This document shows positions 1 through 64,000 of a stretch of 64,000 nt of DNA, piece after piece. This DNA is from Rufibacter hautae (GTDB lineage Bacteria; Bacteroidota; Bacteroidia; Cytophagales; Hymenobacteraceae). The position numbers and the translations under genes are program-made. The DNA is taken from positions 1,488,001-1,552,000 of the forward strand of contig NZ_VKKY01000002.1 of NCBI RefSeq assembly GCF_008271695.1, read 5' to 3'. Below the pieces are notes generated by a model. The model saw only the letters and a program-made list of their open reading frames with translations. It made no database searches and was not told where the DNA came from. Each line of letters begins with the position of its first letter. Position 1 is the first letter of the stretch.

Positions 1-1506
1 GATAACTCGGACCAGACCACCGTCACAGAATACTATGACTTTGACGACCGCGATGGCCTTGATTTCACCGCCAAGCAGACGTCCCACACCTTCACCACCC
101 CCGGCCGGTTTGTGGTCACCCAATTGAAAGGCGTGGGCAACTTCTGCCCGCGTACTTTCGAGGTGAAAGCCGCTGCCCCAGTTATGCCACCGGTATTGCA
201 GAAGCTGACCTTGCAGGGTGGATCGGTGCAGATCCAGCTGCAGACCTCGGGGGTCAATGACCTGGTGGTGGAACGAGCGACCTCCGGTTCCGGGCCATTT
301 ACGGCCATAGAAACCCTTTCCAACGTGGCCGCAGGCCAAAGCCAGCATACTGTTTCTGTGAACTCGGGCATTGGCTGTTATCGGGTGCGCGTGACCAATA
401 TCTGCTCGGGCCGCCAAGACATTGTGTCTAATACGGTTTGCTCCCAAACGGTGAGCGTTTCGGTGGGAGACCGGCAGAATGTGCTTTCCTGGTCGGCTAA
501 TTCCAGCCCGAGCTCAGTGGTCAATTACCAGTTAGTACGGGGCGGGCAGCCTTACCAGAATCTGCCGGGCACCCAGACCTCCTTCACCGATACCCAAGTA
601 GCCTGCGGCCGAAAATACACCTACCAGTTGATCGCGCTTTTGCAGAACGGAGCCCAAAGTGCTTCCCAACCCATAGAGATTGAAACCATTGGCACCACCC
701 CTCCGGCTGTGGCGCTTCTGATTGCCAGTTTTGACCTGCAGAACAGAGTCAATCTGGAGACGGTTGTCCCGGCGGAGGAAACCTTCAAAGAGCAATCGGT
801 TTACCGAAGCCAAGGCACTGGCGGTTTCAGTCTGATTTCGGAAAGACAGCCTAAAAACACCCTGGACGCTTCTCCTGGCAACTTAGCAGCCCCGCTGTGC
901 TACCAGGTGGCTTACCTTGATTCCTGCAATGTATCATCTCGCCAAAGCAACAGCGCCTGCCCGGCTATCCTAAGGGCTACCCTGCAGGCGGAGGGAGGTG
1001 TCCAGCTTAATTGGAGTTCCTACGAGGGTTTTCCGTCAGGAATTGGAAGTCAGACGCTACAGTTGCTGGATGATCAGGGGCAGGTGTACTGGAGCATTCC
1101 TGTCTCGGGCCAGAGCTACCTGGATGCGCAGCCGCAGGAGAAATTTCAACGGCTTACTTACCGCCTGTTGACCACCGCTCAAAATGCCCCTTACCAGAGC
1201 TTTTCCAACACCGCCGTCATAGACCAGGCATTCCAAATCCATTTTCCTACGGCTTTCACGCCCAACAACGATGGCCTGAACGATGTCTTCCGGCCGGTGG
1301 GCACGCCGTTCGCCTCCAGGTTCACGCTGCAGGTACTCAACCGCTGGGGCCAGATCATCTTTGAGAGCAAAGACCCCAAAACCGGTTGGAACGGCATGCA
1401 CGGAGGCAAACCCTCTCCCCCAGAAACCTATATTTATCGGCTGGAAGCCGTGGATGTTAACGGCAAGAAAATTACCCAGAAAGGAACCGTCACCCTGATC
1501 AGGTAA
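1..1506 (+). CDS. T9SS cargo protein with type-B sorting domain (5' truncated)
   Basis: The reading frame is open from base 1, so the N-terminus lies outside the window. The first residues look like the end of a PKD fold (YYDFDDRDG, then HTFTTPGRFVV). Several fibronectin-III-like beta-sandwich repeats follow. The last ~85 residues are a gliding-motility-type C-terminal domain: FPTAFTPNNDGLNDVF, then LNRWGQIIF, then GTVTLIR at the very end. In Bacteroidota this domain sends proteins through the type IX secretion system to the cell surface. The N-terminal repeats suggest an adhesin-like surface protein, but the cargo function is unknown. The gene is followed 2 nt after its stop by a copy of the 36-bp palindrome. 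Confidence 0.88.
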   Translation, partial: DNSDQTTVTEYYDFDDRDGLDFTAKQTSHTFTTPGRFVVTQLKGVGNFCPRTFEVKAAAPVMPPVLQKLTLQGGSVQIQLQTSGVNDLVVERATSGSGPFTAIETLSNVAAGQSQHTVSVNSGIGCYRVRVTNICSGRQDIVSNTVCSQTVSVSVGDRQNVLSWSANSSPSSVVNYQLVRGGQPYQNLPGTQTSFTDTQVACGRKYTYQLIALLQNGAQSASQPIEIETIGTTPPAVALLIASFDLQNRVNLETVVPAEETFKEQSVYRSQGTGGFSLISERQPKNTLDASPGNLAAPLCYQVAYLDSCNVSSRQSNSACPAILRATLQAEGGVQLNWSSYEGFPSGIGSQTLQLLDDQGQVYWSIPVSGQSYLDAQPQEKFQRLTYRLLTTAQNAPYQSFSNTAVIDQAFQIHFPTAFTPNNDGLNDVFRPVGTPFASRFTLQVLNRWGQIIFESKDPKTGWNGMHGGKPSPPETYIYRLEAVDVNGKKITQKGTVTLIR

Positions 1507-1508
1507 GC

Positions 1509-1543
1509 GTTTCAGGGCTGTTTTTGTAAATCGTGCTGAAAAC
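1509..1543. repeat. 36-bp palindromic element, copy 1
   Basis: Starts GTTTCAGGGCTG and ends GCTGAAAAC, 35 nt. It lies 2 nt after the stop of the T9SS protein gene. Confidence 0.75.
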
Positions 1544-1661
1544 CATCTGTGCTTTGATAGCACCTTAAGACAAACCTTTTAAATTTATTAGATAAAATAT
1601 ATATTAGATTGATCGTCCCATAGTAATTCAATATTTCTTCTGCCCCCAACCAAGATTCGCC

Positions 1662-2750
1662 TTGAAAAGTACAGGTAAAGACGCGCCCTTCCTAAGCCAG
1701 CCATCCGCCCAAGCATCATCTTCCAGATTAGAATTCCTTGATTTTCTCCGTTGCATAGCGGCCTCGGCGGTAATGCTGCAGCATGCTCTGGAAAGCAAAT
1801 CACCTGCCTTTGCGGAATTCAGCACCAAGTATTTCCAGTTCGGGGTATTTGGCGTCACCCTCTTTTTCCTGACCAGCGGATTCATCATCCCGGTTTCCAT
1901 TGAAAGGGCCAACTCCATCAAAGCCTTTTGGATCAGCCGCATCTACCGGTTGTTTCCGCTGTACCTGGTCAGCATTCTGGTGACCCTGCTGCTCATTTCC
2001 CTGGGGTGGTTAGAAGGAACGCCACCTACGGCGGCCAGCCTGCTTGCCAATGCGGTGATGCTGGCTAAGTTCTTGGGGCAACCCTTGATCCAGGGACTTT
2101 ACTGGACTTTGAACTTGGAAATGGTTTTCTACCTCTTAGTGACGGGATTGTTCATGGTGGGTCTGCTTCAAAGAAGTGTTTTGTTGGCGATGGGCGCTTT
2201 AGCCGCTGCCCTGCTCCTTGGGGTGGTAGGAACGCAGGTGCTGCACTTTTTTGAAAGTGGCTGGGGCTTGTGTTTTCAATTGGCCACCATGTTTGTGGGC
2301 ACCGTTTACTTCCGGTAAATGACTGGGCAGGTCTCGTTTAAAACATGGGCCGGCATTTTTGTCATTGCCCTTGGCGTGCTACTTACGATCACGTATTTCA
2401 ACCTGTATAACCAGGATGTTCCCGAAGCGTTGGGTACCCGAAGTTTCTGGCCCGTTACCAATGCTTTCCTGGCGGCGTATCTCCTATTTACCATCTGCTT
2501 TTTGCTGCGAGGCAGGTCCTATTTTTCTTCCTTGCTGTTTCTGGGGCGCATCAGTTATTCGCTTTACTTAGTGCAAGCCACGGTGCTGCCGCTGGTGTTG
2601 CCTCACCTGGACCATGTACTGCTTTCCACCGTGGTGGGCCTAGGCACCACCGTGCTGGTCTCCTATTTTACCTTCACTTTTATAGAAAAGCCATTCATCC
2701 ATATAGGCCGAAAGATCGCCCGCAAGAGCAGTGTCTCTGTCCCGCAGTAG
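1662..2750 (+). pseudogene. Acyltransferase-3 family membrane protein gene with an in-frame stop
   Basis: The frame encodes a typical acyltransferase-3 (O-acyltransferase) protein of about 362 codons: a TTG start, an N-terminal FLDFLRCIAASAVMLQHAL carrying the family's conserved Arg/His region, then about ten hydrophobic segments and a positively charged tail. A single TAA at 2316-2318 (codon 219) splits it. Both sides are in the same frame and the homology runs through the break (GTVYFR, stop, MTGQVSFK). CAA (Gln) to TAA is a one-base transition, so a recent nonsense mutation or a sequencing error is likely. The stop is directly followed by ATG, so restart is conceivable, but neither half would hold the complete helix bundle. 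Such proteins acetylate or succinylate surface polysaccharides. Confidence 0.8.
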
Positions 2751-2818
2751 TCCTTCTCTGATGACTGAAGCACAAACCTTATTCTTCCCGAAGACTTGCG
2801 GAATGATGGATACAATTC

Positions 2819-2854
2819 GCTTTAAGAGTCTTTTCCTCAAACCGGGCGCAAAAC
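2819..2854. repeat. 36-bp palindromic element, copy 2
   Basis: Starts GCTTTAAGAGTC and ends GGGCGCAAAAC. It lies in the gap upstream of the ybaB promoter. Confidence 0.65.
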
Positions 2855-2892
2855 AGATGGCGGCGGAGATGTTTCCATTCCTCTAAAACCCT

Positions 2893-2900
2893 TACTTTTG
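2893..2900 (+). promoter_or_regulatory. Bacteroidota -7 box for the ybaB/glycosyltransferase pair
   Basis: TACTTTTG matches TAnnTTTG, 80 nt upstream of the ATG. No convincing -33 TTG is seen at the usual distance. Confidence 0.45.
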
Positions 2901-2980
2901 ATCCCGGAAACAGCGGCGGCAAGTATCTTCTGCCTTTGTTTACCCGTTATGCTCTATAGAACTTACTAAAAGACAAGATT

Positions 2981-3316
2981 ATGTTTGACATGTTCGGGAT
3001 GATGAATAAGGTGAAGGAGATGCAGGCCAAAATGAAGGAGGCCCAGGATAATCTCAAGCACATAAAGGTATCGGCGGAGGCGGGCGGAGGCATGGTGAAA
3101 GCCACAGCCAGCGGCGACCGCAGGTTGCTGAAGGTGGAGTTTGACGAAACCCTCATGAACCCCAATGATAAGGAAATGCTCGCCGATTTGGTGGTAGCCG
3201 CAGTAAACAAAGCCTTGGACGAGGCCGGTGAGCGCGCCAAAGAGGAAATCAAGAAAAACACCGAAGGCATGCTCCCTAACATCCCGGGTTTAGATCTGAG
3301 CAACTTTGGATTATAG
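2981..3316 (+). CDS. YbaB/EbfC family nucleoid-associated protein
   Basis: A 111-residue protein starting MFDMFGMMNKVKEMQAKM. It has the YbaB pattern: an N-terminal amphipathic helix rich in Met, Lys and Glu, a central GGGMVKATASGDRR strand region, a VEFDETLM motif and a C-terminal helix. YbaB proteins are small dimers that bind DNA without strong sequence preference and are usually encoded beside dnaX/recR. Here the downstream partner is a glycosyltransferase whose likely TTG start lies 11 nt inside the ybaB 3' end, which suggests translational coupling. Length is normal for the family. Confidence 0.9.
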   Translation: MFDMFGMMNKVKEMQAKMKEAQDNLKHIKVSAEAGGGMVKATASGDRRLLKVEFDETLMNPNDKEMLADLVVAAVNKALDEAGERAKEEIKKNTEGMLPNIPGLDLSNFGL

Positions 3317-4358
3317 TACGCCCACCGTGGCGGTGGTCATCCTCAACTGGAATGGCCGCCGTTGGTTAGAACAGTTTTTACCCTCGGTGCTGCAGCACAG
3401 TGCCGGGGCCCAGGTAGTGGTGGCCGATAACGGCTCCCAAGATGATTCCCTTCCTTTTCTCCGGCAACACTACCCGCAGGTGCGAACCATCCAGTTACCT
3501 GAAAATTACGGCTTCTGCGAAGGCTACAACCAGGCGCTTAGCCAGGTAGAAGCGACCTACTACGTTCTCCTCAATTCAGACGTGGAGGTAACAGCCAATT
3601 GGCTCTCCCCCATGGTAAATCTGTTGGAGAAGAACCCGCAGATTGCCGCCTGCCAGCCCAAAATCAAATCCTTCCATCAACGGACCCATTTTGAGCACGC
3701 CGGCGCGGCGGGCGGTTTCCTGGATGCTTACGGCTACCCCTTTTGCCGGGGCCGCCTGTTTGACACCCTGGAAGAAGACCGAGGCCAGTATGATGACGTG
3801 CGGCCGGTGTTCTGGGCCACCGGCGCCTGCCTGTTCATCAAGTCCAGCGCCTACTGGCAAGCCGGAGGGTTGGAGAAAAGGTTCTTTGCGCACATGGAGG
3901 AAATTGACCTTTGCTGGCGCTTGCAGAACCTGGGTTATCAGATCTTTTACCAAGGCCTTAGCACCGTGTACCACGTGGGCGGTGGTACTCTGCCCAAGGC
4001 CAATCCTAGAAAGACCTTCCTGAACTTCAGAAACGGCGCGGCGCTGCTCTACAAGAACCTGGCGAAGGAAGAACTGAACAAGATTCTATACACCCGCCTG
4101 GTGCTGGACGGCGTGGCTGCAGCTCAATATCTGCTGAAAGGTCAATTAAAGGAAGTACAAGCCATCTATAAAGCCCACCGCAGTTTCTTCGCTGATAGGA
4201 AGTTCTGGAAAGAGAAACGCAAAGAGACATCCATCCACAAGCCCACAGCGCAACTTACCGGCTGGAGCCAGCAGAGCGTGGTTTGGCAATATTTTATGAA
4301 GGGTAAAAAGGAATTCCGGGCTTTAAACGTCCCAGACAGTGCTACGCTCCCGGCGTAG
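3306..4358 (+). CDS. Glycosyltransferase family 2
   Basis: A 350-residue GT-A protein. VAVVILNWNGRRWLEQFL opens the nucleotide-binding fold, VVADNGSQDDS follows, and LLNSDVEV supplies the DxD-like metal site. FWATGACLFIKSSAYWQAGG and HMEEIDLCWRLQNLGY (the ED acceptor motif) identify the rhamnosyltransferase/WbbL-like group. It probably adds a sugar to a cell-surface glycan on the inner face of the membrane. The TTG start overlaps ybaB by 11 nt; a GTG at about codon 8 is an alternative. The 3' end overlaps the convergent PspC gene by 36 nt, so the two transcripts are antisense there. Confidence 0.88.
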   Translation: MDYSTPTVAVVILNWNGRRWLEQFLPSVLQHSAGAQVVVADNGSQDDSLPFLRQHYPQVRTIQLPENYGFCEGYNQALSQVEATYYVLLNSDVEVTANWLSPMVNLLEKNPQIAACQPKIKSFHQRTHFEHAGAAGGFLDAYGYPFCRGRLFDTLEEDRGQYDDVRPVFWATGACLFIKSSAYWQAGGLEKRFFAHMEEIDLCWRLQNLGYQIFYQGLSTVYHVGGGTLPKANPRKTFLNFRNGAALLYKNLAKEELNKILYTRLVLDGVAAAQYLLKGQLKEVQAIYKAHRSFFADRKFWKEKRKETSIHKPTAQLTGWSQQSVVWQYFMKGKKEFRALNVPDSATLPA

Positions 4359-4541
4359 GTGCTTTTGCACGTTGAGCCAGAAAGCCATGATCAGGTACAC
4401 CAGGACCGGAGACCCAAACGTTAGGAAAGAGAGATAAATAAAATACAACCGGATGCTGCTGGTAGCGAAGCCTAACTTTTCCCCTACTTTGGTGCAAACT
4501 CCAAAGGCTTGGCTTTCCAGAAAAGACTGAATATTTTTCAT
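4323..4541 (-). CDS. PspC domain membrane protein
   Basis: A 72-residue protein: MKNIQSFLESQAFGVCTKVGEKLG, then SIRLYFIYLSFLTFG and one long transmembrane helix, then a basic tail. The Gly-Val-Cys-x-Gly/Lys-like start and Arg-Leu-x-Phe before the helix are typical of the PspC domain, which in enterobacteria helps to sense envelope stress. Standalone 60-75-residue PspC proteins are common in Bacteroidota. The stop lies inside the 3' end of the convergent glycosyltransferase gene. Role inferred from the family only. Confidence 0.75.
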   Translation of the reverse strand: MKNIQSFLESQAFGVCTKVGEKLGFATSSIRLYFIYLSFLTFGSPVLVYLIMAFWLNVQKHLRRERSTVWDV

Positions 4542-4616
4542 GGTGTGAAAAGTTAAACTCCTAAGATAATAAATTTACAATTTCTACCGTAACTTTCCCA
4601 TTGCTAAGGATTCAAA

Positions 4617-4646
4617 TTTGAGTCTAATAACGTTTTTATACGTTTG
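4617..4646 (+). promoter_or_regulatory. Promoter of the OmpA/TPR lipoprotein gene
   Basis: TTTG at 4617-4620 and TACGTTTG at 4639-4646 are separated by 18 nt, close to the Bacteroidota consensus. The ATG is 16 nt downstream of the -7 box. Confidence 0.55.
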
Positions 4647-4662
4647 TTGTTGTTGTTAAGAT

Positions 4663-6453
4663 ATGCCTTTCGTGAATCCCCGTATTAATTCCTTTCTCAG
4701 TCTCTTTCTTTTCCTGCTTTTATTTTCCGGCTGCACCCTTTCCAGATTCGTCAAAAAAGCTGAAAAAGGCCAGACCATTACCGCCCAGCCTACGGTGCTC
4801 ATGGTGCGCGGAAACCAGGTTCCGGTAGAGGTGCAGGCCCAACTGCCTAAAAACCTGCTGAGAGATGATTACCGCTACGGCATCAGGGTGTTCTACAAAG
4901 CCGAGAAAGGCGTGGAGGAGCACGTGGGCTCTCTAGGCTTCGATTTCGGGAACTACAATTTCGTGGATGGCAAGCCCACCATGGGCAGCTCTTTCGCCTT
5001 CCCGTACACGCCTTCCAAGATAAGAGGCCAACTTATGGCCCAAGGGGTAGTCACCGACCCGAAAGGGCGCAAGAGATTCACCAAGTCAAAGGTATTGGCC
5101 GAGGGCATCATCACCACACCACAGTTGATCCAAACGGTGCACGCGCCGGGCTACGTACCGGAGAATTTCAAGAACGAGGCGCCGGGTCCGTTGAAGTTCC
5201 CCATCTATTTTGACCAAGGCCTGGCCACCCTGCGCCACGGGTACGGCACCAACCTGCAGTTACTGGAGGATTTCATCAAAACAAACCAGAAAACCCAGAA
5301 GATAGAGATTCTGGCCATGCACTCGCCCGACCAGATGGAGACCACTACCCGCAACCTGGCTTCCCGGAGAGCGGTGGCCGTGGAGCGGTTCATTAAACAG
5401 AAAATAGAGACCGAGGTGTACACCAACACCGTAGCTGACATCAAATTCGACTTGCAGACCCTGCAGAAGAACTGGGCCGCATTTTTGGGCCGCGTGCAGA
5501 ACTCGGCCATGCCCGAGGAGCAGGTGCAGCAGATCCTGGACATTGTGAACGGACCCGGCTCCTTTGAAGAGAAAGAAGAGCAATTGCAGGCCCTTCCCTC
5601 CTATGACTACCTGGAGATGTACGTCTACCCCGTGCTGCGCTACGCCGAGGTGACCATTGACTACCAGCCCAACCTGCGCCGCGACTACGAAATCTACCTC
5701 TTGGCCAAGAAGATTGTGGAAAATCGTGCCAACGCCGACGCCCTTTCCGCGGAAGAGATGCAGTACGCGGCCACCTTAACGCCGCTGCTCGCCGAGAAAA
5801 AGAAAATCTACGAATCTGCAGTAGAGACCTACATGAACTGGCAGTCTTTGAACAACCTGGGCATGGTGTTCTATGAGCAGGCCCAGAAAGAGGTGCGGCC
5901 TAAAGTAAAGCAAAACCTACTGGCCAGTGCCATTCTGAACCTGCGCTACGCCGCCCACCGCAAACCCGACGCCCAGCAGTTCTATAACCTAGCCGTGGCC
6001 CACCACCAGCACGGCGATGTGCTGGAGGCGCTGCAAAGCTATGACTACGCCATCCGGTTGGGTGGTCCGCTGCCCGTGCTACAGCAAGTCTTCACCGACA
6101 AAGCCGCCCTGGAACTGAGCGTGGGTCAGTACGATGATGCCGTGCGCAGCCTTTCCTACGCCGGCAAAGGCTATGCCGCCCAGTTCAACATGACGCTCCT
6201 CTACTTCCTGAAAGAGAACTACGAAGGCGCCGCTGAGTTGGGAGAGAAACTGCTGGCAGAGTATCCGCAGGATGCCAATGCGCATTACCTTATGGCCGTG
6301 ATCGGGGCCCGCAGCCAGAAAGAAAACTTAATGGCCCAGCACCTGAAGCAGGCCGTGAAAGTTAAGCCTGCCCTTGCGGGCAAGGCCATTGATGACCTGG
6401 AGTTTAAGCAGTACCACAAATCGGCGGCTTTCGCCGAGGCCCTGAAGCCTTAA
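4663..6453 (+). CDS. Lipoprotein with OmpA-like and TPR regions
   Basis: 596 residues. A hydrophobic signal ends in FSGC (Cys24), a lipobox. Residues ~60-165 form a beta-rich region. Residues ~185-250 resemble an OmpA-like peptidoglycan-associating fold: FPIYFDQGLATLRHG, a helix, IEILAMHSPD and NLASRRAVAVERF. The C-terminal third is a set of TPR helices (for example FYNLAVAHHQHGDVLEALQS). It probably sits in the periplasmic leaflet of the outer membrane as a scaffold. No enzymatic motif is visible. The next gene, pdhB, is separated by 141 nt with its own copy of the palindrome, so they are not an obvious operon. Confidence 0.7.
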   Translation: MPFVNPRINSFLSLFLFLLLFSGCTLSRFVKKAEKGQTITAQPTVLMVRGNQVPVEVQAQLPKNLLRDDYRYGIRVFYKAEKGVEEHVGSLGFDFGNYNFVDGKPTMGSSFAFPYTPSKIRGQLMAQGVVTDPKGRKRFTKSKVLAEGIITTPQLIQTVHAPGYVPENFKNEAPGPLKFPIYFDQGLATLRHGYGTNLQLLEDFIKTNQKTQKIEILAMHSPDQMETTTRNLASRRAVAVERFIKQKIETEVYTNTVADIKFDLQTLQKNWAAFLGRVQNSAMPEEQVQQILDIVNGPGSFEEKEEQLQALPSYDYLEMYVYPVLRYAEVTIDYQPNLRRDYEIYLLAKKIVENRANADALSAEEMQYAATLTPLLAEKKKIYESAVETYMNWQSLNNLGMVFYEQAQKEVRPKVKQNLLASAILNLRYAAHRKPDAQQFYNLAVAHHQHGDVLEALQSYDYAIRLGGPLPVLQQVFTDKAALELSVGQYDDAVRSLSYAGKGYAAQFNMTLLYFLKENYEGAAELGEKLLAEYPQDANAHYLMAVIGARSQKENLMAQHLKQAVKVKPALAGKAIDDLEFKQYHKSAAFAEALKP

Positions 6454-6458
6454 CACTC

Positions 6459-6494
6459 ATTTAAGACCTGTTTTTAGAAAATAGGGCCCAAAAC
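6459..6494. repeat. 36-bp palindromic element, copy 3
   Basis: Contains AAGACCTGTTTTTAG and ends GGGCCCAAAAC. It begins 5 nt after the lipoprotein stop codon. Confidence 0.78.
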
Positions 6495-6594
6495 GGAAAC
6501 CTTGTTGTAACTTGCCACCCAAGACAGATGCGTTTTTTTATTTGTGCGGCATGTCTTAATTTTACCCTTTAGATAGACGTAGATAAATCTTACT

Positions 6595-7578
6595 ATGCGA
6601 ACCATACAATTCAGAGAGGCATTGCGTGAGGCAATGAGCGAAGAAATGCGCCGCGACCCAAAGGTGTTCCTGATGGGCGAGGAAGTTGCCGAGTACAATG
6701 GTGCTTACAAAGTGAGCCAGGGCATGCTGGACGAGTTTGGACCTGAGCGCGTGATTGACACCCCTATTGCTGAGCTGGGCTTTGCCGGTATCGGGGTAGG
6801 TGCTGCCATGAATGGACTTCGTCCCATTATTGAGTTCATGACCTTCAACTTCTCTCTCGTAGCCATTGACCAGGTGATCAACTCGGCCGCCAAAATCATG
6901 TCTATGTCTGGCGGGCAGTACTCGGCCCCTATGGTGTTCAGAGGGCCAACCGGTAACGCCGGTATGCTGTCTTCGCAGCACTCACAGAACTTTGAGAACT
7001 GGTACGCCAACACCCCAGGTCTGAAAGTAGTGGTTCCTTCTAACCCTTATGACGCCAAAGGCCTTCTGAAATCAGCCATCCGCGACAATGACCCGGTGAT
7101 CTTTATGGAGTCTGAGTTGATGTACGGAGACAAAGGCGAAGTTCCAGAGGAAGAATACCTCATTCCCATCGGCGTAGCCGATATCAAGCGCCCGGGCAAA
7201 GACGTCACCATCGTATCCTTCGGGAAAATGGTGAAACTGGTGCTGCAGGCTGCCGAAGAATTGGCCAAAGACGGCGTGGACGCCGAGGTGATCGACCTTC
7301 GTTCCGTTCGCCCGATTGACTACAAAGCCATCATCGAATCGGTAAAGAAAACGAACCGCCTGGTAGTGGTGGAAGAAGCGTGGCCGCTGGCCTCCATCTC
7401 TTCTGAGATCGCTTTCCACGTGCAGCACAACGCGTTTGATTACCTGGATGCCCCGGTGAAACGCGTTACCGCCCGTGACGTTCCGTTGCCTTACGCGCCA
7501 ACCCTCATTGAGGCCTCGCTGCCTAACGTGAAGCGCGTGATCCAAGCCGTGAAAGACGTAACTTACGCCAAAGCGTAA
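6595..7578 (+). CDS. pdhB: Pyruvate dehydrogenase E1 component, beta subunit
   Basis: 327 residues, the usual length. It starts [37 protein letters not shown] carries the ThDP-site Glu, [17 protein letters not shown] follows, and the C-terminal half is the transketolase C domain ([15 protein letters not shown]). With E1 alpha it decarboxylates pyruvate and reductively acetylates the lipoyl groups of E2. The E2 gene of the same complex is at 61010-62740; E1 alpha and E3 are not in the window. A possible promoter (TTTG 6541-6544, TACCCTTT 6563-6570) is imperfect. A hairpin terminator follows the stop. Confidence 0.95.
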
Positions 7579-7599
7579 GCCTTCACACAGTAAACCGCC

Positions 7600-7637
7600 G
7601 GAGCCGACCTTTATAGAAATGGTCGGCTCTTGCTTTT
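7600..7637 (+). terminator. Terminator after pdhB
   Basis: GAGCCGACC at 7601-7609 pairs with GGTCGGCTC at 7621-7629, followed by TTGCTTTT. Confidence 0.75.
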
Positions 7638-7643
7638 ACCGGC

Positions 7644-7679
7644 GTTTTGTGCCTGATTTGCCTAATTGAGCCTTAAAAC
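7644..7679. repeat. 36-bp palindromic element, copy 4
   Basis: Starts GTTTTGTGCCTG and ends GAGCCTTAAAAC. It ends 3 nt before the ATG of the next gene, so it fills the ribosome-binding region. Confidence 0.75.
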
Positions 7680-7682
7680 AGG

Positions 7683-8102
7683 ATGATCCAGAAAAGATTA
7701 CCAGCCTTCTTTGCCTCCGCGGTGCTGCTCCTGGGAACAGTGGCGGCCTGTACCGAGACTTCCCAGCTGGAGGAGATAGTGAAGCCCGTGCCTGTGGAAG
7801 TGACCTCCGGGTTCCCGCGGGTGCCGGTGAAAGTAGATACGCTCCTCACCCTTCGAGTGCTGTACCGCCCGGAAAACGGCTGCGGCCGCTACTCCAGGGT
7901 AGACTCTGTGAAAACAACCCAGCGGACCGATATGCAGATTTTCGCGGCCTACCCTATTGAGGAGCAGAACGCCATCTGCGCCGATGTGTCTAACCTGAAT
8001 TCCTTTACTTTCCGGTTCAGGACGACCACGCCGGGCGTACACCGCTTCCGTTTCTGGCAAGCCGATAACCAGTACCTCCTGGACTCAGTGGTGGTGAGAT
8101 AG
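7683..8102 (+). CDS. Hypothetical lipoprotein
   Basis: 139 residues with an N-terminal signal ending in VAAC (Cys23), then a predicted beta-rich domain with two further cysteines (NGCGRYS and NAICAD). No family recognised. The ending, with an aromatic-rich HRFRFWQADNQYLLDSVVVR, looks like the last strand of a small immunoglobulin-like fold; this is a guess. The start follows a palindrome copy by 3 nt and has only AGG as a possible ribosome-binding site. Confidence 0.65.
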   Translation: MIQKRLPAFFASAVLLLGTVAACTETSQLEEIVKPVPVEVTSGFPRVPVKVDTLLTLRVLYRPENGCGRYSRVDSVKTTQRTDMQIFAAYPIEEQNAICADVSNLNSFTFRFRTTTPGVHRFRFWQADNQYLLDSVVVR

Positions 8103-8125
8103 CAGGTTCAACTAGAAACAATCAC

Positions 8126-8193
8126 AAAAGCCAAGGTCTCCGTTTTAGTCCTGTTTATAGAAAAAAAGCGCTAAAACGGAGACCTTGGCTTTT
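8126..8193. terminator. Long inverted repeat between convergent genes, containing a palindromic element
   Basis: AAAAGCCAAGGTCTCC at 8126-8141 is perfectly repeated in inverse at 8178-8193, and the 36-bp palindrome forms everything between. The whole is a ~68-nt hairpin with T-runs on both strands. It probably terminates both convergent genes. Confidence 0.75.
8142..8177. repeat. 36-bp palindromic element, copy 5
   Basis: Starts GTTTTAGTCCTG and ends GCGCTAAAAC. It is nested exactly inside the outer 16-bp inverted repeat. Confidence 0.78.
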
Positions 8194-8207
8194 CCTTTCT
8201 CCGAAGA

Positions 8208-8924
8208 TTACGCCAGCGTGAGGCGGGCAATGTAATGGTCGTCTTCTTCCTGCAGGAGCAGTTCGGCGGTGAAGCCGGCTTCTTGGGCATACTCCTGCAA
8301 CAGGTCAAAGCTGATGAAAAGCCAGGGGAAAGGTTCGGTGCGCTCCTGTCCAAACTCCATCATGTAGGTGAGTTCCCCGTAGTAGGCGCCGTTCAAGTCC
8401 AGCAGCACCGATCCGTCTTCCTCCTCATACAGGTACAGGATATCCGAGGATTCCAGCAGGATCTGTCCCCCGGGGGCGAGCCATTTTTTGCAGGTGTCCA
8501 GGAAATGCGGCAAGCCTTCCAGGGTTCCGGCCAACCCGATGCCGTTCATGAGCAGCAGCAGCGTGTCATGGGGAGTTGGCGGCAAGGAAAAGAAATCGCC
8601 CTGAAGCACGTGCTTTACGCCGCGGGCTTTCTGCACCTCAGTGGCCTTGGGGGAGATTTCCAAGGCCGTTACCTCCAAACCTTTTTCCTGCAGGGCCAAC
8701 GCATGTGAACCGGCCCCGGCGCCAATGTCCAGCACCCGGCCCCGGCATTCTGAAATGGCAAACTGCTCCCGCTCGGGCATTTCCGCAAACTCTCTAAAAA
8801 GATAGGCGGCGGGCAGCTCATCGGCTTCCATCTGGTCTGAGTAAACCGTGATAGTGGCGTTTTTTCTGCCTTCGTAATATGCTTTGATGGCCCCGCCAAT
8901 GGGGTCTGGTGTCTCTGTCTGCAT
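8208..8924 (-). CDS. Class I SAM-dependent methyltransferase
   Basis: 238 residues. The Rossmann motif I is GRVLDIGAGAGSHALAL, motif II VTALEISPKATEVQ, then LQGDFFSLP and LLLMNGIGLAGTL. This pattern belongs to small-molecule methyltransferases; the substrate cannot be told. It is transcribed towards the long hairpin at 8126-8193 and away from the two-component cluster. A ~430-nt gap precedes its start. Confidence 0.8.
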   Translation of the reverse strand: MQTETPDPIGGAIKAYYEGRKNATITVYSDQMEADELPAAYLFREFAEMPEREQFAISECRGRVLDIGAGAGSHALALQEKGLEVTALEISPKATEVQKARGVKHVLQGDFFSLPPTPHDTLLLLMNGIGLAGTLEGLPHFLDTCKKWLAPGGQILLESSDILYLYEEEDGSVLLDLNGAYYGELTYMMEFGQERTEPFPWLFISFDLLQEYAQEAGFTAELLLQEEDDHYIARLTLA

Positions 8925-9358
8925 GCTTCAACGCTAAAAAACCAAAAATACACATTCTCCCCCAGCCCACCTCAGGTTTTGTACCAGAAGCCCTTGTCCC
9001 ACCCAACCAGGTGGCAATACTGGCACTTCATCGAGGATTATGACATGTTCACCGAAAATAGGCAGTCAAAGGATATAATTTCAAGAATTTGAAACCTATT
9101 TCCCTTATTCGGGCCCAGGTGCTGCAAACGAGGAAACCTTCCGGCAGCCCGGGGCAGAACATCTCTGATTTGTACCAGAAAATGTACGCCTAACACTTTT
9201 TCTTTAACCTGGAAGAGCTGAAAAGGCCGAATGGAAAAGGGATTTGACAAAGTCACCAACTGTAAAGCATTTATAACTTATTTACCGGGTAGCGCCGTTT
9301 CCTCTATCTTTGAGGTTGACTTCAGCCACCTAAGACCTCGCCCCTAAGAGGTATCCCT
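8925..9358. other. 434-nt gap between divergent genes
   Basis: No convincing gene, RNA or palindrome copy was seen. TTTGTACCAGAA-like words occur twice (8975 and 9170 regions). The only supported signal is the -7 box at 9305-9312 of the kinase gene. Confidence 0.5.
9305..9312 (+). promoter_or_regulatory. -7 box of the two-component cluster
   Basis: TATCTTTG matches TAnnTTTG, 47 nt upstream of the first kinase start. The upstream partner is weak (TTTA at 9281-9284). Confidence 0.45.
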
Positions 9359-10882
9359 ATGAAATTAATCACAACCATCTATACCGCCATCGGCCTCATA
9401 TTAGCCATGCTTTGCATTGTCACGATAGGGTACATCCAGCAGACCTGGAAGGTGAAGAACAGTATTGACGACGTTCTTTATACTTCCAGTGTCATCAGGG
9501 AAGGTGAGCGCGCCCAGAAACTGATCCTGGACCTGGAAACCGGGCTGCGCGGCTACCTACTGACGGGTCAGCAAGCGTTTCTGGAGCCTTACCGCCGGGG
9601 GAAAACCGAGTTTGAAGTAAGCATGACTCACCTGGACTCACTCACCAGGGCGTACCCTGAGCAGAATGCCCTGGTGAAAGGGATAAAAAAGGATGCCGAT
9701 GCGTGGCTGGGATCTTTTGCCGCCCCACTCCTGGAAAGCAAAGCCCGGGAACGGCTCAGTGCCCAGGACAAGGCCCAGTACGACTCTCTTTTCAACAACA
9801 CCGTGCAATTGGGAATCGGGAAGAGCCTTATGGACAAAGCCCGGGGCCGCTTTGACAAAATCAAGGAAAAGGAAGAGCGCATCAAAGAAGACCGGGTGAA
9901 AGGGTTAAACGCCTCGCTCATCCGGACAAACGAGATTGCCGTGGGCCTTACTGTCTTATCCATTTTGGCTGGTGGGTTTATGGCCTATCTTTTGGGAAAG
10001 ACCATCAAAAGAAGGTTCAAGCGCATGAATGAGCTGGCCCATAGTATTGCCCAAGGCGATTACAGCGTTTCATTGGTAGACAAGCGCAATGATGAGATCA
10101 GCAGTCTTACCCAGTCGTTGAATGTGATGGCCGCCAAACTACAGAACAGTTTCACCCACCTCACCAAGATGAACAAGGAACTGGACCAGTTCGCCTACGT
10201 GGTATCCCATGACCTGAAAGCTCCGCTCAGGGCCATCAACAACCTGGCCGAGTGGATTGGGGAAGACCTGCAGACCCAGGACCCGGACATCATCAAGAAC
10301 CTTTCTATCTTAAGAGGCCGGGTGCACCGGATGGAAAACCTCATCAACGGTATTCTGGCCTACTCCAGGGTAGGGCGGCAGTCTCTGCCCACTTCCCGTT
10401 TCTCGGTGCAGGACCTGTTCAAGGAAACGCTGGAGAACCTGGCGCCTGCGGCCAGTTTTGAGGTAAAAATGCGCACGCCGCTGCCCACCATCACCGGGGA
10501 GCGAACCTTATTTTACCAGGTGCTTTCCAACCTGCTCAGCAATGCCTTCAAGTACCACCATACCCAGAGCGGCCGCGTGGAGGTCAGCGCCAAAGAGTTA
10601 CCTGAGTTTTACCAGTTTGAGGTCAAAGACGACGGGCCCGGCATACCCAAAGAATACCAGACCAAGGTTTTTGGCATTTTCCAGACCATGGAGGCGCGTG
10701 ATGTGAAGGAGAGCACCGGCGTAGGGCTTTCCATTGTGAAGAAGATAGTGGAAGAGAAAGGCGGCCAAATCTGGATTGAATCTGAGAAAGGGCAAGGCAC
10801 CACCTTTGTGTTTACCTGGCCCAAAGAACACGTGACAAGTAAAATCCCTACCCCCTTTTACCATGATGGAGCAAAAGCATAA
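9359..10882 (+). CDS. CHASE3-HAMP sensor histidine kinase
   Basis: 507 residues. A transmembrane helix (about 5-27), a periplasmic helical CHASE3 sensor (LILDLETGLRGYLLTGQQAFL is its hallmark region), a second helix (~197-215), HAMP, then HisKA with His284 in YVVSHDLKAPLRAINNL. HATPase motifs are LLSNAFKYHH (N box), DDGPGIP (G1) and GVGLSIVKKIVEEKGG (G2). This phytochrome-like HisKA type usually signals to Rcp1-type receivers, two of which are encoded downstream. The next kinase gene overlaps its 3' end by 20 nt. The stimulus is unknown. Confidence 0.9.
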   Translation: MKLITTIYTAIGLILAMLCIVTIGYIQQTWKVKNSIDDVLYTSSVIREGERAQKLILDLETGLRGYLLTGQQAFLEPYRRGKTEFEVSMTHLDSLTRAYPEQNALVKGIKKDADAWLGSFAAPLLESKARERLSAQDKAQYDSLFNNTVQLGIGKSLMDKARGRFDKIKEKEERIKEDRVKGLNASLIRTNEIAVGLTVLSILAGGFMAYLLGKTIKRRFKRMNELAHSIAQGDYSVSLVDKRNDEISSLTQSLNVMAAKLQNSFTHLTKMNKELDQFAYVVSHDLKAPLRAINNLAEWIGEDLQTQDPDIIKNLSILRGRVHRMENLINGILAYSRVGRQSLPTSRFSVQDLFKETLENLAPAASFEVKMRTPLPTITGERTLFYQVLSNLLSNAFKYHHTQSGRVEVSAKELPEFYQFEVKDDGPGIPKEYQTKVFGIFQTMEARDVKESTGVGLSIVKKIVEEKGGQIWIESEKGQGTTFVFTWPKEHVTSKIPTPFYHDGAKA

Positions 10883-11573
10883 CTGCCAGCAACAGTTAGA
10901 GGACCTGCGGAAAGAGTACGAGGAGTTCGCCTACATCGTGTCCCATGACTTGAAGGCCCCGCTACGGGCGATCAGCAACCTATCGGCGTGGATAAGGGAG
11001 GACATGGGCGATAACCTGGAAGCCGATATTCAGAACAACATCCGGCTGCTGCAGCAACGCACCGAGCGCATGGAGCGCATGATCAACGGCCTGCTGGATT
11101 TCTCCCGCATCCCCCGGTTTGACCTGGAAATACAGGAAGTAAATGTGCAGGAACTCGTAGAACAACTGGCTTCCCAACTGAAGGAGCAGCACACCGTGGC
11201 CTTACATGCCACGGGCCTGCCTACTTTTACCACGTACGGCAGAAAGTTAGAGACCGTCTTCCAGCACCTGCTTCAGAATGCCGTTTCCCACAATGAAAAC
11301 CCAACCCGCGAAATTTGGGTGGAAGCATCCGAACAGGCAGATACTTACCAGTTCAGGGTAAAGGACAACGGCATCGGGATTTGGGCAGACGCGCAGGAAA
11401 GGGTGTTCAGGATGTTCTATACGGTGCAACCCAAAGACCAGCACGAGTCTTTAGGTGTGGGCCTTACCATTACCCGCAAGATCATCCAGTTTGTAGGCGG
11501 CTCCCTTGATCTGCAATCAGAGCCCGGCCGGGGCACTGAGGTGACCTTTACCTGGCCAAAAGCAGTATACTAG
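10863..11573 (+). CDS. Sensorless soluble histidine kinase
   Basis: 236 residues holding only HisKA and HATPase: AYIVSHDLKAPLRAISNL with phospho-acceptor His28, LLQNAVSHNE (N box), DNGIGIW (G1) and GVGLTITRK (G2). There is no sensor domain and no membrane segment. Its core is closely similar to that of the preceding CHASE3 kinase, which suggests duplication of the catalytic half. The 20-nt overlap implies coupled translation, so both kinases may be made together and could form heterodimers; that is inference. Confidence 0.85.
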   Translation: MMEQKHNCQQQLEDLRKEYEEFAYIVSHDLKAPLRAISNLSAWIREDMGDNLEADIQNNIRLLQQRTERMERMINGLLDFSRIPRFDLEIQEVNVQELVEQLASQLKEQHTVALHATGLPTFTTYGRKLETVFQHLLQNAVSHNENPTREIWVEASEQADTYQFRVKDNGIGIWADAQERVFRMFYTVQPKDQHESLGVGLTITRKIIQFVGGSLDLQSEPGRGTEVTFTWPKAVY

Positions 11574-11678
11574 CATTTTATATAAAACATTACCTTTAGA
11601 TTCACCCACGGACCTATGCACAAGCCCAGCCACCCACCAGAAACTGGCTTTGACCCAGGCTCCGGTTATACAGACAAC

Positions 11679-12092
11679 ATGGAAGACAAAGAAGTAAATA
11701 TCCTACTGGTAGAAGACGATGAGGTAGACATCATGAATGTGCAGCGGGCTTTCAAAAAGAACAACATCACCAATCCGCTGCACATTGCCCACAACGGCCT
11801 AGAGGCCCTGGAGATGCTCAAGGAAGGCGCTATTCCCATGCCCCCCATCATTATCCTGGACATCAACATGCCCAAGATGAACGGTATTGAGTTTCTGCAG
11901 GAATTGCGCAAAGACCCCGCCCTGAACCGCATCAGTGTATTTGTGATGACCACCTCCAACGAAGACAGCGACAAGATAAACGCCTACAACCTCAACGTGG
12001 CCGGTTATATTCTGAAGCCGCTCTCCTTTGAGAAATTCCTGACCTCGGTGGCTACTTTGAACAGATATTGGAAATTATGTGAGCGGCCCTAA
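11679..12092 (+). CDS. Rcp1-type single-domain response regulator
   Basis: A receiver only: NILLVEDDEVDIMNVQRAF with the acidic pocket, ILDINMPKMNG with phospho-acceptor Asp61, VMTTSNED and GYILKPLSF with the conserved Lys. There is no output domain, so it probably works as a phospho-shuttle or by protein contact. I chose the ATG at 11679 (MEDKEVNILL); an upstream in-frame ATG at 11616 would add 21 residues of low-complexity sequence not seen in the family. Confidence 0.87.
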   Translation: MEDKEVNILLVEDDEVDIMNVQRAFKKNNITNPLHIAHNGLEALEMLKEGAIPMPPIIILDINMPKMNGIEFLQELRKDPALNRISVFVMTTSNEDSDKINAYNLNVAGYILKPLSFEKFLTSVATLNRYWKLCERP

Positions 12093-12155
12093 GAAGAGTA
12101 CAAATTATTTTGTAATTTTAGTTACCCCTCCTGCTTTACCTCTAACTCAAAAGTT

Positions 12156-12584
12156 TTGAAAACAAACCAAGCCCATATACTCTTAGTAGAGGATGATCCG
12201 CAGGATGTTGCCTCTACCAGACGCGCATTCCAGGCGCAAGGCGTGGAAAGCCCCATGCATGTGGCCAGCAACGGGAAGATTGCCTTAGACATGCTGCAAG
12301 GCAGGGGCCGGGCCGCGCTCAATCCGGTCCCCCGGATCATCATCCTGGACCTGGACCTCCCCGAGATGGGCGGGCTGGAGTTCCTGAAAGAGCTCCGCAA
12401 AGACGAGCAACTCAGGTCCTGCAGCGTGTTTGTGATGACGGGCCAAAGCACTGAGAAGGATGTTCTGGAGGCCTATAACCTGAATGTGGCCGGCTACATA
12501 GTCAAACCCATCCAGTATGATTCCTTTTTAGAGGCGATCGCCACCCTGAATTCCTTCTTGAATTTGATTGAACTCCCCAACTAA
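12156..12584 (+). CDS. Rcp1-type single-domain response regulator (second copy)
   Basis: 142 residues from a TTG start. HILLVEDDPQDVASTRRAF, IILDLDLPEMGG with Asp65, VMTGQSTEK and GYIVKPIQYD give a complete receiver with no output domain. It is clearly paralogous to the preceding receiver, for example EFLKELRKD against EFLQELRKD and AYNLNVAGYI in both. It lies 15 nt before the hybrid kinase. Two receivers next to two kinases suggest matched pairs. Confidence 0.87.
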   Translation: MKTNQAHILLVEDDPQDVASTRRAFQAQGVESPMHVASNGKIALDMLQGRGRAALNPVPRIIILDLDLPEMGGLEFLKELRKDEQLRSCSVFVMTGQSTEKDVLEAYNLNVAGYIVKPIQYDSFLEAIATLNSFLNLIELPN

Positions 12585-12599
12585 CGACTTTCCACCCCC

Positions 12600-14933
12600 A
12601 TGGAGCCCGCAGTAAAACTTTTGATTGTAGACGACGATGAAGTAGACCGGATGATCATAAAAAGGTCTCTCCGGACCGCCAAGGTAGAAGCTTCCATCAC
12701 CAACGCCGCCCTAGGCATAGAAGCCCTGGAGGCCCTGGAAGAGCAAACCTTTGACTTCATCTTTATTGATTTCATGCTGCCAGACATGAACGGTCTGGAA
12801 CTTCTGCAGCAGATAAGAGAAAAAGGCATTACCACCCCGGTGCAGATTGTCACCTCGCAGGGCGATGAGCGCATTGCCGTGGAAGCCATCAAAACCGGGG
12901 CCTCCGACTACCTGCCCAAGACGCTGCTCACCCCCGAGGGGATTTCCCAGAGCATCAGGAGCGCCATCAGGCTGCACCGGATTGAGCAGGAAAGGCTCCA
13001 GACGCAGGAGCAGCTGATTGGCACCCAGAAGCAACTGGAAACGGTGATCAACGGGGCACCCATTATTCTTTGGGCGGCAAACGAGGACGGCATCATCACC
13101 ATGGCCCGCGGCAAAGGCCTTCACCTCATTGGGAAGGTAGAATCACAGTCTGTAGGCTCCTCTATCTATGAGATTTATGGAGCATACCCCAACTTTCTCA
13201 CCTGCGTCAGGCGCTCCATCCAGGGAAACCAGGCCAAATGCACCATCAACATCAACGAGGTTTGGTTTGATTGCCTTTTCCTTCCCCTGAAAGACGTCCA
13301 CGGAAAACCAAGCGGTGTCATAGGCGTGGCCTACGACATCACCGAAAGGATTCAGATTGAGGAGGAACTCAAAAAGGCCAAAGACGAAGCCCTGAGCATG
13401 GCCCGGGTGAAAGAGCAGTTCTTGGCCAACATGAGCCACGAGATCAGAACGCCCATGAACGGCATCCTGGGTTTGAGCGAGGTGCTGGCCAAAACCCCTA
13501 TGGATGAACATCAGCGGGAATACCTGCAGGGCATCCACACCTCCGCCAACAACCTCATGGTGATTATCAATGACCTGCTGGACTTCTCCAAGATAGAGGC
13601 CGGCAAAATCACCTTTGAGATCATCCCCTTTGACCTGAAACAACTGATCAAACAACTGCTGGATGTGCTGGAGATCAGGGCCAAAGAACGGAAAAACTCC
13701 CTTAAACTGCTCATTGACCAAGACATCCCGGCCATGGTGGAAGGCGATCCGTTCCGGCTGAGCCAAATCTTGAACAACCTTCTGGGCAACGCCATCAAGT
13801 TCACCGAAGGTGGCTCTGTACGGCTCAACGTGGAAGTCATTGGCCAGGAAGAAGACGAACTGCAGCTGGAGTTCACCGTGAAAGACACCGGCATTGGCAT
13901 TCCGGAGGAGAAGCTGCAGACCATCTTTGAGAAATTCACCCAAGGCAGCAATGACACCACCCGCAAGTTTGGCGGCACGGGGCTGGGCCTTTCCATCGCG
14001 AAGGAACTGGTAGAAGCACAGGGCGGCCACATCTCCGTGGAAAGTAAAATGAACGTGGGCAGCACTTTCCGTTTTGTGCTTCCTTTCAGAAAAGTAACCG
14101 GAAAACCGGACCAGTACGCCAGACCCGCGCAGCTATCCACCTACAGCCCCCAACTGCTTCGGCACGCCCGGGTGCTCCTGGCCGAGGACAACGCCGTAAA
14201 CCAGATGCTGGTGACCAAGGTGCTGCGGGACCACGAGGTAGAAGTGACGGTGGTGAACAACGGCCGCGAAGCCCTGGACCTGCTCTCCCAGGAAACGTTT
14301 GACCTGATCTTAATGGACATGCAGATGCCCGAGCTGGATGGGTACGAGGCCATGCAGTACATAAGAGAGCACCTAAGCGCCTGCCGGGAGATTCCCATCA
14401 TTGCCTTGACGGCTCATGCCTCTGAAGGTGAGTTCAAGAAGTGCCTGTCCTCTGGCGCCAATTCCTACATCTCCAAGCCTTTCAAAGCTGAGGAGCTGTT
14501 GCAGGAGATCTCAAAGTTGCTTCAAGCAGGAAGAAAAGAGGAGGAAACCGATCACTCATCGTCCCCGGCTGAGAAGGTGCGCATTGACCTTTCTTACCTG
14601 GAGAACTTCGCGAACGGCAATGTTGAGTTCATGCGCGACATTCTGCAGCTTTTCATTGAGCAGACACCTCATCTAGTGCAGGAATTAACCAGGGCTGTTT
14701 CGCTTTCCAAATGGACCGAGACCAGAACCCTCACCCATAAGATCAAGCCGTCCATTGCGTTAGTGGGCATCCAGGAATTGGAGGAACTGAACAACACCAT
14801 TGAACAATCGGCCTTGAACCGCACCAACACCGAGCAGATTCCGGCGCTGGTGCAGCAGATGGTGCTGTTGGTGAACCGGTCTATCCAGCAATTGAAACAG
14901 GAACTGGCGAGTTTACAGGGGAAATTGGTGTAA
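12600..14933 (+). CDS. Hybrid kinase REC-PAS-HisKA-HATPase-REC-Hpt
   Basis: 777 residues, soluble. Domains in order: receiver 1 (Asp57 in FIDFMLPDMNG), a PAS domain (~145-255), HisKA (His280 in ANMSHEIRTPMNGILG), HATPase (DTGIGIPEEKL, GTGLGLSIAKELVE), receiver 2 (Asp573 in LILMDMQMPELDGYEA) and a C-terminal Hpt with probable His713 (THKIKPSIALVG). It thus holds a complete phosphorelay in one chain. The N-terminal receiver could take phosphate from the upstream kinases, making this the integrator of the cluster. No DNA-binding output is encoded nearby. Confidence 0.9.
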   Translation: MEPAVKLLIVDDDEVDRMIIKRSLRTAKVEASITNAALGIEALEALEEQTFDFIFIDFMLPDMNGLELLQQIREKGITTPVQIVTSQGDERIAVEAIKTGASDYLPKTLLTPEGISQSIRSAIRLHRIEQERLQTQEQLIGTQKQLETVINGAPIILWAANEDGIITMARGKGLHLIGKVESQSVGSSIYEIYGAYPNFLTCVRRSIQGNQAKCTININEVWFDCLFLPLKDVHGKPSGVIGVAYDITERIQIEEELKKAKDEALSMARVKEQFLANMSHEIRTPMNGILGLSEVLAKTPMDEHQREYLQGIHTSANNLMVIINDLLDFSKIEAGKITFEIIPFDLKQLIKQLLDVLEIRAKERKNSLKLLIDQDIPAMVEGDPFRLSQILNNLLGNAIKFTEGGSVRLNVEVIGQEEDELQLEFTVKDTGIGIPEEKLQTIFEKFTQGSNDTTRKFGGTGLGLSIAKELVEAQGGHISVESKMNVGSTFRFVLPFRKVTGKPDQYARPAQLSTYSPQLLRHARVLLAEDNAVNQMLVTKVLRDHEVEVTVVNNGREALDLLSQETFDLILMDMQMPELDGYEAMQYIREHLSACREIPIIALTAHASEGEFKKCLSSGANSYISKPFKAEELLQEISKLLQAGRKEEETDHSSSPAEKVRIDLSYLENFANGNVEFMRDILQLFIEQTPHLVQELTRAVSLSKWTETRTLTHKIKPSIALVGIQELEELNNTIEQSALNRTNTEQIPALVQQMVLLVNRSIQQLKQELASLQGKLV

Positions 14934-14946
14934 TCTACCTTACCCT

Positions 14947-14982
14947 GTTTCGGGGCTGTTTTCTCAAAAATAGCCTTGGAAT
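14947..14982. repeat. 36-bp palindromic element, copy 6 (right arm degenerate)
   Basis: The left arm GTTTCGGGGCTGTTTT is typical; the right arm is eroded and runs up to the next start codon. It begins 13 nt after the hybrid kinase stop. Confidence 0.6.
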
Positions 14983-14984
14983 AA

Positions 14985-15530
14985 ATGCCACTTAAAAAGC
15001 CCATCGCCATGAACCAGCAGCTTCAATCTTCTTTCCAGCTCCTTGAAAAGCAACGGGAGGAGTTCAGTGCGTGGGTTCAGAAGGCTCCGGCCGTCTTGCA
15101 GCACCGTAAACCCAGCGCAGACCAGTGGTCGGCGGCGCAGCTTTTGTTCCATCTGGCCAAAGTGGACCAGCAGGTGGTCAACGGGTTGGAGAAAAGGTTG
15201 GGCAGCGGCAAGGCGTTGCGCCCTATGCGGCTGGGCACCAGGGTACGGTCTTTTCTCTTGAACCTGTTCCTGCGGTTGCCCATCAAGTTCAAAGCGCCGC
15301 CCGCAGTGAGCGAGGTACCCGAGGAAGTGCAGATTCCGGCCGTGATCAAAGATTGGCAGGACACCCGCGCCCGGCTCCTCGTCCTAGTCTCGGGTTTTCC
15401 GGAGAATCAGCTCAACCGCGAAGTGTTTTTCCATCCTAGGTCCGGTATGATCACGCTGCCGCAGACGCTCCGGTTTATGTTGGAACATACTGAGCACCAC
15501 CGCCGGCAGATGCGGCGGCTTCTTTCTTAA
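14985..15530 (+). CDS. DinB/DUF664-like four-helix protein
   Basis: 181 residues. KPSADQWSAAQLLFHLAKVD near the N-terminus and MLEHTEHHRRQMRRLL at the end supply the spaced histidines of the DinB metal-binding bundle. Proteins of this fold act in stress-related thiol or hydrolase reactions, mostly uncharacterised. An alternative ATG at 15009 (MNQQLQSSFQLL) would shorten it by eight residues. No operon partner is evident. Confidence 0.75.
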   Translation: MPLKKPIAMNQQLQSSFQLLEKQREEFSAWVQKAPAVLQHRKPSADQWSAAQLLFHLAKVDQQVVNGLEKRLGSGKALRPMRLGTRVRSFLLNLFLRLPIKFKAPPAVSEVPEEVQIPAVIKDWQDTRARLLVLVSGFPENQLNREVFFHPRSGMITLPQTLRFMLEHTEHHRRQMRRLLS

Positions 15531-15541
15531 CCTTCCTTTCT

Positions 15542-15549
15542 TATCTTTG
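15542..15549 (+). promoter_or_regulatory. -7 box of guaD
   Basis: TATCTTTG matches TAnnTTTG, 53 nt upstream of the ATG. No clear -33 TTG. Confidence 0.45.
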
Positions 15550-15601
15550 CAGCCCTTTTGCCGTAATCTGGCATTGACATTCTCATTTAACCCTTACCCC
15601 C

Positions 15602-16084
15602 ATGGCTGATTCCACGTCCAAAGAAAACTTCATGCGCGAAGCCATCCGGCTTTCCATTGACAAAATGAAAGAAGGCAAAGGCGGACCGTTTGGCGCGGTA
15701 ATAGTGAAAGACGGCGAGATCATCGCCCGCGGCTTCAATAACGTGACCTCCAGCAATGACCCCACGGCACACGCCGAGGTAGACGCCATCCGGAAGGCCT
15801 GCCAGGCCTTGGGCACCTTCCAACTCGCCGGCTGCGAACTCTACACCAGCTGCGAACCCTGCCCCATGTGCCTGGGCGCCATTTACTGGGCCCGCCCCGA
15901 CAAGGTGTACTTCGGGAATACCAAGGCAGACGCCGCCGCCATCGGCTTTGACGATGCCTTCATCTACGAAGAACTGGAACTCCCCCTCCACTCTCGCTCC
16001 TTGCATATGGAACAACTTCTCCGCGACGAGGCTTTGGAAGGCTTCAAAGAGTGGGAAAAGCATGAAAGCCGCACGGATTATTGA
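15602..16084 (+). CDS. guaD: Guanine deaminase (CDA family)
   Basis: 160 residues. GGPFGAVIVKDGEIIARG, PTAHAEVDAIRKAC (zinc His and catalytic Glu) and SCEPCPMCLGAIYWARP (two zinc Cys) match Bacillus subtilis GuaD closely, including the GFDDAFIYEELELP region and a C-terminal Asp-Tyr. It would deaminate guanine to xanthine. The close GuaD pattern makes it unlikely to be the tRNA adenosine deaminase TadA. guaA and an NCS2 purine permease elsewhere in the window share the same metabolism. Confidence 0.87.
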   Translation: MADSTSKENFMREAIRLSIDKMKEGKGGPFGAVIVKDGEIIARGFNNVTSSNDPTAHAEVDAIRKACQALGTFQLAGCELYTSCEPCPMCLGAIYWARPDKVYFGNTKADAAAIGFDDAFIYEELELPLHSRSLHMEQLLRDEALEGFKEWEKHESRTDY

Positions 16085-16170
16085 TTGCAAGTTGTTGATT
16101 GCTGGTTGTTATCTCCTGACTGTATCCCCGCTAGCAAGTAGCAGAGCCACATTCGCTGATCGTAATCACC

Positions 16171-16220
16171 AAAAAAGCCAAGGGGCTGGTAAACTCATTT
16201 ACCAGCCCCTTGGCTTTTTA
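16171..16220. terminator. Strong hairpin terminator after guaD
   Basis: AAAAAAGCCAAGGGGCTGGT and its inverse form a stem of more than 20 bp around a CTCA loop, ending in TTTTTA. It can act on either strand. Confidence 0.85.
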
Positions 16221-16249
16221 CCCTGTTTTTCGGAAAACGCACCCAAAAC
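16214..16249. repeat. 36-bp palindromic element, copy 7
   Basis: Contains ACCCTGTTTTTCGGAAAA and ends GCACCCAAAAC. Its left end overlaps the 3' T-run of the guaD terminator. Confidence 0.72.
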
Positions 16250-16316
16250 GATTTCTGTGCATATCAGCCTTTGGAAAGTTATTGCCGTAGGAAAAAACAA
16301 CACCAAAGCTGATCCC

Positions 16317-17075
16317 ATGGAAAAGAACCGCTTTACCCCTCTCCTCTTCTTGACTTTTCTGTCGTTGGCTTCCTGCGGCGGGAACAATACCGATTCTAAC
16401 GTGACGGCGCCCGGGGCGGAGAAGAACCCCAAGTCCAAAGCGCTGGAGATCGGGGCCGATTTGCTGCAACAGAAAACACCACTCTCCAAGGTGAACATGT
16501 ACCTGGATGGTTTCCATTTCTACAACGGCAACCTGCAGGGCCAGATGGAGGCGCACCACTACGTGACGCAGGTGAACGAAGACTTGCACCAGGCCCTGAT
16601 GTATGACGGCAACGGCACCGATGCCAAACTGATGGGCGTGGAATACATCATCTCGGAAAGGCTGTTCAAGAAGCTGCCCATGGAGGAACGCAAACTCTGG
16701 CACAGCCACTCCTACGAGGTTAAATCCGGGGAACTGATTGCGCCGGGTATCCCCGATGCGGCTGAGCATGAACTCATGGAGAAACTGGTGAGCACCTACG
16801 GCAAAATCATCCACACCTGGCACACCGACCGCGACCTGGAACTACCCTTCGGCAGCCCGATGATCATGATGGGCTTCACCAAAGACGGGCAGTTAAAAAA
16901 GGAACTGGTGGCGGACCGGGATAATCGCTTCGGGGTTTCGATGATGGAAAAGCGCAAACAACGCGCGGACATCCCCATGCCCGAAGTAGTGGAAGGCGCC
17001 AATGCCTGGGAGAAAGGCGAGGTGCGCCAACTGCAGATCACCAATAAGTACGAAGCCCCCGAGCACCAGCATTAG
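16317..17075 (+). CDS. DUF1264 (OBAP-like) lipoprotein
   Basis: 252 residues from ATG 16317, chosen because it opens a signal peptide ending LASC (Cys20). An upstream extension would run through the terminator. The body matches DUF1264, known from plant oil-body-associated proteins and many bacteria: YLDGFHFYNGNLQGQMEAHH, then MGVEYIISERLF, LPMEERKLWHSHSYEV and PFGSPMIMMGFT. The conserved His residues (EAHHYV, HSHSYE, HTWHTD) suggest a metal or ligand site, but no reaction is established. The lipobox places this copy in the periplasm. Confidence 0.82.
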   Translation: MEKNRFTPLLFLTFLSLASCGGNNTDSNVTAPGAEKNPKSKALEIGADLLQQKTPLSKVNMYLDGFHFYNGNLQGQMEAHHYVTQVNEDLHQALMYDGNGTDAKLMGVEYIISERLFKKLPMEERKLWHSHSYEVKSGELIAPGIPDAAEHELMEKLVSTYGKIIHTWHTDRDLELPFGSPMIMMGFTKDGQLKKELVADRDNRFGVSMMEKRKQRADIPMPEVVEGANAWEKGEVRQLQITNKYEAPEHQH

Positions 17076-17076
17076 C

Positions 17077-17112
17077 ATTTTAGGGCTGTTTTGGGCAAAC
17101 TAGACTTAAAAC
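17077..17112. repeat. 36-bp palindromic element, copy 8
   Basis: Contains TTTTAGGGCTGTTTT and ends GACTTAAAAC. It starts 1 nt after the DUF1264 stop and ends 4 nt before the stop of the convergent GH8 gene, so it is the whole intergenic gap. Confidence 0.78.
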
Positions 17113-17116
17113 AATG

Positions 17117-18424
17117 TTACCTGGGCGCATAAATCTGAAACTTGCCGCTGCAATGCAGCAGGCTCATGAGGTACAGCAAACCGCCGTAATACCTATCACC
17201 CAAGGTGTGCGGCACCGGCAGGTTCCAGAGCGCCTCTACAAACTCTTTGGCCACCGGGTGCGTTGCTGCCAAACTCGCTACGGCGTTCGTGGAAACTAAC
17301 CCGGCTGAGGGCCCTGCTCCTACTTTCTTCCCGTCCAGGGTGTAGATATGGCCATAGGATGAAAGCCCCTCAGAGGCGAAGAAAGCTTGTATTCTGTTGC
17401 TGCGTTCCACCTCCCTTGAGTCTTTCTGCCACCAGGCCCAGTCCACGCTCCAGTTCATGGCCGTGCGCCAGGAATCATACGCGAAATGGTGCGAGTTGGG
17501 ATTGAAAGGGATGGTCACCGGCTTCCCGTCAAAGTGGGCATAATCTGGTGCCAGACCAGTCACCGGGTGCGTGGTTTTCTGGAAGAAGGCCCGGCTGGTG
17601 TCAGCGGCGGCTTTCCAGAAAGCTCGGTCCTTTTCCGGTCCCCAAAGCGCCCACAGTTCATAGAAAGCGGGTAAGTGGTACGACGGATCAGAGAACTTGC
17701 GGCCTTGGTTCGTGGGTACGAAGAGAATCATCTTGTGCTGCTCGTTCACCATAGGACCGGAGGTTTGCGGCCCGAACTTGGTGGTACCGGAAGTCTCGGG
17801 ATGGTGCCGCATGGTGGTCAGGATCTTATCAGCCCACTCCTTATAGTTGTAAATGCCTTGGCCGTTGCCCCATCGGCCGGAGGCAAAATACAGAGCGGTC
17901 ACAAAGTACTCTTCCCCATCCGGCGCCGGGCCTTCTGAGTTGCGGGTGCCATCTGGCTTCACTGACCAAGCAAAATATCCTTCTGAGGGGTGCCCGGGCT
18001 GGTCTATGTACATGTGCGTTATGGCGTAGTTCCACAGCGCGTCAAACTCGGCTTTTTTGTCCATCTGCACGGCAATCATCATCCCGTAAGACATGCCTTC
18101 GCTGCGCACGTCTTTGTTGTAGACGTCATGGATGTAAGCGAGCGGACCTTTTTCGTTCTTCCCGGCTTTAAAGTAAATGGCCTGGGAGGCAGAATCTCCC
18201 TGGAACAACTGCTGATAGCCGGCCTGTATCTTCCGGTTGATCTCCGCTTCTGAATGGCCGTTCTCTTTGAATAGATTCCGGTACTGCTTAGTAGCGTAGG
18301 CACCCTTCCCGGATTTCTCCATGTTGCCGTTTTGTGTGGCAATTTTAGCCTTTGGCGCGCAGGAAGTAAACATGCCAGCAAAAACGGTAAACACCAAAGC
18401 AGCAGTCAAAGCACGAGCTTTCAT
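17117..18424 (-). CDS. Glycoside hydrolase family 8 lipoprotein
   Basis: About 435 residues from the ATG ending at 18424, which opens a signal with lipobox FTSC (Cys22). RSEGMSYGMMIAVQMDKK holds the family's catalytic acid Glu, and YFAWSVKPDGT plus NSEGPAPDGEEYFVTAL match the GH8 barrel. The SEGMSYGMM and EGPAPDGEEYF words resemble the reducing-end xylose-releasing exo-oligoxylanase (Rex) branch, though endoglucanase activity cannot be excluded. As a lipoprotein it would work on oligosaccharides in the periplasm or on the surface. Only 4 nt separate its stop from palindrome copy 8. Confidence 0.85.
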   Translation of the reverse strand: MKARALTAALVFTVFAGMFTSCAPKAKIATQNGNMEKSGKGAYATKQYRNLFKENGHSEAEINRKIQAGYQQLFQGDSASQAIYFKAGKNEKGPLAYIHDVYNKDVRSEGMSYGMMIAVQMDKKAEFDALWNYAITHMYIDQPGHPSEGYFAWSVKPDGTRNSEGPAPDGEEYFVTALYFASGRWGNGQGIYNYKEWADKILTTMRHHPETSGTTKFGPQTSGPMVNEQHKMILFVPTNQGRKFSDPSYHLPAFYELWALWGPEKDRAFWKAAADTSRAFFQKTTHPVTGLAPDYAHFDGKPVTIPFNPNSHHFAYDSWRTAMNWSVDWAWWQKDSREVERSNRIQAFFASEGLSSYGHIYTLDGKKVGAGPSAGLVSTNAVASLAATHPVAKEFVEALWNLPVPHTLGDRYYGGLLYLMSLLHCSGKFQIYAPR

Positions 18425-18508
18425 AGTTAGTCTTGTTTTGAGGAAAAAGGTTGAAGCAGGAATTGAAAGATAGTTCAATTTCTTTATCTAGGTAAAACCC
18501 ACTAAACT

Positions 18509-18544
18509 GAATTACGCCTGTTTTCCAAAATTTGCCATGAAAAC
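18509..18544. repeat. 36-bp palindromic element, copy 9
   Basis: Contains ACGCCTGTTTTCCAAAAT and ends GCCATGAAAAC. It touches the ffh terminator hairpin. Confidence 0.65.
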
Positions 18545-18584
18545 AGAAAGGCTCGCACCGATGATGGTACGAGCCTTTCTGTTC
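18541..18584 (-). terminator. Terminator of ffh
   Basis: AACAGAAAGGCTCG and CGAGCCTTTCTGTT pair around a short loop, with one internal mismatch. On the minus strand the stem ends in CTGTTTT. Confidence 0.65.
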
Positions 18585-18611
18585 ATTGAAGTTTGATTTG
18601 GTAAGTCGCGA

Positions 18612-19949
18612 CTAGCGGCGTCCCATCATGCTGCCCAACTTGGCAAGACCGCCTTTGGTACCGGCCATCTTGTTCATGCTGCGCATCATTTTACGCATGT
18701 CGTTGAACTGCTTCATGAGGTTGTTCACCTGCTGGATGGTCGTTCCGGATCCTTTGGCGATACGGTTACGGCGGCTGCCGCTGATCATGTCTGGGTTTTG
18801 GCGCTCATCCTTGGTCATGGATTTGATGATGGCCTCAATGGGTTTGAAGGCGCTTTCGTCAATCTCCACGTCTTTCAGCATTTTGCTAACGCCCGGGATC
18901 ATGCCCACCAGGTCTTTGATATCACCCATCCGTTTAATCTGCTCCAACTGCGACAAGAAGTCATCGAAGTTGAACTGGTTCTTGCGGATGTTCTTGTTGA
19001 TACGCTTGGCTTCTTCCTCATCAAAGGTCTGCTGCGCGCGCTCTACCAGAGAGATCACGTCACCCATGCCCAGGATACGCTGGGCCATCCGATCTGGATA
19101 GAATAGGTCCAGAGCCTCCATCTTCTCACCGGTAGAGATGAACTTGATAGGTTTCTCTACCACAGCTCTGATGGAAAGGGCGGCCCCACCTCTAGAGTCA
19201 CCGTCCAACTTGGTCAACACCACGCCATCGAAGTTGATGCGCTCGTTGAAGGTTTTGGCGGTGTTCACGGCATCCTGACCGGTCATGGAGTCAACCACAA
19301 ACAACGTTTCGGTAGGCTTGATTGCCTCCTTGATGTTGTAGATTTCTTGCATCATCGCCTCATCCACGGCCAAACGACCGGCGGTGTCAATGATGACTAC
19401 TTTCTTGCCGGTTCTCTTGGCGTGCTCCACGGCGTTGCGGGCAATGGAAACCGGGTCTTTAGACTCGCGCTCCGCGAAGAACTCTACGCCAACCTGGTCG
19501 GCTAGCACGTTCAGCTGGTCAATCGCGGCCGGACGGTACACGTCGCAGGCAGCCACCATCACGCCTTTTCCTTGTCTTTTCAGGAAATTGGCCAGTTTAC
19601 CGGTGAACGTGGTCTTACCAGATCCTTGCAGACCAGCGATGAGCACAATGGCCGGCGAGCCGTTAATGTTGATGTCTTTTTTCTCGCCACCCATCAACTC
19701 GGTGAGTTCTTCGTGCACAATTTTCACCATCAGCTGGCCCGGTGACACGGCAATCAGTACGTCGCGGCCCATGGCCTCGTCTTTGATCTTGTCGGTCACG
19801 GTTTTGGCCACCTTGTAGTTCACGTCGGCATCTACCAGGGCGCGGCGCACCTCTTTGATGGTCTGGGCAACGTTAATCTCGGTGATGCTGCCTTGCCCCT
19901 TCAGGGTTTTGAAGGCGCGGTCCAGCTTGGTACTTAAATTCTCAAACAT
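18612..19949 (-). CDS. ffh: Signal recognition particle GTPase Ffh
   Basis: 445 residues: an N domain, then the G domain with P-loop LQGSGKTTFTGKLA, CDVYRPAAIDQL, VIIDTAGRL and LTKLDGDSRGGAAL, and a Met-rich M domain whose GSGTT and MRKMMRSMNKM words contact SRP RNA and signal peptides. It binds the 4.5S RNA and targets nascent membrane proteins to FtsY and the translocon. The RNA partner is encoded at 34480-34580. A -7 box (TATTTTTG, minus strand 20003-19996) lies upstream. Confidence 0.97.
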   Translation of the reverse strand: MFENLSTKLDRAFKTLKGQGSITEINVAQTIKEVRRALVDADVNYKVAKTVTDKIKDEAMGRDVLIAVSPGQLMVKIVHEELTELMGGEKKDININGSPAIVLIAGLQGSGKTTFTGKLANFLKRQGKGVMVAACDVYRPAAIDQLNVLADQVGVEFFAERESKDPVSIARNAVEHAKRTGKKVVIIDTAGRLAVDEAMMQEIYNIKEAIKPTETLFVVDSMTGQDAVNTAKTFNERINFDGVVLTKLDGDSRGGAALSIRAVVEKPIKFISTGEKMEALDLFYPDRMAQRILGMGDVISLVERAQQTFDEEEAKRINKNIRKNQFNFDDFLSQLEQIKRMGDIKDLVGMIPGVSKMLKDVEIDESAFKPIEAIIKSMTKDERQNPDMISGSRRNRIAKGSGTTIQQVNNLMKQFNDMRKMMRSMNKMAGTKGGLAKLGSMMGRR

Positions 19950-20073
19950 GTGGGATATATGACTGAGTTAGATATTTTTCAAAGATTGACAAAGACAAAA
20001 ATAAGGAGAATTTGCGGAAGTTCACCATCTTTTACCCGCAGCTGCGTATATTCGGACTTAACTATACAGAGAT

Positions 20074-20109
20074 GAGCGACACCTGTTTTTGCCTTGTTTC
20101 ACCTAAAAC
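20074..20109. repeat. 36-bp palindromic element, copy 10
   Basis: Contains ACACCTGTTTTTGCC and ends TCACCTAAAAC; the arms are less well matched than in other copies. Confidence 0.55.
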
Positions 20110-20166
20110 AACCTAAAAACAGTTTACGTTCGCTTCACACATTGTATTACCTGAAGTTTAAAGCCC

Positions 20167-21486
20167 TTGAAATCACCGGTTCCCACAACTCCCCAGCATG
20201 CTTTATTGGTCACCTACTACTGGCCTCCGTCCGGCGGAGCCGGCGTGCAGCGCTGCCTCAAGTTTGTAAAGCACCTGCCCGAGTTTGGAGTTACGCCCAC
20301 CGTGATCACCGTGGACGAGAAGCAGGCCTCCTACCCAGTATTGGACCAAACCTTACTGGCCGAAGTGCCCGCCGTGATAAAGGTGATCAGGACTTCCACG
20401 CGCGAGCCGTTTGAGTTCTACAAAAAAATCACGGGCAAAAAAGACATTCCGTTCGGGGGATTTGCCAACACGGGTGGGGAAAGTTGGAAACAGAAGCTGT
20501 TCAAGTTCCTGCGCGGCAACCTGTTCATTCCAGACCCAAGGGTGGGCTGGAATCGCTTTGCCTTCGCAGCGGCGCAGAAAGCCCTGGCGGCCCAACCCGT
20601 GAAAGCCATTGTCACCTCCAGTCCGCCGCATTCCACGCAGCTGGTTGGGTTGAAATTGAAAAAGAAATACGGCCTGCGGTGGATTGCCGACATGCGCGAC
20701 CCTTGGACCGATATTTATTATTACCAAGACCTGAACCACACCGGGCTGGCCCAGAAGCTAGACGCCAAATACGAGCGTGAGGTGCTGGAGCAGGCCGATG
20801 CCGTGGTAGTGGTCTCGGAGGACATGAAGCGCCTTTTCCTGAACAAGTCCACCAACATCAACCCCAAGAAAATCCACGTGATCCCCAACGGCTACGATGA
20901 GGCCGATTTTGTGCATCCGTCCACGCCCTCCAGTGAGGAATTCATCATCACCTACACCGGCACGCTCACCGAGGCCTACAACGTGATCGGGTTTTTCCAA
21001 GCGGTATGCGAAGTTATGACCAAAAACCCGCTCATGCGCTACAAGCTACGGTTCGTGGGCAAGGTGTCGGCGGAGGTGCGGCGGCAGATTGAGGAGGCCG
21101 GGCTGCCCCTCATCACTGAGTACATTGACTACGTGCCGCACGATGAGTCCATCAAATACCTAATGGCCAGCACCGTATTGTTCATGGCGATTCCGGATGT
21201 GGAGAACAACCGCGGCATTCTCACGGGCAAGCTGTTTGAGTACATGGCCGCCAACAAACCCATCATCTGCATAGGCCCAGTCCACGGCGATGCCGACAAG
21301 ATCCTGGACGAGTGCGGCGCGGGCCGAGTGTTTCATTACTCCGGTTATGACCTTATGGTGGATTACCTGCTGCAGATGACCAAAAACTGGAAGATCAACC
21401 ACAACCTGGACCTGCCCATCATCAACTACACCCAGTACTCACGCCGCTCCCTCACCGAGCAACTGGCTAAACTGATTAACGGCTGA
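20167..21486 (+). CDS. Glycosyltransferase family 4-like
   Basis: 439 residues. ALLVTYYWPPSGGAGVQRCL is the GT-B N-terminal signature, with WIADMRDPWTD and VSEDMKRLF in the first domain, then IPNGYDEADF and a C-terminal domain with KLFEYMAANKPIICIG (Glu of the nucleotide-sugar site). It probably builds a surface polysaccharide. It starts with TTG in a good frame context. It begins a run of plus-strand glycan genes (deacetylase, flippase). Confidence 0.85.
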   Translation: MKSPVPTTPQHALLVTYYWPPSGGAGVQRCLKFVKHLPEFGVTPTVITVDEKQASYPVLDQTLLAEVPAVIKVIRTSTREPFEFYKKITGKKDIPFGGFANTGGESWKQKLFKFLRGNLFIPDPRVGWNRFAFAAAQKALAAQPVKAIVTSSPPHSTQLVGLKLKKKYGLRWIADMRDPWTDIYYYQDLNHTGLAQKLDAKYEREVLEQADAVVVVSEDMKRLFLNKSTNINPKKIHVIPNGYDEADFVHPSTPSSEEFIITYTGTLTEAYNVIGFFQAVCEVMTKNPLMRYKLRFVGKVSAEVRRQIEEAGLPLITEYIDYVPHDESIKYLMASTVLFMAIPDVENNRGILTGKLFEYMAANKPIICIGPVHGDADKILDECGAGRVFHYSGYDLMVDYLLQMTKNWKINHNLDLPIINYTQYSRRSLTEQLAKLING

Positions 21487-21494
21487 TTCCCTTT

Positions 21495-21530
21495 GTTTCA
21501 GGGCTGTTTCACCAAAATCAGCCCTGAAAC
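21495..21530. repeat. 36-bp palindromic element, copy 11 (near-perfect)
   Basis: GTTTCAGGGCTGTTT at the left is an almost exact inverse of AAATCAGCCCTGAAAC at the right. It is one of the two best dyads in the window. Confidence 0.85.
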
Positions 21531-21566
21531 GACGACAACCACCACCAACCCTCTTCTTTCCTGCCC

Positions 21567-22886
21567 GTGAACAGCATCTTTGACTACGTCTTCTTTCACT
21601 TTCAAAGGCTGTACCATTTGCCTTCGCCGCTGGAGGTAAGCTATGGGCTGGATGGCAGAAGCCGGGTGCAGATTACGCCTACCTCCAGCGCTTTCCTGGA
21701 GGGGCAACAACCTCATCCGGGAGCACTAGTTTGGAAAGATTGGCGAGGCACCACCATCCCCCTCTTTTTTGACGAGAACATAGATCGACCGTGGTTTACC
21801 CAGGACAATCAAGGCCAAGTCATCGTGCATTTCGATGTGGTGGCCTCGGCCTTCTACCTGTTGAGCGGTTGGCAGGAATTTTATAGCACGGAACGTGATG
21901 AATTTAACAGGTTTCCGTACCGCGCATCGGTGCAGAACTTGCACGGCTTCATCACTAAACCCATTGTCAATTACTACCTGGAGATTCTCCGGGAAGCGGT
22001 TTCCCTGGCATACGGCCAGGAAATTAAGCCCCGGTTATGGAGCGGCAGACCTTTTGCCACCTGCCTCACGCATGACATTGATTACTGCCAGAGCGCCTGG
22101 AAAGTAGCCGGGAAACCAGCCTTACAACAAGGCAACCTGCAGTTGTTTTTCCGCTTGGCCCAGCAGAAACTCACCGGCCAGGATGCCTGGTTTAACTTCT
22201 CGCAGGTAGCCCAGGAACTGCAGCACCTGAACGCCAAAGGCACCTTCTTCTTCCTGCCGGAAACTGATACTTATGAAGGGCACCCCAACGCTGACTATGA
22301 CGTTTCTGATCCCAGAATCCAGAAGGAGGTTAAGCGTTTGGCAGCGGCAGGGCACGAGATTGGCGTGCACGGCAGTCATGGTACTGGAAGCAATCCCCGC
22401 CAACTGCAGACCGAGCGTGAAAAACTTCCCTTACCCGTTTCCGGCAATCGTTTCCATTACCTTCGCTTTGATCCGGTAAAAACGCCTGCCGTATTGGAAG
22501 AACTGGGTTTTGCCTATGACAGCACGCTAGGCTTCCCGGAGCATTACGGGTTCAGGAACAGTTACTGCCACCCCTTCCGGTTATTCAACTTCAAAGACCG
22601 CCGGATGTCTCCTGTCTGGGAACTGCCGCTGAACCTGATGGACGTGACCCTCAACCACCCCAAGTACCTGCAATTGCCGCCGCAAGAGGTGTTGCCCGCC
22701 ATTACGCCCATGTTGGAGGAGATCATCAAGTTTCATGGCACCTTTACCTTGCTCTGGCATAATGAGAACTTCAGCCCTTATGGCTTGAAAGGTGGTTTGC
22801 AGATGTTCCGGGAGATTACTGGTTTTTTGCAGGAGCGACAGACTGGCTTCTTCACCGCTGGTGAGGTCATCTTCCAAGTGCGGTAG
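21567..22886 (+). CDS. Polysaccharide deacetylase family protein with N-terminal DUF7033-like domain
   Basis: 439 residues from GTG. The first ~150 residues resemble the DUF7033 domain often fused to Bacteroidota deacetylases (VHFDVVASAFYLLSGWQE). The NodB-like domain follows: CLTHDIDYC carries the first Asp pair, HEIGVHGSHG the zinc histidines, and LLWHNENF the C-terminal His. It would remove N-acetyl groups from a surface glycan. The position between a glycosyltransferase and a flippase supports this. Confidence 0.8.
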   Translation: MNSIFDYVFFHFQRLYHLPSPLEVSYGLDGRSRVQITPTSSAFLEGQQPHPGALVWKDWRGTTIPLFFDENIDRPWFTQDNQGQVIVHFDVVASAFYLLSGWQEFYSTERDEFNRFPYRASVQNLHGFITKPIVNYYLEILREAVSLAYGQEIKPRLWSGRPFATCLTHDIDYCQSAWKVAGKPALQQGNLQLFFRLAQQKLTGQDAWFNFSQVAQELQHLNAKGTFFFLPETDTYEGHPNADYDVSDPRIQKEVKRLAAAGHEIGVHGSHGTGSNPRQLQTEREKLPLPVSGNRFHYLRFDPVKTPAVLEELGFAYDSTLGFPEHYGFRNSYCHPFRLFNFKDRRMSPVWELPLNLMDVTLNHPKYLQLPPQEVLPAITPMLEEIIKFHGTFTLLWHNENFSPYGLKGGLQMFREITGFLQERQTGFFTAGEVIFQVR

Positions 22887-22955
22887 CTACCCATTTCCTC
22901 AATTTTACCCGCCATAGTAAAAGCCACCGCAGAAGCTGCTATTTTTGCCTTTCGG

Positions 22956-23000
22956 GCCGAGGCTGTTTTCAGCTTGTATTTGGGAAATCGGCCCCAAAAC
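22956..23000. repeat. 36-bp palindromic element, copy 12 (expanded centre)
   Basis: The arms GCCGAGGCTGTTTT and GAAATCGGCCCCAAAAC are typical, but the centre is ~8 nt longer than usual. It ends 14 nt before the flippase start. Confidence 0.65.
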
Positions 23001-23014
23001 GCCGCACGCACTCC

Positions 23015-24490
23015 ATGGATGTCATCCGAAAGCAGGGTTATCTGAATACCATCATCTCCACTGTGGGCATGGTGGTGGGCTACCTGAATACAGTTTTAGT
23101 TCTCCCCTATTTCCTAGGTGATCCGGACAAAGTGGGGCTTACCCGATTTCTGCTGAGCGTATCGCCCATGTTCGCGCAGTTTGCAGCCCTGGGGTTCACC
23201 AATACCAGCGCCCGCTTTTTCCCCTACTTCCGCGACCGCGACAAACAGCACAATGGCTTCCTGTTCCTGATGCTGGCTATTCCCATGCTGGGCTTCGCGG
23301 TGGTGACGGTGCTGTTTCTGCTCCTGAAACCGGCGGTCTTTGAGCTGTACCGGGTTACCTCGCCGCTGGCGGTGAATTATTATTATTACATTATCCCGCT
23401 CAGCTTTTTCACCCTGCTGTTCCTGCTGCTGGATGCTTATCTGCGGTCGCTCTACAAAACCATTGTGCAGACGTTCCTGCAGGATTTTCTGGTCCGGATC
23501 TTCACCATGGCCTGCGCGGCGCTCTATTTCTGGGGTTGGATAGACTTTCAGTGGTTTGTGATTCTATTCATCGCGGCCAACTCCAGCACGGCGTTGATCT
23601 GCATTGTGTACCTGCTGTGGCTTCGGCAGTTCTTTGTGCGGCCCGGCCGGAACATGTTCCAAATTGTGCCTATCAGGGAAGTGGTACAGTACGGCTTGTA
23701 TGCGTTTCTGGGCAACATCTCCAGCACCATCATCACCTTCACTGATACGGCCATGATCATGATGTACCGGAGCCTGGCCGATGTCGCGTTCTACACCACC
23801 GGGTACTTTATCACCAGCGCTATTCTGGTGCCCTACCGGTCCATGAACAAGATTCTGAGTCCGCAGGTAGCCGATCTGTTCAAGTTGCATGACATGCCAG
23901 CCCTGGCGCAGCTCTACAAGAACATGACGCGCGTGAACCTGCTCATTGGCTTGCTGCTGTTTCTAGGCATCTGGTGCAACGTGGACAATATCTTCGCGTT
24001 CATGCCCGCCGAGTACAGTGCCGGCCGCTACGTGATATTGTTCATGGGCATCGCCCGGATTTTTGAGCTAGCCACCGGCCTGAACGCCATGATTCTGGTG
24101 ACCTCGCACAAATACCGCTATGACCTTATTCTGAACGTGCTCATGGTCATTCTGGTCATCTACACTAATTACCTGCTTATCCCAGAATATGGCATCAACG
24201 GGGCTGCTTTCGCCTCTATGCTGGTGCTCATCTTTATCAATGTTTTCCGGGTAGCGTTTGTAGGCTACTTTTTCAAAATGCAGCCCTTTGGGTGGGACTC
24301 CCTCCTGCTGCTCCTGATTGCCGGAGCAGCTTACCTGGCCTCCTGGTTAGTGCCTCAACTTCCTCACCTGCTTCTGGATATTGCCGTCCGGTCTCTGGTC
24401 ATCACGGCGGTATACGGGGGATTAGCCATCGGCCTGAAGGTCTCGCCGGAACTGAATAATGGCTTGGTCAAACTAAGGGCAAGATTTTAA
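23015..24490 (+). CDS. Oligosaccharide flippase (Wzx/MOP type)
   Basis: 491 residues with about 14 hydrophobic helices. The start GYLNTIISTVGMVVGYLNT and the later QYGLYAFLGNISSTIITF and MILVTSHKYRYDLILNVL regions match the polysaccharide transport branch of the MOP superfamily. It would flip a lipid-linked sugar unit across the inner membrane. It follows the deacetylase in the same direction. Confidence 0.85.
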   Translation: MDVIRKQGYLNTIISTVGMVVGYLNTVLVLPYFLGDPDKVGLTRFLLSVSPMFAQFAALGFTNTSARFFPYFRDRDKQHNGFLFLMLAIPMLGFAVVTVLFLLLKPAVFELYRVTSPLAVNYYYYIIPLSFFTLLFLLLDAYLRSLYKTIVQTFLQDFLVRIFTMACAALYFWGWIDFQWFVILFIAANSSTALICIVYLLWLRQFFVRPGRNMFQIVPIREVVQYGLYAFLGNISSTIITFTDTAMIMMYRSLADVAFYTTGYFITSAILVPYRSMNKILSPQVADLFKLHDMPALAQLYKNMTRVNLLIGLLLFLGIWCNVDNIFAFMPAEYSAGRYVILFMGIARIFELATGLNAMILVTSHKYRYDLILNVLMVILVIYTNYLLIPEYGINGAAFASMLVLIFINVFRVAFVGYFFKMQPFGWDSLLLLLIAGAAYLASWLVPQLPHLLLDIAVRSLVITAVYGGLAIGLKVSPELNNGLVKLRARF

Positions 24491-24608
24491 TTATTGACGC
24501 TTAAAACCGTTGCAATTACCCTCTATTAAGGTATATTCAGAAAAAATAATATTTCTCAATTCAACCCAGCTAAATAAGGATTAAACATTCTATCTCTTGT
24601 ATCCTATA

Positions 24609-26201
24609 ATGAAAAGAATTGCCCTTTTGTGTTTTACCTTCTTCGTACTAATTGCCCCTTCATTTTCCCAGACCTCGGTAGAAAAACTCATTGCGCACTT
24701 TCCCTTTGATGGTAATGTGAGAGACGTTAGCGGCAATAATCACCAGGCCACGGTAAGAGGAGCTACTTTAACAACAGACAGGTTCAACACTCCCAACCGC
24801 GCTTACTATTTTGATGGCCTTGATGATAATATTGTGTTGGGGAGCAGTTTTGACCTTATACCCAAAACCATCAGTTTCTGGTTTAATGCCCATACCATAG
24901 ATGCAAACTCCAGGGTGATTTACGCCTCTGATAACCCAGATCTGAACTATGGCATCACGGCGGTCGAAATTAAAACAATTGTGGGTCTTCCTAAATTAGC
25001 CACCCATATCACCAGTTCAAGAGACACCGCAACTGTGGTACTTAACACCTGGCATTTCTTCACCATTACCGTGAACGATGACTCTACCCATTTCTACTTG
25101 GATGGGGTTAAATTGAAAAGCAGAGAGCGGACCGGTTACCCGAGATCAGACACGGGGGTACCGCAAACCATTGTGGGGTCACATAGACAAGGGAACACCG
25201 GCAGCCTTTTCTTCCACGGCAAGATAGATGATGTAAAGATCTATAACCGGGAACTAACAAAGGAAGAAGTGAAAGTCTCTTACCTCGGGCTCTCCATCGA
25301 TTTAGGCGAGGACTTCTGTATCAGACCGAATCAGATAGGCTTGGTGCCAGCCACGGGTTTTGAAAGTTATTTATGGAGCAATGGCTCAACAGAGCCTACA
25401 TTAAGGGCTACCCAACCAGGGAATTACAGCCTCATTGCAACAGATAGATTGGGAAACAAATACTACGGTGAAATAAAGATTTCCGCCTGCCCCCAACCTG
25501 ATTTCACCTACACGTTTGACTGCAAATCCAACACGTTCACCTTCTCCCCCATCCTGAACTTTCCCTATGACCGTTTTCATTGGAAATATGACAAGCAGAT
25601 TGTACCCAATATTCTATCGCCGGCGCATAAATTCTCCACGGAAGGGGTAAACCAGGTTTCTTTGAACGTGTATCATAAAGGAGAAGAATACACCATTGAC
25701 AAGTTCATAACCTATACCCAAAGCGTAACCCCTTACCTGGGCAAAGACACTACGCTCTGCATGGGAAATACGCTCACCCTTCAGCCCGAGATTCTGAAAG
25801 GCACTGCCCTTAAATGGTCTGATGGCTCTACTGGAACGTCGCTGGTTGTGTCTTTGCCGGGCACCTATTGGGTAGAGGCCACCCGGGGAGATTGTGTCAT
25901 CAGGGATGAAATTGTAGTCAGCAACACCACCTGCCAGGAGGAATTCATAAGTCAGGTGATGATTCCGAACATCTTCACCCCGAACGGTGATGGGCAGAAT
26001 GATTTCTTTCAAATACAGAACCTTAACGCTGCTGTCAAAAACAAACTGACAGTTTACAACCGCTGGGGCCAACAAGTATTCCATTCCCCGGATTACAAAA
26101 ACGAATGGACCGGTTCTAAACAGGAAGGCGTGTTTTACTACGTGTTAACCTTAGGCGCAAAAGGCGACGTTTACAAGGGTTGGGTGGAAGTCATCAGGTA
26201 A
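24609..26201 (+). CDS. Secreted LamG-like protein with T9SS type-B sorting domain
   Basis: About 530 residues from ATG 24609, which opens a signal peptide (MKRIALLCFTFFVLIAPSFS). Residues ~25-220 form a concanavalin/LamG sandwich: LIAHFPFDGNVRDVSGNNH, AYYFDGLDDNIVLG, TISFWFN and GKIDDVKIYNRELT. Ig/PKD-like segments with SYLWSNGSTEPT and LKWSDGSTGTS follow. The C-terminus is the gliding-motility type-B signal (IPNIFTPNGDGQNDFF, VYNRWGQQVF, GWVEVIR). It is probably a surface carbohydrate-binding protein. Base composition is richer in A and T than its neighbours. Confidence 0.85.
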   Translation: MKRIALLCFTFFVLIAPSFSQTSVEKLIAHFPFDGNVRDVSGNNHQATVRGATLTTDRFNTPNRAYYFDGLDDNIVLGSSFDLIPKTISFWFNAHTIDANSRVIYASDNPDLNYGITAVEIKTIVGLPKLATHITSSRDTATVVLNTWHFFTITVNDDSTHFYLDGVKLKSRERTGYPRSDTGVPQTIVGSHRQGNTGSLFFHGKIDDVKIYNRELTKEEVKVSYLGLSIDLGEDFCIRPNQIGLVPATGFESYLWSNGSTEPTLRATQPGNYSLIATDRLGNKYYGEIKISACPQPDFTYTFDCKSNTFTFSPILNFPYDRFHWKYDKQIVPNILSPAHKFSTEGVNQVSLNVYHKGEEYTIDKFITYTQSVTPYLGKDTTLCMGNTLTLQPEILKGTALKWSDGSTGTSLVVSLPGTYWVEATRGDCVIRDEIVVSNTTCQEEFISQVMIPNIFTPNGDGQNDFFQIQNLNAAVKNKLTVYNRWGQQVFHSPDYKNEWTGSKQEGVFYYVLTLGAKGDVYKGWVEVIR

Positions 26202-26224
26202 ACTTTGCCATTTACCTGAATGAT

Positions 26225-26274
26225 AAAAAGAGAGCGGCCTGCTTCTGTAAAGATCTCAGGCCGCTCTCTTTTTA
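26225..26274. terminator. Bidirectional terminator
   Basis: AAAAAGAGAGCGGCCTG pairs with CAGGCCGCTCTCTTTTT around a 15-nt loop. It lies between convergent genes. Confidence 0.9.
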
Positions 26275-26296
26275 TTAGGTTACAGATATTAAAATA

Positions 26297-27373
26297 CTAG
26301 TCAAAACTTGTGGTTAGTTGCCTCAGCAATCCCAGCAATTCTGTCTCCCGGCGACCTTCCGGATAGTTTTCTTTGATGATATTCCTGGCGTTTAAGGCTC
26401 TTTGGCTATTATCAGCGGTAAGTGCCGTTTTCACCAAGGTTTCTAGCAGTTCCACGTTTCTTTGGGCCAGTACATACCCGCTCCCTTGAATGATATCAAC
26501 CATCCCTCCTACCTGGCTTACCACCGGTACGCAGCCACACAGCATACTTTCACTCAGCGCATTGGGAAAGCCCTCAGACATGGAAAGTTGCATATAGAAG
26601 GTATGCCCACTGTAAACAGATTTCAAATCATGCAGAGGCATTTTGGGCAGCAGTTTCACGTTGACAGGTTGGTCCGGAAACCGGAAACCGGCTGGCGCTC
26701 CTACGATAGTGAAAATCGCCTCAGGTACCCGGGCTGCTACCTCCAGAATCAAATCCAGTCCTTTGAGCCGTTGGGTGAACCGCATGTCCAGGCCCGCACA
26801 AACCGTAAGAAAGGCGTTGGGTTGTCTCGTTAAGGTTAAATCTGGCTGCCAGAAATCGGCATCATAGCCGTTGTAAATTGTAGTATGCGGGGTTCTGAGG
26901 TTTGGGCAATGAAAGCGGAAACCCTGATGCGGGTAGTCGTTGGGCTGGTACCTATACTCCTGCCACACCAGTTTCTCATGTACCGGCGCGATGTGCGCAG
27001 CCAACTCATATGACCAGCGCGCGAACCGCCCCAACAGCGGATTAGCAAAAACTCCGTACCTAATGCTAGGGAAAGCCACGCAGTCGGTGCCGCCGGCCAC
27101 TAAGAGGCAGGGTTTTCGGGCTATTTTACCAAAAAGAGCCGGAAAAAAGGAATGATAGCCGGCAAACATGCATACCAATGCCTGGGCGCGCCAGATATGC
27201 CGCAACAGAAAAACCACCTGACCTAACCAAACCAGAGGCGTTTGCCATTTCTTCTTCGGCAGAAATCCCTGGTGACGCACCTCGTACTGCTGTTCCATGA
27301 ACCGCAAGTCTTTCACCACGAAGGATGACTGGGCCGGGTAAAAATAAAGCAGAACGGGTTTACGCGCAGACAT
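26297..27373 (-). CDS. Glycosyltransferase (GT-B, family 4-like)
   Basis: 358 residues. The N-terminal half contains LLVAGGTDCVAFPSIRYG, and the C-terminal half TIYNGYDADFW, LTVCAGLDMRFTQRLKGLDL and MSEGFPNALSESMLCGCVPV (the conserved E-x7-E). It probably adds a sugar in the surface glycan pathway. It is the last gene of a minus-strand group (aminotransferase, oxidoreductase, methyltransferase, this gene), 20 nt after the methyltransferase. A palindrome copy covers its start codon. Confidence 0.83.
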   Translation of the reverse strand: MSARKPVLLYFYPAQSSFVVKDLRFMEQQYEVRHQGFLPKKKWQTPLVWLGQVVFLLRHIWRAQALVCMFAGYHSFFPALFGKIARKPCLLVAGGTDCVAFPSIRYGVFANPLLGRFARWSYELAAHIAPVHEKLVWQEYRYQPNDYPHQGFRFHCPNLRTPHTTIYNGYDADFWQPDLTLTRQPNAFLTVCAGLDMRFTQRLKGLDLILEVAARVPEAIFTIVGAPAGFRFPDQPVNVKLLPKMPLHDLKSVYSGHTFYMQLSMSEGFPNALSESMLCGCVPVVSQVGGMVDIIQGSGYVLAQRNVELLETLVKTALTADNSQRALNARNIIKENYPEGRRETELLGLLRQLTTSFD

Positions 27374-27392
27374 AGAAAATCAGGCTAAAAAC
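27357..27392. repeat. 36-bp palindromic element, copy 13 (overlaps a start codon)
   Basis: On the minus strand it starts GTTTTTAGCCTGATTTTC, continues through the ATG and ends in the first codons (GCGCGTAAAC). Its length is exactly 36 nt. Confidence 0.55.
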
Positions 27393-27393
27393 G

Positions 27394-28080
27394 CTATAGC
27401 CACTTAGAGGACAGGTCCTGCAGTTTGAGGTCTACTTTAGATTTTGGTTGCACAGTTGCAGGTACTAGGCGTTGCTTCAGGATAATCCATTGGTAGTCTT
27501 CCACCTGCGAGAACAGCGAATAGCTTTCCAGTTTGTGCAGGTACAGACCCGCGGCGTAGGTGTTACGCAGGAGCTCGTCGGTGTGAATGGGTTGGTCAAT
27601 GACCTGCAGTAACTGCGGCTGATGCTCGCGCACCCAGGTCAGGTACAGCGGGTGCGGAATGTTGATGGCCACGACGGAGTTCTGGTGCAAATGCAGGGCG
27701 ATTACTTGAAATAGATTAGGGTGCTGCTCCAGCGGGATATGCTCAATCACATCGGGCAGCACCACAAAGTCAAACTTCTCCGGGCGGTTGAAATCGGTCA
27801 TGTCTGAGACGGCAAACTCAGCATGGTTGAACTGCTGATTGAAGCGGCGGGCCATGTCAATGCTCTTCGGGCTGATATCTACAGCCAGAACTTTCCCCTG
27901 CGGCGTGGCTTTGGCCAGCAGGTGCGTCACGGTGCCGATACCGCAGCCAATCTCCAGCACTTTGGAATCGGACTTCAGGCCGGCGGCTTTCAGGTTCTTG
28001 AGGATGGTCCGGTGCCGGATGTGAATGCCTTTCTTGAACTGCTGCTCGGTATAGTCGTCGTAAAAATCAGATACTGACAT
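27394..28080 (-). CDS. Class I SAM-dependent methyltransferase
   Basis: 228 residues. KVLEIGCGIGTVTHLLAK (motif I), VLAVDISPKSIDMA (motif II), FDFVVLPDVIEHIPLEQH and HQNSVVAINIPHP place it with the UbiE/COQ5-like methyltransferases. Its place between an oxidoreductase and a glycosyltransferase suggests that it methylates a sugar or lipid carrier in the same pathway; this is inference. Confidence 0.82.
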   Translation of the reverse strand: MSVSDFYDDYTEQQFKKGIHIRHRTILKNLKAAGLKSDSKVLEIGCGIGTVTHLLAKATPQGKVLAVDISPKSIDMARRFNQQFNHAEFAVSDMTDFNRPEKFDFVVLPDVIEHIPLEQHPNLFQVIALHLHQNSVVAINIPHPLYLTWVREHQPQLLQVIDQPIHTDELLRNTYAAGLYLHKLESYSLFSQVEDYQWIILKQRLVPATVQPKSKVDLKLQDLSSKWL

Positions 28081-28107
28081 GGGTATTCTTCTGGGGCCGT
28101 GAAGCCG

Positions 28108-29121
28108 TTACTTTTTCAATTCGTAAATACGCTCAATGATCTCTACCACTTTGAGGCCTTCCAGGGCATTGGTAGTGGCGAAGGTCTTTCCTTTTAACGT
28201 GTCAATCACGTTCTCGAAGATGAAGTGGTGGTTGGCGGCGCTGCCTTTGTAGTGGCCGTAGTCATTGGCCGGGCTGCTGGGCGGAAGCTCCGGCATCACG
28301 TAATCCTGCACGTGGCAGTACTCCACCTCATTCATGTACTGTCCGCCTACCTTGATGCTGCCCTTCTCCCCAATGATGGTCATGCTGCTTTCTAGGTTGG
28401 TGTCCCAGACAGAGGTGGAGTAGTTGAGTGTGCCGGCGCCGCCGTTCATGAAGTCAAAGTGGATGAGGCCGCTGTCTTCAAAGTCCGTAAGGTTCTGGTG
28501 GTTGAAATCCATAAAACGCCCGTGGATGTTCTTGATGTCCCCGAAAAGCCAGTACATGATGTCTATGAAGTGGCTGAACTGAGTGAACAATGTGCCGCCG
28601 TCCAGGGCCTGGTTGCCTTTCCAGTTGCCGGGTTTGTAGTAGCGGTTGTCACGGTTCCAGTAGCAGTTGATCTGCACCAGGTAAATCTGGCCCAAACGCT
28701 GCTCAGAGATCATCTCCTTGAGCCACAACGAAGGCGGACTGTAACGGTTCTGCATCACACAGAACACCAGCTTGGAGGTCTGCAGTGATTTGTAGATGAT
28801 GCGCTCGCAATCGGCTTTGGTGAGGGCCATGGGTTTCTCGCAGACTACGTGGCTGCCGTTCTCCAGGGCCAGCATGGCCTGCTCGGCGTGAAAACCGTTG
28901 GGCGTGCACACGCAGATGACATCGGCCTTGGGGCCCGAGGCCAGGTATTCTTCCATGCTGGTGAAGAAAGGTACACCGAAAGGCTCCACTTCATCCAGGC
29001 GGGCCGGATCGGTGTCCACCATGGCCACCAATTCTCCCTCTGGGTGGCGCTGCACCATAGTGGCGTGCCGCTTGCCAATGTGTCCCGCGCCGATGACGGC
29101 AAACTTTATCTTTTCTGACAT
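28108..29121 (-). CDS. Gfo/Idh/MocA oxidoreductase (WbpB/WlbA-like)
   Basis: 337 residues. FAVIGAGHIGKRHATM is the NAD-binding start, ICVCTPNGFHAEQA and HVVCEKPMAL (the E-K-P motif) follow, and GGTLFTQFSHFIDIMYWLFG provides the active-site His/Asp region. With the upstream DegT aminotransferase this is the gene order of the UDP-3-amino sugar pathway, where WbpB oxidises C3 of UDP-GlcNAcA and WbpE aminates it. The sugar assignment is inferred from the pair; the dehydrogenase and acetyltransferase steps are not in the window. Confidence 0.83.
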   Translation of the reverse strand: MSEKIKFAVIGAGHIGKRHATMVQRHPEGELVAMVDTDPARLDEVEPFGVPFFTSMEEYLASGPKADVICVCTPNGFHAEQAMLALENGSHVVCEKPMALTKADCERIIYKSLQTSKLVFCVMQNRYSPPSLWLKEMISEQRLGQIYLVQINCYWNRDNRYYKPGNWKGNQALDGGTLFTQFSHFIDIMYWLFGDIKNIHGRFMDFNHQNLTDFEDSGLIHFDFMNGGAGTLNYSTSVWDTNLESSMTIIGEKGSIKVGGQYMNEVEYCHVQDYVMPELPPSSPANDYGHYKGSAANHHFIFENVIDTLKGKTFATTNALEGLKVVEIIERIYELKK

Positions 29122-29137
29122 CTGGTGTCTTGTATGC

Positions 29138-29173
29138 GTTTCTGCTTTATTTTAGGGAAAACAGCCCTAAAAC
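29138..29173. repeat. 36-bp palindromic element, copy 14
   Basis: Starts GTTTCTGC, ends GGGAAAACAGCCCTAAAAC. On the minus strand the strong arm comes first. It lies 16 nt upstream of the oxidoreductase start. Confidence 0.75.
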
Positions 29174-29244
29174 AATGGGATGTGTGATAAATCTGGAATG
29201 AAGAATAAAGATTAGTTTTCCTTCTTAAAGCTTAGTTTACCGGT

Positions 29245-30375
29245 TTAATCTTTGAAAAACCCGATCACTGCCTCTGCAATGTAGTTCTGCTGGTCCTCGG
29301 TCAATTCAGTGTGCATGGGAAGGGAAATTACCTTATGGCAGAGGTCCTCAGACACGGGGAAGTCACCGGCTTTGTAGCCCAAGTAGGCATAGGCTTCGTG
29401 CAGGTGCAAAGGCACCGGGTAGTAGACCATGCTGGGAATTCCTTTTTCCTGCAGGTGGTTTTTCAAGGCATCGCGCTTCTCAGCGGGCACCTGGAGCGTG
29501 TACTGATGGAAGACGTGGCTGCTGTAAGAGGCCAAAGAAGGAATTTTGATACCCTCCACCTCGGCAAAGTAAGCATCGTACACCCCGGCAGCTTTCTGGC
29601 GACGGTAAATGAAATCATCCAGTTGGGTGAGTTTTACGTCCAGCAGGGCAGCCTGCAACGTGTCTAACCTGGAGTTGACGCCCACGCGGGAGTAGTGGTA
29701 TTTCTTCTGTTGCCCGTGGTTGGCAATCTGCCGCAAGGTCTCGGCCAACTCATCGTCCTGCGTGAAGATGGCGCCCCCGTCTCCCATGCAGCCCATATTT
29801 TTGGACGGAAAGAAAGAAGTGGTGCCGATGTGCCCGATGGTGCCCGCGAACGAGGTGCCGCCCTCGGCGTCTATGTACTGCGCCCCGATGGCCTGGGCAT
29901 TGTCTTCAATCACGAACAGTTCCTGCGCGATGGCCAGGTCCATGATCTCCTCCATGGGCGCACATTGGCCAAACAAATGCACCGGCATGATGGCCACGGT
30001 CTTCTCCTTAATGGCGGCCCGCACCTTGGCCGGATCAATGCAGAAGGTATCTGGCAGCACATCCACAAACACCGGCTTCAGTCCCAAAAGGGCAATCACC
30101 TCGGCGGTAGCCACATAGTTGAAAGCGGGAACAATCACCTCTCCCCCGGCGGGCAAATCCAAGGCCATGAGCGCGATCTGCAGAGCATCGGTGCCGTTGG
30201 CGCACGGAATCACGTGGTTGACCTGCAGGTACTGGCTCAGGTTCTGGGAGAAGGATTTCACCTGTGGTCCGTTGATGAAAGCGGTACTGTCTACCACTGC
30301 CTGCATGGCAGCATCAATCTGGGGTTTCAGGCGCTGGTACTGACCTTTAAGGTCTACCATCTGGAGCTGGTTCAT
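29245..30375 (-). CDS. DegT/DnrJ/EryC1/StrS aminotransferase (WbpE-like)
   Basis: About 376 residues from the ATG ending at 30375 (MNQLQMVDLKGQYQRLKPQI); a longer frame adds a hydrophobic stretch not typical of the family. ANGTDALQIALMAL, VIVPAFNYVATAEVIALLG, EDNAQAIGA and SFFPSKNMGCMGDGGAIF (PLP Lys) are the sugar aminotransferase motifs, closest to WbpE. It would place an amino group on a nucleotide-3-ketosugar produced by the next gene. Confidence 0.87.
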   Translation of the reverse strand: MNQLQMVDLKGQYQRLKPQIDAAMQAVVDSTAFINGPQVKSFSQNLSQYLQVNHVIPCANGTDALQIALMALDLPAGGEVIVPAFNYVATAEVIALLGLKPVFVDVLPDTFCIDPAKVRAAIKEKTVAIMPVHLFGQCAPMEEIMDLAIAQELFVIEDNAQAIGAQYIDAEGGTSFAGTIGHIGTTSFFPSKNMGCMGDGGAIFTQDDELAETLRQIANHGQQKKYHYSRVGVNSRLDTLQAALLDVKLTQLDDFIYRRQKAAGVYDAYFAEVEGIKIPSLASYSSHVFHQYTLQVPAEKRDALKNHLQEKGIPSMVYYPVPLHLHEAYAYLGYKAGDFPVSEDLCHKVISLPMHTELTEDQQNYIAEAVIGFFKD

Positions 30376-30598
30376 GTATTCAATAGAAAAGACAAATATA
30401 AGTTTTGTAACCGGAACCATACGTACTTATCCGCGATAATCTGGCGCTGAACGGCAAGAAAGGCTTTATACACCTTTAACGGTAAAATACAATATACTAA
30501 CACAATCATCTACTTACTTATGTTAAACGAAACCTCTGTAAACCTTTCACGTTCAAAGCAAATACAATTACCATGTTCCATAAAACAACCTATAGACT

Positions 30599-31477
30599 AT
30601 GAAAATGTACAATCCTGTTAAGAAAAACGCGCTGGTGTTTGCGGCGGCTTTTGGGCTGACGTTCACCCAGTTTGCGTGTAACCGCACGGAAACTACGGAT
30701 ACCGCGACTTCTACAGATACCAGCACCAGTACCGCCGCCGCTACTACGCCAGACCAAGCCTACAACGACTATAAAACCCACGTAACCACCCTGGAGTCTG
30801 ATGTACAGCGCGGCTGGGACACTACCACCGCCGATGCCGATGCCCGAATGAAACAGTGGCAATCTGACTATGAGGCGAAGCGTACAGCGGTGGCACAGTA
30901 CGAGAATGATTTTGACGAGAACCGCCGCCAAGAATACACTGAGCTGCAGTCTAGATACAACACCGCCTGGGCTACCCGTGAAGAACAGTACAACACCTGG
31001 CGCATGAACCACCAGGGAACCGGTATGGCCTCTGACTCCACCCGAAGCACTTCAAGTCACACAGCTTCTTTGGATGAAGGCAAAATCTCCACCTATACTG
31101 CCACGAACATCAGAACGGCCTATGAGGATTTCGTGAAACACGTGGAAGCCCACAAAGCCGGGTTCACTAACGAAGACTGGAGAACCGTGGAGAAATACTG
31201 GAACCAGTTGGATGACCGCAAGAACGCCATCCAGAGCCAATTAACTGACAAAGACAAATGGGAGATTGCCAAGGCCAAAACCAAATACGTGGCCATGAAA
31301 AACACCAACAAAGCCGGTAACACCGCTTCCAAAGTTGGTTCAGACGTAAAAGAAGTTGGCAAAGACGTGTCTAACAGCAAAGTAGGCGAAGCCACCAAAG
31401 ATGCCGGTAAAGCGGTGGGTAACACCGCCAAAAAAGCCGGACAGAAAATTGGTGACGCCGTGAAACGCGATAACTAA
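30599..31477 (+). CDS. Hypothetical lipoprotein, coiled coil and LEA-like tail
   Basis: 292 residues. The signal ends TQFAC (Cys27), then a Thr/Ser/Asp-rich linker. Residues ~60-130 are a charged helical region with regularly spaced Trp and Tyr (RMKQWQSDYEAKR, YNTAWATREEQYNTW), and ~155-215 another helical region (EDFVKHVEAHKAGFTNEDW). The last ~55 residues are Lys/Ala/Val/Gly/Asp repeats (KEVGKDVSNSKVG, KDAGKAVGNTAKKAG) like LEA or YtxH-type stress proteins. No enzyme motif. An envelope stress role is a guess. Confidence 0.7.
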   Translation: MKMYNPVKKNALVFAAAFGLTFTQFACNRTETTDTATSTDTSTSTAAATTPDQAYNDYKTHVTTLESDVQRGWDTTTADADARMKQWQSDYEAKRTAVAQYENDFDENRRQEYTELQSRYNTAWATREEQYNTWRMNHQGTGMASDSTRSTSSHTASLDEGKISTYTATNIRTAYEDFVKHVEAHKAGFTNEDWRTVEKYWNQLDDRKNAIQSQLTDKDKWEIAKAKTKYVAMKNTNKAGNTASKVGSDVKEVGKDVSNSKVGEATKDAGKAVGNTAKKAGQKIGDAVKRDN

Positions 31478-31500
31478 TCTTCTTACCTCCTTCTAAACAA

Positions 31501-31531
31501 GAAAGCCTCTCCAATCTGGAGGGGCTTTTTT
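31501..31531 (+). terminator. Terminator after the LEA-like lipoprotein gene
   Basis: GCCTCTCCA pairs with TGGAGGGGC and is followed by six T. Confidence 0.8.
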
Positions 31532-31540
31532 ATGCCCTTT

Positions 31541-31576
31541 GTTTTAACCCCGGATTTAGGAAAACAGGCCAAAAGC
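31541..31576. repeat. 36-bp palindromic element, copy 15
   Basis: Starts GTTTTAACCCCG and ends AAAACAGGCCAAAAGC. It lies 3 nt from the stop of the minus-strand glycosyltransferase. Confidence 0.75.
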
Positions 31577-31579
31577 AGA

Positions 31580-32467
31580 TTACTTTTTCAGGTACTTATC
31601 TAGCAGCAGCAGACGGTACAGGTCAAACATGTGCAGGTTGGGCCTTCGGGAGACCAGGTTCTTTTTCAGGAGAGGGAAAAGCCAATTACTGTTTTCCCGT
31701 AAAAGCTGCCCTACTTTCCATTTGGTGAGGGAGGCATGCGCTTTCATAAGCTTGGTCTCCTCTCCCAAGCCGTACTTCTGATATAGTAGCACCAGGTTAT
31801 GAATGGCCTGTTGCGATTTGAGCAGAAACACCTCAGCAGGCTCCAGGCCCAGGTGCCAGACAGGATTGTCAATATGCTGGACTGGAATGTTGTGTTGCTG
31901 CAAACGCCAGGCGAATAGCGTGTCCTCGTGGCCGTAACCGCTGAGTTCGTTTTTGGGAAAACAGGCCAGAAACACCTCTTTAGGCAGGAACAGGTTGCTG
32001 GAGAAGACGCGCTGGTAGGGATTCTTCTGTCTCTCCCGGGCGGAGGCCTCCTCGCGGGACTTGCCGTATTTCCAGCGGAGTTCCTGGCCAGCGGGCGGAG
32101 ATCCTTTGTACGCGACGCCGCCAACCGCTACTCCTTCATCACCAGCGGCAAGGTACCTTTGCAGAAAATCCGGGTAGACGGGCTGTACGTCATTATCCAG
32201 GAAAAGCAGGGTGGCGAATCGGGCCTCCTGGGCCAGTTTGTACCTGATCTGGGACCGACCGATGTTTTGGGACATTCCTTGGTAAACCACCCCTAAAACG
32301 CCTTTTAGTGATTTGTTCTGGTGCTGGGTTTCTGGATTGGAGCCATCGTCATACACCCTGATTTCAAAGGTGATGGGCAAGGAACTGGCTTCCTGGCGAA
32401 GGGTTTCCACCAGCGCCAGTACGTTTTGGTTGTAGACGGGAATGAGTATGGATACCTCAGATACCAT
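31580..32467 (-). CDS. Glycosyltransferase family 2
   Basis: 295 residues. [20 protein letters not shown] opens the GT-A fold, EIRVYDDGSNPE follows, and LLFLDNDVQPVY carries the DxD-type metal site; SGYGHEDTLFAWRLQQ is the acceptor-side ED motif. The start overlaps the end of ftsE by 11 nt, so the two are probably translated together, an unusual pairing since ftsE normally precedes ftsX. The target glycan is unknown. Confidence 0.85.
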   Translation of the reverse strand: MVSEVSILIPVYNQNVLALVETLRQEASSLPITFEIRVYDDGSNPETQHQNKSLKGVLGVVYQGMSQNIGRSQIRYKLAQEARFATLLFLDNDVQPVYPDFLQRYLAAGDEGVAVGGVAYKGSPPAGQELRWKYGKSREEASARERQKNPYQRVFSSNLFLPKEVFLACFPKNELSGYGHEDTLFAWRLQQHNIPVQHIDNPVWHLGLEPAEVFLLKSQQAIHNLVLLYQKYGLGEETKLMKAHASLTKWKVGQLLRENSNWLFPLLKKNLVSRRPNLHMFDLYRLLLLDKYLKK

Positions 32468-33167
32468 CTATGAGGGAGAACTCCTCGCGGGTAGAATCCA
32501 ACACGTAGCCTCTCTCGCACTTTAAAATGCGGCGCGGATAGCGTTTCAGGATGTGGTGGTTGTGGGTGGCCATGAGCACGGCCGTACCGCTGTTGTTGAT
32601 CTCCTGGAACAGGTCCATGATGCCGTGGGTCACGTCGGGGTCCAGGTTACCGGTGGGTTCATCGGCAAACAGGATCAAGGGCTCGTTCAGCAAGGCCCGG
32701 GCAATGACCACGCGCTGCTGCTCCCCGCCCGAAAGCTGGTGCGGCATTTTATTGGCCGAGGAATCAAGGCCTACGCGCATGAGCACCTCAGAGATGCGGT
32801 TCTTGATGCGAGACTTATCACCCCAGCCCGTGGCTTTAAGCACGAACTTGAGGTTATCGGCTACGGAACGGTCAAACAAGAGCTGGAAATCCTGGAAGAC
32901 AATGCCAATCTTACGGCGCAGGAACGGCACCTGTTTCCAGGTAAGCGTATGGATGTTGTAACCTGCCACTTGGGCGGTGCCTACTTTCAGGGGGAGATCG
33001 GCGTAGAGGGTTTTCAGGAGCGAGCTTTTGCCGCTACCGGTACGCCCTACCAGGTACACAAACTCCCCTTTCTCAATGGTAAAGGTCACCTCAGACAAGA
33101 CGGTGTTCACATCCTGAAAAATAGACACTTTGTGCAGCGCCACCACTGGGTTAGACGAGAAATCCAT
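32457..33167 (-). CDS. ftsE: Cell division ATP-binding protein FtsE
   Basis: 236 residues. Walker [15 protein letters not shown], signature [16 protein letters not shown], Walker [13 protein letters not shown] and the H-loop MATHNHH are all intact. [11 protein letters not shown] and [15 protein letters not shown] (Q-loop) are typical of FtsE. With FtsX it regulates peptidoglycan hydrolases at the division site. No ftsX is adjacent; a glycosyltransferase gene overlaps the 3' end instead. Confidence 0.88.
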
Positions 33168-33255
33168 AGCAGGTAATTGGTAAAGTAAAATGCTGCCCGG
33201 GGCAGCGGAACATCATGTGGTAAAGGCTTTGAACCTGTCGGTCAGCTTAGCAGGC

Positions 33256-33291
33256 GTTTTGTCGCCGTTTTCCTGAAAACAGGCTTAAATC
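33256..33291. repeat. 36-bp palindromic element, copy 16 (overlaps a stop codon)
   Basis: Starts GTTTTGTCGCCG and ends AAAACAGGCTTAAATC. Its right arm supplies the TAA stop of the neighbouring minus-strand gene. Confidence 0.75.
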
Positions 33292-33488
33292 TCCAGCTTC
33301 TGCAGTTTGCCAAACTCAAGGCCGGCAATGACGGAGGCCAGTTCCTCTTCTTTGTTGTCCAGGCCGTAGCGGTCCAGGTTCTTTAGCGGCCGGTCGGCCC
33401 GGAAATAGGCAATCAGCACGAAATTCTCATCGCGCAGCTGAATGTAATCCGGAATCTTGGCCTTGCCCTTTACTTTGATGATGTACAC
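33285..33488 (-). CDS. Conserved small hypothetical protein
   Basis: 67 residues from GTG with GGAG close upstream. It has a mixed strand/helix pattern (VKGKAKIPDYIQLRDE, FVLIAYFRADRPLK) and an acidic C-terminus ending KLQKLEI. No domain recognised. The last codons and TAA lie within palindrome copy 16. It sits downstream of fsa on the same strand, separated by a hairpin. Confidence 0.55.
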   Translation of the reverse strand: MYIIKVKGKAKIPDYIQLRDENFVLIAYFRADRPLKNLDRYGLDNKEEELASVIAGLEFGKLQKLEI

Positions 33489-33518
33489 TCCTATTCAGTT
33501 AAGAACCAGGAACCAAGC

Positions 33519-33563
33519 ATCAGGAGTAAAGCCTTGGCAAGCCAAACCTTTCTTCCTGATGCT
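33519..33563 (-). terminator. Hairpin after fsa
   Basis: AGCATCAGGA and TCCTGATGCT form the outer stem with CTTGGC/GCCAAA words inside. No strong T-run, so it may be a processing or attenuation hairpin. Confidence 0.5.
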
Positions 33564-33577
33564 CAATTCTAAATTGA

Positions 33578-34234
33578 TTACGCGTTCGCTTTCTTGTGGT
33601 CAGCGAGGAATTTGGCCAGGCCGCTGTCGGTGAGTGGGTGGTTCAATAGACCGGTGATCACGTTCAACGGGCAAGTCACCACATCGGCCCCGATCTCGGC
33701 GCACTGCACCAGGTGCATCACGTGGCGTACCGAAGCAGCCAACACCTCCGTAGGGAAGCCGTAGTTCTGGTAGATCTGCACAATCTGCTCAATCAGGTTC
33801 AAGCCATCGTTCCCGATGTCGTCTAAGCGGCCCACAAACGGAGACACGTAGGTAGCGCCGGCTTTGGCGGCCAACAAGGCCTGACCTGCGGTGAAAACGA
33901 GCGTGCAGTTGGTTTTGATGCCTTTGTCTGTGAAATATTTGATGGCTTTCACGCCGTCGCGGGTCATGGGAACCTTCACCACAATGTTCGGGTGCAGCTG
34001 GGCCAGCTCCTCTCCTTCTTTCACCATGTTGTCAAAATCCGTGGCAATCACCTCGGCGCTGATGTCACCGTCCACAATCTCGCAGATGTCGCGGTAGTGC
34101 TTCATGACGTTGTCATACCCCACAATGCCTTCTTTGGCCATGAGCGAGGGGTTGGTGGTGACGCCGTCCAGCACGCCAAGGTCATAGGCTTCGCGGATTT
34201 CAGCAAGATTAGCGGTATCAATGAAAAATTTCAT
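33578..34234 (-). CDS. fsa: Fructose-6-phosphate aldolase / transaldolase-like protein
   Basis: 218 residues from ATG 34234 ([20 protein letters not shown]), the usual N-terminus. [29 protein letters not shown] (Schiff-base Lys) and [20 protein letters not shown] are the TalC/Fsa signatures. The family catalyses aldol cleavage of fructose 6-phosphate or the transaldolase reaction; members in Bacteroidota are annotated either way. A -7 box (TAGATTTG, minus strand 34263-34256) lies 22 nt upstream. Confidence 0.9.
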
Positions 34235-34368
34235 AGTAGATAGGTTTTGGGAACACAAATCTACTTCAATCTGCCTTAAAACCGAATGGCCGCCGCAAGT
34301 ATTTTAAGGCAAAGGGATTGCCCTCAGACGCGGGAGTTATAGTTTGATAAAATGGTTTTGTGGCGCTT

Positions 34369-34404
34369 GTTTAAAGCCTGTTTTTATGAAATCGGGCTTT
34401 AAGT
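34369..34404. repeat. 36-bp palindromic element, copy 17 (matched arms)
   Basis: TTAAAGCC at 34371-34378 is mirrored by GGCTTTAA at 34395-34402. The arm bases differ from those of copy 19 but still pair. Confidence 0.8.
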
Positions 34405-34479
34405 AGAGAAAGCCTGGACAGCGCTTTAAATGAAAGTGGAGCTGAGGGACGAAAGGAAATCCGTTGGGGTATGGGCAAA

Positions 34480-34580
34480 AAAAAAGCGGCAAATCGAGTA
34501 TCGCGCCGCTCAACCACCTACCCTTGCTCCCTTCCGGGCCTGGGGGAGTTCAGCAGGAGCTGGCCGTACCGATTTGCCGT
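34480..34580 (-). ncRNA. ffs: 4.5S signal recognition particle RNA
   Basis: The minus strand contains CCCAGGCCCGGAAGGGAGCA, the conserved SRP domain IV with its GGAA tetraloop and asymmetric loop, then GGTAGGTGGTTGAG. The ends close the molecule: GGCAAATCG pairs with CGATTTGCC. A run of nine T follows the second strand (34485-34477). At ~100 nt it is the small bacterial type without an Alu domain. Its protein partner Ffh is at 18612-19949. Confidence 0.96.
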
Positions 34581-34582
34581 TG

Positions 34583-34612
34583 CAAAGATAGGAACACTTT
34601 TGTTCACCGCAA
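34583..34612 (-). promoter_or_regulatory. Promoter of the SRP RNA gene
   Basis: On the minus strand TTG (34612-34610), 19 nt, then TATCTTTG (34590-34583) fit the Bacteroidota promoter exactly. The RNA 5' end is expected 3-7 nt further on. Confidence 0.8.
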
Positions 34613-34615
34613 GCG

Positions 34616-34651
34616 GTTTTCTGCCTATTTTCTAAAATTCAGGCCAAAAAC
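34616..34651. repeat. 36-bp palindromic element, copy 18
   Basis: Starts GTTTTCTGCCTA and ends TCAGGCCAAAAAC. It lies directly upstream of the SRP RNA promoter. Confidence 0.72.
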
Positions 34652-34870
34652 GAAGTTATCGAGGTAAATACAAAGGACATGAAACGTGTTAACTCTTGAC
34701 TATCAACCTAAAGAATCAAGAACACCCTTCTCAATAATTTTTAATCTTTTTGGCTAATCAATTCTTTGCATGGCGGCTTTATCGGCTTTTGCCCTGACAG
34801 CGGCAGCAATAACCATCCGAAACCAACCTAAACGCCAGAGCAGGAAGCAAGCGCCTGGAAAAGAAAAACC
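34652..34870. other. Gap between SRP RNA promoter region and next element
   Basis: A+T-rich stretch followed by a more GC-rich part. No gene, RNA or hairpin was recognised on either strand. Confidence 0.45.
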
Positions 34871-34906
34871 GTTTCGGGGCTGTTTTTAAGATAACAGCCC
34901 CGAAAC
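34871..34906. repeat. 36-bp palindromic element, copy 19 (best dyad)
   Basis: GTTTCGGGGCTGTT at the left is the exact inverse of AACAGCCCCGAAAC at the right. The stem extends outside to AACC/GGTT. It may terminate the minus-strand gene whose stop is 35 nt away. Confidence 0.88.
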
Positions 34907-34940
34907 GGTTAAGATGGGTTTCCCTTAAGGAATTTAGCTT

Positions 34941-35603
34941 CTAGTTTCCAGAATGACCTCTGATGTTCTCAAAAGTGATATTCAGGTTCCGGCTGGAGCC
35001 ACTTTGTCTCAGGGCATTTCCTGCGCGGTTAGGGAAGGTGTATTCCGGCACATAGTACTCCAAGCCAAGCTTCAGGTTGACCACCGATCCGGACAGCACC
35101 TTGGTTAAGGCGTTGTACAGCAAAGTGGCCGTTCCGTCCAACACCTTCACGCAGCCGGGAGACATGGCGCCGCTGCCATCGGAGAAGGTCTGGCCGTTGT
35201 GCACGCAAACGGTGGTAGCGTCTTTCAAAGAGATGGAAGCCGGCAGGTTCTGGATGGTGCGGTTGCTGAAATGCATGGATACCCAGGATCTGGTGTTCAC
35301 GGTGGAGGTGTCTCTGAAGTACAGGGTCACGCCGTTGTTCTCCTCAATAAAGTACGCCTCCAGTTTGTCCTGCGCGGCCACTTTATAGGTCTTTCCCCGC
35401 AGGTTGTTATAGGCCTCTGGGTACATGTTCTGGTACCCGGCATCTACTTTAATGCTGTCTACCATGGAAAAACTGGTGCGGGTAGGTGTGGCCTCGGGGG
35501 AAGGCTCTGTAGTGTCTGAATCTGCCTCACAGGCAAACAGAAGGGAGGCAGTGAGCATCACCCCTAAAGCTGTCCGGAAAGGAAGAAGTAAAGTTCTTAA
35601 CAT
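34941..35603 (-). CDS. Hypothetical lipoprotein
   Basis: 220 residues. Signal ending SLLFAC (Cys25), then a Pro/Thr/Ser/Glu-rich linker and a ~190-residue domain with alternating strands (KLEAYFIEENNGVTLYFRD, SWVSMHFSNRTIQNLP, VVNLKLGLEYYVPEY). Two central cysteines (VCVHNG, PGCVKV) could form a disulfide. It resembles small Bacteroidota outer-membrane lipoproteins of unknown role. No family recognised. Confidence 0.65.
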   Translation of the reverse strand: MLRTLLLPFRTALGVMLTASLLFACEADSDTTEPSPEATPTRTSFSMVDSIKVDAGYQNMYPEAYNNLRGKTYKVAAQDKLEAYFIEENNGVTLYFRDTSTVNTRSWVSMHFSNRTIQNLPASISLKDATTVCVHNGQTFSDGSGAMSPGCVKVLDGTATLLYNALTKVLSGSVVNLKLGLEYYVPEYTFPNRAGNALRQSGSSRNLNITFENIRGHSGN

Positions 35604-35733
35604 AGTATCTTTTACTTTGGTTAGTGTCTGTTCTGGTAAACCGCCGCTTGGTCTTGTGCGCCAGGACGGCGGAAGATTACATTTTTGATTATCAAAATGT
35701 GTGCCTTCTTTTTGGTTACATAAAATAAGGACT

Positions 35734-35769
35734 TTTTTCTGACCAATTTGCTAAAAACTTGCCTCAAAC
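35734..35769. repeat. 36-bp palindromic element, copy 20
   Basis: Contains TGACCAATTTGCTAAAAAC and ends TTGCCTCAAAC. The right arm is good, the left arm weak. Confidence 0.5.
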
Positions 35770-35865
35770 GGACAAAAGTACCGGTCAACTGTATTCATAG
35801 ACAGGCGCTGCAGTCTTCTCCCCTACTCAGCCGCAATTTCATTTTCATGTTTTGAAACGGGCACG

Positions 35866-35873
35866 TACCTTTG
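35866..35873 (+). promoter_or_regulatory. -7 box abutting the guaA start codon
   Basis: TACCTTTG ends 3 nt before the ATG at 35877. If used, transcription would begin at or just inside the start codon, giving a leaderless mRNA. No good -33 TTG is present. Confidence 0.4.
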
Positions 35874-35876
35874 CAC

Positions 35877-37406
35877 ATGCCAGAAAAAATTCTCATCCTC
35901 GATTTCGGGTCCCAGTACACACAACTGATTGCCCGTCGCGTCCGCGAGCTCAACGTTTACTGCGAAATCCACCCCTTCAATAAAATCCCGGAAATCACCC
36001 CAGACCTGAAGGGCGTGATCTTGTCCGGAAGCCCGTCCTCGGTACGGGAAGAAAACTACCCTAATCCAGACATCACTCCGTTTTTAGGCCAATTGCCAGT
36101 CTTAGGCGTGTGCTACGGTGCCCAATTGATGGCGCAGGAAGGCGGCGGTGAGGTTATCGCTTCCACCATCCGGGAATATGGCCGGGCCAAGCTCAGCCAC
36201 GTTGACCACCACAACCTTTTATTGAAGGAGATCACCATTGATTCCCAGGTGTGGATGTCGCACGGCGATACCATCAAGCAAATCCCAGACAACTTTGAGG
36301 TCATCGCCAGCACCGACTCGGTGGAAGTGGCGGCCTACAAAGTAAAAGACCAGGAAACCTACGGCATCCAGTTCCACCCCGAGGTGACGCACTCCACCGA
36401 GGGCAAAACCCTGCTCCGCAACTTTGTGGTGCACATCAGCGGCTGTTCCCAAGACTGGACCCCAGACCAATTCATTGAAAGCACCGTGGCCGAGCTGCGC
36501 GAGCAGATTGGGGATGACAAAGTGATCCTGGGACTCTCCGGTGGCGTGGATTCATCGGTGGCGGCCATGCTCATTCACCAAGCCATTGGCAAGAACCTGT
36601 ACTGCATCTTCGTGGACAACGGTTTGCTGCGCAAAAACGAGTTTGAGGATGTGCTGCACTCTTACAAAGACATGGGTCTTAACGTGAAAGGCGTAGATGC
36701 CAAAGACCAGTTCTACTCCGCGTTGGCCGGGTTAACTGATCCTGAGGCCAAGCGCAAAGCCATCGGCCGCGTGTTCATTGAGGTGTTTGACCAGGAGTCG
36801 CACCAGGTGGAAGACGCCAAGTGGTTGGGCCAGGGCACTATTTACCCAGACGTGATTGAGTCTGTCTCGGTGAAAGGCCCAAGCGCGACCATCAAATCAC
36901 ACCACAACGTGGGCGGCCTCCCCGATTTCATGAAACTGAAGGTAGTAGAGCCGCTCAAGACACTGTTTAAAGACGAAGTTCGTTTGGTAGGCAGAACCTT
37001 GGGTATCGCTGATACCATCATCGGGCGCCACCCTTTCCCGGGTCCGGGACTGGCCATCCGTATCCTGGGCGACATCACCCCGGAGAAAGTGGCTATTCTG
37101 CAGGAAGTGGACCATATCTTCATTTCGTCGCTGAAGAAAACCGGCCTATATGACCAGGTTTGGCAAGCCGGCGCCATGTTGCTGCCCATCCAGAGCGTGG
37201 GCGTGATGGGCGATGAGCGGACGTACGAGCGCGTGGTGGCCCTAAGAGCCGTGACCAGCGTAGACGGTATGACCGCCGACTGGTGCCATTTGCCGTATGA
37301 ATTTCTGGCCGATGTGTCTAACGAGATCATCAACAAGGTGCGTGGGGTAAACCGCGTGGTCTATGACATCAGCTCCAAGCCACCCGCTACCATTGAGTGG
37401 GAATAG
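35877..37406 (+). CDS. guaA: GMP synthase (glutamine-hydrolysing)
   Basis: 509 residues from ATG 35877 ([20 protein letters not shown]). Amidotransferase domain: Cys in [12 protein letters not shown], His/Glu in [14 protein letters not shown]-pyrophosphatase domain: P-loop [16 protein letters not shown]-terminal dimerisation domain: [18 protein letters not shown], ending [11 protein letters not shown]. It converts XMP to GMP with glutamine and ATP. All key residues are present. A palindrome copy starts directly at the base after the stop. Confidence 0.97.
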
Positions 37407-37442
37407 GTTTAGCACTTATTTTTAAGAAAACGATGAAGAAAC
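37407..37442. repeat. 36-bp palindromic element, copy 21 (between stop and start)
   Basis: Starts GTTTAGCAC one base after the guaA stop and ends GAAGAAAC inside the first codons of the next gene. It spans the entire 26-nt gap plus ten coding bases. Confidence 0.6.
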
Positions 37443-39118
37443 GAATAGTACTTGCCGCGGCTGGAATGGCGCTTTGCTGGAACGTGCAGGCCCAAACCTC
37501 CGCCGACCTGAACACCAAGTTGCAGAACGGAAGGTTGTTGCTGGACCAGGAGAAGTATGCCTTGGCCATGGCCGAGTTGCAGCCCATCGCCAGCACGGCC
37601 ACGGGCAAAAACTACGCCCCAGATGCCGCTTACCTGTACAGTGTGGCCGCAAGCCGGCAAAAGAAATGGGCCGAGGCTGACAAGATGCTTTCCCAGCTTA
37701 CTTCTGAGCATGCCAACTGGGGCGGCCTCGCCGATGCGCACTACCTGCACGGGCAAGTACTGTTTGAGAAAAAAGAATACCTGCGGGCGTTGAAGGCACT
37801 GTCTGCCATTGACCAGAAGTCAATGGAGGACGAGTTGGCAGCCATGAAACGGCATTACATGATGCTGCTCACCGACAAAGCCACGTTCCAGTACCTCATG
37901 CGCCAGTTCCCCGAAGACGCCACCCTGGCCCGCGCCTACGCCGACAAATTGGTGGGCGGCTGGTTCACTCAGCAGGACCGGCCGGATCTGGAAGCGCTGG
38001 TACGTACCTTCAAGTTGGACCGCAGCTACCTTCAGCGTTCTGAGAACATCAAGAAGAACGAGTACAACGTGGCGGTGCTGCTGCCTTTCAACGTCTCAGA
38101 CAATACCATCAAAGTAGACAAAAAGAACCTGTACGTCACCGATTTCTACGCCGGCATTCTCTCGGCGCAGGATTCTTTGCAGAGGCAAGGCGTGCGGGTG
38201 AATGTCTTCCCGTATGACGTGAGCAATGACACGGCCCAGGTCAGGAAGGTTATGACTCTGCCCGAGCTAGGTACCATGGACTTGGTCATCGGGCCGATTT
38301 ACAAAGGGAACAGTGCCTACGCCGCCAAGATTGCCCAGCAGCGGAACATCAACATGGTGAACCCCTTCTCAGACGATGCAGACATCGCCAATGGCAACCC
38401 ATACCTGTTTTTGATGGAAACCTCGGTGGCGACCCAAGGGCAGCGGGCTGCGGCCTACGCGTACCAGACATTCCCCAAGAAAACGGCGGTGCTAGTGTTT
38501 GACAGCGAGAAAAACGACACGGTCTTTGCCGGTAACTTCCGGCGCACCTACACGGCCCTGGGCGGAAAAGTGGTGAGCGCGCAGAAAATCAACTCTAAGA
38601 CCAGCAATAATGTAGCCTCGGTTTTAGGAGCCGTGAACTTGAAAGACCTGGGCGTACTGGTGGTGCAATCCTCCAACCCGGCCGTGGCCATCAGCACCGT
38701 TAGTCTGTTGGAGCAGAAAGCGGCCAAGGTGCCGGTGATTGCCCCGCAGTCCTGGCTGGAGAACCCGCAGATCAGTTTTTCGCAGCTTGATTTCCTAGAG
38801 ATGTATTTCACCGCTCCCAAGTTCATTGACCCAGAAAACCCATCAGTGCAGAATTTCAAGCGCGCGTATACCAGCCGCTATAACCTGCCGCCTTCCGCTT
38901 TCACCTACACCGGATTTGAGCTGTTGAATTACTACGGCCGTAGCCTGCAGGAAAACGGGTACTCTGCCCCTCCTAAACTAAGCGGCGTCCAGGCCGGCGC
39001 CTTCTACCAGGGCATTGGCTACGATGCCGGATCTGGCAAACAAGCCCAAGATAATCAGTACATTCCTATTGTAAAAGTAGAGAACGGGCGTTTACTGGTA
39101 GTGAACCCGGTACTTTGA
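37433..39118 (+). CDS. TPR plus periplasmic-binding-protein type 1 protein (LpoA/ABC-substrate-like)
   Basis: About 561 residues from ATG 37433, which opens a signal peptide (MKKRIVLAAAGMALCW ending VQAQ). Residues ~20-170 are TPR helices (YALAMAELQPIAS, KWAEADKMLSQL). Residues ~205-550 are a type-1 periplasmic binding fold: YNVAVLLPFNVSDN, DFYAGILSAQDSL, LVIGPIYKGNSAYAA, NMVNPFSDD and AYTSRYNLPPSAFTYTGFE. TPR-PBP1 fusion is the plan of LpoA/LppC, a penicillin-binding-protein activator, but the ligand side also resembles amino-acid receptors. It follows guaA with only the palindrome between. Confidence 0.75.
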   Translation: MKKRIVLAAAGMALCWNVQAQTSADLNTKLQNGRLLLDQEKYALAMAELQPIASTATGKNYAPDAAYLYSVAASRQKKWAEADKMLSQLTSEHANWGGLADAHYLHGQVLFEKKEYLRALKALSAIDQKSMEDELAAMKRHYMMLLTDKATFQYLMRQFPEDATLARAYADKLVGGWFTQQDRPDLEALVRTFKLDRSYLQRSENIKKNEYNVAVLLPFNVSDNTIKVDKKNLYVTDFYAGILSAQDSLQRQGVRVNVFPYDVSNDTAQVRKVMTLPELGTMDLVIGPIYKGNSAYAAKIAQQRNINMVNPFSDDADIANGNPYLFLMETSVATQGQRAAAYAYQTFPKKTAVLVFDSEKNDTVFAGNFRRTYTALGGKVVSAQKINSKTSNNVASVLGAVNLKDLGVLVVQSSNPAVAISTVSLLEQKAAKVPVIAPQSWLENPQISFSQLDFLEMYFTAPKFIDPENPSVQNFKRAYTSRYNLPPSAFTYTGFELLNYYGRSLQENGYSAPPKLSGVQAGAFYQGIGYDAGSGKQAQDNQYIPIVKVENGRLLVVNPVL

Positions 39119-39232
39119 TAATTGAGAGAATGAATGATTGAAAGATGGAGTGAATAGTATATACCCATTCTATCAATCCTCATTCCCTCAATCATTCACT
39201 CTCTCCATCTCTCAATCACTCATTTACAACAC
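39119..39232. repeat. Low-complexity inverted repeat upstream of hemL
   Basis: GAATGATTGAAAGATGGAG near 39130 recurs in imperfect inverse as CTCCATCTCTCAATCACTC near 39205, with further ATTC/TCAATCATTC words between. It looks like expanded GATTGA-type units and leaves hemL with no recognisable promoter except within the repeat. Confidence 0.55.
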
Positions 39233-40531
39233 ATGTCACTTATCCATACAACTAGCCAGGAGCTTTTTCAACGTGCGCAGCAATCCATTCCGGGAGGCGT
39301 GAACTCACCCGTACGGGCGTTCAGGGCAGTGGGCGGAAAGCCGCTTTTCATGAAATCCGCCAAGGGGGCATACCTCTACGATGAGGACGGAAACCAGTAC
39401 CTGGACTTGATTAACTCCTGGGGCCCGATGATCCTGGGACACGCCCATGAAGAGATAGAGAAGGCCGTGCGCGATGCTTTGCCGGGTTCCCTTTCCTTTG
39501 GGGCGCCAACCCGCCGCGAGGTGGAGATGGCTGAGTTGATCATCAGCATGGTGCCCAGCGTGGAGAAGGTACGCATGGTGAACTCCGGTACCGAGGCCAC
39601 CATGTCCGCCATAAGGGTGGCGCGGGGCTATACTGGTCGTGACAAGATGATCAAATTTGAAGGCTGCTATCACGGCCACGGCGACTCTTTCCTGATTGCC
39701 GCCGGCAGCGGCGCCATTACTCTGGGTGTGCCGGACAGTCCGGGCGTGACTAAGGGCGTAGCAAATGATACGTTGACGGCACCTTACAATGACCTGGAGG
39801 CCGTACAGACCTTGATTGACGCCAACCCAGCCCAAATCGCGGCCATCATCCTGGAACCGGTGGTAGGCAACATGGGCCTGGTACCACCCGCCGAAGGTTT
39901 CTTACAAGGCCTCCGCGATCTGTGCACCAAAGAAGGCATTGTGCTGATCTTTGACGAGGTGATGACCGGCTTCCGGTTGGCCAAAGGCGGTGCGCAGGAA
40001 CTGTACGGTGTGACCCCGGATATGACTACCTTGGGTAAAATCATCGGTGGTGGCATGCCCGTAGGTGCTTACGGTGGAAAAGTAGACATCATGAACAGCG
40101 TGGCGCCAGCCGGGCCGGTGTACCAGGCGGGAACGTTATCGGGGAACCCGATTGCCATGTCAGCGGGGATGGCGGCTTTGTCTTACCTGAACGAGCACCC
40201 TGAGCTTTACGCCCAATTACAGCAAATCACCGATAAACTGGTGAACGGCACCAAACAGAACATGCAGGAACTGGGCTTGAACTACACCATCAACCAGGTG
40301 GGTTCCATGTACAGCGTGTTCTTCACGGAAGAGCCGGTTACCGATTTCGCCTCGGCCAAGACCTCAGATTTGGAACTGTTCGGGCGGTACTTCCACCAGA
40401 TGTTGCAGCGGGGCATTTACCTGGCGCCTTCTCAGTTTGAGACCCTGTTTGTTTCTTCCGCCATCACGGATGACTTAGCGGAGGCTTACCTAGCCGCCAA
40501 CCGCGAAGCCCTGCAAGCACTTCAGGCATAA
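39233..40531 (+). CDS. hemL: Glutamate-1-semialdehyde 2,1-aminomutase
   Basis: 432 residues. [57 protein letters not shown] and [18 protein letters not shown] (PLP Lys) are diagnostic. It makes 5-aminolevulinate from glutamate-1-semialdehyde, the second step of C5 heme synthesis. The protein starts at ATG 39233 ([15 protein letters not shown]). It is followed by a strong hairpin terminator. Confidence 0.96.
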
Positions 40532-40545
40532 TTATAGATTCATTT

Positions 40546-40593
40546 TAACGAAGCAGCGGCTCTTGATTGAATCAAGGGCCGCTGCTTCGTTTA
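40546..40593. terminator. Terminator after hemL
   Basis: AACGAAGCAGCGGCTCTTGAT and its inverse make a ~20-bp stem ending TTCGTTTA. It lies between convergent genes. Confidence 0.88.
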
Positions 40594-40617
40594 TGGGTAG
40601 TATGATTCTGCAAGCTT

Positions 40618-40851
40618 TTATTCCACCTTCTTCGGTTTGAAATAATTCACTTGCACTTCAATTACCACCGAGGCGGAAATGCCGATGAGGAATAGTAATC
40701 CAATGTTTTCGCTTAGCACTAAAGACCGCTGGAAAAAATTAGTCATGGCACAGACCAGTAGAAGGGAACCCACTATCCAAATCGTAATAACTATAAGTAA
40801 ATGCTTTTTGGTGGGATGACTGACAAAGGTTTTCCTAGTCTTTTCCATCAA
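40618..40851 (-). CDS. Small two-helix membrane protein (paralogue A)
   Basis: 77 residues. After a basic N-terminus (SHPTKKHLL) come two hydrophobic helices (IVITIWIVGSLLLVCAM and LLFLIGISASVVIEVQV) separated by NFFQRSLVLSENIG, and a NYFKPKK end. No known family. It is clearly related to the next small gene on the same strand. The pair lies in an A+T-rich patch between hemL and the purine permease. Confidence 0.6.
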   Translation of the reverse strand: MMEKTRKTFVSHPTKKHLLIVITIWIVGSLLLVCAMTNFFQRSLVLSENIGLLFLIGISASVVIEVQVNYFKPKKVE

Positions 40852-41014
40852 CTAAAGATTAAAGTTGGTTGTAAATTTAAGATAGGAACTTACTGCCAAA
40901 TGCAAGGGCTGAGTTACTAAAAATATACTATTTGGCTAATCACCTGCTTTAATAGTTCTTCCTTCTGATTTAACATTTTAGCTATGTTTTATAAAAATCA
41001 AGTATAAAGGCTGG

Positions 41015-41245
41015 TTACCTCTTAAGTTTGCTCTTGAAGTAGTTCAGGTATACACCCAGTATGAAAAGCGTTGAAGTGGCTGTCACTGTTAAAAAAGGCA
41101 GGTTTCTTCTGGTAAATAAACTTTGCCTGAAGAAGTCCGTCATAGCCAAAAACATTACACTTATGGCAGCAACCCAGAGAATGGTGAGTATCACCACCTG
41201 TCTTTTGGTAGGATTTGATAGCCAAGATCTTTTCTGCGCTTGCAT
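41015..41245 (-). CDS. Small two-helix membrane protein (paralogue B)
   Basis: 76 residues. It shares PTK, then a helix, AMTxFFxxSL, a second helix and NYFK with paralogue A (AMTDFFRQSLFTRRN here; AMTNFFQRSLVLSEN there). The two helices flank a basic loop. The 163-nt gap to the downstream copy is A+T-rich and without a palindrome. Tandem duplication is the likely origin; function unknown. Confidence 0.6.
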   Translation of the reverse strand: MQAQKRSWLSNPTKRQVVILTILWVAAISVMFLAMTDFFRQSLFTRRNLPFLTVTATSTLFILGVYLNYFKSKLKR

Positions 41246-41390
41246 TAATCTTTCTTCAAGGGTGATGTGTAGTGGGAATAAAACTCTAGAGACTTCATCT
41301 AATCAAGGTAAAATACGAGCATCTCCTTAGGTGGGGTACCCGGTTCACTTATTTATTAGGCTCTGCAGAGTTAATCAATTGTAATTTAGC

Positions 41391-41426
41391 CGTTAAGGAG
41401 GTCTTTTTAGTAATTGCCTCTAAAAC
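41391..41426. repeat. 36-bp palindromic element, copy 22
   Basis: Contains GTTAAGGAGGTCTTTTTAG and ends GCCTCTAAAAC. It lies 32 nt upstream of the permease start. Confidence 0.6.
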
Positions 41427-41458
41427 GGTTCAATATAATATTCACCCAACCTTGCCCC

Positions 41459-42775
41459 ATGAACTCTTTTTTTGAGCTGAAGAAATACGGCACCAACGTT
41501 CAGACCGAGGTCATTGCCGGCATCTCCTCTTTTCTGGCTACCTCCTACATCATTGTGGTGAACCCCAGCATCCTGAGCCAGGCCGGACTGCCCTTTGCGG
41601 CCGTGTTGACCGCCACCGTGCTGGTTTGTTCCTTCAGCAGCCTCATGATGGGGCTGTACGCCAAAAACCCTATTCTGGTGGCTCCCGGCATGGGGCTCAA
41701 CGCATTCTTTACCTTCACGGCCGTGCTGGGCATGAAAGTACCCTGGCCAGTGGCACTGGGGGCAGTTTTCTGGTCTGGGATTGTGTTTCTGCTACTCTCG
41801 GCATTCAACGTCAGAACCTACATCATCATGGCCATTCCGCGGCCGCTCCGGTATGCCATTGCGGCGGGCATCGGGTTGTTTATCTCGCTCATCGGGTTCT
41901 CCAACGCCAAATTCATCGTCAGCAATCCGGCAACCATCATCGGGATTGGGCCCTTGACGCCGGCGGTGCTTACGTTCCTGGCTGGGTTGCTGGTGACGGC
42001 CGTGCTGGTGACCAAACATGTGAAAGGCGGCATCCTTATTGGAATTCTGTTTACCACGCTGGCAGCCTACCCCATTGGCCGTTGGTGGGGCATGGTGCCC
42101 GGCGCCGAAGCGAGTACGTTGATCACCTGGCAGGGTATTTTTGCCGCCCCTGATTTCAGCCTGTTTTTGAAATTAGACCTCGTAAACTCCCTGCAATGGG
42201 CGGTGGTGCCGGTGATATTTGCGTTTGTCTTCACCGACATGTTTGACAGTCTCTCCACCCTGGTGGGCCTGGCCGAGGCCGCCGATCTGCTGGACGAGCA
42301 CGGAGAACCCCGCAATGTAAAGCGCTCGCTCATGGTAGACGCCATTGCCACGACACTGGCCGGACTGGTAGGGTCCAGCCCCGGCACGGCCTACATTGAA
42401 TCGGCGGTGGGGATTGAGGAGGGCGGACGAACCGGGCTCACGGCGGTGGTGGGCGCGCTGCTGTTTCTGCCCTTCCTGTTTCTGGCTCCGCTTTTGTCGG
42501 TGGTGCCCGCCATCGCCACTGCGCCGGCGGTGGTGCTGGTGGGCGTGTTCATGGTGCGACCCGTGACGAAGATCAACTGGGACCAATTGGACGAGGCCAT
42601 CCCGGCGTTCCTAGCCATGGTACTCATCCCCTTCTCCTACTCCATCACCCAAGGCATTATCTGGGGCTTTCTCTCTTGGACGGCCTTGAAACTGATCTCG
42701 GGCAAAAAGGAGGATGTCACCCTTCCCTTGCTCATTGTGGATGTATTCTGCATCGTTGCCCTAGTTCTGGAGTAG
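41459..42775 (+). CDS. NCS2 family purine permease (AzgA/PbuG-like)
   Basis: 438 residues from ATG 41459 (MNSFFELKKYGTNVQTEVIA); an earlier frame start adds an unlikely 15 residues. About 12-14 helices. AGISSFLATSYIIVVNPSIL, APGMGLNAFFTF and GTAYIESAVGIEEGGRTGL are the AzgA-branch motifs for adenine, guanine or hypoxanthine transport with protons. It fits with guaD and guaA. A palindrome begins 2 nt after the stop. Confidence 0.9.
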   Translation: MNSFFELKKYGTNVQTEVIAGISSFLATSYIIVVNPSILSQAGLPFAAVLTATVLVCSFSSLMMGLYAKNPILVAPGMGLNAFFTFTAVLGMKVPWPVALGAVFWSGIVFLLLSAFNVRTYIIMAIPRPLRYAIAAGIGLFISLIGFSNAKFIVSNPATIIGIGPLTPAVLTFLAGLLVTAVLVTKHVKGGILIGILFTTLAAYPIGRWWGMVPGAEASTLITWQGIFAAPDFSLFLKLDLVNSLQWAVVPVIFAFVFTDMFDSLSTLVGLAEAADLLDEHGEPRNVKRSLMVDAIATTLAGLVGSSPGTAYIESAVGIEEGGRTGLTAVVGALLFLPFLFLAPLLSVVPAIATAPAVVLVGVFMVRPVTKINWDQLDEAIPAFLAMVLIPFSYSITQGIIWGFLSWTALKLISGKKEDVTLPLLIVDVFCIVALVLE

Positions 42776-42777
42776 AG

Positions 42778-42813
42778 GCTTTAAGGCTCTTTTTCTGAAA
42801 TCAGGTCTAAAGC
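42778..42813. repeat. 36-bp palindromic element, copy 23 (matched ends)
   Basis: GCTTTAAGGCTC at the left faces AGGTCTAAAGC at the right. The usual GTTT/AAAC ends have become GCTTT/AAAGC on both sides together. Confidence 0.82.
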
Positions 42814-42953
42814 AGAATGTGTATAAACAATTGCTTTTTACACATTGAGCGACTTCCCCTACAATGCTGGGTGAGTGGCTTGTCCTAAAACTTGTCACCT
42901 GGCAATCTGTTGTCCTTTGGTATAAGGCGAAAGCCACCTAACCTTTAGGCAAC

Positions 42954-43652
42954 ATGAAAAACTATTTGATTATTGGCGGCTCCTCAGGGATTGGACACGA
43001 ACTGGTGCAGCAGCTTGGGAGCGAGGGACATCGCGTTTTTGCCACCTATTTTCAACATCCGGGACAAACCTATAACCCAGACACTACCTTCCATTTTCTG
43101 GATGTGCGGGAAGACAACCTGAATGTAAGCTTTTTGCCCGACACCCTGGACGGATTGGTTTACCTGCCGGGAAGCATCAACCTGGTTCCTTTCCACCGCC
43201 TCAAACCCGCTGATTTCCTGGCCGACTTTCAACTGCAGGTGAATGGCGCCATTAAGGTGGTACAGGCCATTCTCCCGCGGTTGAAAGCCGCCGGATCAGC
43301 CTCCATCGTTTTCTTTTCCACCGTGGCTGTACAAACCGGCTTCAGCTTTCATGCGCAGATAGCCGTTTCCAAGGGAGCCATTGAAGGACTGACCAGGGCG
43401 CTGGCAGCCGAGTTGGCCCCTGCCATCCGGGTGAATGCCATCGCGCCCTCTCTCACCGATACGCCGCTGGCAGCAAAATACCTGAACACTCCTGACAAAA
43501 CGCAGGCCAATGCGCAGCGACATCCCCTGAAAAGGCTCGGTACTGCCCAGGACATCGCCGAGATGGCCGCTTTCTTGTTATCCTCCAGATCATCCTGGAT
43601 GACGGGCCAGATTCTGCATGTAGACGGCGGCATGTCCAGCATACGGCTGTAA
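42954..43652 (+). CDS. SDR family protein with altered active site
   Basis: 232 residues. YLIIGGSSGIGHEL is the cofactor motif, LDGLVYLPGSINL replaces the NNAG region, SIVFFSTVAVQTG keeps the catalytic Ser, and AVSKGAIEGLTRALAAELAP keeps Lys140. The expected Tyr four residues before that Lys is Ile136. The C-terminus (LSSRSSWMTGQILHVDGG) is standard. Without the Tyr, normal SDR hydride chemistry is doubtful; it may have another proton donor or a binding role. It precedes a thioesterase gene by 107 nt. Confidence 0.82.
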   Translation: MKNYLIIGGSSGIGHELVQQLGSEGHRVFATYFQHPGQTYNPDTTFHFLDVREDNLNVSFLPDTLDGLVYLPGSINLVPFHRLKPADFLADFQLQVNGAIKVVQAILPRLKAAGSASIVFFSTVAVQTGFSFHAQIAVSKGAIEGLTRALAAELAPAIRVNAIAPSLTDTPLAAKYLNTPDKTQANAQRHPLKRLGTAQDIAEMAAFLLSSRSSWMTGQILHVDGGMSSIRL

Positions 43653-43684
43653 AGTTCACTTCTTTCCTTAGGAAAGCCCGCTGG

Positions 43685-43720
43685 GTTTTGGGCAGGTTTT
43701 AACGAAAAGTGTGCTAAAGA
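43685..43720. repeat. 36-bp palindromic element, copy 24
   Basis: Starts GTTTTGGGCAGGTTTT and continues AACGAAAAG, GTGCTAAAG. The right arm is slightly lengthened. Confidence 0.6.
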
Positions 43721-43759
43721 ACTTTATATTTGGTTTCTCACTTCTGCTGTAATCTGTCA

Positions 43760-44161
43760 ATGGCCAAAGAACACCTCCACAAATTTAACATCGATATAAA
43801 AGTAACTGAGGCGGATATTGATGCTTTGGGCCATGTGAATAATGTGGTGTATCTGCGGTGGGTGCAGGAAGTGTCTGCGGCGCATTGGGCGCATGTAGCT
43901 CCTTCGCAAATGCAGGAGCAATACCTGTGGGTGGTGCTTCGGCACGAGATAGACTTTCATAAACCTGCCTTCGCCGAGGACACCATTAAAGGATTTACCT
44001 GGGTGGGCGATCACCAGGGCGCCAAGTTTGAGCGTTTCGTGAGTCTGTACCGCGCCGGCACCGATGAATTGCTGGCTGCGGCTAAAACCACCTGGTGCCT
44101 GCTGGACGCACGATCCATGCGTCCCAAACGCATTGAGCAGGAGATGCTGGATTTGCTGTGA
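43760..44161 (+). CDS. Acyl-CoA thioesterase, 4HBT hotdog family
   Basis: 133 residues from ATG 43760 (MAKEHLHKFNIDIKVTEADI). The YbgC/FadM active-site motif is IDALGHVNNVVYLRWVQEV, and VVLRHEIDFHKPAFAEDT follows. It hydrolyses an acyl-CoA; the chain is unknown. It lies between an SDR and a secreted esterase; no pathway can be inferred. Confidence 0.85.
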   Translation: MAKEHLHKFNIDIKVTEADIDALGHVNNVVYLRWVQEVSAAHWAHVAPSQMQEQYLWVVLRHEIDFHKPAFAEDTIKGFTWVGDHQGAKFERFVSLYRAGTDELLAAAKTTWCLLDARSMRPKRIEQEMLDLL

Positions 44162-44189
44162 AAAGATGCGCAGAGATCCGCAGAATGCA

Positions 44190-44225
44190 GAAACCCACCC
44201 TTTTCCTAAAACAAGGCTTAAAATG
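44190..44225. repeat. 36-bp palindromic element, copy 25 (overlaps a start codon)
   Basis: Contains CCTTTTCCTAAAACAAGGC and ends TTAAAATG, where ATG is the esterase start. The left arm is degenerate. Confidence 0.5.
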
Positions 44226-45095
44226 AGAACCCTACTCCCGGTCTTTTTCCTGCTGCTCTTCACCGCCTCGGCATTTGCCCAAAAGAAAACTCCTGCCCCA
44301 AAAGCCACCACCAAACCTTTTGTGCTAGGGGTCATTGATGAGATCACCTCTAAGGAGCTGGGAGAAAAAAGGACGCTGAACATTTACCTTCCGGAAGGGT
44401 ACAACCCACGCGACACCACCAGATACCCAGTGGTTTATTTGCTGGACGGGTCTGCCGAGGAAGATTTCATTCATGTGGTGGGGCTTTTCCAGTTCAACAA
44501 TTTCCCGTGGATTGATCGGGTACCCAAATCCATCATCGTCGGGATTGCCAACATGGACCGCAGAAGGGATTTCACTTACCCCACCACCTTGGAGAAAGAC
44601 CAAAAGAGATATCCTACCAGCGGCCACTCGGCCAACTTCATGGCTTTTATTGAAAAGGAACTACAGCCGTACATTGAGAAGAAATACCGAACCAATGCCG
44701 CAAAAACCATCATTGGGCAATCTCTGGCAGGTCTTTTTGTCACGGAGCTCTTGTTGAAGAAGCCCACGCTATTCAGCAAATACATCATCATTAGCCCCAG
44801 CATTTGGTGGGACAACGGTACTATCCTCAACCAAACCTCTCCCCTCCTGAGCGCTAGTTTTCCCCAGAAAACAGACATCTACATTGGGGTGGGCAAAGAA
44901 GGACTTTCCCCCAGCGATATTCCGCACGTCATGGAAGTAGATGCCAATCTACTGGTAGAGAAATTGCGCACCAAGAATCCCCAGGTAAAAGTGTATTATG
45001 ACTATTTGCCGGAAGAGGACCATGCCACGGTAACGCACCAAGCCATCTTCAACGCCTTGCGGCTGTTGTACCCAGATAAAAGAAGCGCCAAGTAA
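44223..45095 (+). CDS. Secreted alpha/beta-hydrolase esterase
   Basis: 290 residues from ATG 44223, which opens a signal peptide (MRTLLPVFFLLLFTASAFAQ). The body is an esterase-D/Fes-like fold: RTLNIYLPEGYNP, YPVVYLLDGSAEEDF, TIIGQSLAGLFVTELL (nucleophile Ser in G-Q-S-L-A) and EDHATVTHQAIFNAL (catalytic His). Such enzymes cleave acyl groups from sugars or siderophores. It precedes a sialate-O-acetylesterase-like gene and a GH5 gene, suggesting a role in polysaccharide deacylation. Confidence 0.82.
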   Translation: MRTLLPVFFLLLFTASAFAQKKTPAPKATTKPFVLGVIDEITSKELGEKRTLNIYLPEGYNPRDTTRYPVVYLLDGSAEEDFIHVVGLFQFNNFPWIDRVPKSIIVGIANMDRRRDFTYPTTLEKDQKRYPTSGHSANFMAFIEKELQPYIEKKYRTNAAKTIIGQSLAGLFVTELLLKKPTLFSKYIIISPSIWWDNGTILNQTSPLLSASFPQKTDIYIGVGKEGLSPSDIPHVMEVDANLLVEKLRTKNPQVKVYYDYLPEEDHATVTHQAIFNALRLLYPDKRSAK

Positions 45096-45214
45096 CCTCA
45101 TCTTATGGCTGATAAAGCCCCACTTTTTAGAATAAGTTATAGCCCGTCACCTCCTTTAGCACCGGCCTGTTTAGCTTAGCTTTTCTTCTTCGTTTTTTCA
45201 AAATCACCATCAAA

Positions 45215-47185
45215 ATGGGAAATCCCAGACTTTCCTTTTGCTCCACCTTTCTGCGGTTCACCTTCCTTATTATTCTGGTGGCTACCCCTTCTCTAGTTTT
45301 CGGGCAAGTGCGTTTGCCAAAGGTTTTCAGCGACCACATGGTCTTGCAGCGGGGCCGGGCTATTCCGGTTTGGGGAACCGCTCAGCCGGGGAAGCAGATT
45401 TCTGTGGAATTTGGTGGTCAGAAGATCAAGACAACTACCGGTCAGGATGGTAAATGGATGGTGCATCTGCCCCAGATGAAGGCGGGCGGTCCGCACCTGA
45501 TGCAGGTGTCTGAAGAAGATAAAACCAAACCGGTGATTTTGTTTAAAGACGTGCTGATTGGCGATGTGTGGCTGGCCTCGAGGCAATCCAACATGGAATG
45601 GCAGGTACAGCAGGCCATGAATGCCGAAACGGAAATCAAGAACGCCCATTACCCTAACATCCGGTTCTTCAACGTACCCCATGACAAGAAAACCAACGTC
45701 CAAACCGATGTGCTGGCCGGCTCGTGGCAACCTATTGACTCCCTTACCGTGAAAACCGCCTCAGCGGTGGCCTACTATTTTGCCCGGGAACTGCAGGCTG
45801 ACTTGAAGGTGCCCATTGGTATTCTCCAGTCTACCTGGGGAGGTACCCCGGTGGAAGCCTGGATCAGCCGGGAACAGTTACTCTCCTCCCCCATCACGCA
45901 GCGCACCGTCTTGCAGAATGACACGGTGACCGAAAAGCACTTCCTCAAAGACAGCCTGGATTTGGTTCGGTTCTGGGACATCGTGTACAACCCCAAAAAC
46001 AAAACCGATAAAACCATCCCGAACCCCAACTACAACGATGCCAAGTGGCCCGAGTTGGTGATGCCCGCTACCCTCAAAAACCTGAACTTGCCCGGCTACG
46101 AAGGCATGATGTGGCTCCGCAAGACCATTCACCTACCCCAAAATCTGTTCGGCAAAGAAGTAACCCTCCACTTCGGCCACCCCGAGATGAACTATTCTCT
46201 CTACTTCAACGGGAAAGAAATTGCTAAAAACGTCTGGAACGCCAAACCCACGCACCACTACCGTATTCCGGCCAATTTGGTAAAACAAGGCAAAAACGTG
46301 ATTGCAGTCAGGATGGCGTTTCTGTGGACAGGCGGAGGCTTCAACCCTCCCGCCGAAGAGATGTACTTGACAGACGGAACCGCCAAACTAAGCCTGGCCG
46401 GAGGTTGGAAATACCGGAAAGACCTGGAGCCTACCCTTCCTACCATCAAAAACTATCACCAATTCCCAACTTACCTCTTTAACGCCATGATCAACCCGGT
46501 GATCCCTTACGGCATAAACGGGGTGATTTGGTACCAGGGCGAGAACAACGTGTCGGCCCCTGTAGACTACCGCACCTTGTTTCCCATGATGATCAACGAT
46601 TGGCGGATACGATGGCAGCAGGGGTATTTCCCGTTTCTGTACGTGCAGCTGGCCAACTACATGAAGCGGCAACCGGAACCCTCGCAAAGTGATTGGGCCA
46701 CCTTGCGCGAAGCCCAAACCCTTGCTTTGGCCCAACCCAACACCGCTATGGCAACCATCATTGACCTGGGCGAGGCAGACAACATCCACCCCAAAAACAA
46801 GCAAGAGGTAGGCCGAAGACTTGCCTTGCTAGCCAAAAAACTAGTCTACAAAAAAGCAGTGCAGGCCTCCGGTCCCATGTACCAGAACCACCAAATAGAA
46901 GGAAATCAAATCAGAATAAAGTTCTCTGAGACTGGTGCCGGATTGGCCACCCGGGGTAATGGAAAGCCTACAGGCTTTGCCATAGCCGGAAGCAATCAGA
47001 AGTTCTATTGGGCTGATGCCGTGATTGAGGGGAACACGGTAAAGGTAAGCTCTGCGCAAGTGAAGAATCCAGTGGCAGTGCGCTATGCCTGGGCCGATAA
47101 CCCCGAGTGCAACCTAATCAACAAAGATGGTTTGCCGGCAAATCCCTTCCGTACTGATGATTGGAATGCGATTGTAGCAAAATAA
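45215..47185 (+). CDS. Sialate O-acetylesterase family protein with G-to-R change at the nucleophile
   Basis: 656 residues with a signal peptide ending VFGQ. VRLPKVFSDHMVLQRGRAIP and IPVWGTAQPGKQISVEF are the usual N-terminal Ig-like region. Motif I is GDVWLASRQSNMEWQ; the family normally reads S-G-Q-S-N-M, so Gly123 is Arg here, next to Ser125. AVAYYFARELQ, STWGGTPVEAW, WYQGENN and DNIHPKNKQEVGRRLA (catalytic His region) are intact. It would remove acetyl groups from sugars in hemicellulose or pectin. The Arg codon AGG is one transition from GGG. Confidence 0.85.
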   Translation: MGNPRLSFCSTFLRFTFLIILVATPSLVFGQVRLPKVFSDHMVLQRGRAIPVWGTAQPGKQISVEFGGQKIKTTTGQDGKWMVHLPQMKAGGPHLMQVSEEDKTKPVILFKDVLIGDVWLASRQSNMEWQVQQAMNAETEIKNAHYPNIRFFNVPHDKKTNVQTDVLAGSWQPIDSLTVKTASAVAYYFARELQADLKVPIGILQSTWGGTPVEAWISREQLLSSPITQRTVLQNDTVTEKHFLKDSLDLVRFWDIVYNPKNKTDKTIPNPNYNDAKWPELVMPATLKNLNLPGYEGMMWLRKTIHLPQNLFGKEVTLHFGHPEMNYSLYFNGKEIAKNVWNAKPTHHYRIPANLVKQGKNVIAVRMAFLWTGGGFNPPAEEMYLTDGTAKLSLAGGWKYRKDLEPTLPTIKNYHQFPTYLFNAMINPVIPYGINGVIWYQGENNVSAPVDYRTLFPMMINDWRIRWQQGYFPFLYVQLANYMKRQPEPSQSDWATLREAQTLALAQPNTAMATIIDLGEADNIHPKNKQEVGRRLALLAKKLVYKKAVQASGPMYQNHQIEGNQIRIKFSETGAGLATRGNGKPTGFAIAGSNQKFYWADAVIEGNTVKVSSAQVKNPVAVRYAWADNPECNLINKDGLPANPFRTDDWNAIVAK

Positions 47186-47326
47186 TTTTGCTGCAACACC
47201 CGAAACCAATACTAATTTTTGCTTTATAAACCCGTGGTACTCTAATCCGGTCTAAGAAATGCTAAAGGAGTGTTATGCCCCACACATCATTAATCTCTTT
47301 CTTTGGGGTTCAATCTTACTTCTACT

Positions 47327-48316
47327 ATGTCTTTCAAGAAGATTATCCCTACGCTCCTCCTGGTGGGTAGCAGTCTATTAGCGCCGGCGCAGGCGGTGAA
47401 GAACCACGGCGCTTTGCGCGTAAAAGGCACGCAACTCCTGGACCAGAAAGGCCAGCCTGTCATGCTCAGGGGCATGAGCTTTGGCTGGCATAACTTCTGG
47501 CCCCGCTTCTACACGCCGCAGACTGTGAGTTGGCTGGCTAAGGACTGGAACATTAACGTGATCAGGGCTGCCATGGGCGTAGAGCCGAAGAACGGTTACC
47601 TGGAAAAACCCGAGTGGTCCAAAGAGAGAATCAAAGCTGTGGTAGACGGCGCCATTAAGGAGAACATTTACGTCATCATTGACTGGCACAGCCACAACAT
47701 CAACCTGACTGAGGCCAAGGCTTTCTTCACCGAGATGGCCCAAACCTACGGCAAGAACCCGCACGTCATCTACGAGATCTTCAATGAGCCCGATCATGAA
47801 ACTTGGCCCGAGGTAAAGGCCTATTCTGAAGAGGTGATTTCCGCTATCAGAGCGGTTGACCCGGACAACCTCATCTTGGTAGGCACGCCGCGTTGGGACC
47901 AGGACGTGCATCTGGCCGCCGATGACCCTATCAAGGGCGTGAAGAACCTCATGTACACGCTGCATTTCTATGCCGCCACCCACAAGCAGGAACTCCGGGA
48001 CCGCGGCGATTACGCCCTCAGCAAGGGACTTCCGCTCTTTATCTCAGAATCGGCGGGCATGGAAGCCACCGGCAACGGACCTTTGAACGAAGAAGAATGG
48101 AAGAAATGGCTGGACTGGGCTGAGCAACGCAAGATTAGCTGGGTGACCTGGTCAGTTTCTGACAAAGATGAAACATGCTCTATCCTGCTGCCTTCGGCCT
48201 CGGCCACGGGCCAATGGAAAGATACGGATCTAAAACCATCCGGCTTGAAAAGCCGCGCCCTCCTTAAAAGCTATGCGGCCCAACCCGTAAAAAAGAAGAA
48301 AACCAAAGCCAAATAA
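47327..48316 (+). CDS. Glycoside hydrolase family 5 endoglucanase-like
   Basis: 329 residues from ATG 47327 with a signal peptide. LLDQKGQPVMLRGMSFGWHN, NVIRAAMGVE, YVIIDWHSHN, IYEIFNEP (acid/base Glu154), MYTLHFYAATHK and PLFISESAG (nucleophile Glu241) follow the GH5_2 plan, closest to Bacillus endoglucanases. The residue after the nucleophile is Ser, where that subfamily usually has Trp. It should cut beta-1,4-glucan. The Lys-rich tail (KKKKTKAK) is unusual for a secreted enzyme. Confidence 0.87.
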   Translation: MSFKKIIPTLLLVGSSLLAPAQAVKNHGALRVKGTQLLDQKGQPVMLRGMSFGWHNFWPRFYTPQTVSWLAKDWNINVIRAAMGVEPKNGYLEKPEWSKERIKAVVDGAIKENIYVIIDWHSHNINLTEAKAFFTEMAQTYGKNPHVIYEIFNEPDHETWPEVKAYSEEVISAIRAVDPDNLILVGTPRWDQDVHLAADDPIKGVKNLMYTLHFYAATHKQELRDRGDYALSKGLPLFISESAGMEATGNGPLNEEEWKKWLDWAEQRKISWVTWSVSDKDETCSILLPSASATGQWKDTDLKPSGLKSRALLKSYAAQPVKKKKTKAK

Positions 48317-48347
48317 CAAGCCTCAACCCACCAATTAGGTACGCTTT

Positions 48348-48382
48348 GTTTTATGCTGTTTTACTTAAAACGCCCGGTAAAC
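48348..48382. repeat. 36-bp palindromic element, copy 26
   Basis: Starts GTTTTATGCTGTTTTAC and ends GCCCGGTAAAC. Its right half forms part of the hairpin at 48367-48412. Confidence 0.6.
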
Positions 48383-48412
48383 TCTTTTAAGAAAAGGAGC
48401 TGCCGGGCGTTT
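48367..48412. terminator. Hairpin after the GH5 gene
   Basis: AAAACGCCCGG at 48367-48377 pairs with CCGGGCGTTTT at 48403-48413. It bridges two palindrome copies. Confidence 0.7.
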
Positions 48413-48444
48413 TGGGCTTCTTTTTAGGGAAACACGGCAAAAAC
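48409..48444. repeat. 36-bp palindromic element, copy 27
   Basis: Starts GTTTTGGGCTTC and ends CACGGCAAAAAC. Confidence 0.65.
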
Positions 48445-48522
48445 AGTTCTCCTCTGCGGCACCCGTGGCATGAACCGGATTTTACGCGTACCTTGCACCT
48501 TTAATTAACGCTACCAACCCGC

Positions 48523-49059
48523 ATGATCCTCACCGACCGTCAGATTCTGGAAGAGATAGAAAAAGGCACCATCCTGATTGAGCCTTATGACCGCTCCTGC
48601 CTGGGCACGAACTCTTACGATGTGCACTTGGGCAAGTACCTGGCTTTCTACAAAGACGAAGTGCTGGATGCCCGCAAACACAACCAGATTGAGGTATTTG
48701 AGATCCCTGAGGAAGGCTACATTCTGGAGCCCGGCAAGCTTTACCTGGGGGTTACCGAAGAATATACCGAGACCCATGCCCACGTGCCTTTCCTGGAGGG
48801 GAAATCAAGCGTAGGACGGTTGGGGATTGACATCCACGCCACGGCTGGCAAAGGCGATGTGGGCTTTTGCAACAACTGGACTTTGGAGATCTCCGTGAGC
48901 CAGAAAGTGCGGGTGTACCACAACATGCCCATTGGGCAGCTGATCTATTTTGTGGTGAACGGCGGTATTGAGAACTACTACAACCAGAAGACCAACGCCA
49001 AGTACAACCAGCGCTCTGTGTACCCGGTAGAGTCTATGATGTGGAAGAACAAGTTTTAG
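48523..49059 (+). CDS. dcd: dCTP deaminase
   Basis: 178 residues. MILTDRQILEEIEKGTILIE, GTNSYDVHLGKYL, EGKSSVGRLGIDIHATAGKG (catalytic Arg/Glu region) and MPIGQLIYFVVNG are typical. It deaminates dCTP to dUTP, providing dUMP for thymidylate. A partial -7 box (TACCTTGC) lies 30 nt upstream. The gene stands alone. Confidence 0.93.
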   Translation: MILTDRQILEEIEKGTILIEPYDRSCLGTNSYDVHLGKYLAFYKDEVLDARKHNQIEVFEIPEEGYILEPGKLYLGVTEEYTETHAHVPFLEGKSSVGRLGIDIHATAGKGDVGFCNNWTLEISVSQKVRVYHNMPIGQLIYFVVNGGIENYYNQKTNAKYNQRSVYPVESMMWKNKF

Positions 49060-49278
49060 ACTTTTCCGCTTTTCAGGGTACCATATCCGGTTTATTGTAT
49101 AAATCTCACATAAGCCTTGTAGAACGGAAAGAACTTTATTTTCAGCCATTTATAGTAGGCTAAAAAGGAAACAAAGCCGCCTGTAGCACGTTCTTTTTGA
49201 AAGAGATTCAACTTTTTCGCCACCGGATTTGTTCTAAAATAGATGGCACAGGAATTGTGTAGTACCTCTCAAACCAGA

Positions 49279-49764
49279 ATGACTATGAAAAGATTTGTGT
49301 ATACGTTGGCCCTTGTTCTCTCTGTAAGTTTCGCTTCGTTTGCCCAAAACGGGGGAACCGCTGAACAACGTGCCCAAAACCTGTCAGACAAGATGATTCG
49401 GGAGCTGCAGTTGAACAACTTCCAGTCCAGAAAGCTGAGAGAACTCAATCTGGCCAATGCCCAGAAAATGATTGCCTTTGAGACCAAATACGCCAACAAC
49501 CCGGCGGAATTGGAAAGATGTATCAATGGGGTTTGTAAAGAGCGTGACGCCGCCTTGGAAAAGGTATTGAGCACCGCCCAATATTCGCGTTACTACGGTG
49601 CACGTAAATCTTTCAACAGCTATGACCGGGCTTATGCCTTGCAGTTGCAGAAAGAGAACGGCAAAGCCGCCAAGACGCTCGTAGCCCAGGACAAAGCAGA
49701 TGCCAAACGTACCTTCGCGCAACCTGAGCCAGCCGTGATTAGAGAAGCTTCTCCCCGGAACTAG
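49279..49764 (+). CDS. Hypothetical secreted helical protein
   Basis: About 161 residues from ATG 49279 (or 49285), opening a signal peptide (MKRFVYTLALVLSVSFASFA). The mature part is helical and charged: NLSDKMIRELQLNNFQSRKL, EFELERC-like pair (ERCINGVCKERD) with two Cys, and VLSTAQYSRYYGARKSFNS. The layout (helix, LNxxQ words, predicted all-alpha) recalls CpxP/Spy-type periplasmic chaperones, but similarity is weak. A strong terminator follows. Confidence 0.6.
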   Translation: MTMKRFVYTLALVLSVSFASFAQNGGTAEQRAQNLSDKMIRELQLNNFQSRKLRELNLANAQKMIAFETKYANNPAELERCINGVCKERDAALEKVLSTAQYSRYYGARKSFNSYDRAYALQLQKENGKAAKTLVAQDKADAKRTFAQPEPAVIREASPRN

Positions 49765-49777
49765 GTACATAATATAC

Positions 49778-49817
49778 AAACAAAAAAGCCGCTCCTAGGA
49801 GCGGCTTTTTTGTTTGT
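49778..49817. terminator. Bidirectional terminator
   Basis: AAACAAAAAAGCCGCTCC and its inverse GGAGCGGCTTTTTTGTTT form a perfect hairpin with a TAGG-type loop, between convergent genes. Confidence 0.92.
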
Positions 49818-49829
49818 ATAAATCTCAGA

Positions 49830-50192
49830 TTACTGCGGGTTCTGGGCCGCGTTACGCTTCTGTTGCTCTTCTACGTGCTGCATGAGTTCCTGGCACAGGC
49901 TGCGCATCTTCTCGGCCATAAGCTTGTCATTGGTGGCAGTCTCAATGCTTTGTGCCATCGCCCCGATGGTGTCAATATAGAAGTATTTCATTTCATCAAC
50001 GGGCATGTCCTTCGTCCAAAGGTCAATCTTCATGGTGCCTGAATCATTACGGTCCCATAGGGAAATATTGATGGCTTTAGCGAAGTGGATGTCATTACCG
50101 GCATCGGTAGCGGTCCAACTGATGGCCTCTGGAACCCGCTGCTCGTCTAGGGCAATGCTGAAGTGTATCTCTGATTTTTTCATTTGTTTCAT
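49830..50192 (-). CDS. gldC: Gliding motility protein GldC
   Basis: 120 residues starting MKQMKKSEIHFSIALDEQRV. EAISWTATDAGN, LWDRNDSGTMKIDLWTKDMP and MKYFYIDTIGAMAQSIETAT match GldC of Flavobacterium johnsoniae, a small cytoplasmic protein of the gliding group; homologues occur widely in Bacteroidota, including non-gliders. A Met at codon 4 is an alternative start. A -7 box (TACCTTTG, minus strand 50234-50227) lies 35 nt upstream. Confidence 0.88.
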   Translation of the reverse strand: MKQMKKSEIHFSIALDEQRVPEAISWTATDAGNDIHFAKAINISLWDRNDSGTMKIDLWTKDMPVDEMKYFYIDTIGAMAQSIETATNDKLMAEKMRSLCQELMQHVEEQQKRNAAQNPQ

Positions 50193-50288
50193 GTTCTTTC
50201 ACGCCACCGGCGCTTCGTTCAAAGCACAAAGGTAAAATGTTTTTCTGAGTTCTAGAGATAGAAGCATCTGCTTTTCCATATCGGCGCA

Positions 50289-50323
50289 GTTTAGAGCCTT
50301 TTTCTTGAAAACTGCTCATAAAC
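50289..50323. repeat. 36-bp palindromic element, copy 28
   Basis: Starts GTTTAGAGCC and ends CTGCTCATAAAC. Confidence 0.65.
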
Positions 50324-50369
50324 AGGAAGGTTTACAAAATGCATAATCTACTTTATAGCTGTGCAGGTT

Positions 50370-50533
50370 TTCCGTCCCCCTTTGAAGGGGGTAGGGGAAT
50401 GACCATGGCGTTTGAAGAACCGATGACTTAAATTTTAGAGCAAGGGCAACCACAAGGGATTGCCCCTACATTTCGGAGATACAATGATCAGCAGGAGTAA
50501 TCATCCCCCTACCCCCTTCAAAGGGGGACGGAA
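50370..50533. mobile_element. MITE-like module with perfect 28-bp inverted ends
   Basis: TTCCGTCCCCCTTTGAAGGG (start of the left arm, 50370-50397) is exactly inverted at 50506-50533. Each arm contains its own CCCCCTTNAAGGGGG dyad. The 108-nt interior carries one GGGCAACC palindrome and no gene. No clear target duplication is visible. Mobility is inferred from structure only. Confidence 0.6.
50444..50469. repeat. GGGCAACC palindromic repeat, copy A
   Basis: GGGCAACCACAAGGG then ATTGCCCCTAC. The same 26-bp unit occurs twice more at 62885-62955. Confidence 0.75.
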
Positions 50534-50593
50534 TGCGTGTGGTATTCTTGATCATAGAAGTTCCCTCTTTGTTAGGTTCTCTCTCGCCCTTGT

Positions 50594-50629
50594 GTTTAAG
50601 GGTTACTTTTCCTAAATCAGTTCAAAAGA
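50594..50629. repeat. 36-bp palindromic element, copy 29
   Basis: Starts GTTTAAGGGTTACTTTTCC and ends CAGTTCAAAAGA; moderately degenerate. Confidence 0.55.
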
Positions 50630-50668
50630 AAAATCCTGCCTGGGTTTAACGCCAAGCAGGACTTCTTT
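50629..50668 (-). terminator. Terminator of dnaN
   Basis: On the minus strand AGTCCTGCTTGG pairs with CCAGGCAGGATT, followed by TTTCTTTT. Confidence 0.7.
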
Positions 50669-50688
50669 ATTCTTAAGTATTCTAACGC

Positions 50689-51813
50689 TTATACGTAGTT
50701 GTTGAGCATTACCGGCATTACCAGCATCAGGATGCTTTCTTCGTCATCGTTGGTGGATGGCATCAGCAAGCCGGCGCGGTTTGGCGTAGAGAGCTCCAGA
50801 GTAATCTCGTCTGAGTCAATGTTGCTTAGCATCTCGGTGAGGAACTTGGCGTTGAAGCCGATCTCCATATCCTCGCCATCATATTGGCAAGTGAGGCGCT
50901 CGTTAGCCTCGTTGGAGAAATCCAGGTCCTCCGCAGAGATCTGCAGTTCGCTGCCCGTGATGCGCAGGCGCACCTGGTGAGTGGTTTTGTTGGAATAGAT
51001 AGAGATACGTTTCACGGAGCTCAGGAAATCATAGCGGTCTATCACCAGTTTGTTCGGGTTCTGAGCCGGAATCACATTCTCGTAATCTGGGTAGCGCTCG
51101 TCAATGAGGCGGCAGATCATTCTAATATTATCGAAGCTGAAGAACGCGTTGGAGGTATTGAACTCTACTCTCACAGCAGTAGCCTCATTAGGCAACGTTG
51201 ATTTGAGCAGGTTGAAAGCTTTTTTAGGGATGATGATGGAAGCGGCATTGTCGCTGCTCACATCCTGGCGGCGGTAGCGCAGCAGGCGGTGTCCGTCAGT
51301 GGCCACAAAGGTGATGTTGCCGCTGTTCAACTGCACAAAGATACCGGTCATAGCAGGACGCAACTCATCATTGCTCACCGCGAAGATGGTTTTGTTGATG
51401 GCCCGACCCAATACATTGGACGGAATCTCAATAGCGTTGCCGCCGCGGACCACCGGTACTTTAGGGAAATCCGTGGCGTTCTCACCAGAGAGTTTATAAC
51501 GGCCATTAGACGAGCTGATCTCGATGGTGTACGTCTCCTCGTCAATGGTGAAGGTCACCGGCTGGTCCGGAAGGTTTTTCAGGGTATCTATCAGGATACG
51601 GGCCGGCGCAGCGATGCGTCCGTTTTCGCGGGCCTCCACGTGTATCTCCGTGATCATGGAGGTTTCCAGGTCACTTGCTGTGATGGTCAAGACGCCGTCG
51701 TTGATCTCAAACAAGAAGTTCTCCAAAATCGGCACCACCGGGTTGTTGGCCACTACCCCGTTGATGCTAGTAAGCTGCTTCAGCAGCGCCGTAGAAGATA
51801 CAATGAATTTCAT
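50689..51813 (-). CDS. dnaN: DNA polymerase III beta sliding clamp
   Basis: 374 residues, the usual size. It starts MKFIVSSTALLKQLTSINGV. NPVVPILENFLFEI, FVATDGHRLLRYRRQ and IDERYPDYENVIP mark the three clamp domains, and it ends LMLVMPVMLNNYV. The ring dimer tethers the replicative polymerase. It is not next to dnaA in this window. A -7 box (TAACTTTG, minus strand 51857-51850) lies 37 nt upstream. Confidence 0.96.
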   Translation of the reverse strand: MKFIVSSTALLKQLTSINGVVANNPVVPILENFLFEINDGVLTITASDLETSMITEIHVEARENGRIAAPARILIDTLKNLPDQPVTFTIDEETYTIEISSSNGRYKLSGENATDFPKVPVVRGGNAIEIPSNVLGRAINKTIFAVSNDELRPAMTGIFVQLNSGNITFVATDGHRLLRYRRQDVSSDNAASIIIPKKAFNLLKSTLPNEATAVRVEFNTSNAFFSFDNIRMICRLIDERYPDYENVIPAQNPNKLVIDRYDFLSSVKRISIYSNKTTHQVRLRITGSELQISAEDLDFSNEANERLTCQYDGEDMEIGFNAKFLTEMLSNIDSDEITLELSTPNRAGLLMPSTNDDEESILMLVMPVMLNNYV

Positions 51814-51849
51814 CCGTTATAGTAGGTTTGGATAAGGAGCTTTATCGGG

Positions 51850-51857
51850 CAAAGTTA
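51850..51857 (-). promoter_or_regulatory. -7 box of dnaN
   Basis: TAACTTTG on the minus strand matches TAnnTTTG. No good -33 partner is seen. Confidence 0.45.
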
Positions 51858-51913
51858 ACCAAAAAAGGATTTTTTCCTATCCTGAAGGCCGTTTTTGTTT
51901 CCACCACTCACCC

Positions 51914-51949
51914 GTTTTAAGCATGTTTTGCTAAAAATATGTCCTAAAC
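51914..51949. repeat. 36-bp palindromic element, copy 30
   Basis: Starts GTTTTAAGCATGTTTTG and ends ATATGTCCTAAAC. Confidence 0.72.
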
Positions 51950-52230
51950 AGACCAGCGGCTTGACTCAACCCAAAACAGTTGTAAAATCCGGTTAGGTTT
52001 ATCCACTAACTTGTGTATTCTTTTCTTTTCTAAAACCTGTTTACCTACTTGTTCCATGGGGGCACATTTTCTATTTCAAGCGGATATTTACCTTAGCAAG
52101 AAGCTGTCCTTAGAAATGTACCCTCCCCTTTCTTTAGATTTAACTCAAATACATTTCAAACAAAAGGAGGAACCCTGCTAAGCTCTTAATAAGACTTGCC
52201 AAAATTCCTCCTTCCAAAAGTTAATGACTG
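51950..52230. other. Gap between dnaN upstream region and lipoprotein gene
   Basis: A+T-rich, no gene recognised. AAGGAGGAA (52164-52172) and TTCCTCCTT (52205-52213) form a hairpin that may end the minus-strand lipoprotein transcript. Confidence 0.5.
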
Positions 52231-52992
52231 TTACTTATTCTTTTTCTCAGCTTTGGCGGCTTTCCACGAGCCTTTCTTTAGTTTCTTAGCGGTTTGGGCA
52301 TTCATCATCTCCCCGGAAGCGGTGGGGAAGCTGTACACCAGGTTAGGCTCAGCAACGGTGACAAAGTTCTGCTGGTTGAACTTGGTAAGGATATCTAGGA
52401 TACCGCAAGAGGAGTTTTTATCGGCGCTAAGGACATGCACCTCCTCTGAGAAAGACATCACAATGCTGGTTCTGGTTTGGGCAATCAGTTGTTCTAACTG
52501 CGCCAGTTTTCCGGGTTCTATAGCCACCATGAACTCGTTGGACAAACCGGTTAAGGGTTCTTCCGGATCTGACGAAGTACGGTTAAAGAACGGGGTTACG
52601 TAGGTAACAGCGCTTTCCCGAAGCAGTTTAAGGCCCAGTTTTTCGGCATCGCCGCAGCCGGAATTGGCCAACAGGCGCACAATGGTTAAGGTGCCCGAAT
52701 CCAGGGCAACCTCCCCTTCTATGCTGTGAAACTGCGGATATCTGCTTAATACCTGCTGACGAGCCTCCAAAGACATACCGTCCAAGAACCGAACTAGGAT
52801 TCTATCACCGTTGGCAGCCCCGAAGTTGACGGTGCCGGAGATTTTATTGAAATAAGAAAAGTTAATACATCCAGCGGTACGGACCTCAGAAACCGAGGTC
52901 GCCTGTAAGGTTGGTTCCACCTCTTCTTTTTCACAGGAAAACAAGAAGAAAGAAGCCAGGCAAAGGCACGTCAGAGATAAAAATTGTTTCAT
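52231..52992 (-). CDS. Lipoprotein with two subtilase-prodomain-like repeats
   Basis: 253 residues. Signal ending FLFSC (Cys20). Two repeats follow, each like the N-terminal prodomain of secreted subtilases: DRILVRFLDGMSLEARQQVL ... SAVTYVTPFF, and NEFMVAIEPGKLAQLEQLIA ... QNFVTVAEPNLVYSF. The pattern is strand-helix-strand, strand, helix and a closing A-E-P-N strand. No protease domain is attached or nearby. Free prodomains of this type inhibit their proteases, so an envelope protease inhibitor is possible; this is inference. A -7 box (TATATTTG, minus strand 53085-53078) lies upstream. Confidence 0.65.
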   Translation of the reverse strand: MKQFLSLTCLCLASFFLFSCEKEEVEPTLQATSVSEVRTAGCINFSYFNKISGTVNFGAANGDRILVRFLDGMSLEARQQVLSRYPQFHSIEGEVALDSGTLTIVRLLANSGCGDAEKLGLKLLRESAVTYVTPFFNRTSSDPEEPLTGLSNEFMVAIEPGKLAQLEQLIAQTRTSIVMSFSEEVHVLSADKNSSCGILDILTKFNQQNFVTVAEPNLVYSFPTASGEMMNAQTAKKLKKGSWKAAKAEKKNK

Positions 52993-53271
52993 AATAGAAG
53001 AAGTACTAAAAGTGTGCTGCTCCTATTACGATTTCCCTGAGAAAAGGAAAACGGTTTATAACTTATTTAACTCGATGCAAATATATCCTCTTTAAAACCA
53101 GAGATTTAAAATTTATCTACTTAAAAAAATAGCACTAAACTAATTGGCACAAGGCCTAAAAATAGCCAAGTTGGACGTAAAAATTGACATAAACATGAAT
53201 GTAAATCTCAGTCTTGAGCCACGAAGCAACTTTACTTTATCATCTCTGTCCTCCTTTAATACAGCGCCATT
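52993..53271. other. A+T-rich gap upstream of the prodomain-like lipoprotein
   Basis: Contains the -7 box TATATTTG at 53085-53078 (minus strand). Otherwise no gene or RNA recognised. A GGCCTAAAAATAGCC word near 53155 may be an eroded palindrome. Confidence 0.5.
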
Positions 53272-53307
53272 GTTTTGCGTGCTTTTTTAAAAAAAAGGCT
53301 GAAAAGG
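53272..53307. repeat. 36-bp palindromic element, copy 31
   Basis: Starts GTTTTGCGTGC and ends AAGGCTGAAAAGG, directly touching the menE stop codon. Confidence 0.6.
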
Positions 53308-54402
53308 TTAAATCAAAGCCATGCCGTTGCGTCGGTCTATCTTACCCGTGGCCGTTTCAGGCAGGCGGGGCAGATAACCAAAATGCTTAGGAATTTCATA
53401 CTTAGACAGCGACTCGCTGAGCTTGCCTTTGAGGTTGGCTTCCTCTTCATCCGTGAGTGGGCTGCCTTCCAGGACGGCAATGAGGCGTTCCCCTAACGTT
53501 TCATCAGGCAGGGCTGCGGCAAAATAGCGGCGCGAGATACTTAAACCGGCCAAAGCGTCTCCTAACGCGGCTTCCACTTTTTCCAGTTGCACTTTCACGC
53601 CTCCCGAATTGATGGTGTTATCGGCACGGCCGAGCCACCTGAAGGAGTTGTTCTCCAGTAATTCCACTAGATCATTCGTGACCAACGTTTCACCGCCCGT
53701 TACTTCCGCCGAGATGGTAAGGCAGCCACGCTCATCCTGGCCCAGCGTTATTTCAGACGGGGCAGTATAATAATCTGTTTTCTCCGCCCCATTCAGGCGA
53801 CGCACGGCAATGTGGGAAATGGTCTCCGTCATGCCGTAGCTTTGATACACAGGTACCTCCAGCGGCTGAACAGCTTCTTCCAAGGATTTACTGATGGCGG
53901 CACCTCCCAGCAGAATCGCTTTCATCTTGTTCAGCTTGGCAATTTTATCAGGTGTTCCCTCCAGAATGGTCTGTAACTGCAGCGGCACCATGGCCACGAA
54001 GTCAAACTCTGCGTCTGGATCTACACTGGCCAATGGATTACCGATGGGTTCAATAATGGTTATGTGCAGGTTTCCTACCAGACCGCGCACCAGCATCATC
54101 ATACCGGCAATGTACTCGGTGTTCATGCACACCAACACTCGATCTTCTGGTTGCAGGTTGAAGATGCGCAGGGTACGCTGGGCACTCGCCTCCATCCTAT
54201 CGCGGGTGAGTTCAATGAATTTTGGCGCGCCGGTACTCCCCGAGGTCTGCACCGGATACTCCTGTACCCCTTGCAGCCAGTTTTTGCAAAACTCCAGCGT
54301 CTTGGCCTCATACCCGTCAATGGGAATGCTTTCCCGGAAGGAATAATGCTGGATTTCGTCTAAGAAGAATTTCTTCCCATTTAGGAGCAGGTGGTCGGGC
54401 AT
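53308..54402 (-). CDS. menE: o-Succinylbenzoate-CoA ligase
   Basis: 364 residues, short as in other Bacteroidota. The AMP-binding motif is QTSGSTGAPKFIELTRD; then VYQSYGMTETISHIA, WLGRADNTINSGGVKV and a C-terminal Lys in ATGKIDRRNG (adenylation Lys). It activates o-succinylbenzoate with CoA for MenB, whose gene lies just upstream on the same strand. menC, which makes the substrate, is not between them. The stop is adjacent to palindrome copy 31. Confidence 0.88.
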   Translation of the reverse strand: MPDHLLLNGKKFFLDEIQHYSFRESIPIDGYEAKTLEFCKNWLQGVQEYPVQTSGSTGAPKFIELTRDRMEASAQRTLRIFNLQPEDRVLVCMNTEYIAGMMMLVRGLVGNLHITIIEPIGNPLASVDPDAEFDFVAMVPLQLQTILEGTPDKIAKLNKMKAILLGGAAISKSLEEAVQPLEVPVYQSYGMTETISHIAVRRLNGAEKTDYYTAPSEITLGQDERGCLTISAEVTGGETLVTNDLVELLENNSFRWLGRADNTINSGGVKVQLEKVEAALGDALAGLSISRRYFAAALPDETLGERLIAVLEGSPLTDEEEANLKGKLSESLSKYEIPKHFGYLPRLPETATGKIDRRNGMALI

Positions 54403-54490
54403 GGATTGGGTAGCACGTAGTGCGTATCAGGTATCACGATAAAACAAAGTAAGAAATCTTCTTACCGATGCCTTCTCTTACTAGGAAGAG

Positions 54491-54544
54491 GCCTAAAAAA
54501 GTTACGGAGCAGCCCTGAAGTTTACCATCAGAACTGCTCCGCAA
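54491..54544 (-). terminator. Terminator of menB
   Basis: GGAGCAG and CTGCTCC pair; on the minus strand the stem is followed by GTAACTTTTTTAGG. It separates menB from menE, so menE may have its own promoter. Confidence 0.65.
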
Positions 54545-54604
54545 ATTAACTGTCATACGTCCAATCACCACTACTTACATCTTGATACTTGATACGTCCT
54601 ACCA

Positions 54605-55429
54605 TCAAGGGAATTTAGGATACTTAGAGAAGTCTGGTTTGCGTTTCTCCAGGAACGCATTCTTGCCCTCTTTGGCCTCGTCTGAGAGGTAGTAAAGCAA
54701 GGTGGCGTCTCCGGCCAACTGCTGCACCCCGGCCTGTCCGTCCAACTCGGCGTTGAAAGAGGCTTTGAGCATGCGCAGGGCCAATGGGCTTTTCTCCAGG
54801 ATTTTTCCGCACCACTCCACAGTGGTTTCCTCCAGTTGATCGAGCGGCACTACTTTGTTCACCAGCCCCATGTCCAACGCCTCTTGCGCGTTGTATTGGT
54901 CGCACAGGTACCAGATCTCGCGGGCCTTCTTTTGCCCTACAATGCGGGCCAGGTAAGATGCCCCGAAACCACCGTCAAAGGAGCCTACTTTTGGGCCAGT
55001 TTGGCCAAAACGGGCATTATCCGCGGCAATGGAAAGGTCGCATACCACATGCAGCACATGGCCCCCCCCAATGGCCCAACCCGCCACCATGGCAATCACC
55101 GGCTTAGGGATGCGGCGGATCTGCATCTGCAGGTCCAGCACGTTCAAGCGGGGCACGGTGTCTTCGCCAATATAGCCGCCGTGGCCGCGCACGCTCTGGT
55201 CACCGCCCGAGCAGAAAGCCTTGCCGCCTTCACCGGTGAAAATAATCACCCCAATGTCTGGGTTGTCGCGGCAGATGTTCATGGCATCAATCATCTCAGC
55301 TACTGTGCGGGGCGTGAACGCATTGTGCACGTGCGGCCGGTTGATGCTGATTTTAGCGATGCCATTATAGAATTGAAAAAGTATCTCTTGGTATTCTTTA
55401 AGCGTAGTCCAGTTGAATTTACTTTGCAT
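54605..55429 (-). CDS. menB: 1,4-Dihydroxy-2-naphthoyl-CoA synthase
   Basis: 274 residues from ATG 55429 ([20 protein letters not shown]). Crotonase fold with [59 protein letters not shown] and [17 protein letters not shown], all standard for MenB. It closes the naphthoquinone ring from OSB-CoA. A TACCTTTA word ~45 nt upstream may be its -7 box. Confidence 0.95.
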
Positions 55430-55538
55430 GAACCTCGGGTTTGGGTGGAACAATGTGGGCGTAAAGGTACTGTGCCCTTGCAGGAATTTGCAAAGGTTTA
55501 CGCAGATTTGCGCTCCACCCTACTACCTCAGGTTAAAC

Positions 55539-56012
55539 TCAAAGGTTATTCCGCAAGGCTTTCTTCTCCTCTAGCCTTCTTTCGTTCACCTCAAACCTAT
55601 GGTCAACAGAATAATAGCCAGATCCAACCACGAAATAAAAGATTAGGGCAATAAGGGTAATAAGGGAAATCCCGAACTGGGCGTTCACCGAGAAGAACCC
55701 CTGGTCTGGGTTAAAGAAGAATACCGCCCCAATCAGGATGGGAATCTGGAACCCGATGGCTACCCGGGTAATCAACCCGATGGCAATCAGGAGACCGCCT
55801 ACCAGATGCGCGAAGGCCACATAATGCGCTAGTCCTAAGGCTACCCAGTGAAATTGGCTGTTCTCTATGATCTGGGCCAGGGAAGAAGTGTCTGCAATAA
55901 ACGTGAGGCCTTTGTAGAAGATGAAAAGGCCCAGGATGATCCTTCCGTAGTCATAGGCCACGGGCCGGTGCTCATTTTGCCACCGGTCTACTTGTTGTAC
56001 CCATTGCATCAT
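55539..56012 (-). CDS. DoxX family membrane protein (paralogue 1)
   Basis: 157 residues with four transmembrane helices. The DoxX pattern is YDYGRIILGLFIFYKGLTF, HLVGGLLIAIGLITRVA and FFFNPDQGFFS. It ends in a charged tail (VNERRLEEKKALRNNL). Related to the next gene. DoxX proteins are linked to quinone or thiosulfate redox in some bacteria; lying between menB and menD fits a quinone connection but does not prove it. Confidence 0.8.
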   Translation of the reverse strand: MMQWVQQVDRWQNEHRPVAYDYGRIILGLFIFYKGLTFIADTSSLAQIIENSQFHWVALGLAHYVAFAHLVGGLLIAIGLITRVAIGFQIPILIGAVFFFNPDQGFFSVNAQFGISLITLIALIFYFVVGSGYYSVDHRFEVNERRLEEKKALRNNL

Positions 56013-56306
56013 AATTGTAACGCCACTTTAACAGCGCCTCCAAGTATATTATACGTTGAATATTAATATATTATAATAACCAACTTAACATTTTCCTGAG
56101 TCCTGTTTTTCTTACGCGGCATGGGGCTGCCGCCACAATCCTCGGGATTTCTGGGGAGCAACGGTCATGACCTTCTGCCAGACCCATCCGGCTAAACGGG
56201 TGCTCTTGGCAGAAGGCCTGGGTGGGATATCTGAAAGGATTAAGTCTCTGTAAAGGTCACCTCTACCACCAGAGGTAGAGTAGCTAAGGTGGAGGTGACC
56301 AATTGC
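56013..56306. other. Gap between the two DoxX genes with two hairpins
   Basis: CTTCTGCCA (near 56172) pairs with TGGCAGAAG (near 56207). GGTCACCTC (56255-56263) pairs with GAGGTGACC (56292-56300), with CTCTACC/GGTAGAG nested inside. The second hairpin may terminate the upstream DoxX gene. No palindrome copy. Confidence 0.5.
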
Positions 56307-56783
56307 CTATCTTGAAGACTTTCTGTATCGGTAGGCTCGGCTGTGGTCAAAAGAATAGTACCCCGCACCACCCACTAAATAAAAGACTAAGAAAAGCAGC
56401 GTGTAAATAGTTACCGCAAACGGAGAGTATAAGGAAAAAAAGTCATGCTTAGGCGTAAAAAACAGCAATGCGCTCAGCACAATAGGAAACTGTAACAACA
56501 AGGCCAGCCTGGTTTGCCACCCCACCGTAATCATGGCGCCACCCACAATGTGGATGATTACCACAGTGTAAGCCAGGAAAGTAGCCATTTCATACAGCTT
56601 ACTATCCAGGAGGATCTGCTCCAGGGCAGTCATGTTAAACAGAAAAGAGATGCCTTTGAATACCAGAAAACAGCCCAAGGCTATTCTTCCGTAATCATAC
56701 AGGACCACATGGTGTTTGTGGTGCCACTTCTCCACGTTCTTTGTAAACTCCACTATTTTACCGCTATTATTCAGCGTCTCCAA
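56307..56783 (-). CDS. DoxX family membrane protein (paralogue 2)
   Basis: 158 residues, four helices. YDYGRIALGCFLVFKGISFL, HIVGGAMITVGWQTRLALL, FFTPKHDFFSLYSPFAVTIY and GGAGYYSFDH align along the whole length with paralogue 1. It carries a Cys in the first helix that paralogue 1 lacks. The two probably arose by tandem duplication and sit between menB and menD. Confidence 0.8.
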   Translation of the reverse strand: METLNNSGKIVEFTKNVEKWHHKHHVVLYDYGRIALGCFLVFKGISFLFNMTALEQILLDSKLYEMATFLAYTVVIIHIVGGAMITVGWQTRLALLLQFPIVLSALLFFTPKHDFFSLYSPFAVTIYTLLFLVFYLVGGAGYYSFDHSRAYRYRKSSR

Positions 56784-56848
56784 TAGTAGTTACGACTAAT
56801 TTTTGGCTTAGTCAACAAAGAAAGTGTTAAATTTCAATCTCCTGAGGC

Positions 56849-58561
56849 TCAAAGTTGTATGCTGGAATTTACCTGTTTTCGGTAGTCTTCAAAAACTGCA
56901 AAATTCTCCGGGCTGCTCGTTTCCACTTCCAATAATTGCGGACCCGCCAAATGGTTTAAAAAATTGGACAGCGCCGCTTCCAGCGAAGCAGCGTCGGTCA
57001 CCCGCACATAGGTCAGCCCCATGTCTTCGGCAGTTTTCTGGGCCGTCAGGCGCTGGTCGGTTTCAAAGAAGGGTCTCAGTTCTGGTTGGCTGCGCGGCCC
57101 CTCTATCATCCTGAAGATGCCACCCCCGTGGTTGTTCAGCACCACAATGCGCAGGTTCTGGGGAAGGTAGTTGTGCCACAAGGCATTGCGGTCATACAGG
57201 AAAGCCATGTCGCCGGTGAGCAGGGTCACCAGTTTATCCGTGCTCAACGCGGAACCCACCGCGGTGCTGGTACTGCCGTCAATGCCGCTGGTGCCCCGGT
57301 TGGCAAACACCTCCACCCCTTCTTTTTCAGCTACGCCGATGAGGTTGGCGTACCGCACGCTCATGCTATTGGCCAGGTGCAGCAGACTGTTCTGGGGCAA
57401 GCTCCTGAGTACCTGGTGGCACACCTGGAATTCCGAAAAAGGGCTGTTTTCCTGAAAACCCTCCAAAACCGATTTACCCTGCATTTCCAGCTCATGCCAG
57501 GCATTGGTAAATGCTGGGGAAACCTGTAGGCTAGCTTCTTTTTGATTTACCTGAGCGAAAAAATCCTGGGGAGTAGTCCGGATGATGCGGGTGAGCGACT
57601 GGAAAGTGTCCGCGACCATGCCGGCCGGTTGCACATGCCAATGTTGTAGGTGCTGCTGCTTGCGCAGGAACAATTTCAGGTTTTTAGAAATCAGTGATTT
57701 ATGGAAAGTAATCAATAAATCAGCTTGAAGTGCCTCGGTGGTGTGCAGGTGCTTGGCGCCCAGGAATACATCGTGGAAATTGATGGTCTCCCCGGCCACT
57801 TGCTGGTTGCTGATGGTATCGGCGATGAAGACGGCTCCGGTAGCGCGGCAGAACCTCACAATCTCGTCGTGCAAAGCCTCATCCCTCCTGCCCTGACCGG
57901 CCACTACCAGTACTCTCCGGTACTGCTTGAGCTCTGTTTTCAGCTGTTCCCATACCTGCGCTGGCAACCCGTACCCTGAAGGTACCTCCTCAATGACCTT
58001 CACGTCTCTTGAATAGGCAAACTCCTCATCTGGTTCGGGGTAAAAGGGTTCCCGCAAGGGGATATTCACGTGCACCGGACCCTCCGGAAAAGCTACAGCT
58101 TCATTCAAGGCTTCATTGAGCAACCTAGCAGCATACCACTGGGAATCAACATGATTCGTATCCACCGGAAAATCAAAGCTTCGCTTCACGTGACCACCAT
58201 AGATGTTAGCCTGCCGGATGGTCTGCCCGTCCAGTTGGTCAATCCATTCGGGCGGCCTATCGGCGGTAAGCACCAGCAGCGGGATGTTCTGGTAGAAGGC
58301 CTCGGCCACGGCAGGCGCGTAGTTGTAGGCCGCGGTCCCCGAGGTGCAGACCAGCACCACCGGCTTGCCCGTTTGCTGCGCGATGCCCAAGCCAATGAAA
58401 GCGGCACTTCGCTCATCGGGCACGGTGCGCACCCGCAGCTGCGGATGCCGGGCAAAGGCCAGCGTCAAGGGCGCGCACCGGGAGCCCGGCGACAACACTA
58501 TATCTTCCACTCCCTTGCGGGCGCAGATCTCAGCAATATCTATAACGGCTTGTAAAATCAT
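56849..58561 (-). CDS. menD: SEPHCHC synthase MenD
   Basis: 570 residues. VEDIVLSPGSRCAPLTLAFA and VPDERSAAFIGLGIAQQTG (ThDP Glu) open it; LTADRPPEWIDQLDGQTIRQ follows; the C-terminal ThDP site is TLLTGDMAFLYDRNALWHN with VVLNNHGGGIFRMI. It joins 2-oxoglutarate and isochorismate. The start overlaps the menF stop by 4 nt (ATGA), so MenF and MenD are translationally coupled. A possible palindrome copy lies inside the coding sequence at 57434-57469. Confidence 0.94.
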   Translation of the reverse strand: MILQAVIDIAEICARKGVEDIVLSPGSRCAPLTLAFARHPQLRVRTVPDERSAAFIGLGIAQQTGKPVVLVCTSGTAAYNYAPAVAEAFYQNIPLLVLTADRPPEWIDQLDGQTIRQANIYGGHVKRSFDFPVDTNHVDSQWYAARLLNEALNEAVAFPEGPVHVNIPLREPFYPEPDEEFAYSRDVKVIEEVPSGYGLPAQVWEQLKTELKQYRRVLVVAGQGRRDEALHDEIVRFCRATGAVFIADTISNQQVAGETINFHDVFLGAKHLHTTEALQADLLITFHKSLISKNLKLFLRKQQHLQHWHVQPAGMVADTFQSLTRIIRTTPQDFFAQVNQKEASLQVSPAFTNAWHELEMQGKSVLEGFQENSPFSEFQVCHQVLRSLPQNSLLHLANSMSVRYANLIGVAEKEGVEVFANRGTSGIDGSTSTAVGSALSTDKLVTLLTGDMAFLYDRNALWHNYLPQNLRIVVLNNHGGGIFRMIEGPRSQPELRPFFETDQRLTAQKTAEDMGLTYVRVTDAASLEAALSNFLNHLAGPQLLEVETSSPENFAVFEDYRKQVNSSIQL

Positions 58562-59778
58562 GATTCAGACGCTTGAAAAAGACGGAGCACGGTTTGCATC
58601 TTGAGCTCGGTTTCCACCCACTCCTTGGCGGGCACTGAGTCGGCAGTCATGCCGGCGCCGGCGTAGGCCGTGACGGTGTCCTGCCCCAGTTCCACGCACC
58701 GCAGGTTCACAAACAGGTTCGTTTCCTGCCCCAGTTGCACCGGGCCCATAAACCCGCTGTAGTAACGACGGTCATGTACTTCCAGTTGACCTATCATCTG
58801 CAGCGCCGCAGCCTTGGGCATGCCGCCTACCGCCGAGGTGGGGTGCAGCAACTCCAGCATCTGGGTGCCCAGTTTGGGGAAGCCTACTTCGTCCATGGCC
58901 GCGCTGAAATCGGTGCGCAGGTGCAGCAGGTTCCCGGCGATGATGGTGCGGGGTCCCATCTCCACATACTCGCGCAGGCGCAGGTGCCTGAAACAACTCA
59001 CCACGTAGCGCTGCACCAAAGCCTGCTCCTCAATCTCCTTCTGCCGCCAGATGGCATCGGCGGGTGTCAATTTATCCGTGATAGGCTGGGTGCCGGCTAA
59101 GGCCACGGTGCGGAATACTCTATGGCGGTCAATCTGCACCAAGAGCTCGGGCGTAGCCCCCAACCAGGTACCCAGACCCGGAATGGCCACCAAGGACACG
59201 AAAGCCGTGGGGTACAGCCTAGTCAGTTGGGCGAAAGCGGTGAGCAAGTCGAAACCGTTGAAAAGCGGCAGCGTTTTGGTGCGGGACAATACCACTTTCT
59301 CCAGGCAGCCAGCCTGCATGGCTTTCACCGCCGTGGCCACGGTCTGCTCAAAAGCATCGCGGGCGATGGACTTCACCGGTCCGGCGGGGTGGCTGGGCCA
59401 AAGCAATTCCGCATCCTGCTTTTCGTCTGTTTTCTCAAAATAGGCCCAGAAACAGGAAGGCAACTCGGTTTCTCCCTTCTCAGGGGAAGCATCGGCTTTG
59501 CCGGAGAAATAAAGGTCAGCGGGCAGAAAGGTGTTGGGCGTAGACGAGGTGGCCTGGAAGGGGCAGAAGGCGAAGCCGCGTTGCGGGCCTTCCATGGGTG
59601 GCAGGTTCTGCTGCACCTGGGCAGACACCAGTACCTGCACCTCTTTGGTGCCAGGCAAGCGCCAGAGGGCTACCGGCAAGTTGCTGGCCAAAGCTGCCCT
59701 GAAAATTCTAAAAGCAGTTTCCTCAGAAAGAGAATCAGCAGAAGTTAGGGGAATATGGGTGGTGTTGGTTTGGGGCAT
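58558..59778 (-). CDS. menF: Isochorismate synthase MenF
   Basis: 406 residues from ATG 59778 (MPQTNTTHIPLTSADSL). The chorismate-binding domain holds KVVLSRTKTLPL, WLGATPELLVQ, VALAGTQPI, SAVGGMPKAAALQMI and YAGAGMTADSVPAKEWVETE. It isomerises chorismate to isochorismate, the entry step to menaquinone. It lies 7 nt after menI and overlaps menD, so menI-menF-menD form an operon. A possible palindrome copy lies in the variable N-terminal part at 59418-59453. Confidence 0.9.
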   Translation of the reverse strand: MPQTNTTHIPLTSADSLSEETAFRIFRAALASNLPVALWRLPGTKEVQVLVSAQVQQNLPPMEGPQRGFAFCPFQATSSTPNTFLPADLYFSGKADASPEKGETELPSCFWAYFEKTDEKQDAELLWPSHPAGPVKSIARDAFEQTVATAVKAMQAGCLEKVVLSRTKTLPLFNGFDLLTAFAQLTRLYPTAFVSLVAIPGLGTWLGATPELLVQIDRHRVFRTVALAGTQPITDKLTPADAIWRQKEIEEQALVQRYVVSCFRHLRLREYVEMGPRTIIAGNLLHLRTDFSAAMDEVGFPKLGTQMLELLHPTSAVGGMPKAAALQMIGQLEVHDRRYYSGFMGPVQLGQETNLFVNLRCVELGQDTVTAYAGAGMTADSVPAKEWVETELKMQTVLRLFQASES

Positions 59779-59785
59779 GAATGAG

Positions 59786-60205
59786 TTATCTATCCAGAAC
59801 GGCCATGGTGATGCGGCTGATACAGACCAGGTCACCGGCTTCGGAGGTAATACGTATTTCCCAGACTTGGGTCTTACGGCCAAGGTGCAGGGCGGTGGCT
59901 TTGCCGTACACGTAGCCGCTGCGCACGCTCTTGATGTGGTTGGCGTTGATCTCCAGCCCTACGCAGTACTGCTTTTCCAGGTCCAGGAATAGGGTGGCGC
60001 CCACGCTGCCCAGGGTTTCGGCCAGCGCTACGGAGGCGCCGCCGTGCAGCAGACCCAAGGGCTGGTGCGTGCGGTGGTCAACGGGCATGCGCCCGATAAG
60101 GAAATCATCGCCAAGTTCTGTGTACTCCATGCCCAGGTGCTCGCCCAAGGTGTTTTTATTCCAGGCATTTAGCTGTTCCAGGGTGACATCGGGGCGTCTT
60201 TTCAT
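59786..60205 (-). CDS. menI: Hotdog thioesterase, probable DHNA-CoA thioesterase
   Basis: 139 residues of the PaaI/4HBT type: EHLGMEYTELGDDFLIGRMP, HRTHQPLGLLHGGASVALAE (catalytic Glu) and VGLEINANHIKSVRSGYVYG. First gene of the menI-menF-menD group, 7 nt before menF. The family includes the enzyme that hydrolyses 1,4-dihydroxy-2-naphthoyl-CoA, the product of MenB, so the assignment rests on fold plus location. Confidence 0.82.
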   Translation of the reverse strand: MKRRPDVTLEQLNAWNKNTLGEHLGMEYTELGDDFLIGRMPVDHRTHQPLGLLHGGASVALAETLGSVGATLFLDLEKQYCVGLEINANHIKSVRSGYVYGKATALHLGRKTQVWEIRITSEAGDLVCISRITMAVLDR

Positions 60206-60257
60206 CCGTAGTTCTCGTAATTATGGCCTATCTTAGAGCCTGCAAATTAGCGTAAAA

Positions 60258-60872
60258 TTGAGCCTCAAAAAAATCTTCCTCGTCCGCCACGGCCAAACCG
60301 ACCTCAACCTCCAGGGGATTGTGCAGGGCAGCGGTGTGGACAGTTCCCTCAACGAGACCGGGTTATGGCAAGCCGACAGGTTCTTCCAGGCCTACCAGGG
60401 CGTAGCCTTTGACAAAGTGTATACCTCCGTGCTGCAGCGCAGCGTGCAATCTGTGCAGGGCTTCCTAGATCTGGGCATTCCGCATGAGCGGCACAGCGGA
60501 CTGAACGAGATCTGCTGGGGGAACCGCGAGGGCACCCGCGTCACGCCTGAGGAAGACGCCTATTACTTTGACATGCTCCGGCGCTGGCAGGAGGGCGAAA
60601 CCAGCGTGCCCATTGAAGGCGGAGAGAGCCCGCAGGACGTGGCCGACCGGCAAAAACCAGTCATTGACCTCATCCTCTCCCGCCCCGAGGAAAAGACCAT
60701 TTTGGTGTGCATGCACGGCCGTGCCATGCGGGTGCTGCTGGCCCAGCTGCTGCGCTACCCGTTGAGCCAGATGGATAGGTTTGTGCACCAGAACCTTTGC
60801 CTCTACGAGCTTAATTTCACGGGCTCCATGTTCTGGGTAGAGCGCTTTGCCGATGTCTCACATTTAACCTAG
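60258..60872 (+). CDS. Histidine phosphatase family protein
   Basis: 204 residues from TTG. KIFLVRHGQTDLNLQGIVQG carries the catalytic RHG; LNEICWGNREG provides the acid, and LVCMHGRAMRVLLAQLL the second His. It resembles phosphoglycerate-mutase-like phosphatases of the GpmB/CobC kind. The target is unknown. Divergent from menI with a 52-nt gap. Confidence 0.85.
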   Translation: MSLKKIFLVRHGQTDLNLQGIVQGSGVDSSLNETGLWQADRFFQAYQGVAFDKVYTSVLQRSVQSVQGFLDLGIPHERHSGLNEICWGNREGTRVTPEEDAYYFDMLRRWQEGETSVPIEGGESPQDVADRQKPVIDLILSRPEEKTILVCMHGRAMRVLLAQLLRYPLSQMDRFVHQNLCLYELNFTGSMFWVERFADVSHLT

Positions 60873-60891
60873 AAAAAAGAGCAACATTCCT

Positions 60892-60927
60892 GTTTTTAGG
60901 CCTAATTTTTAAAAACAAGCCAAAAAC
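60892..60927. repeat. 36-bp palindromic element, copy 32
   Basis: Starts GTTTTTAGGCCTAATTTTT and ends ACAAGCCAAAAAC. It lies 19 nt after the phosphatase stop. Confidence 0.75.
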
Positions 60928-60952
60928 CGGCTTACATTCTCTTAAAAGCATA

Positions 60953-60984
60953 TTTGTATTACAGCATTTTTGCCTCTATTTTTG
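60953..60984 (+). promoter_or_regulatory. Promoter of pdhC
   Basis: TTTG at 60953-60956, 20 nt, then TATTTTTG at 60977-60984 match the Bacteroidota consensus. The ATG is 25 nt beyond the -7 box. Confidence 0.75.
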
Positions 60985-61009
60985 AGGCCTTAAAACCGAG
61001 CGAAAAACT

Positions 61010-62740
61010 ATGGCCGAAATCATCCGAATGCCCAAGATGAGTGACACTATGACCGATGGGGTCATTGCCTCATGGTTAAAGAAAGTTGGTGACTCTGTGA
61101 AATCTGGGGACGTTCTAGCCGAAGTGGAAACCGATAAGGCAACCATGGAATTGGAGTCTTATGAAGATGGGACGTTACTATACATCGGCCCGAAAAATGG
61201 TGAATCTGTACCGGTAGATGGCGTGTTGGCCATCATCGGGAAACAAGGTGAAGATATCTCTGGCCTTATGGCCGAAGTGAACGGAGGCGCCCCTGCCGCC
61301 AAACAAGAAGAAGCCCCTAAAGCCGAAGCTCCCAAAACAGAGCCTGCCCCAGCGGCGGCCTCTGCTCCTGCCGCCCAACCTGCCGCCGCCGCTAACGTGA
61401 ACGCCGAAGTGGTACGCATGCCAAAAATGAGCGACACCATGCAGGAAGGCACCATTGTGGCCTGGCACAAGAAAGTGGGCGACAAAGTGAAATCAGGTGA
61501 CCTGCTGGCCGAGGTAGAGACTGACAAAGCCACCATGGAACTGGAGTCTTACGAAGACGGTACCCTCTTATATATTGGGGTGGAAACTGGTGCCTCTGTA
61601 CAAGTAGACGGCGTGTTGGCCATCATCGGCGAAGCCGGTGCCGATTACCAAGTTCTGCTGAACGGCGGTGGAAACAAATCTGGCGGTAACGCCAACCCAG
61701 CCGAAGGCGCGAACAACGAAGAGGCTACCCGCCGCGAAGAACATAAAACCGAAGAGCAGTCTCAGTCTGGTGACGGCGTGAACGAAACCGTGGGTGCTCC
61801 GGTACCAGGTCCGGGAACGGCTGCCCAGCCTGCCTCAGGGAATGAAAACCAAGGCCGTGTGCTTGCTTCCCCGCTGGCCAAGAAAGTTGCCCAGGAAAAA
61901 GGCATCAGCCTGGCCCAAGTAAAAGGCTCTGGCGAGAACGGCCGCATTGTACTGCGTGACGTGGAGAACTTCACTCCTTCCGCTGCCCCTGCTGCCCAGC
62001 CACAGGCTGCCCCTGCCGCCGCACCAGCCCCTCAGGTAGCCGCTCCGGTTCAATCCGGCGAAGCCTTCACCGAGGTTCCGGTATCGCAGATGCGCAAGGT
62101 GATTGCCCGCCGTCTGTCAGAGAGCTTGTTCACCGCGCCGCACTTCTACCTGACCATGGAGATTGACATGGACAAGGCCATGGAAGCCCGCGTGAGCATG
62201 AACGAGGTGGCTCCAGTGAAAGTGTCCTTCAACGACATGGTGATCAAAGCCGCTGCTGCTGCCCTGCGCAAGCATCCAGCCGTGAACTCTTCCTGGTTGG
62301 GCGACAAGATCCGCTACAACAACGTGGTGAACATTGGCGTGGCCGTAGCCGTGGAAGAAGGCCTGTTGGTACCAGTGGTGCGCAACGCCGACCAGAAATC
62401 ACTCTCCACCATCTCTGCCGAGGTGAAAGACCTGGGCGGCAAAGCCAAATCCAAGAAACTCCAGCCATCTGACTGGGAAGGTAGCACTTTCACTATCTCA
62501 AACCTGGGCATGTTCGGGATTGAGGAATTCACCGCCATCATCAACCCACCAGATGCGTGTATCTTGGCCGTTGGTGGTATCAAGCAGACCCCAGTGGTGA
62601 AGAATGGTCAGATCCAGATCGGCAACGTGATGAAAGTGACCTTGTCTTGCGATCACCGCGTGGTAGACGGCGCCGTTGGCTCCGCCTTCCTGCAGACCCT
62701 GAAAGGCTTCCTGGAAGATCCGGTTAGAATGCTGGTGTGA
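61010..62740 (+). CDS. pdhC: Pyruvate dehydrogenase E2, dihydrolipoamide acetyltransferase
   Basis: 576 residues. Two lipoyl domains (~1-80 and ~135-210), each with EVETDKATMELESYEDGTLL (lipoyl Lys), are nearly identical. Ala/Pro/Gln-rich linkers follow each. A peripheral subunit-binding domain (~282-320, RVLASPLAKKVAQEKGISL) and the catalytic core (SQMRKVIARRLSESLFTAPH ... SCDHRVVDGAVGS) complete it. The core forms the scaffold for E1 and E3 and transfers acetyl to CoA. E1 beta is at 6595-7578, so subunits are split across the genome. Confidence 0.95.
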   Translation: MAEIIRMPKMSDTMTDGVIASWLKKVGDSVKSGDVLAEVETDKATMELESYEDGTLLYIGPKNGESVPVDGVLAIIGKQGEDISGLMAEVNGGAPAAKQEEAPKAEAPKTEPAPAAASAPAAQPAAAANVNAEVVRMPKMSDTMQEGTIVAWHKKVGDKVKSGDLLAEVETDKATMELESYEDGTLLYIGVETGASVQVDGVLAIIGEAGADYQVLLNGGGNKSGGNANPAEGANNEEATRREEHKTEEQSQSGDGVNETVGAPVPGPGTAAQPASGNENQGRVLASPLAKKVAQEKGISLAQVKGSGENGRIVLRDVENFTPSAAPAAQPQAAPAAAPAPQVAAPVQSGEAFTEVPVSQMRKVIARRLSESLFTAPHFYLTMEIDMDKAMEARVSMNEVAPVKVSFNDMVIKAAAAALRKHPAVNSSWLGDKIRYNNVVNIGVAVAVEEGLLVPVVRNADQKSLSTISAEVKDLGGKAKSKKLQPSDWEGSTFTISNLGMFGIEEFTAIINPPDACILAVGGIKQTPVVKNGQIQIGNVMKVTLSCDHRVVDGAVGSAFLQTLKGFLEDPVRMLV

Positions 62741-62790
62741 TTTAGTTTCTAGTGATTAGTTGTTCGTGATTAGAAAACGAACTTGTTATA

Positions 62791-62830
62791 AGAAAGAGCC
62801 GGTGGAGAGATCCATTGGCTCTTTCTGTTT
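62791..62830 (+). terminator. Terminator after pdhC
   Basis: AGAAAGAGCC pairs with GGCTCTTTCT and is followed by GTTTT. Confidence 0.8.
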
Positions 62831-62862
62831 TGCGCCTGATTATAAGAAAAGAGCCTCTAAAC
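62827..62862. repeat. 36-bp palindromic element, copy 33
   Basis: Starts GTTTTGCGCCTG and ends GAGCCTCTAAAC; it begins in the T-run of the pdhC terminator. Confidence 0.75.
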
Positions 62863-62884
62863 GTATTTGGCCTTCCATCTTTTG

Positions 62885-62910
62885 GTAGGGGCAATCCCTT
62901 GTGGTTGCCC
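62885..62910. repeat. GGGCAACC palindromic repeat, copy B (inverted)
   Basis: GTAGGGGCAATCCCTTG then TGGTTGCCC, the exact inverse of copies A and C. Confidence 0.85.
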
Positions 62911-62929
62911 TAACGGTTGTAGAAGCAAA

Positions 62930-62955
62930 GGGCAACCACAAGGGATTGCCCCTAC
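62930..62955. repeat. GGGCAACC palindromic repeat, copy C
   Basis: GGGCAACCACAAGGG then ATTGCCCCTAC. With copy B it makes a perfect 26-bp inverted repeat around a 19-nt spacer. Confidence 0.85.
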
Positions 62956-62966
62956 ACTCCAAAGGC

Positions 62967-63002
62967 GGTTAAGGCATGTTTTTACAAAAAGGTTCGCAAA
63001 AC
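62967..63002. repeat. 36-bp palindromic element, copy 34
   Basis: Starts GGTTAAGGCATGTTTTTAC and ends GGTTCGCAAAAC. Confidence 0.65.
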
Positions 63003-63022
63003 TCTGTTCTCTTCATAAAGGC

Positions 63023-63062
63023 AAAAAGCCGCTTCAGGAGGTAACCCGAAGCGGCTTTTTGG
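63023..63062. terminator. Terminator of the NagB/PIG-L gene
   Basis: CAAAAAGCCGCTTC pairs with GAAGCGGCTTTTTG around a 12-nt loop. Confidence 0.9.
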
Positions 63063-63081
63063 TAAGGCAACCTAAAGAAGG

Positions 63082-64000
63082 TTAGTAATGGTAGCGCACA
63101 AAGGCTTCCATGGCTTCGTAGTCTGCCAGGCCGAGTTGGTCGTAGCGGCGGGCGGTCTCGCGGTTGCGCTCCTGGGCACGTACCCAGAACTCGCGCTCAT
63201 CATCGCCGGGGAACACGGGGCGGTCCTTCTGGCTTTGGTGTTTGAAAATGGCGATTCGCTTGCGCTCCACTTCCTGCGGAGATAAGGGAACGGCCATTTC
63301 AATCTCGTGGGTCTCAAATTCGTGCCAGGCGCCGCGGTACATCCACAGCCAGCAATCCTTCACCCACTCCTCGCCTTGCGTCCGCAACCTTCTCAATGCC
63401 TCCACAATGATGTTGAAGCAAACGATGTGGGTGCCGTGTGGATCCTCAAAGTCGCCGGCGGCGAAAACCTGGTGCGGCTTCACCTTCTGCAGCAACTCCA
63501 TGGTAAGTTCAATGTCCTTGTCGGTGACGGGGTTCTTTTTGGTTTTGCCGCTCTCGTAGAAAGGCAGCGCCTGGAAATGGATGTGGTCATCGGGCAGACC
63601 GGCGTAGCGGGCACCGGCAATGGCTTCGCTTTTCCGAATAAAGGCCTTCACGTTCTGGATTTCCGGGGTGTCTACCTGGTTGGGGTGCTTTTGCCCGATG
63701 AAGGTGCGCATCTGCTCGTACACCGAGGTAAGCGACTCGCCATCGTGCCCAATGCTGCGGCTGAAATCAATGGCGAACTCCATGTAGCGCAGCACGTCAT
63801 CATCCCATACCGCGGTGTTCCCAGAGGTCTGGTAGGCTACGTGCACATCGTGGCCTTGGTCTACCAATCTTATAAAGGTACCGCCCATGGAGATCACATC
63901 GTCATCTGGGTGCGGCGAGAAGATGAGCACGCGTTTCTTTGCTGGCTCCGCCCGCTCTGGTCGTTGCGTGTCGTCGGAGTTGGGTTTGCCACCGGGCCAA
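63082..64000 (-). CDS. NagB-PIG-L fusion protein, C-terminal part (5' truncated)
   Basis: The frame is open to the window end: residues W-P-G-G-K-P-N-S-D-D precede VLIFSPHPDDDVISMGG, so the GTG at 63930 is not the start. The PIG-L (LmbE) domain has its zinc motif HPDD and a later DPHGTHIVCFNIIVE. In Bacteroidota this domain is the C-terminal half of a ~640-residue protein whose first half is glucosamine-6-phosphate deaminase-like (NagB). It probably acts on amino-sugar derivatives, deacetylating and deaminating; the substrate is not established. A terminator follows the stop. Confidence 0.85.
   Translation of the reverse strand, partial: WPGGKPNSDDTQRPERAEPAKKRVLIFSPHPDDDVISMGGTFIRLVDQGHDVHVAYQTSGNTAVWDDDVLRYMEFAIDFSRSIGHDGESLTSVYEQMRTFIGQKHPNQVDTPEIQNVKAFIRKSEAIAGARYAGLPDDHIHFQALPFYESGKTKKNPVTDKDIELTMELLQKVKPHQVFAAGDFEDPHGTHIVCFNIIVEALRRLRTQGEEWVKDCWLWMYRGAWHEFETHEIEMAVPLSPQEVERKRIAIFKHQSQKDRPVFPGDDEREFWVRAQERNRETARRYDQLGLADYEAMEAFVRYHY

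What the first reader, a model, noticed from the sequence alone, without database searches (positions are those of the whole stretch)
1509..63002. A dense family of ~36-bp intergenic palindromes, 34 copies in 64 kb
Reading the gaps shows the same structure again and again: GTTT, two variable bases, a GGCC/GGGC core, TGTTTT, a short centre, then the mirror image ending in AAAC. 26 or more copies are exactly 36 nt, while the bases differ widely, so length and dyad are kept rather than sequence. Density is about one per 1.9 kb and roughly one per gene gap. I do not recognise it as a described repeat. Candidates are a REP/RAYT-like element, a widespread protein-binding site such as for a nucleoid protein, or an RNA 3'-end element.
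Basis: seen in the sequence. Interest (0 to 1): 0.87.

Follow-up and report, generated by a model that had tools for sequence, protein, structure and literature searches.

The report
Genus-wide 36-bp symmetric gene-end site
Rufibacter genomes carry the same 36-base two-fold-symmetric DNA site many hundreds to thousands of times, often once per gap at the end of a gene and sometimes inside genes, most likely as the docking site of an unknown genus-specific DNA-binding protein.

Summary
The repeat is real. A symmetric 36-bp matrix finds 46 sites (>=18 bits) in the window and 267 in 464 kb, random sequence none, so about 3,300 per genome. All 16 genus (Rufibacter) genomes have it; 188 other family genomes have 0-2 hits each. 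It is mostly not a hairpin family: halves vary independently in the own genome, single half-sites are at chance, spacing is nearly fixed. TTT/AAA blocks, 11 bp apart in each half, are constrained; the bases between drift like flanks. Many sites keep their place between species (16 of 16 upstream of the PDH E2 gene), with turnover elsewhere. Tandem and convergent gaps hold exactly one site more often than chance allows. Sites in genes exceed synonymous shuffles 20- to 40-fold. RAYT transposases do not track it. Best reading: dsDNA site of an unidentified genus-specific dimeric protein marking gene ends; an uptake-signal-like sequence is the main rival. The protein was not found; no extra HU or ParB paralog was seen.

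The parts
823..858 (.). 36-bp site, 30.1 bits, inside gene
1509..1544 (.). 36-bp site, 25.5 bits, 2 bp after the stop codon of 112-1506
2819..2854 (.). 36-bp site, 27.9 bits
6459..6494 (.). 36-bp site, 34.4 bits, 5 bp after a stop codon
7644..7679 (.). 36-bp site, 30.4 bits
8142..8177 (.). 36-bp site, 34.1 bits, within a longer inverted repeat 8132-8187 between convergent genes
9976..10011 (.). 36-bp site, 20.6 bits, inside gene
14071..14106 (.). 36-bp site, 27.1 bits, inside a histidine kinase gene
14947..14982 (.). 36-bp site, 29.5 bits
16214..16249 (.). 36-bp site, 34.3 bits, overlapping the end of the hairpin 16172-16219
17077..17112 (.). 36-bp site, 32.9 bits, 1 bp after a stop codon
18509..18544 (.). 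36-bp site, 22.4 bits
20085..20120 (.). 36-bp site, 30.6 bits, divergent gap
21495..21530 (.). 36-bp site, 33.8 bits, near-perfect palindrome
22965..23000 (.). 36-bp site, 35.1 bits
27112..27147 (.). 36-bp site, 32.6 bits, inside a glycosyltransferase gene
27357..27392 (.). 36-bp site, 20.1 bits, partly overlapping a gene end
29138..29173 (.). 36-bp site, 33.8 bits
31541..31576 (.). 36-bp site, 32.6 bits, convergent gap
31938..31973 (.). 36-bp site, 18.5 bits, inside gene
32264..32299 (.). 36-bp site, 18.8 bits, inside gene
33256..33291 (.). 36-bp site, 35.7 bits
34369..34404 (.). 36-bp site, 32.4 bits, in the gap that holds the SRP RNA gene
34616..34651 (.). 36-bp site, 35.9 bits, in the SRP RNA gap
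34871..34906 (.). 36-bp site, 35.8 bits, palindrome with perfectly paired arms
35734..35769 (.). 36-bp site, 20.5 bits, divergent gap; the G133 and G141 gaps also hold a site
37407..37442 (.). 36-bp site, 24.5 bits, near a gene start (start codon uncertain)
40204..40239 (.). 36-bp site, 19.0 bits, inside gene
40975..41010 (.). 36-bp site, 22.2 bits
42152..42187 (.). 36-bp site, 23.8 bits, inside gene
42778..42813 (.). 36-bp site, 33.8 bits, 2 bp after a stop codon
43685..43720 (.). 36-bp site, 21.4 bits; the G133 and G141 gaps also hold a site
45181..45216 (.). 36-bp site, 21.3 bits
46263..46298 (.). 36-bp site, 19.2 bits, inside gene
48347..48382 (.). 36-bp site, 23.3 bits
48409..48444 (.). 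36-bp site, 33.5 bits; the G133, G141 and G131 gaps also hold sites
50288..50323 (.). 36-bp site, 27.3 bits
50594..50629 (.). 36-bp site, 23.0 bits
51914..51949 (.). 36-bp site, 32.0 bits; the G133, G131 and G136 gaps also hold sites
53271..53306 (.). 36-bp site, 23.9 bits, same place in 10 species (own included)
54987..55022 (.). 36-bp site, 18.4 bits, inside gene, 2 species
57435..57470 (.). 36-bp site, 20.1 bits, inside a TPP-enzyme gene, same place in 12 species
59418..59453 (.). 36-bp site, 31.0 bits, inside a chorismate-binding enzyme gene, same place in 12 species
60892..60927 (.). 36-bp site, 34.6 bits, upstream of the PDH E2 gene, same place in 16 of 16 Rufibacter genomes
62827..62862 (.). 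36-bp site, 32.8 bits, abutting the hairpin 62791-62826, same place in 9 species
62967..63002 (.). 36-bp site, 27.7 bits, same place in 6 species

Best explanation
Each copy is a double-stranded, sequence-specific binding site for one unidentified Rufibacter-specific protein that acts as a symmetric dimer (or with two DNA-binding units per half). Shown: two half-sites of 16-18 bp face each other at nearly fixed spacing; in each half two T-tract boxes (GTTTT at 1-5 and 12-16) lie 11 bp, about one helical turn, apart; only these blocks are strongly constrained; half-sites alone are not enriched; many sites hold their place across the genus, also inside coding sequence; at gene 3' ends one per gap is favoured. 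Inferred: the protein contacts adjacent turns on one DNA face, and its bound copies mark the ends of genes or transcription units genome-wide as an architectural boundary (insulator against read-through or supercoil spread). It coexists with ordinary intrinsic terminators; some terminator-like hairpins have been built on the site's own symmetry.
For: Arms: among 267 own-genome sites only pair 6:31 (z 3.3) rises above z 2 for Watson-Crick pairing; outside the hairpin class 9.34 pairs observed, 9.30 expected, z 0.6 (285 sites). Half-sites outside full sites 758 against 796 in a second-order Markov control (>=8 bits) and 289 against 306 (>=10 bits); spacing nearly rigid. Core columns 3, 4, 14-16: identity 0.80 over 16 sites and 92 ortholog pairs, flanks 0.54, remaining columns 0.47, with no hit required in the ortholog. 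16 of 16 orthologs keep the PDH E2 upstream site. Genic sites 56 against 1.4 +- 0.9 in 10 synonymous shuffles, and in 148 well-scored genes 32 against 1.5 +- 0.8 in 20 shuffles. Exactly-one-site gaps, own genome: tandem 94 against 63.9 +- 6.1, convergent 37 against 18.7 +- 3.5, none of 1000 simulations as high. In-gene site 59418 held in 12 of 16 species while neighbouring codons change. Genus restriction.
Against: No binding protein was found: HU and ParB genes are essentially single-copy in Rufibacter as in sister genera, and HU of G144 and G010 differ at 3 of 89 residues. 29 of 585 sites are extended hairpins with covarying arms; with hairpins included, columns 6-7 covary in G135 (38 sites) and G137 (10 sites), z 2.0 to 3.4, so some copies act, or also act, as RNA or ssDNA structure. 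Of 22 site positions mapped in 18 kb, 6 occur in a single species, so turnover exists. Sites inside genes fit poorly with a transcription roadblock. At 59418 four species without a scored site (G138, G140, G142, G144) still encode a partly similar peptide, so protein constraint may help keep it. Divergent gaps show no one-per-gap signal (20 against 16.9 +- 3.2). The promoter association is weak: p 0.018 in one of five bins, uncorrected. Gene calls are home-made.
Confidence: 0.6

Rival explanations
1. A DNA uptake signal of a new, dyadic kind: a competence receptor prefers DNA with the site, and transformation spreads sites by molecular drive. Position bias then only reflects where coding and promoter constraint is weakest.
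For: Many hundreds to thousands of copies in one genus, species dialects (G144 changes the inner box only), some copies paired into terminator-like hairpins, sites in genes, 1 site per 20 kb on each of two smaller contigs. Neisseriaceae DUS show dialects, intragenic copies and terminator-like inverted pairs, and one genome has 1294 overlapping dyad pairs (PMC3630211, passages). Genic sites keep away from intergenic ones (66 sites, median 1028 against 775 bp, p 0.016).
Against: Single half-sites are not enriched, whereas known uptake signals work as single copies (recall). The one-per-gap signal is at gene ends and not significant in divergent gaps. Sites crowd the stop codon (87 of 455 at 0-9 bp against 39.8 expected). 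16 of 16 conservation at one place.
Confidence: 0.17
2. A transcript 3'-end element: a hairpin that terminates transcription or protects mRNA.
For: 29 of 585 sites are extended hairpins, 28 of them in tandem or convergent gaps. The gap at 68518 (window scale, in L183) shows paired arms with compensatory change in most of 13 aligned species. Sites lie near stop codons. In the own genome, gaps with a site have more terminator-like hairpins than gaps without (convergent 0.46 of 76 against 0.19 of 21, tandem 0.33 of 98 against 0.23 of 65).
Against: No covariation in the other own-genome sites. 0 of 108 genic and 1 of 68 divergent sites are hairpins, although such sites are also conserved. Sister genera without the site have similar terminator frequencies (Pontibacter 0.55 and 0.26, Hymenobacter 0.63 and 0.29). 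No Rfam family matches the sites.
Confidence: 0.1
3. A decaying mobile repeat (REP or MITE) spread by RAYT transposases.
For: 36-nt palindromic consensus; convergent > tandem > divergent density (4.27, 3.03, 1.43 per kb); Y1_Tnp genes in 15 of 16 Rufibacter genomes; a Bacteroidetes RAYT subclass is described with atypical repeats (PMC6006769, section 25); two RAYT loci are site-rich (L157 7 sites, L145 5).
Against: Uneven constraint by column, rigid dyad without arm complementarity in most copies, genic sites maintained while codons change, RAYTs in 38 of 46 sister-genus genomes and none in G142, 56 sites in 24 RAYT loci (2.3 each) against 1.9 around other genes of similar length, with no constant flanking pattern and none in two loci.
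Confidence: 0.06
4. A preferred site of a type II topoisomerase or another housekeeping enzyme whose specificity changed in this genus.
For: Two-fold symmetry around a variable 4-bp centre, and location at gene ends where supercoils collect (recalled analogy to gyrase at E. coli BIMEs).
Against: Four sharply conserved blocks are more specific than any topoisomerase preference I know (recall); sites also in divergent gaps and genes.
Confidence: 0.05

Closest known systems
Neisseriaceae DUS / Pasteurellaceae USS uptake sequences
   Same: Thousands of copies, lineage-restricted, dialects, intra- and intergenic, often arranged as terminator-like inverted pairs; a dyad arrangement in Simonsiella muelleri (PMC3630211, passages)
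   Different: Here a 36-bp obligate dyad with degenerate interior; half-sites not enriched; one per gap favoured at gene ends; uptake untested
REP/BIME elements with RAYT (TnpAREP)
   Same: 20-40 bp palindromic consensus, mostly downstream of genes, sometimes in genes (PMC3733652, abstract and passages)
   Different: No unpaired GTAG/CGTC foot in the consensus, no stem complementarity in most copies, no RAYT association, maintenance in place
HIP1 of cyanobacteria
   Same: Highly iterated lineage-specific palindrome (PMC4390886, start of abstract in a listing)
   Different: HIP1 is a compact 8-mer linked to methyltransferases; this is a 36-bp gapped dyad at gene ends
Nucleoid-associated protein and insulator sites (Fis, EspR, Lsr2; ParB/Noc)
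   Same: Many chromosomal sites for an abundant symmetric protein; the central GTTTT-N4-AAAAC has the spacing of parS (recall)
   Different: Those motifs are looser or far rarer (recall); no extra HU or ParB gene seen in Rufibacter

Membership tests
REP/RAYT elements | Imperfect hairpin: the arms of one copy are complementary | tested here: not met
   285 own-genome sites outside the hairpin class: 9.34 pairs observed, 9.30 expected; met by 29 of 585 sites in ten species
REP/RAYT elements | GTAG/GTGG or CGTC tetranucleotide at the foot | tested here: not met
   Species consensus sequences begin GTTT and end AAAC; criterion from PMC3733652 and PMC6006769 (passages). PMC6006769 says subclass 2.6, mostly Bacteroidetes, has atypical structures without it
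REP/RAYT elements | Cognate RAYT gene, flanked by the repeats, tracking the family | tested here: not met
   38 of 46 sister-genus genomes have Y1_Tnp without the site; G142 has the site without a Y1_Tnp match; no constant arrangement in the 24 of 30 loci where the gene was located
DNA uptake sequences (DUS/USS) | Over-representation of a short core working as a single copy (recall) | tested here: not met
   Half-sites outside full sites are at chance
DNA uptake sequences (DUS/USS) | Many copies, lineage dialects, in genes and in gaps | tested here: met
DNA uptake sequences (DUS/USS) | Raises uptake of DNA in transformation | not testable with these tools
   needs an experiment
Intrinsic terminator / RNA 3' element | Conserved stem plus downstream U-tract at gene ends only | tested here: not met
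   No covariation in most own-genome copies, sites in genes and divergent gaps; met in part by the hairpin minority
DNABII (HU/IHF/TF1-type) site | A DNABII protein special to the genus | tested here: not met
   One strong HU match per genome in each of 50 genomes; extra matches are weak and also occur in sister genera (PF18291)
DNABII (HU/IHF/TF1-type) site | ~35-bp wrapped footprint with contacts near +-4 and +-15 bp (recalled) | tested here: inconclusive
   The blocks lie at +-2.5 to 4.5 and +-13.5 to 15.5 bp, compatible only
ParB/Noc site | ParB-family paralog in the genus | tested here: not met
   One HTH_ParB match in each of the 11 Rufibacter genomes among the 50 searched
Sequence-specific symmetric dsDNA protein site (general) | Rigid dyad, independent halves, conserved contact blocks | tested here: met
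Sequence-specific symmetric dsDNA protein site (general) | A cognate protein | not testable with these tools

The most novel reading that the evidence does not exclude
Rufibacter has a chromatin-like boundary code: one abundant, genus-specific dimer bound at about 3,000 36-bp sites, one at most gene ends, which delimits transcription or supercoil domains gene by gene. Selection for it is strong enough to write the site into protein-coding sequence and to keep many copies at the same place across species while flanks turn over. I know of no described bacterial architectural protein with so many high-information sites placed by gene ends.
Probability: 0.35. Interest if true: 0.9.

Novelty: new variant of a known kind. 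Interest (0 to 1): 0.8.

Why it matters
If right, a bacterial genus has invested in one long, symmetric, sequence-specific site at most gene ends. That would make two open questions directly testable by one pull-down and one ChIP-seq: whether bacteria have true insulators between transcription units, and how a genome acquires thousands of sites at the base of one genus. If it turns out to be an uptake signal, it would be a dyadic one in Bacteroidota. Sites inside genes offer a case of a DNA signal that may shape protein sequence. It also warns that a 36-bp palindromic consensus near gene ends need not be a REP or a terminator.

Tried and rejected
Hairpin or RNA element: rejected for most copies by lack of covariation in the own genome. 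The pooled value for the other nine species (271 sites, z 7.6) is above chance; I put it down to a mixture of species dialects. The within-species test (639 sites, z -3.0) agrees, but it dropped sites with >=14 pairs, which biases it downward. Per-species values with hairpins included show excess pairing at columns 6-7 in G135 and G137. RAYT/REP. Terminator replacement. The same geometry in other genera: mostly near control level; outliers G204 (132 against 37), G306 (97 against 17), G329 (41 against 8), G260 (596 against 300), G425 (78 against 31) and G461 (78 against 28) were not resolved; three small contigs of G204 (13 kb, one reading as N) held no site, which decides nothing. De novo dyads in sister genera: none like this one, but orthologous coding repeats confound that test. 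HU and ParB paralogs; two scripts to extract HU proteins failed, so only two HU sequences were compared. Regular spacing as the main rule: only weak.

Caveats on counts: gene calls come from a home-made hexamer gene finder. The weight matrix was trained on the same genome it counts, hence the Markov, reversed and synonymous controls. The matrix of the own genome under-counts dialects such as G144. In one search, 62 of 207 hits of the relatives could not be mapped and were dropped. Column identities required a hit in the ortholog and are circular for the core; one search repeats them without that rule. The orthologous PDH E2 regions of 15 species are not independent. In some searches (and in the pool that sampled) about 17.7 kb of G134 was counted twice, because L024 and L180 are the same contig. 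One search sampled at most 260 gene ends per pool.

Full report
WHERE. The window lies in a 5.84-Mb genome of the genus Rufibacter (Hymenobacteraceae, Bacteroidota). The best named relative of its PDH E2 gene (Pfam 2-oxoacid_dh; the gene name is my reading) is R. psychrotolerans at 83%. That record's contig has the same length (205,074) as contig 33 of same-genus genome G134, so I take genus g1 to be Rufibacter.

A symmetric 36-column weight matrix, trained on 464 kb of the own genome, finds 286 sites >=16 bits and 267 >=18 bits, against none in a first-order Markov control. The window has 46 sites >=18 bits. Scaled by length this is about 3,300 per genome (inference). A consensus pattern with up to 3 mismatches gives 212 and 194 hits on the two strands and none read backwards.

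ANATOMY. The consensus is GTTTTnGGSCTGTTTTYNNRAAAACAGSCCnAAAAC. The T blocks at columns 3-4 and 14-16, and their mirror A blocks, are 85-95% conserved, the other columns 30-70%. So each half has two T boxes 11 bp apart, and the halves face each other. Half-sites away from full sites are at chance (758 against 796 in a second-order Markov control at >=8 bits), and half-sites pair at nearly fixed spacing.

MOSTLY NOT A HAIRPIN FAMILY. If arms had to pair in RNA or single-stranded DNA, they would covary. Among 267 own-genome sites only pair 6:31 exceeds its shuffled Watson-Crick expectation clearly (z 3.3). Outside the hairpin class, paired bases are 9.34 against 9.30 expected (285 sites). A minority, 29 of 585 sites in ten species, are extended hairpins: 28 in tandem or convergent gaps, none of 108 genic sites, 1 of 68 divergent ones. 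In one such gap (68518 on the window scale, in L183) the stem changes with compensation in most of 13 species. I read these as terminators built on the site. Against a clean split: with hairpins included, columns 6-7 covary in G135 and G137, and the pooled non-hairpin sites of nine other species show excess pairing (z 7.6), which I attribute to mixed dialects; the within-species test (z -3.0) removed well-paired sites and so leans low.

GENUS RESTRICTION AND DIALECTS. Of 204 family genomes, all 16 Rufibacter have the pattern, and 7 of the 188 others have one or two hits. The geometry alone (TTT-8-TTT-4-AAA-8-AAA, no mismatch) occurs 206-1927 times in each of 16 Rufibacter genomes against 4-25 for the reversed pattern, and near control level in most of the 390 genomes of the order that were searched, 8 of them Rufibacter (exceptions are named under Tried and rejected). 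Of 80 named loci around the PDH E2 gene, only R. psychrotolerans has several sites (9); the other 79 have none or one at >=16 bits. The consensus drifts by species; G144 uses CATTT as inner box but keeps the TTT blocks. Two smaller contigs of the own genome carry 1 site per 20 kb each, against about 0.55 per kb overall; a 7.5-kb contig has 3.

PLACED AT GENE ENDS, ONE PER GAP. Of 267 sites, 127 lie in tandem gaps, 47 in convergent gaps, 27 in divergent gaps, 63 in genes and 3 at edges; densities are 3.03, 4.27, 1.43 and 0.16 per kb. Tandem gaps with exactly one site number 94 of 215 against 63.9 +- 6.1 in random placement, convergent gaps 37 of 59 against 18.7 +- 3.5, divergent gaps 20 of 58 against 16.9 +- 3.2 (not significant). 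The other 15 species show the same (189 against 127.5; 62 against 29.7; 38 against 31.9, the last not significant). Still, 102 of 215 tandem and 16 of 59 convergent own-genome gaps have no site at this threshold. Sites start 0-9 bp after a stop codon in 87 of 455 cases against 39.8 expected, and 9 against 39 start 1-10 bp before it. Terminator-like hairpins coexist with sites and are about as frequent as in sister genera (own genome with site: convergent 0.46, tandem 0.33; Pontibacter 0.55, 0.26; Hymenobacter 0.63, 0.29). Gaps of 120-180 bp with a promoter-like sequence have the site in 16 of 18 cases, without one in 77 of 132 (p 0.018, one of five bins, uncorrected).

KEPT IN PLACE, ALSO INSIDE GENES. 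The site upstream of the PDH E2 gene lies between the previous stop codon and a conserved promoter-like stretch in 16 of 16 species. Of 22 site positions mapped in that 18-kb region, 7 are shared by 9 or more species and 6 are seen in one only. Over 16 sites and 92 ortholog pairs, with no hit required in the ortholog, core columns are 0.80 identical, flanks 0.54, other columns 0.47. In predicted genes 56 sites stand against 1.4 +- 0.9 in synonymous shuffles; restricted to 148 well-scored genes, 32 against 1.5 +- 0.8. The site at 59418 lies in a chorismate-binding enzyme gene, N-terminal to its Pfam domain (PF00425 at residues 140-393), and is present in 12 of 16 species while neighbouring codons and residues change. 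Rufibacter proteins read about FWA.F.KT..KQ there, and none of 13 aligned sister-genus homologs does. Four Rufibacter species without a scored site (G138, G140, G142, G144) keep a partly similar peptide, so I say the DNA site probably, not certainly, shaped it.

WHAT IT IS. A two-fold-symmetric dsDNA recognition site with independent halves is what the data show. The protein is inferred and was not found. DNABII geometry would fit (recall), but Rufibacter has the same single strong HU gene as its sisters. The centre has parS spacing (recall), but there is one ParB match per Rufibacter genome searched. RAYT transposases neither track it nor are regularly flanked by it. The closest described phenomenon is the DUS/USS class (PMC3630211, passages), which shares copy number, dialects and hairpin pairing. 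The boundary function is my preferred inference from one-per-gap placement.

LITERATURE. Searches for Bacteroidetes intergenic palindromes, Rufibacter palindromes, bacterial insulators, uptake-sequence dialects, REP/RAYT in Bacteroidetes, highly iterated palindromes and Hymenobacteraceae motifs (capped listings seen, the last a very loose search) listed nothing that describes this family. Papers read in part: PMC3733652 and PMC3630211 (passages), PMC6006769 (passages and section 25). PMC4390886 was seen only in a listing.

Noticed in passing
62885-62955: A 27-nt perfect inverted repeat starting GTAGGGGC and ending GCCCCTAC, like the 'double foot' GTAG REPs described in PMC6006769 (passages). 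The scan of 504 kb of the own genome found 4 copies (8 both-strand matches). It lies between two of the 36-bp sites but is a separate family.
   Followed up: partly
34483-34586 (-): Small SRP RNA gene (Rfam RF04183) in a 706-bp gap that holds three 36-bp sites.
   Followed up: no
L001, L002, L140-L167: Zero to six RAYT-like Y1_Tnp genes per Rufibacter genome; those located have [NS]H.H and Y[ILV]H.NP motifs resembling TnpAREP subclass 2.6 of PMC6006769; their own repeats were not identified. L157 holds 7 of the 36-bp sites in 3.2 kb.
   Followed up: partly
G306, G329, G425, G461: Genomes of other families in the order where the TTT/AAA geometry exceeds its control two- to six-fold; in G306 several listed hits share a TTTTGCCCAAA-type repeat, in G329 several are near-identical copies.
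   Followed up: no
112-1506: Protein with fibronectin type III and a CHU_C type IX secretion signal.
   Followed up: no
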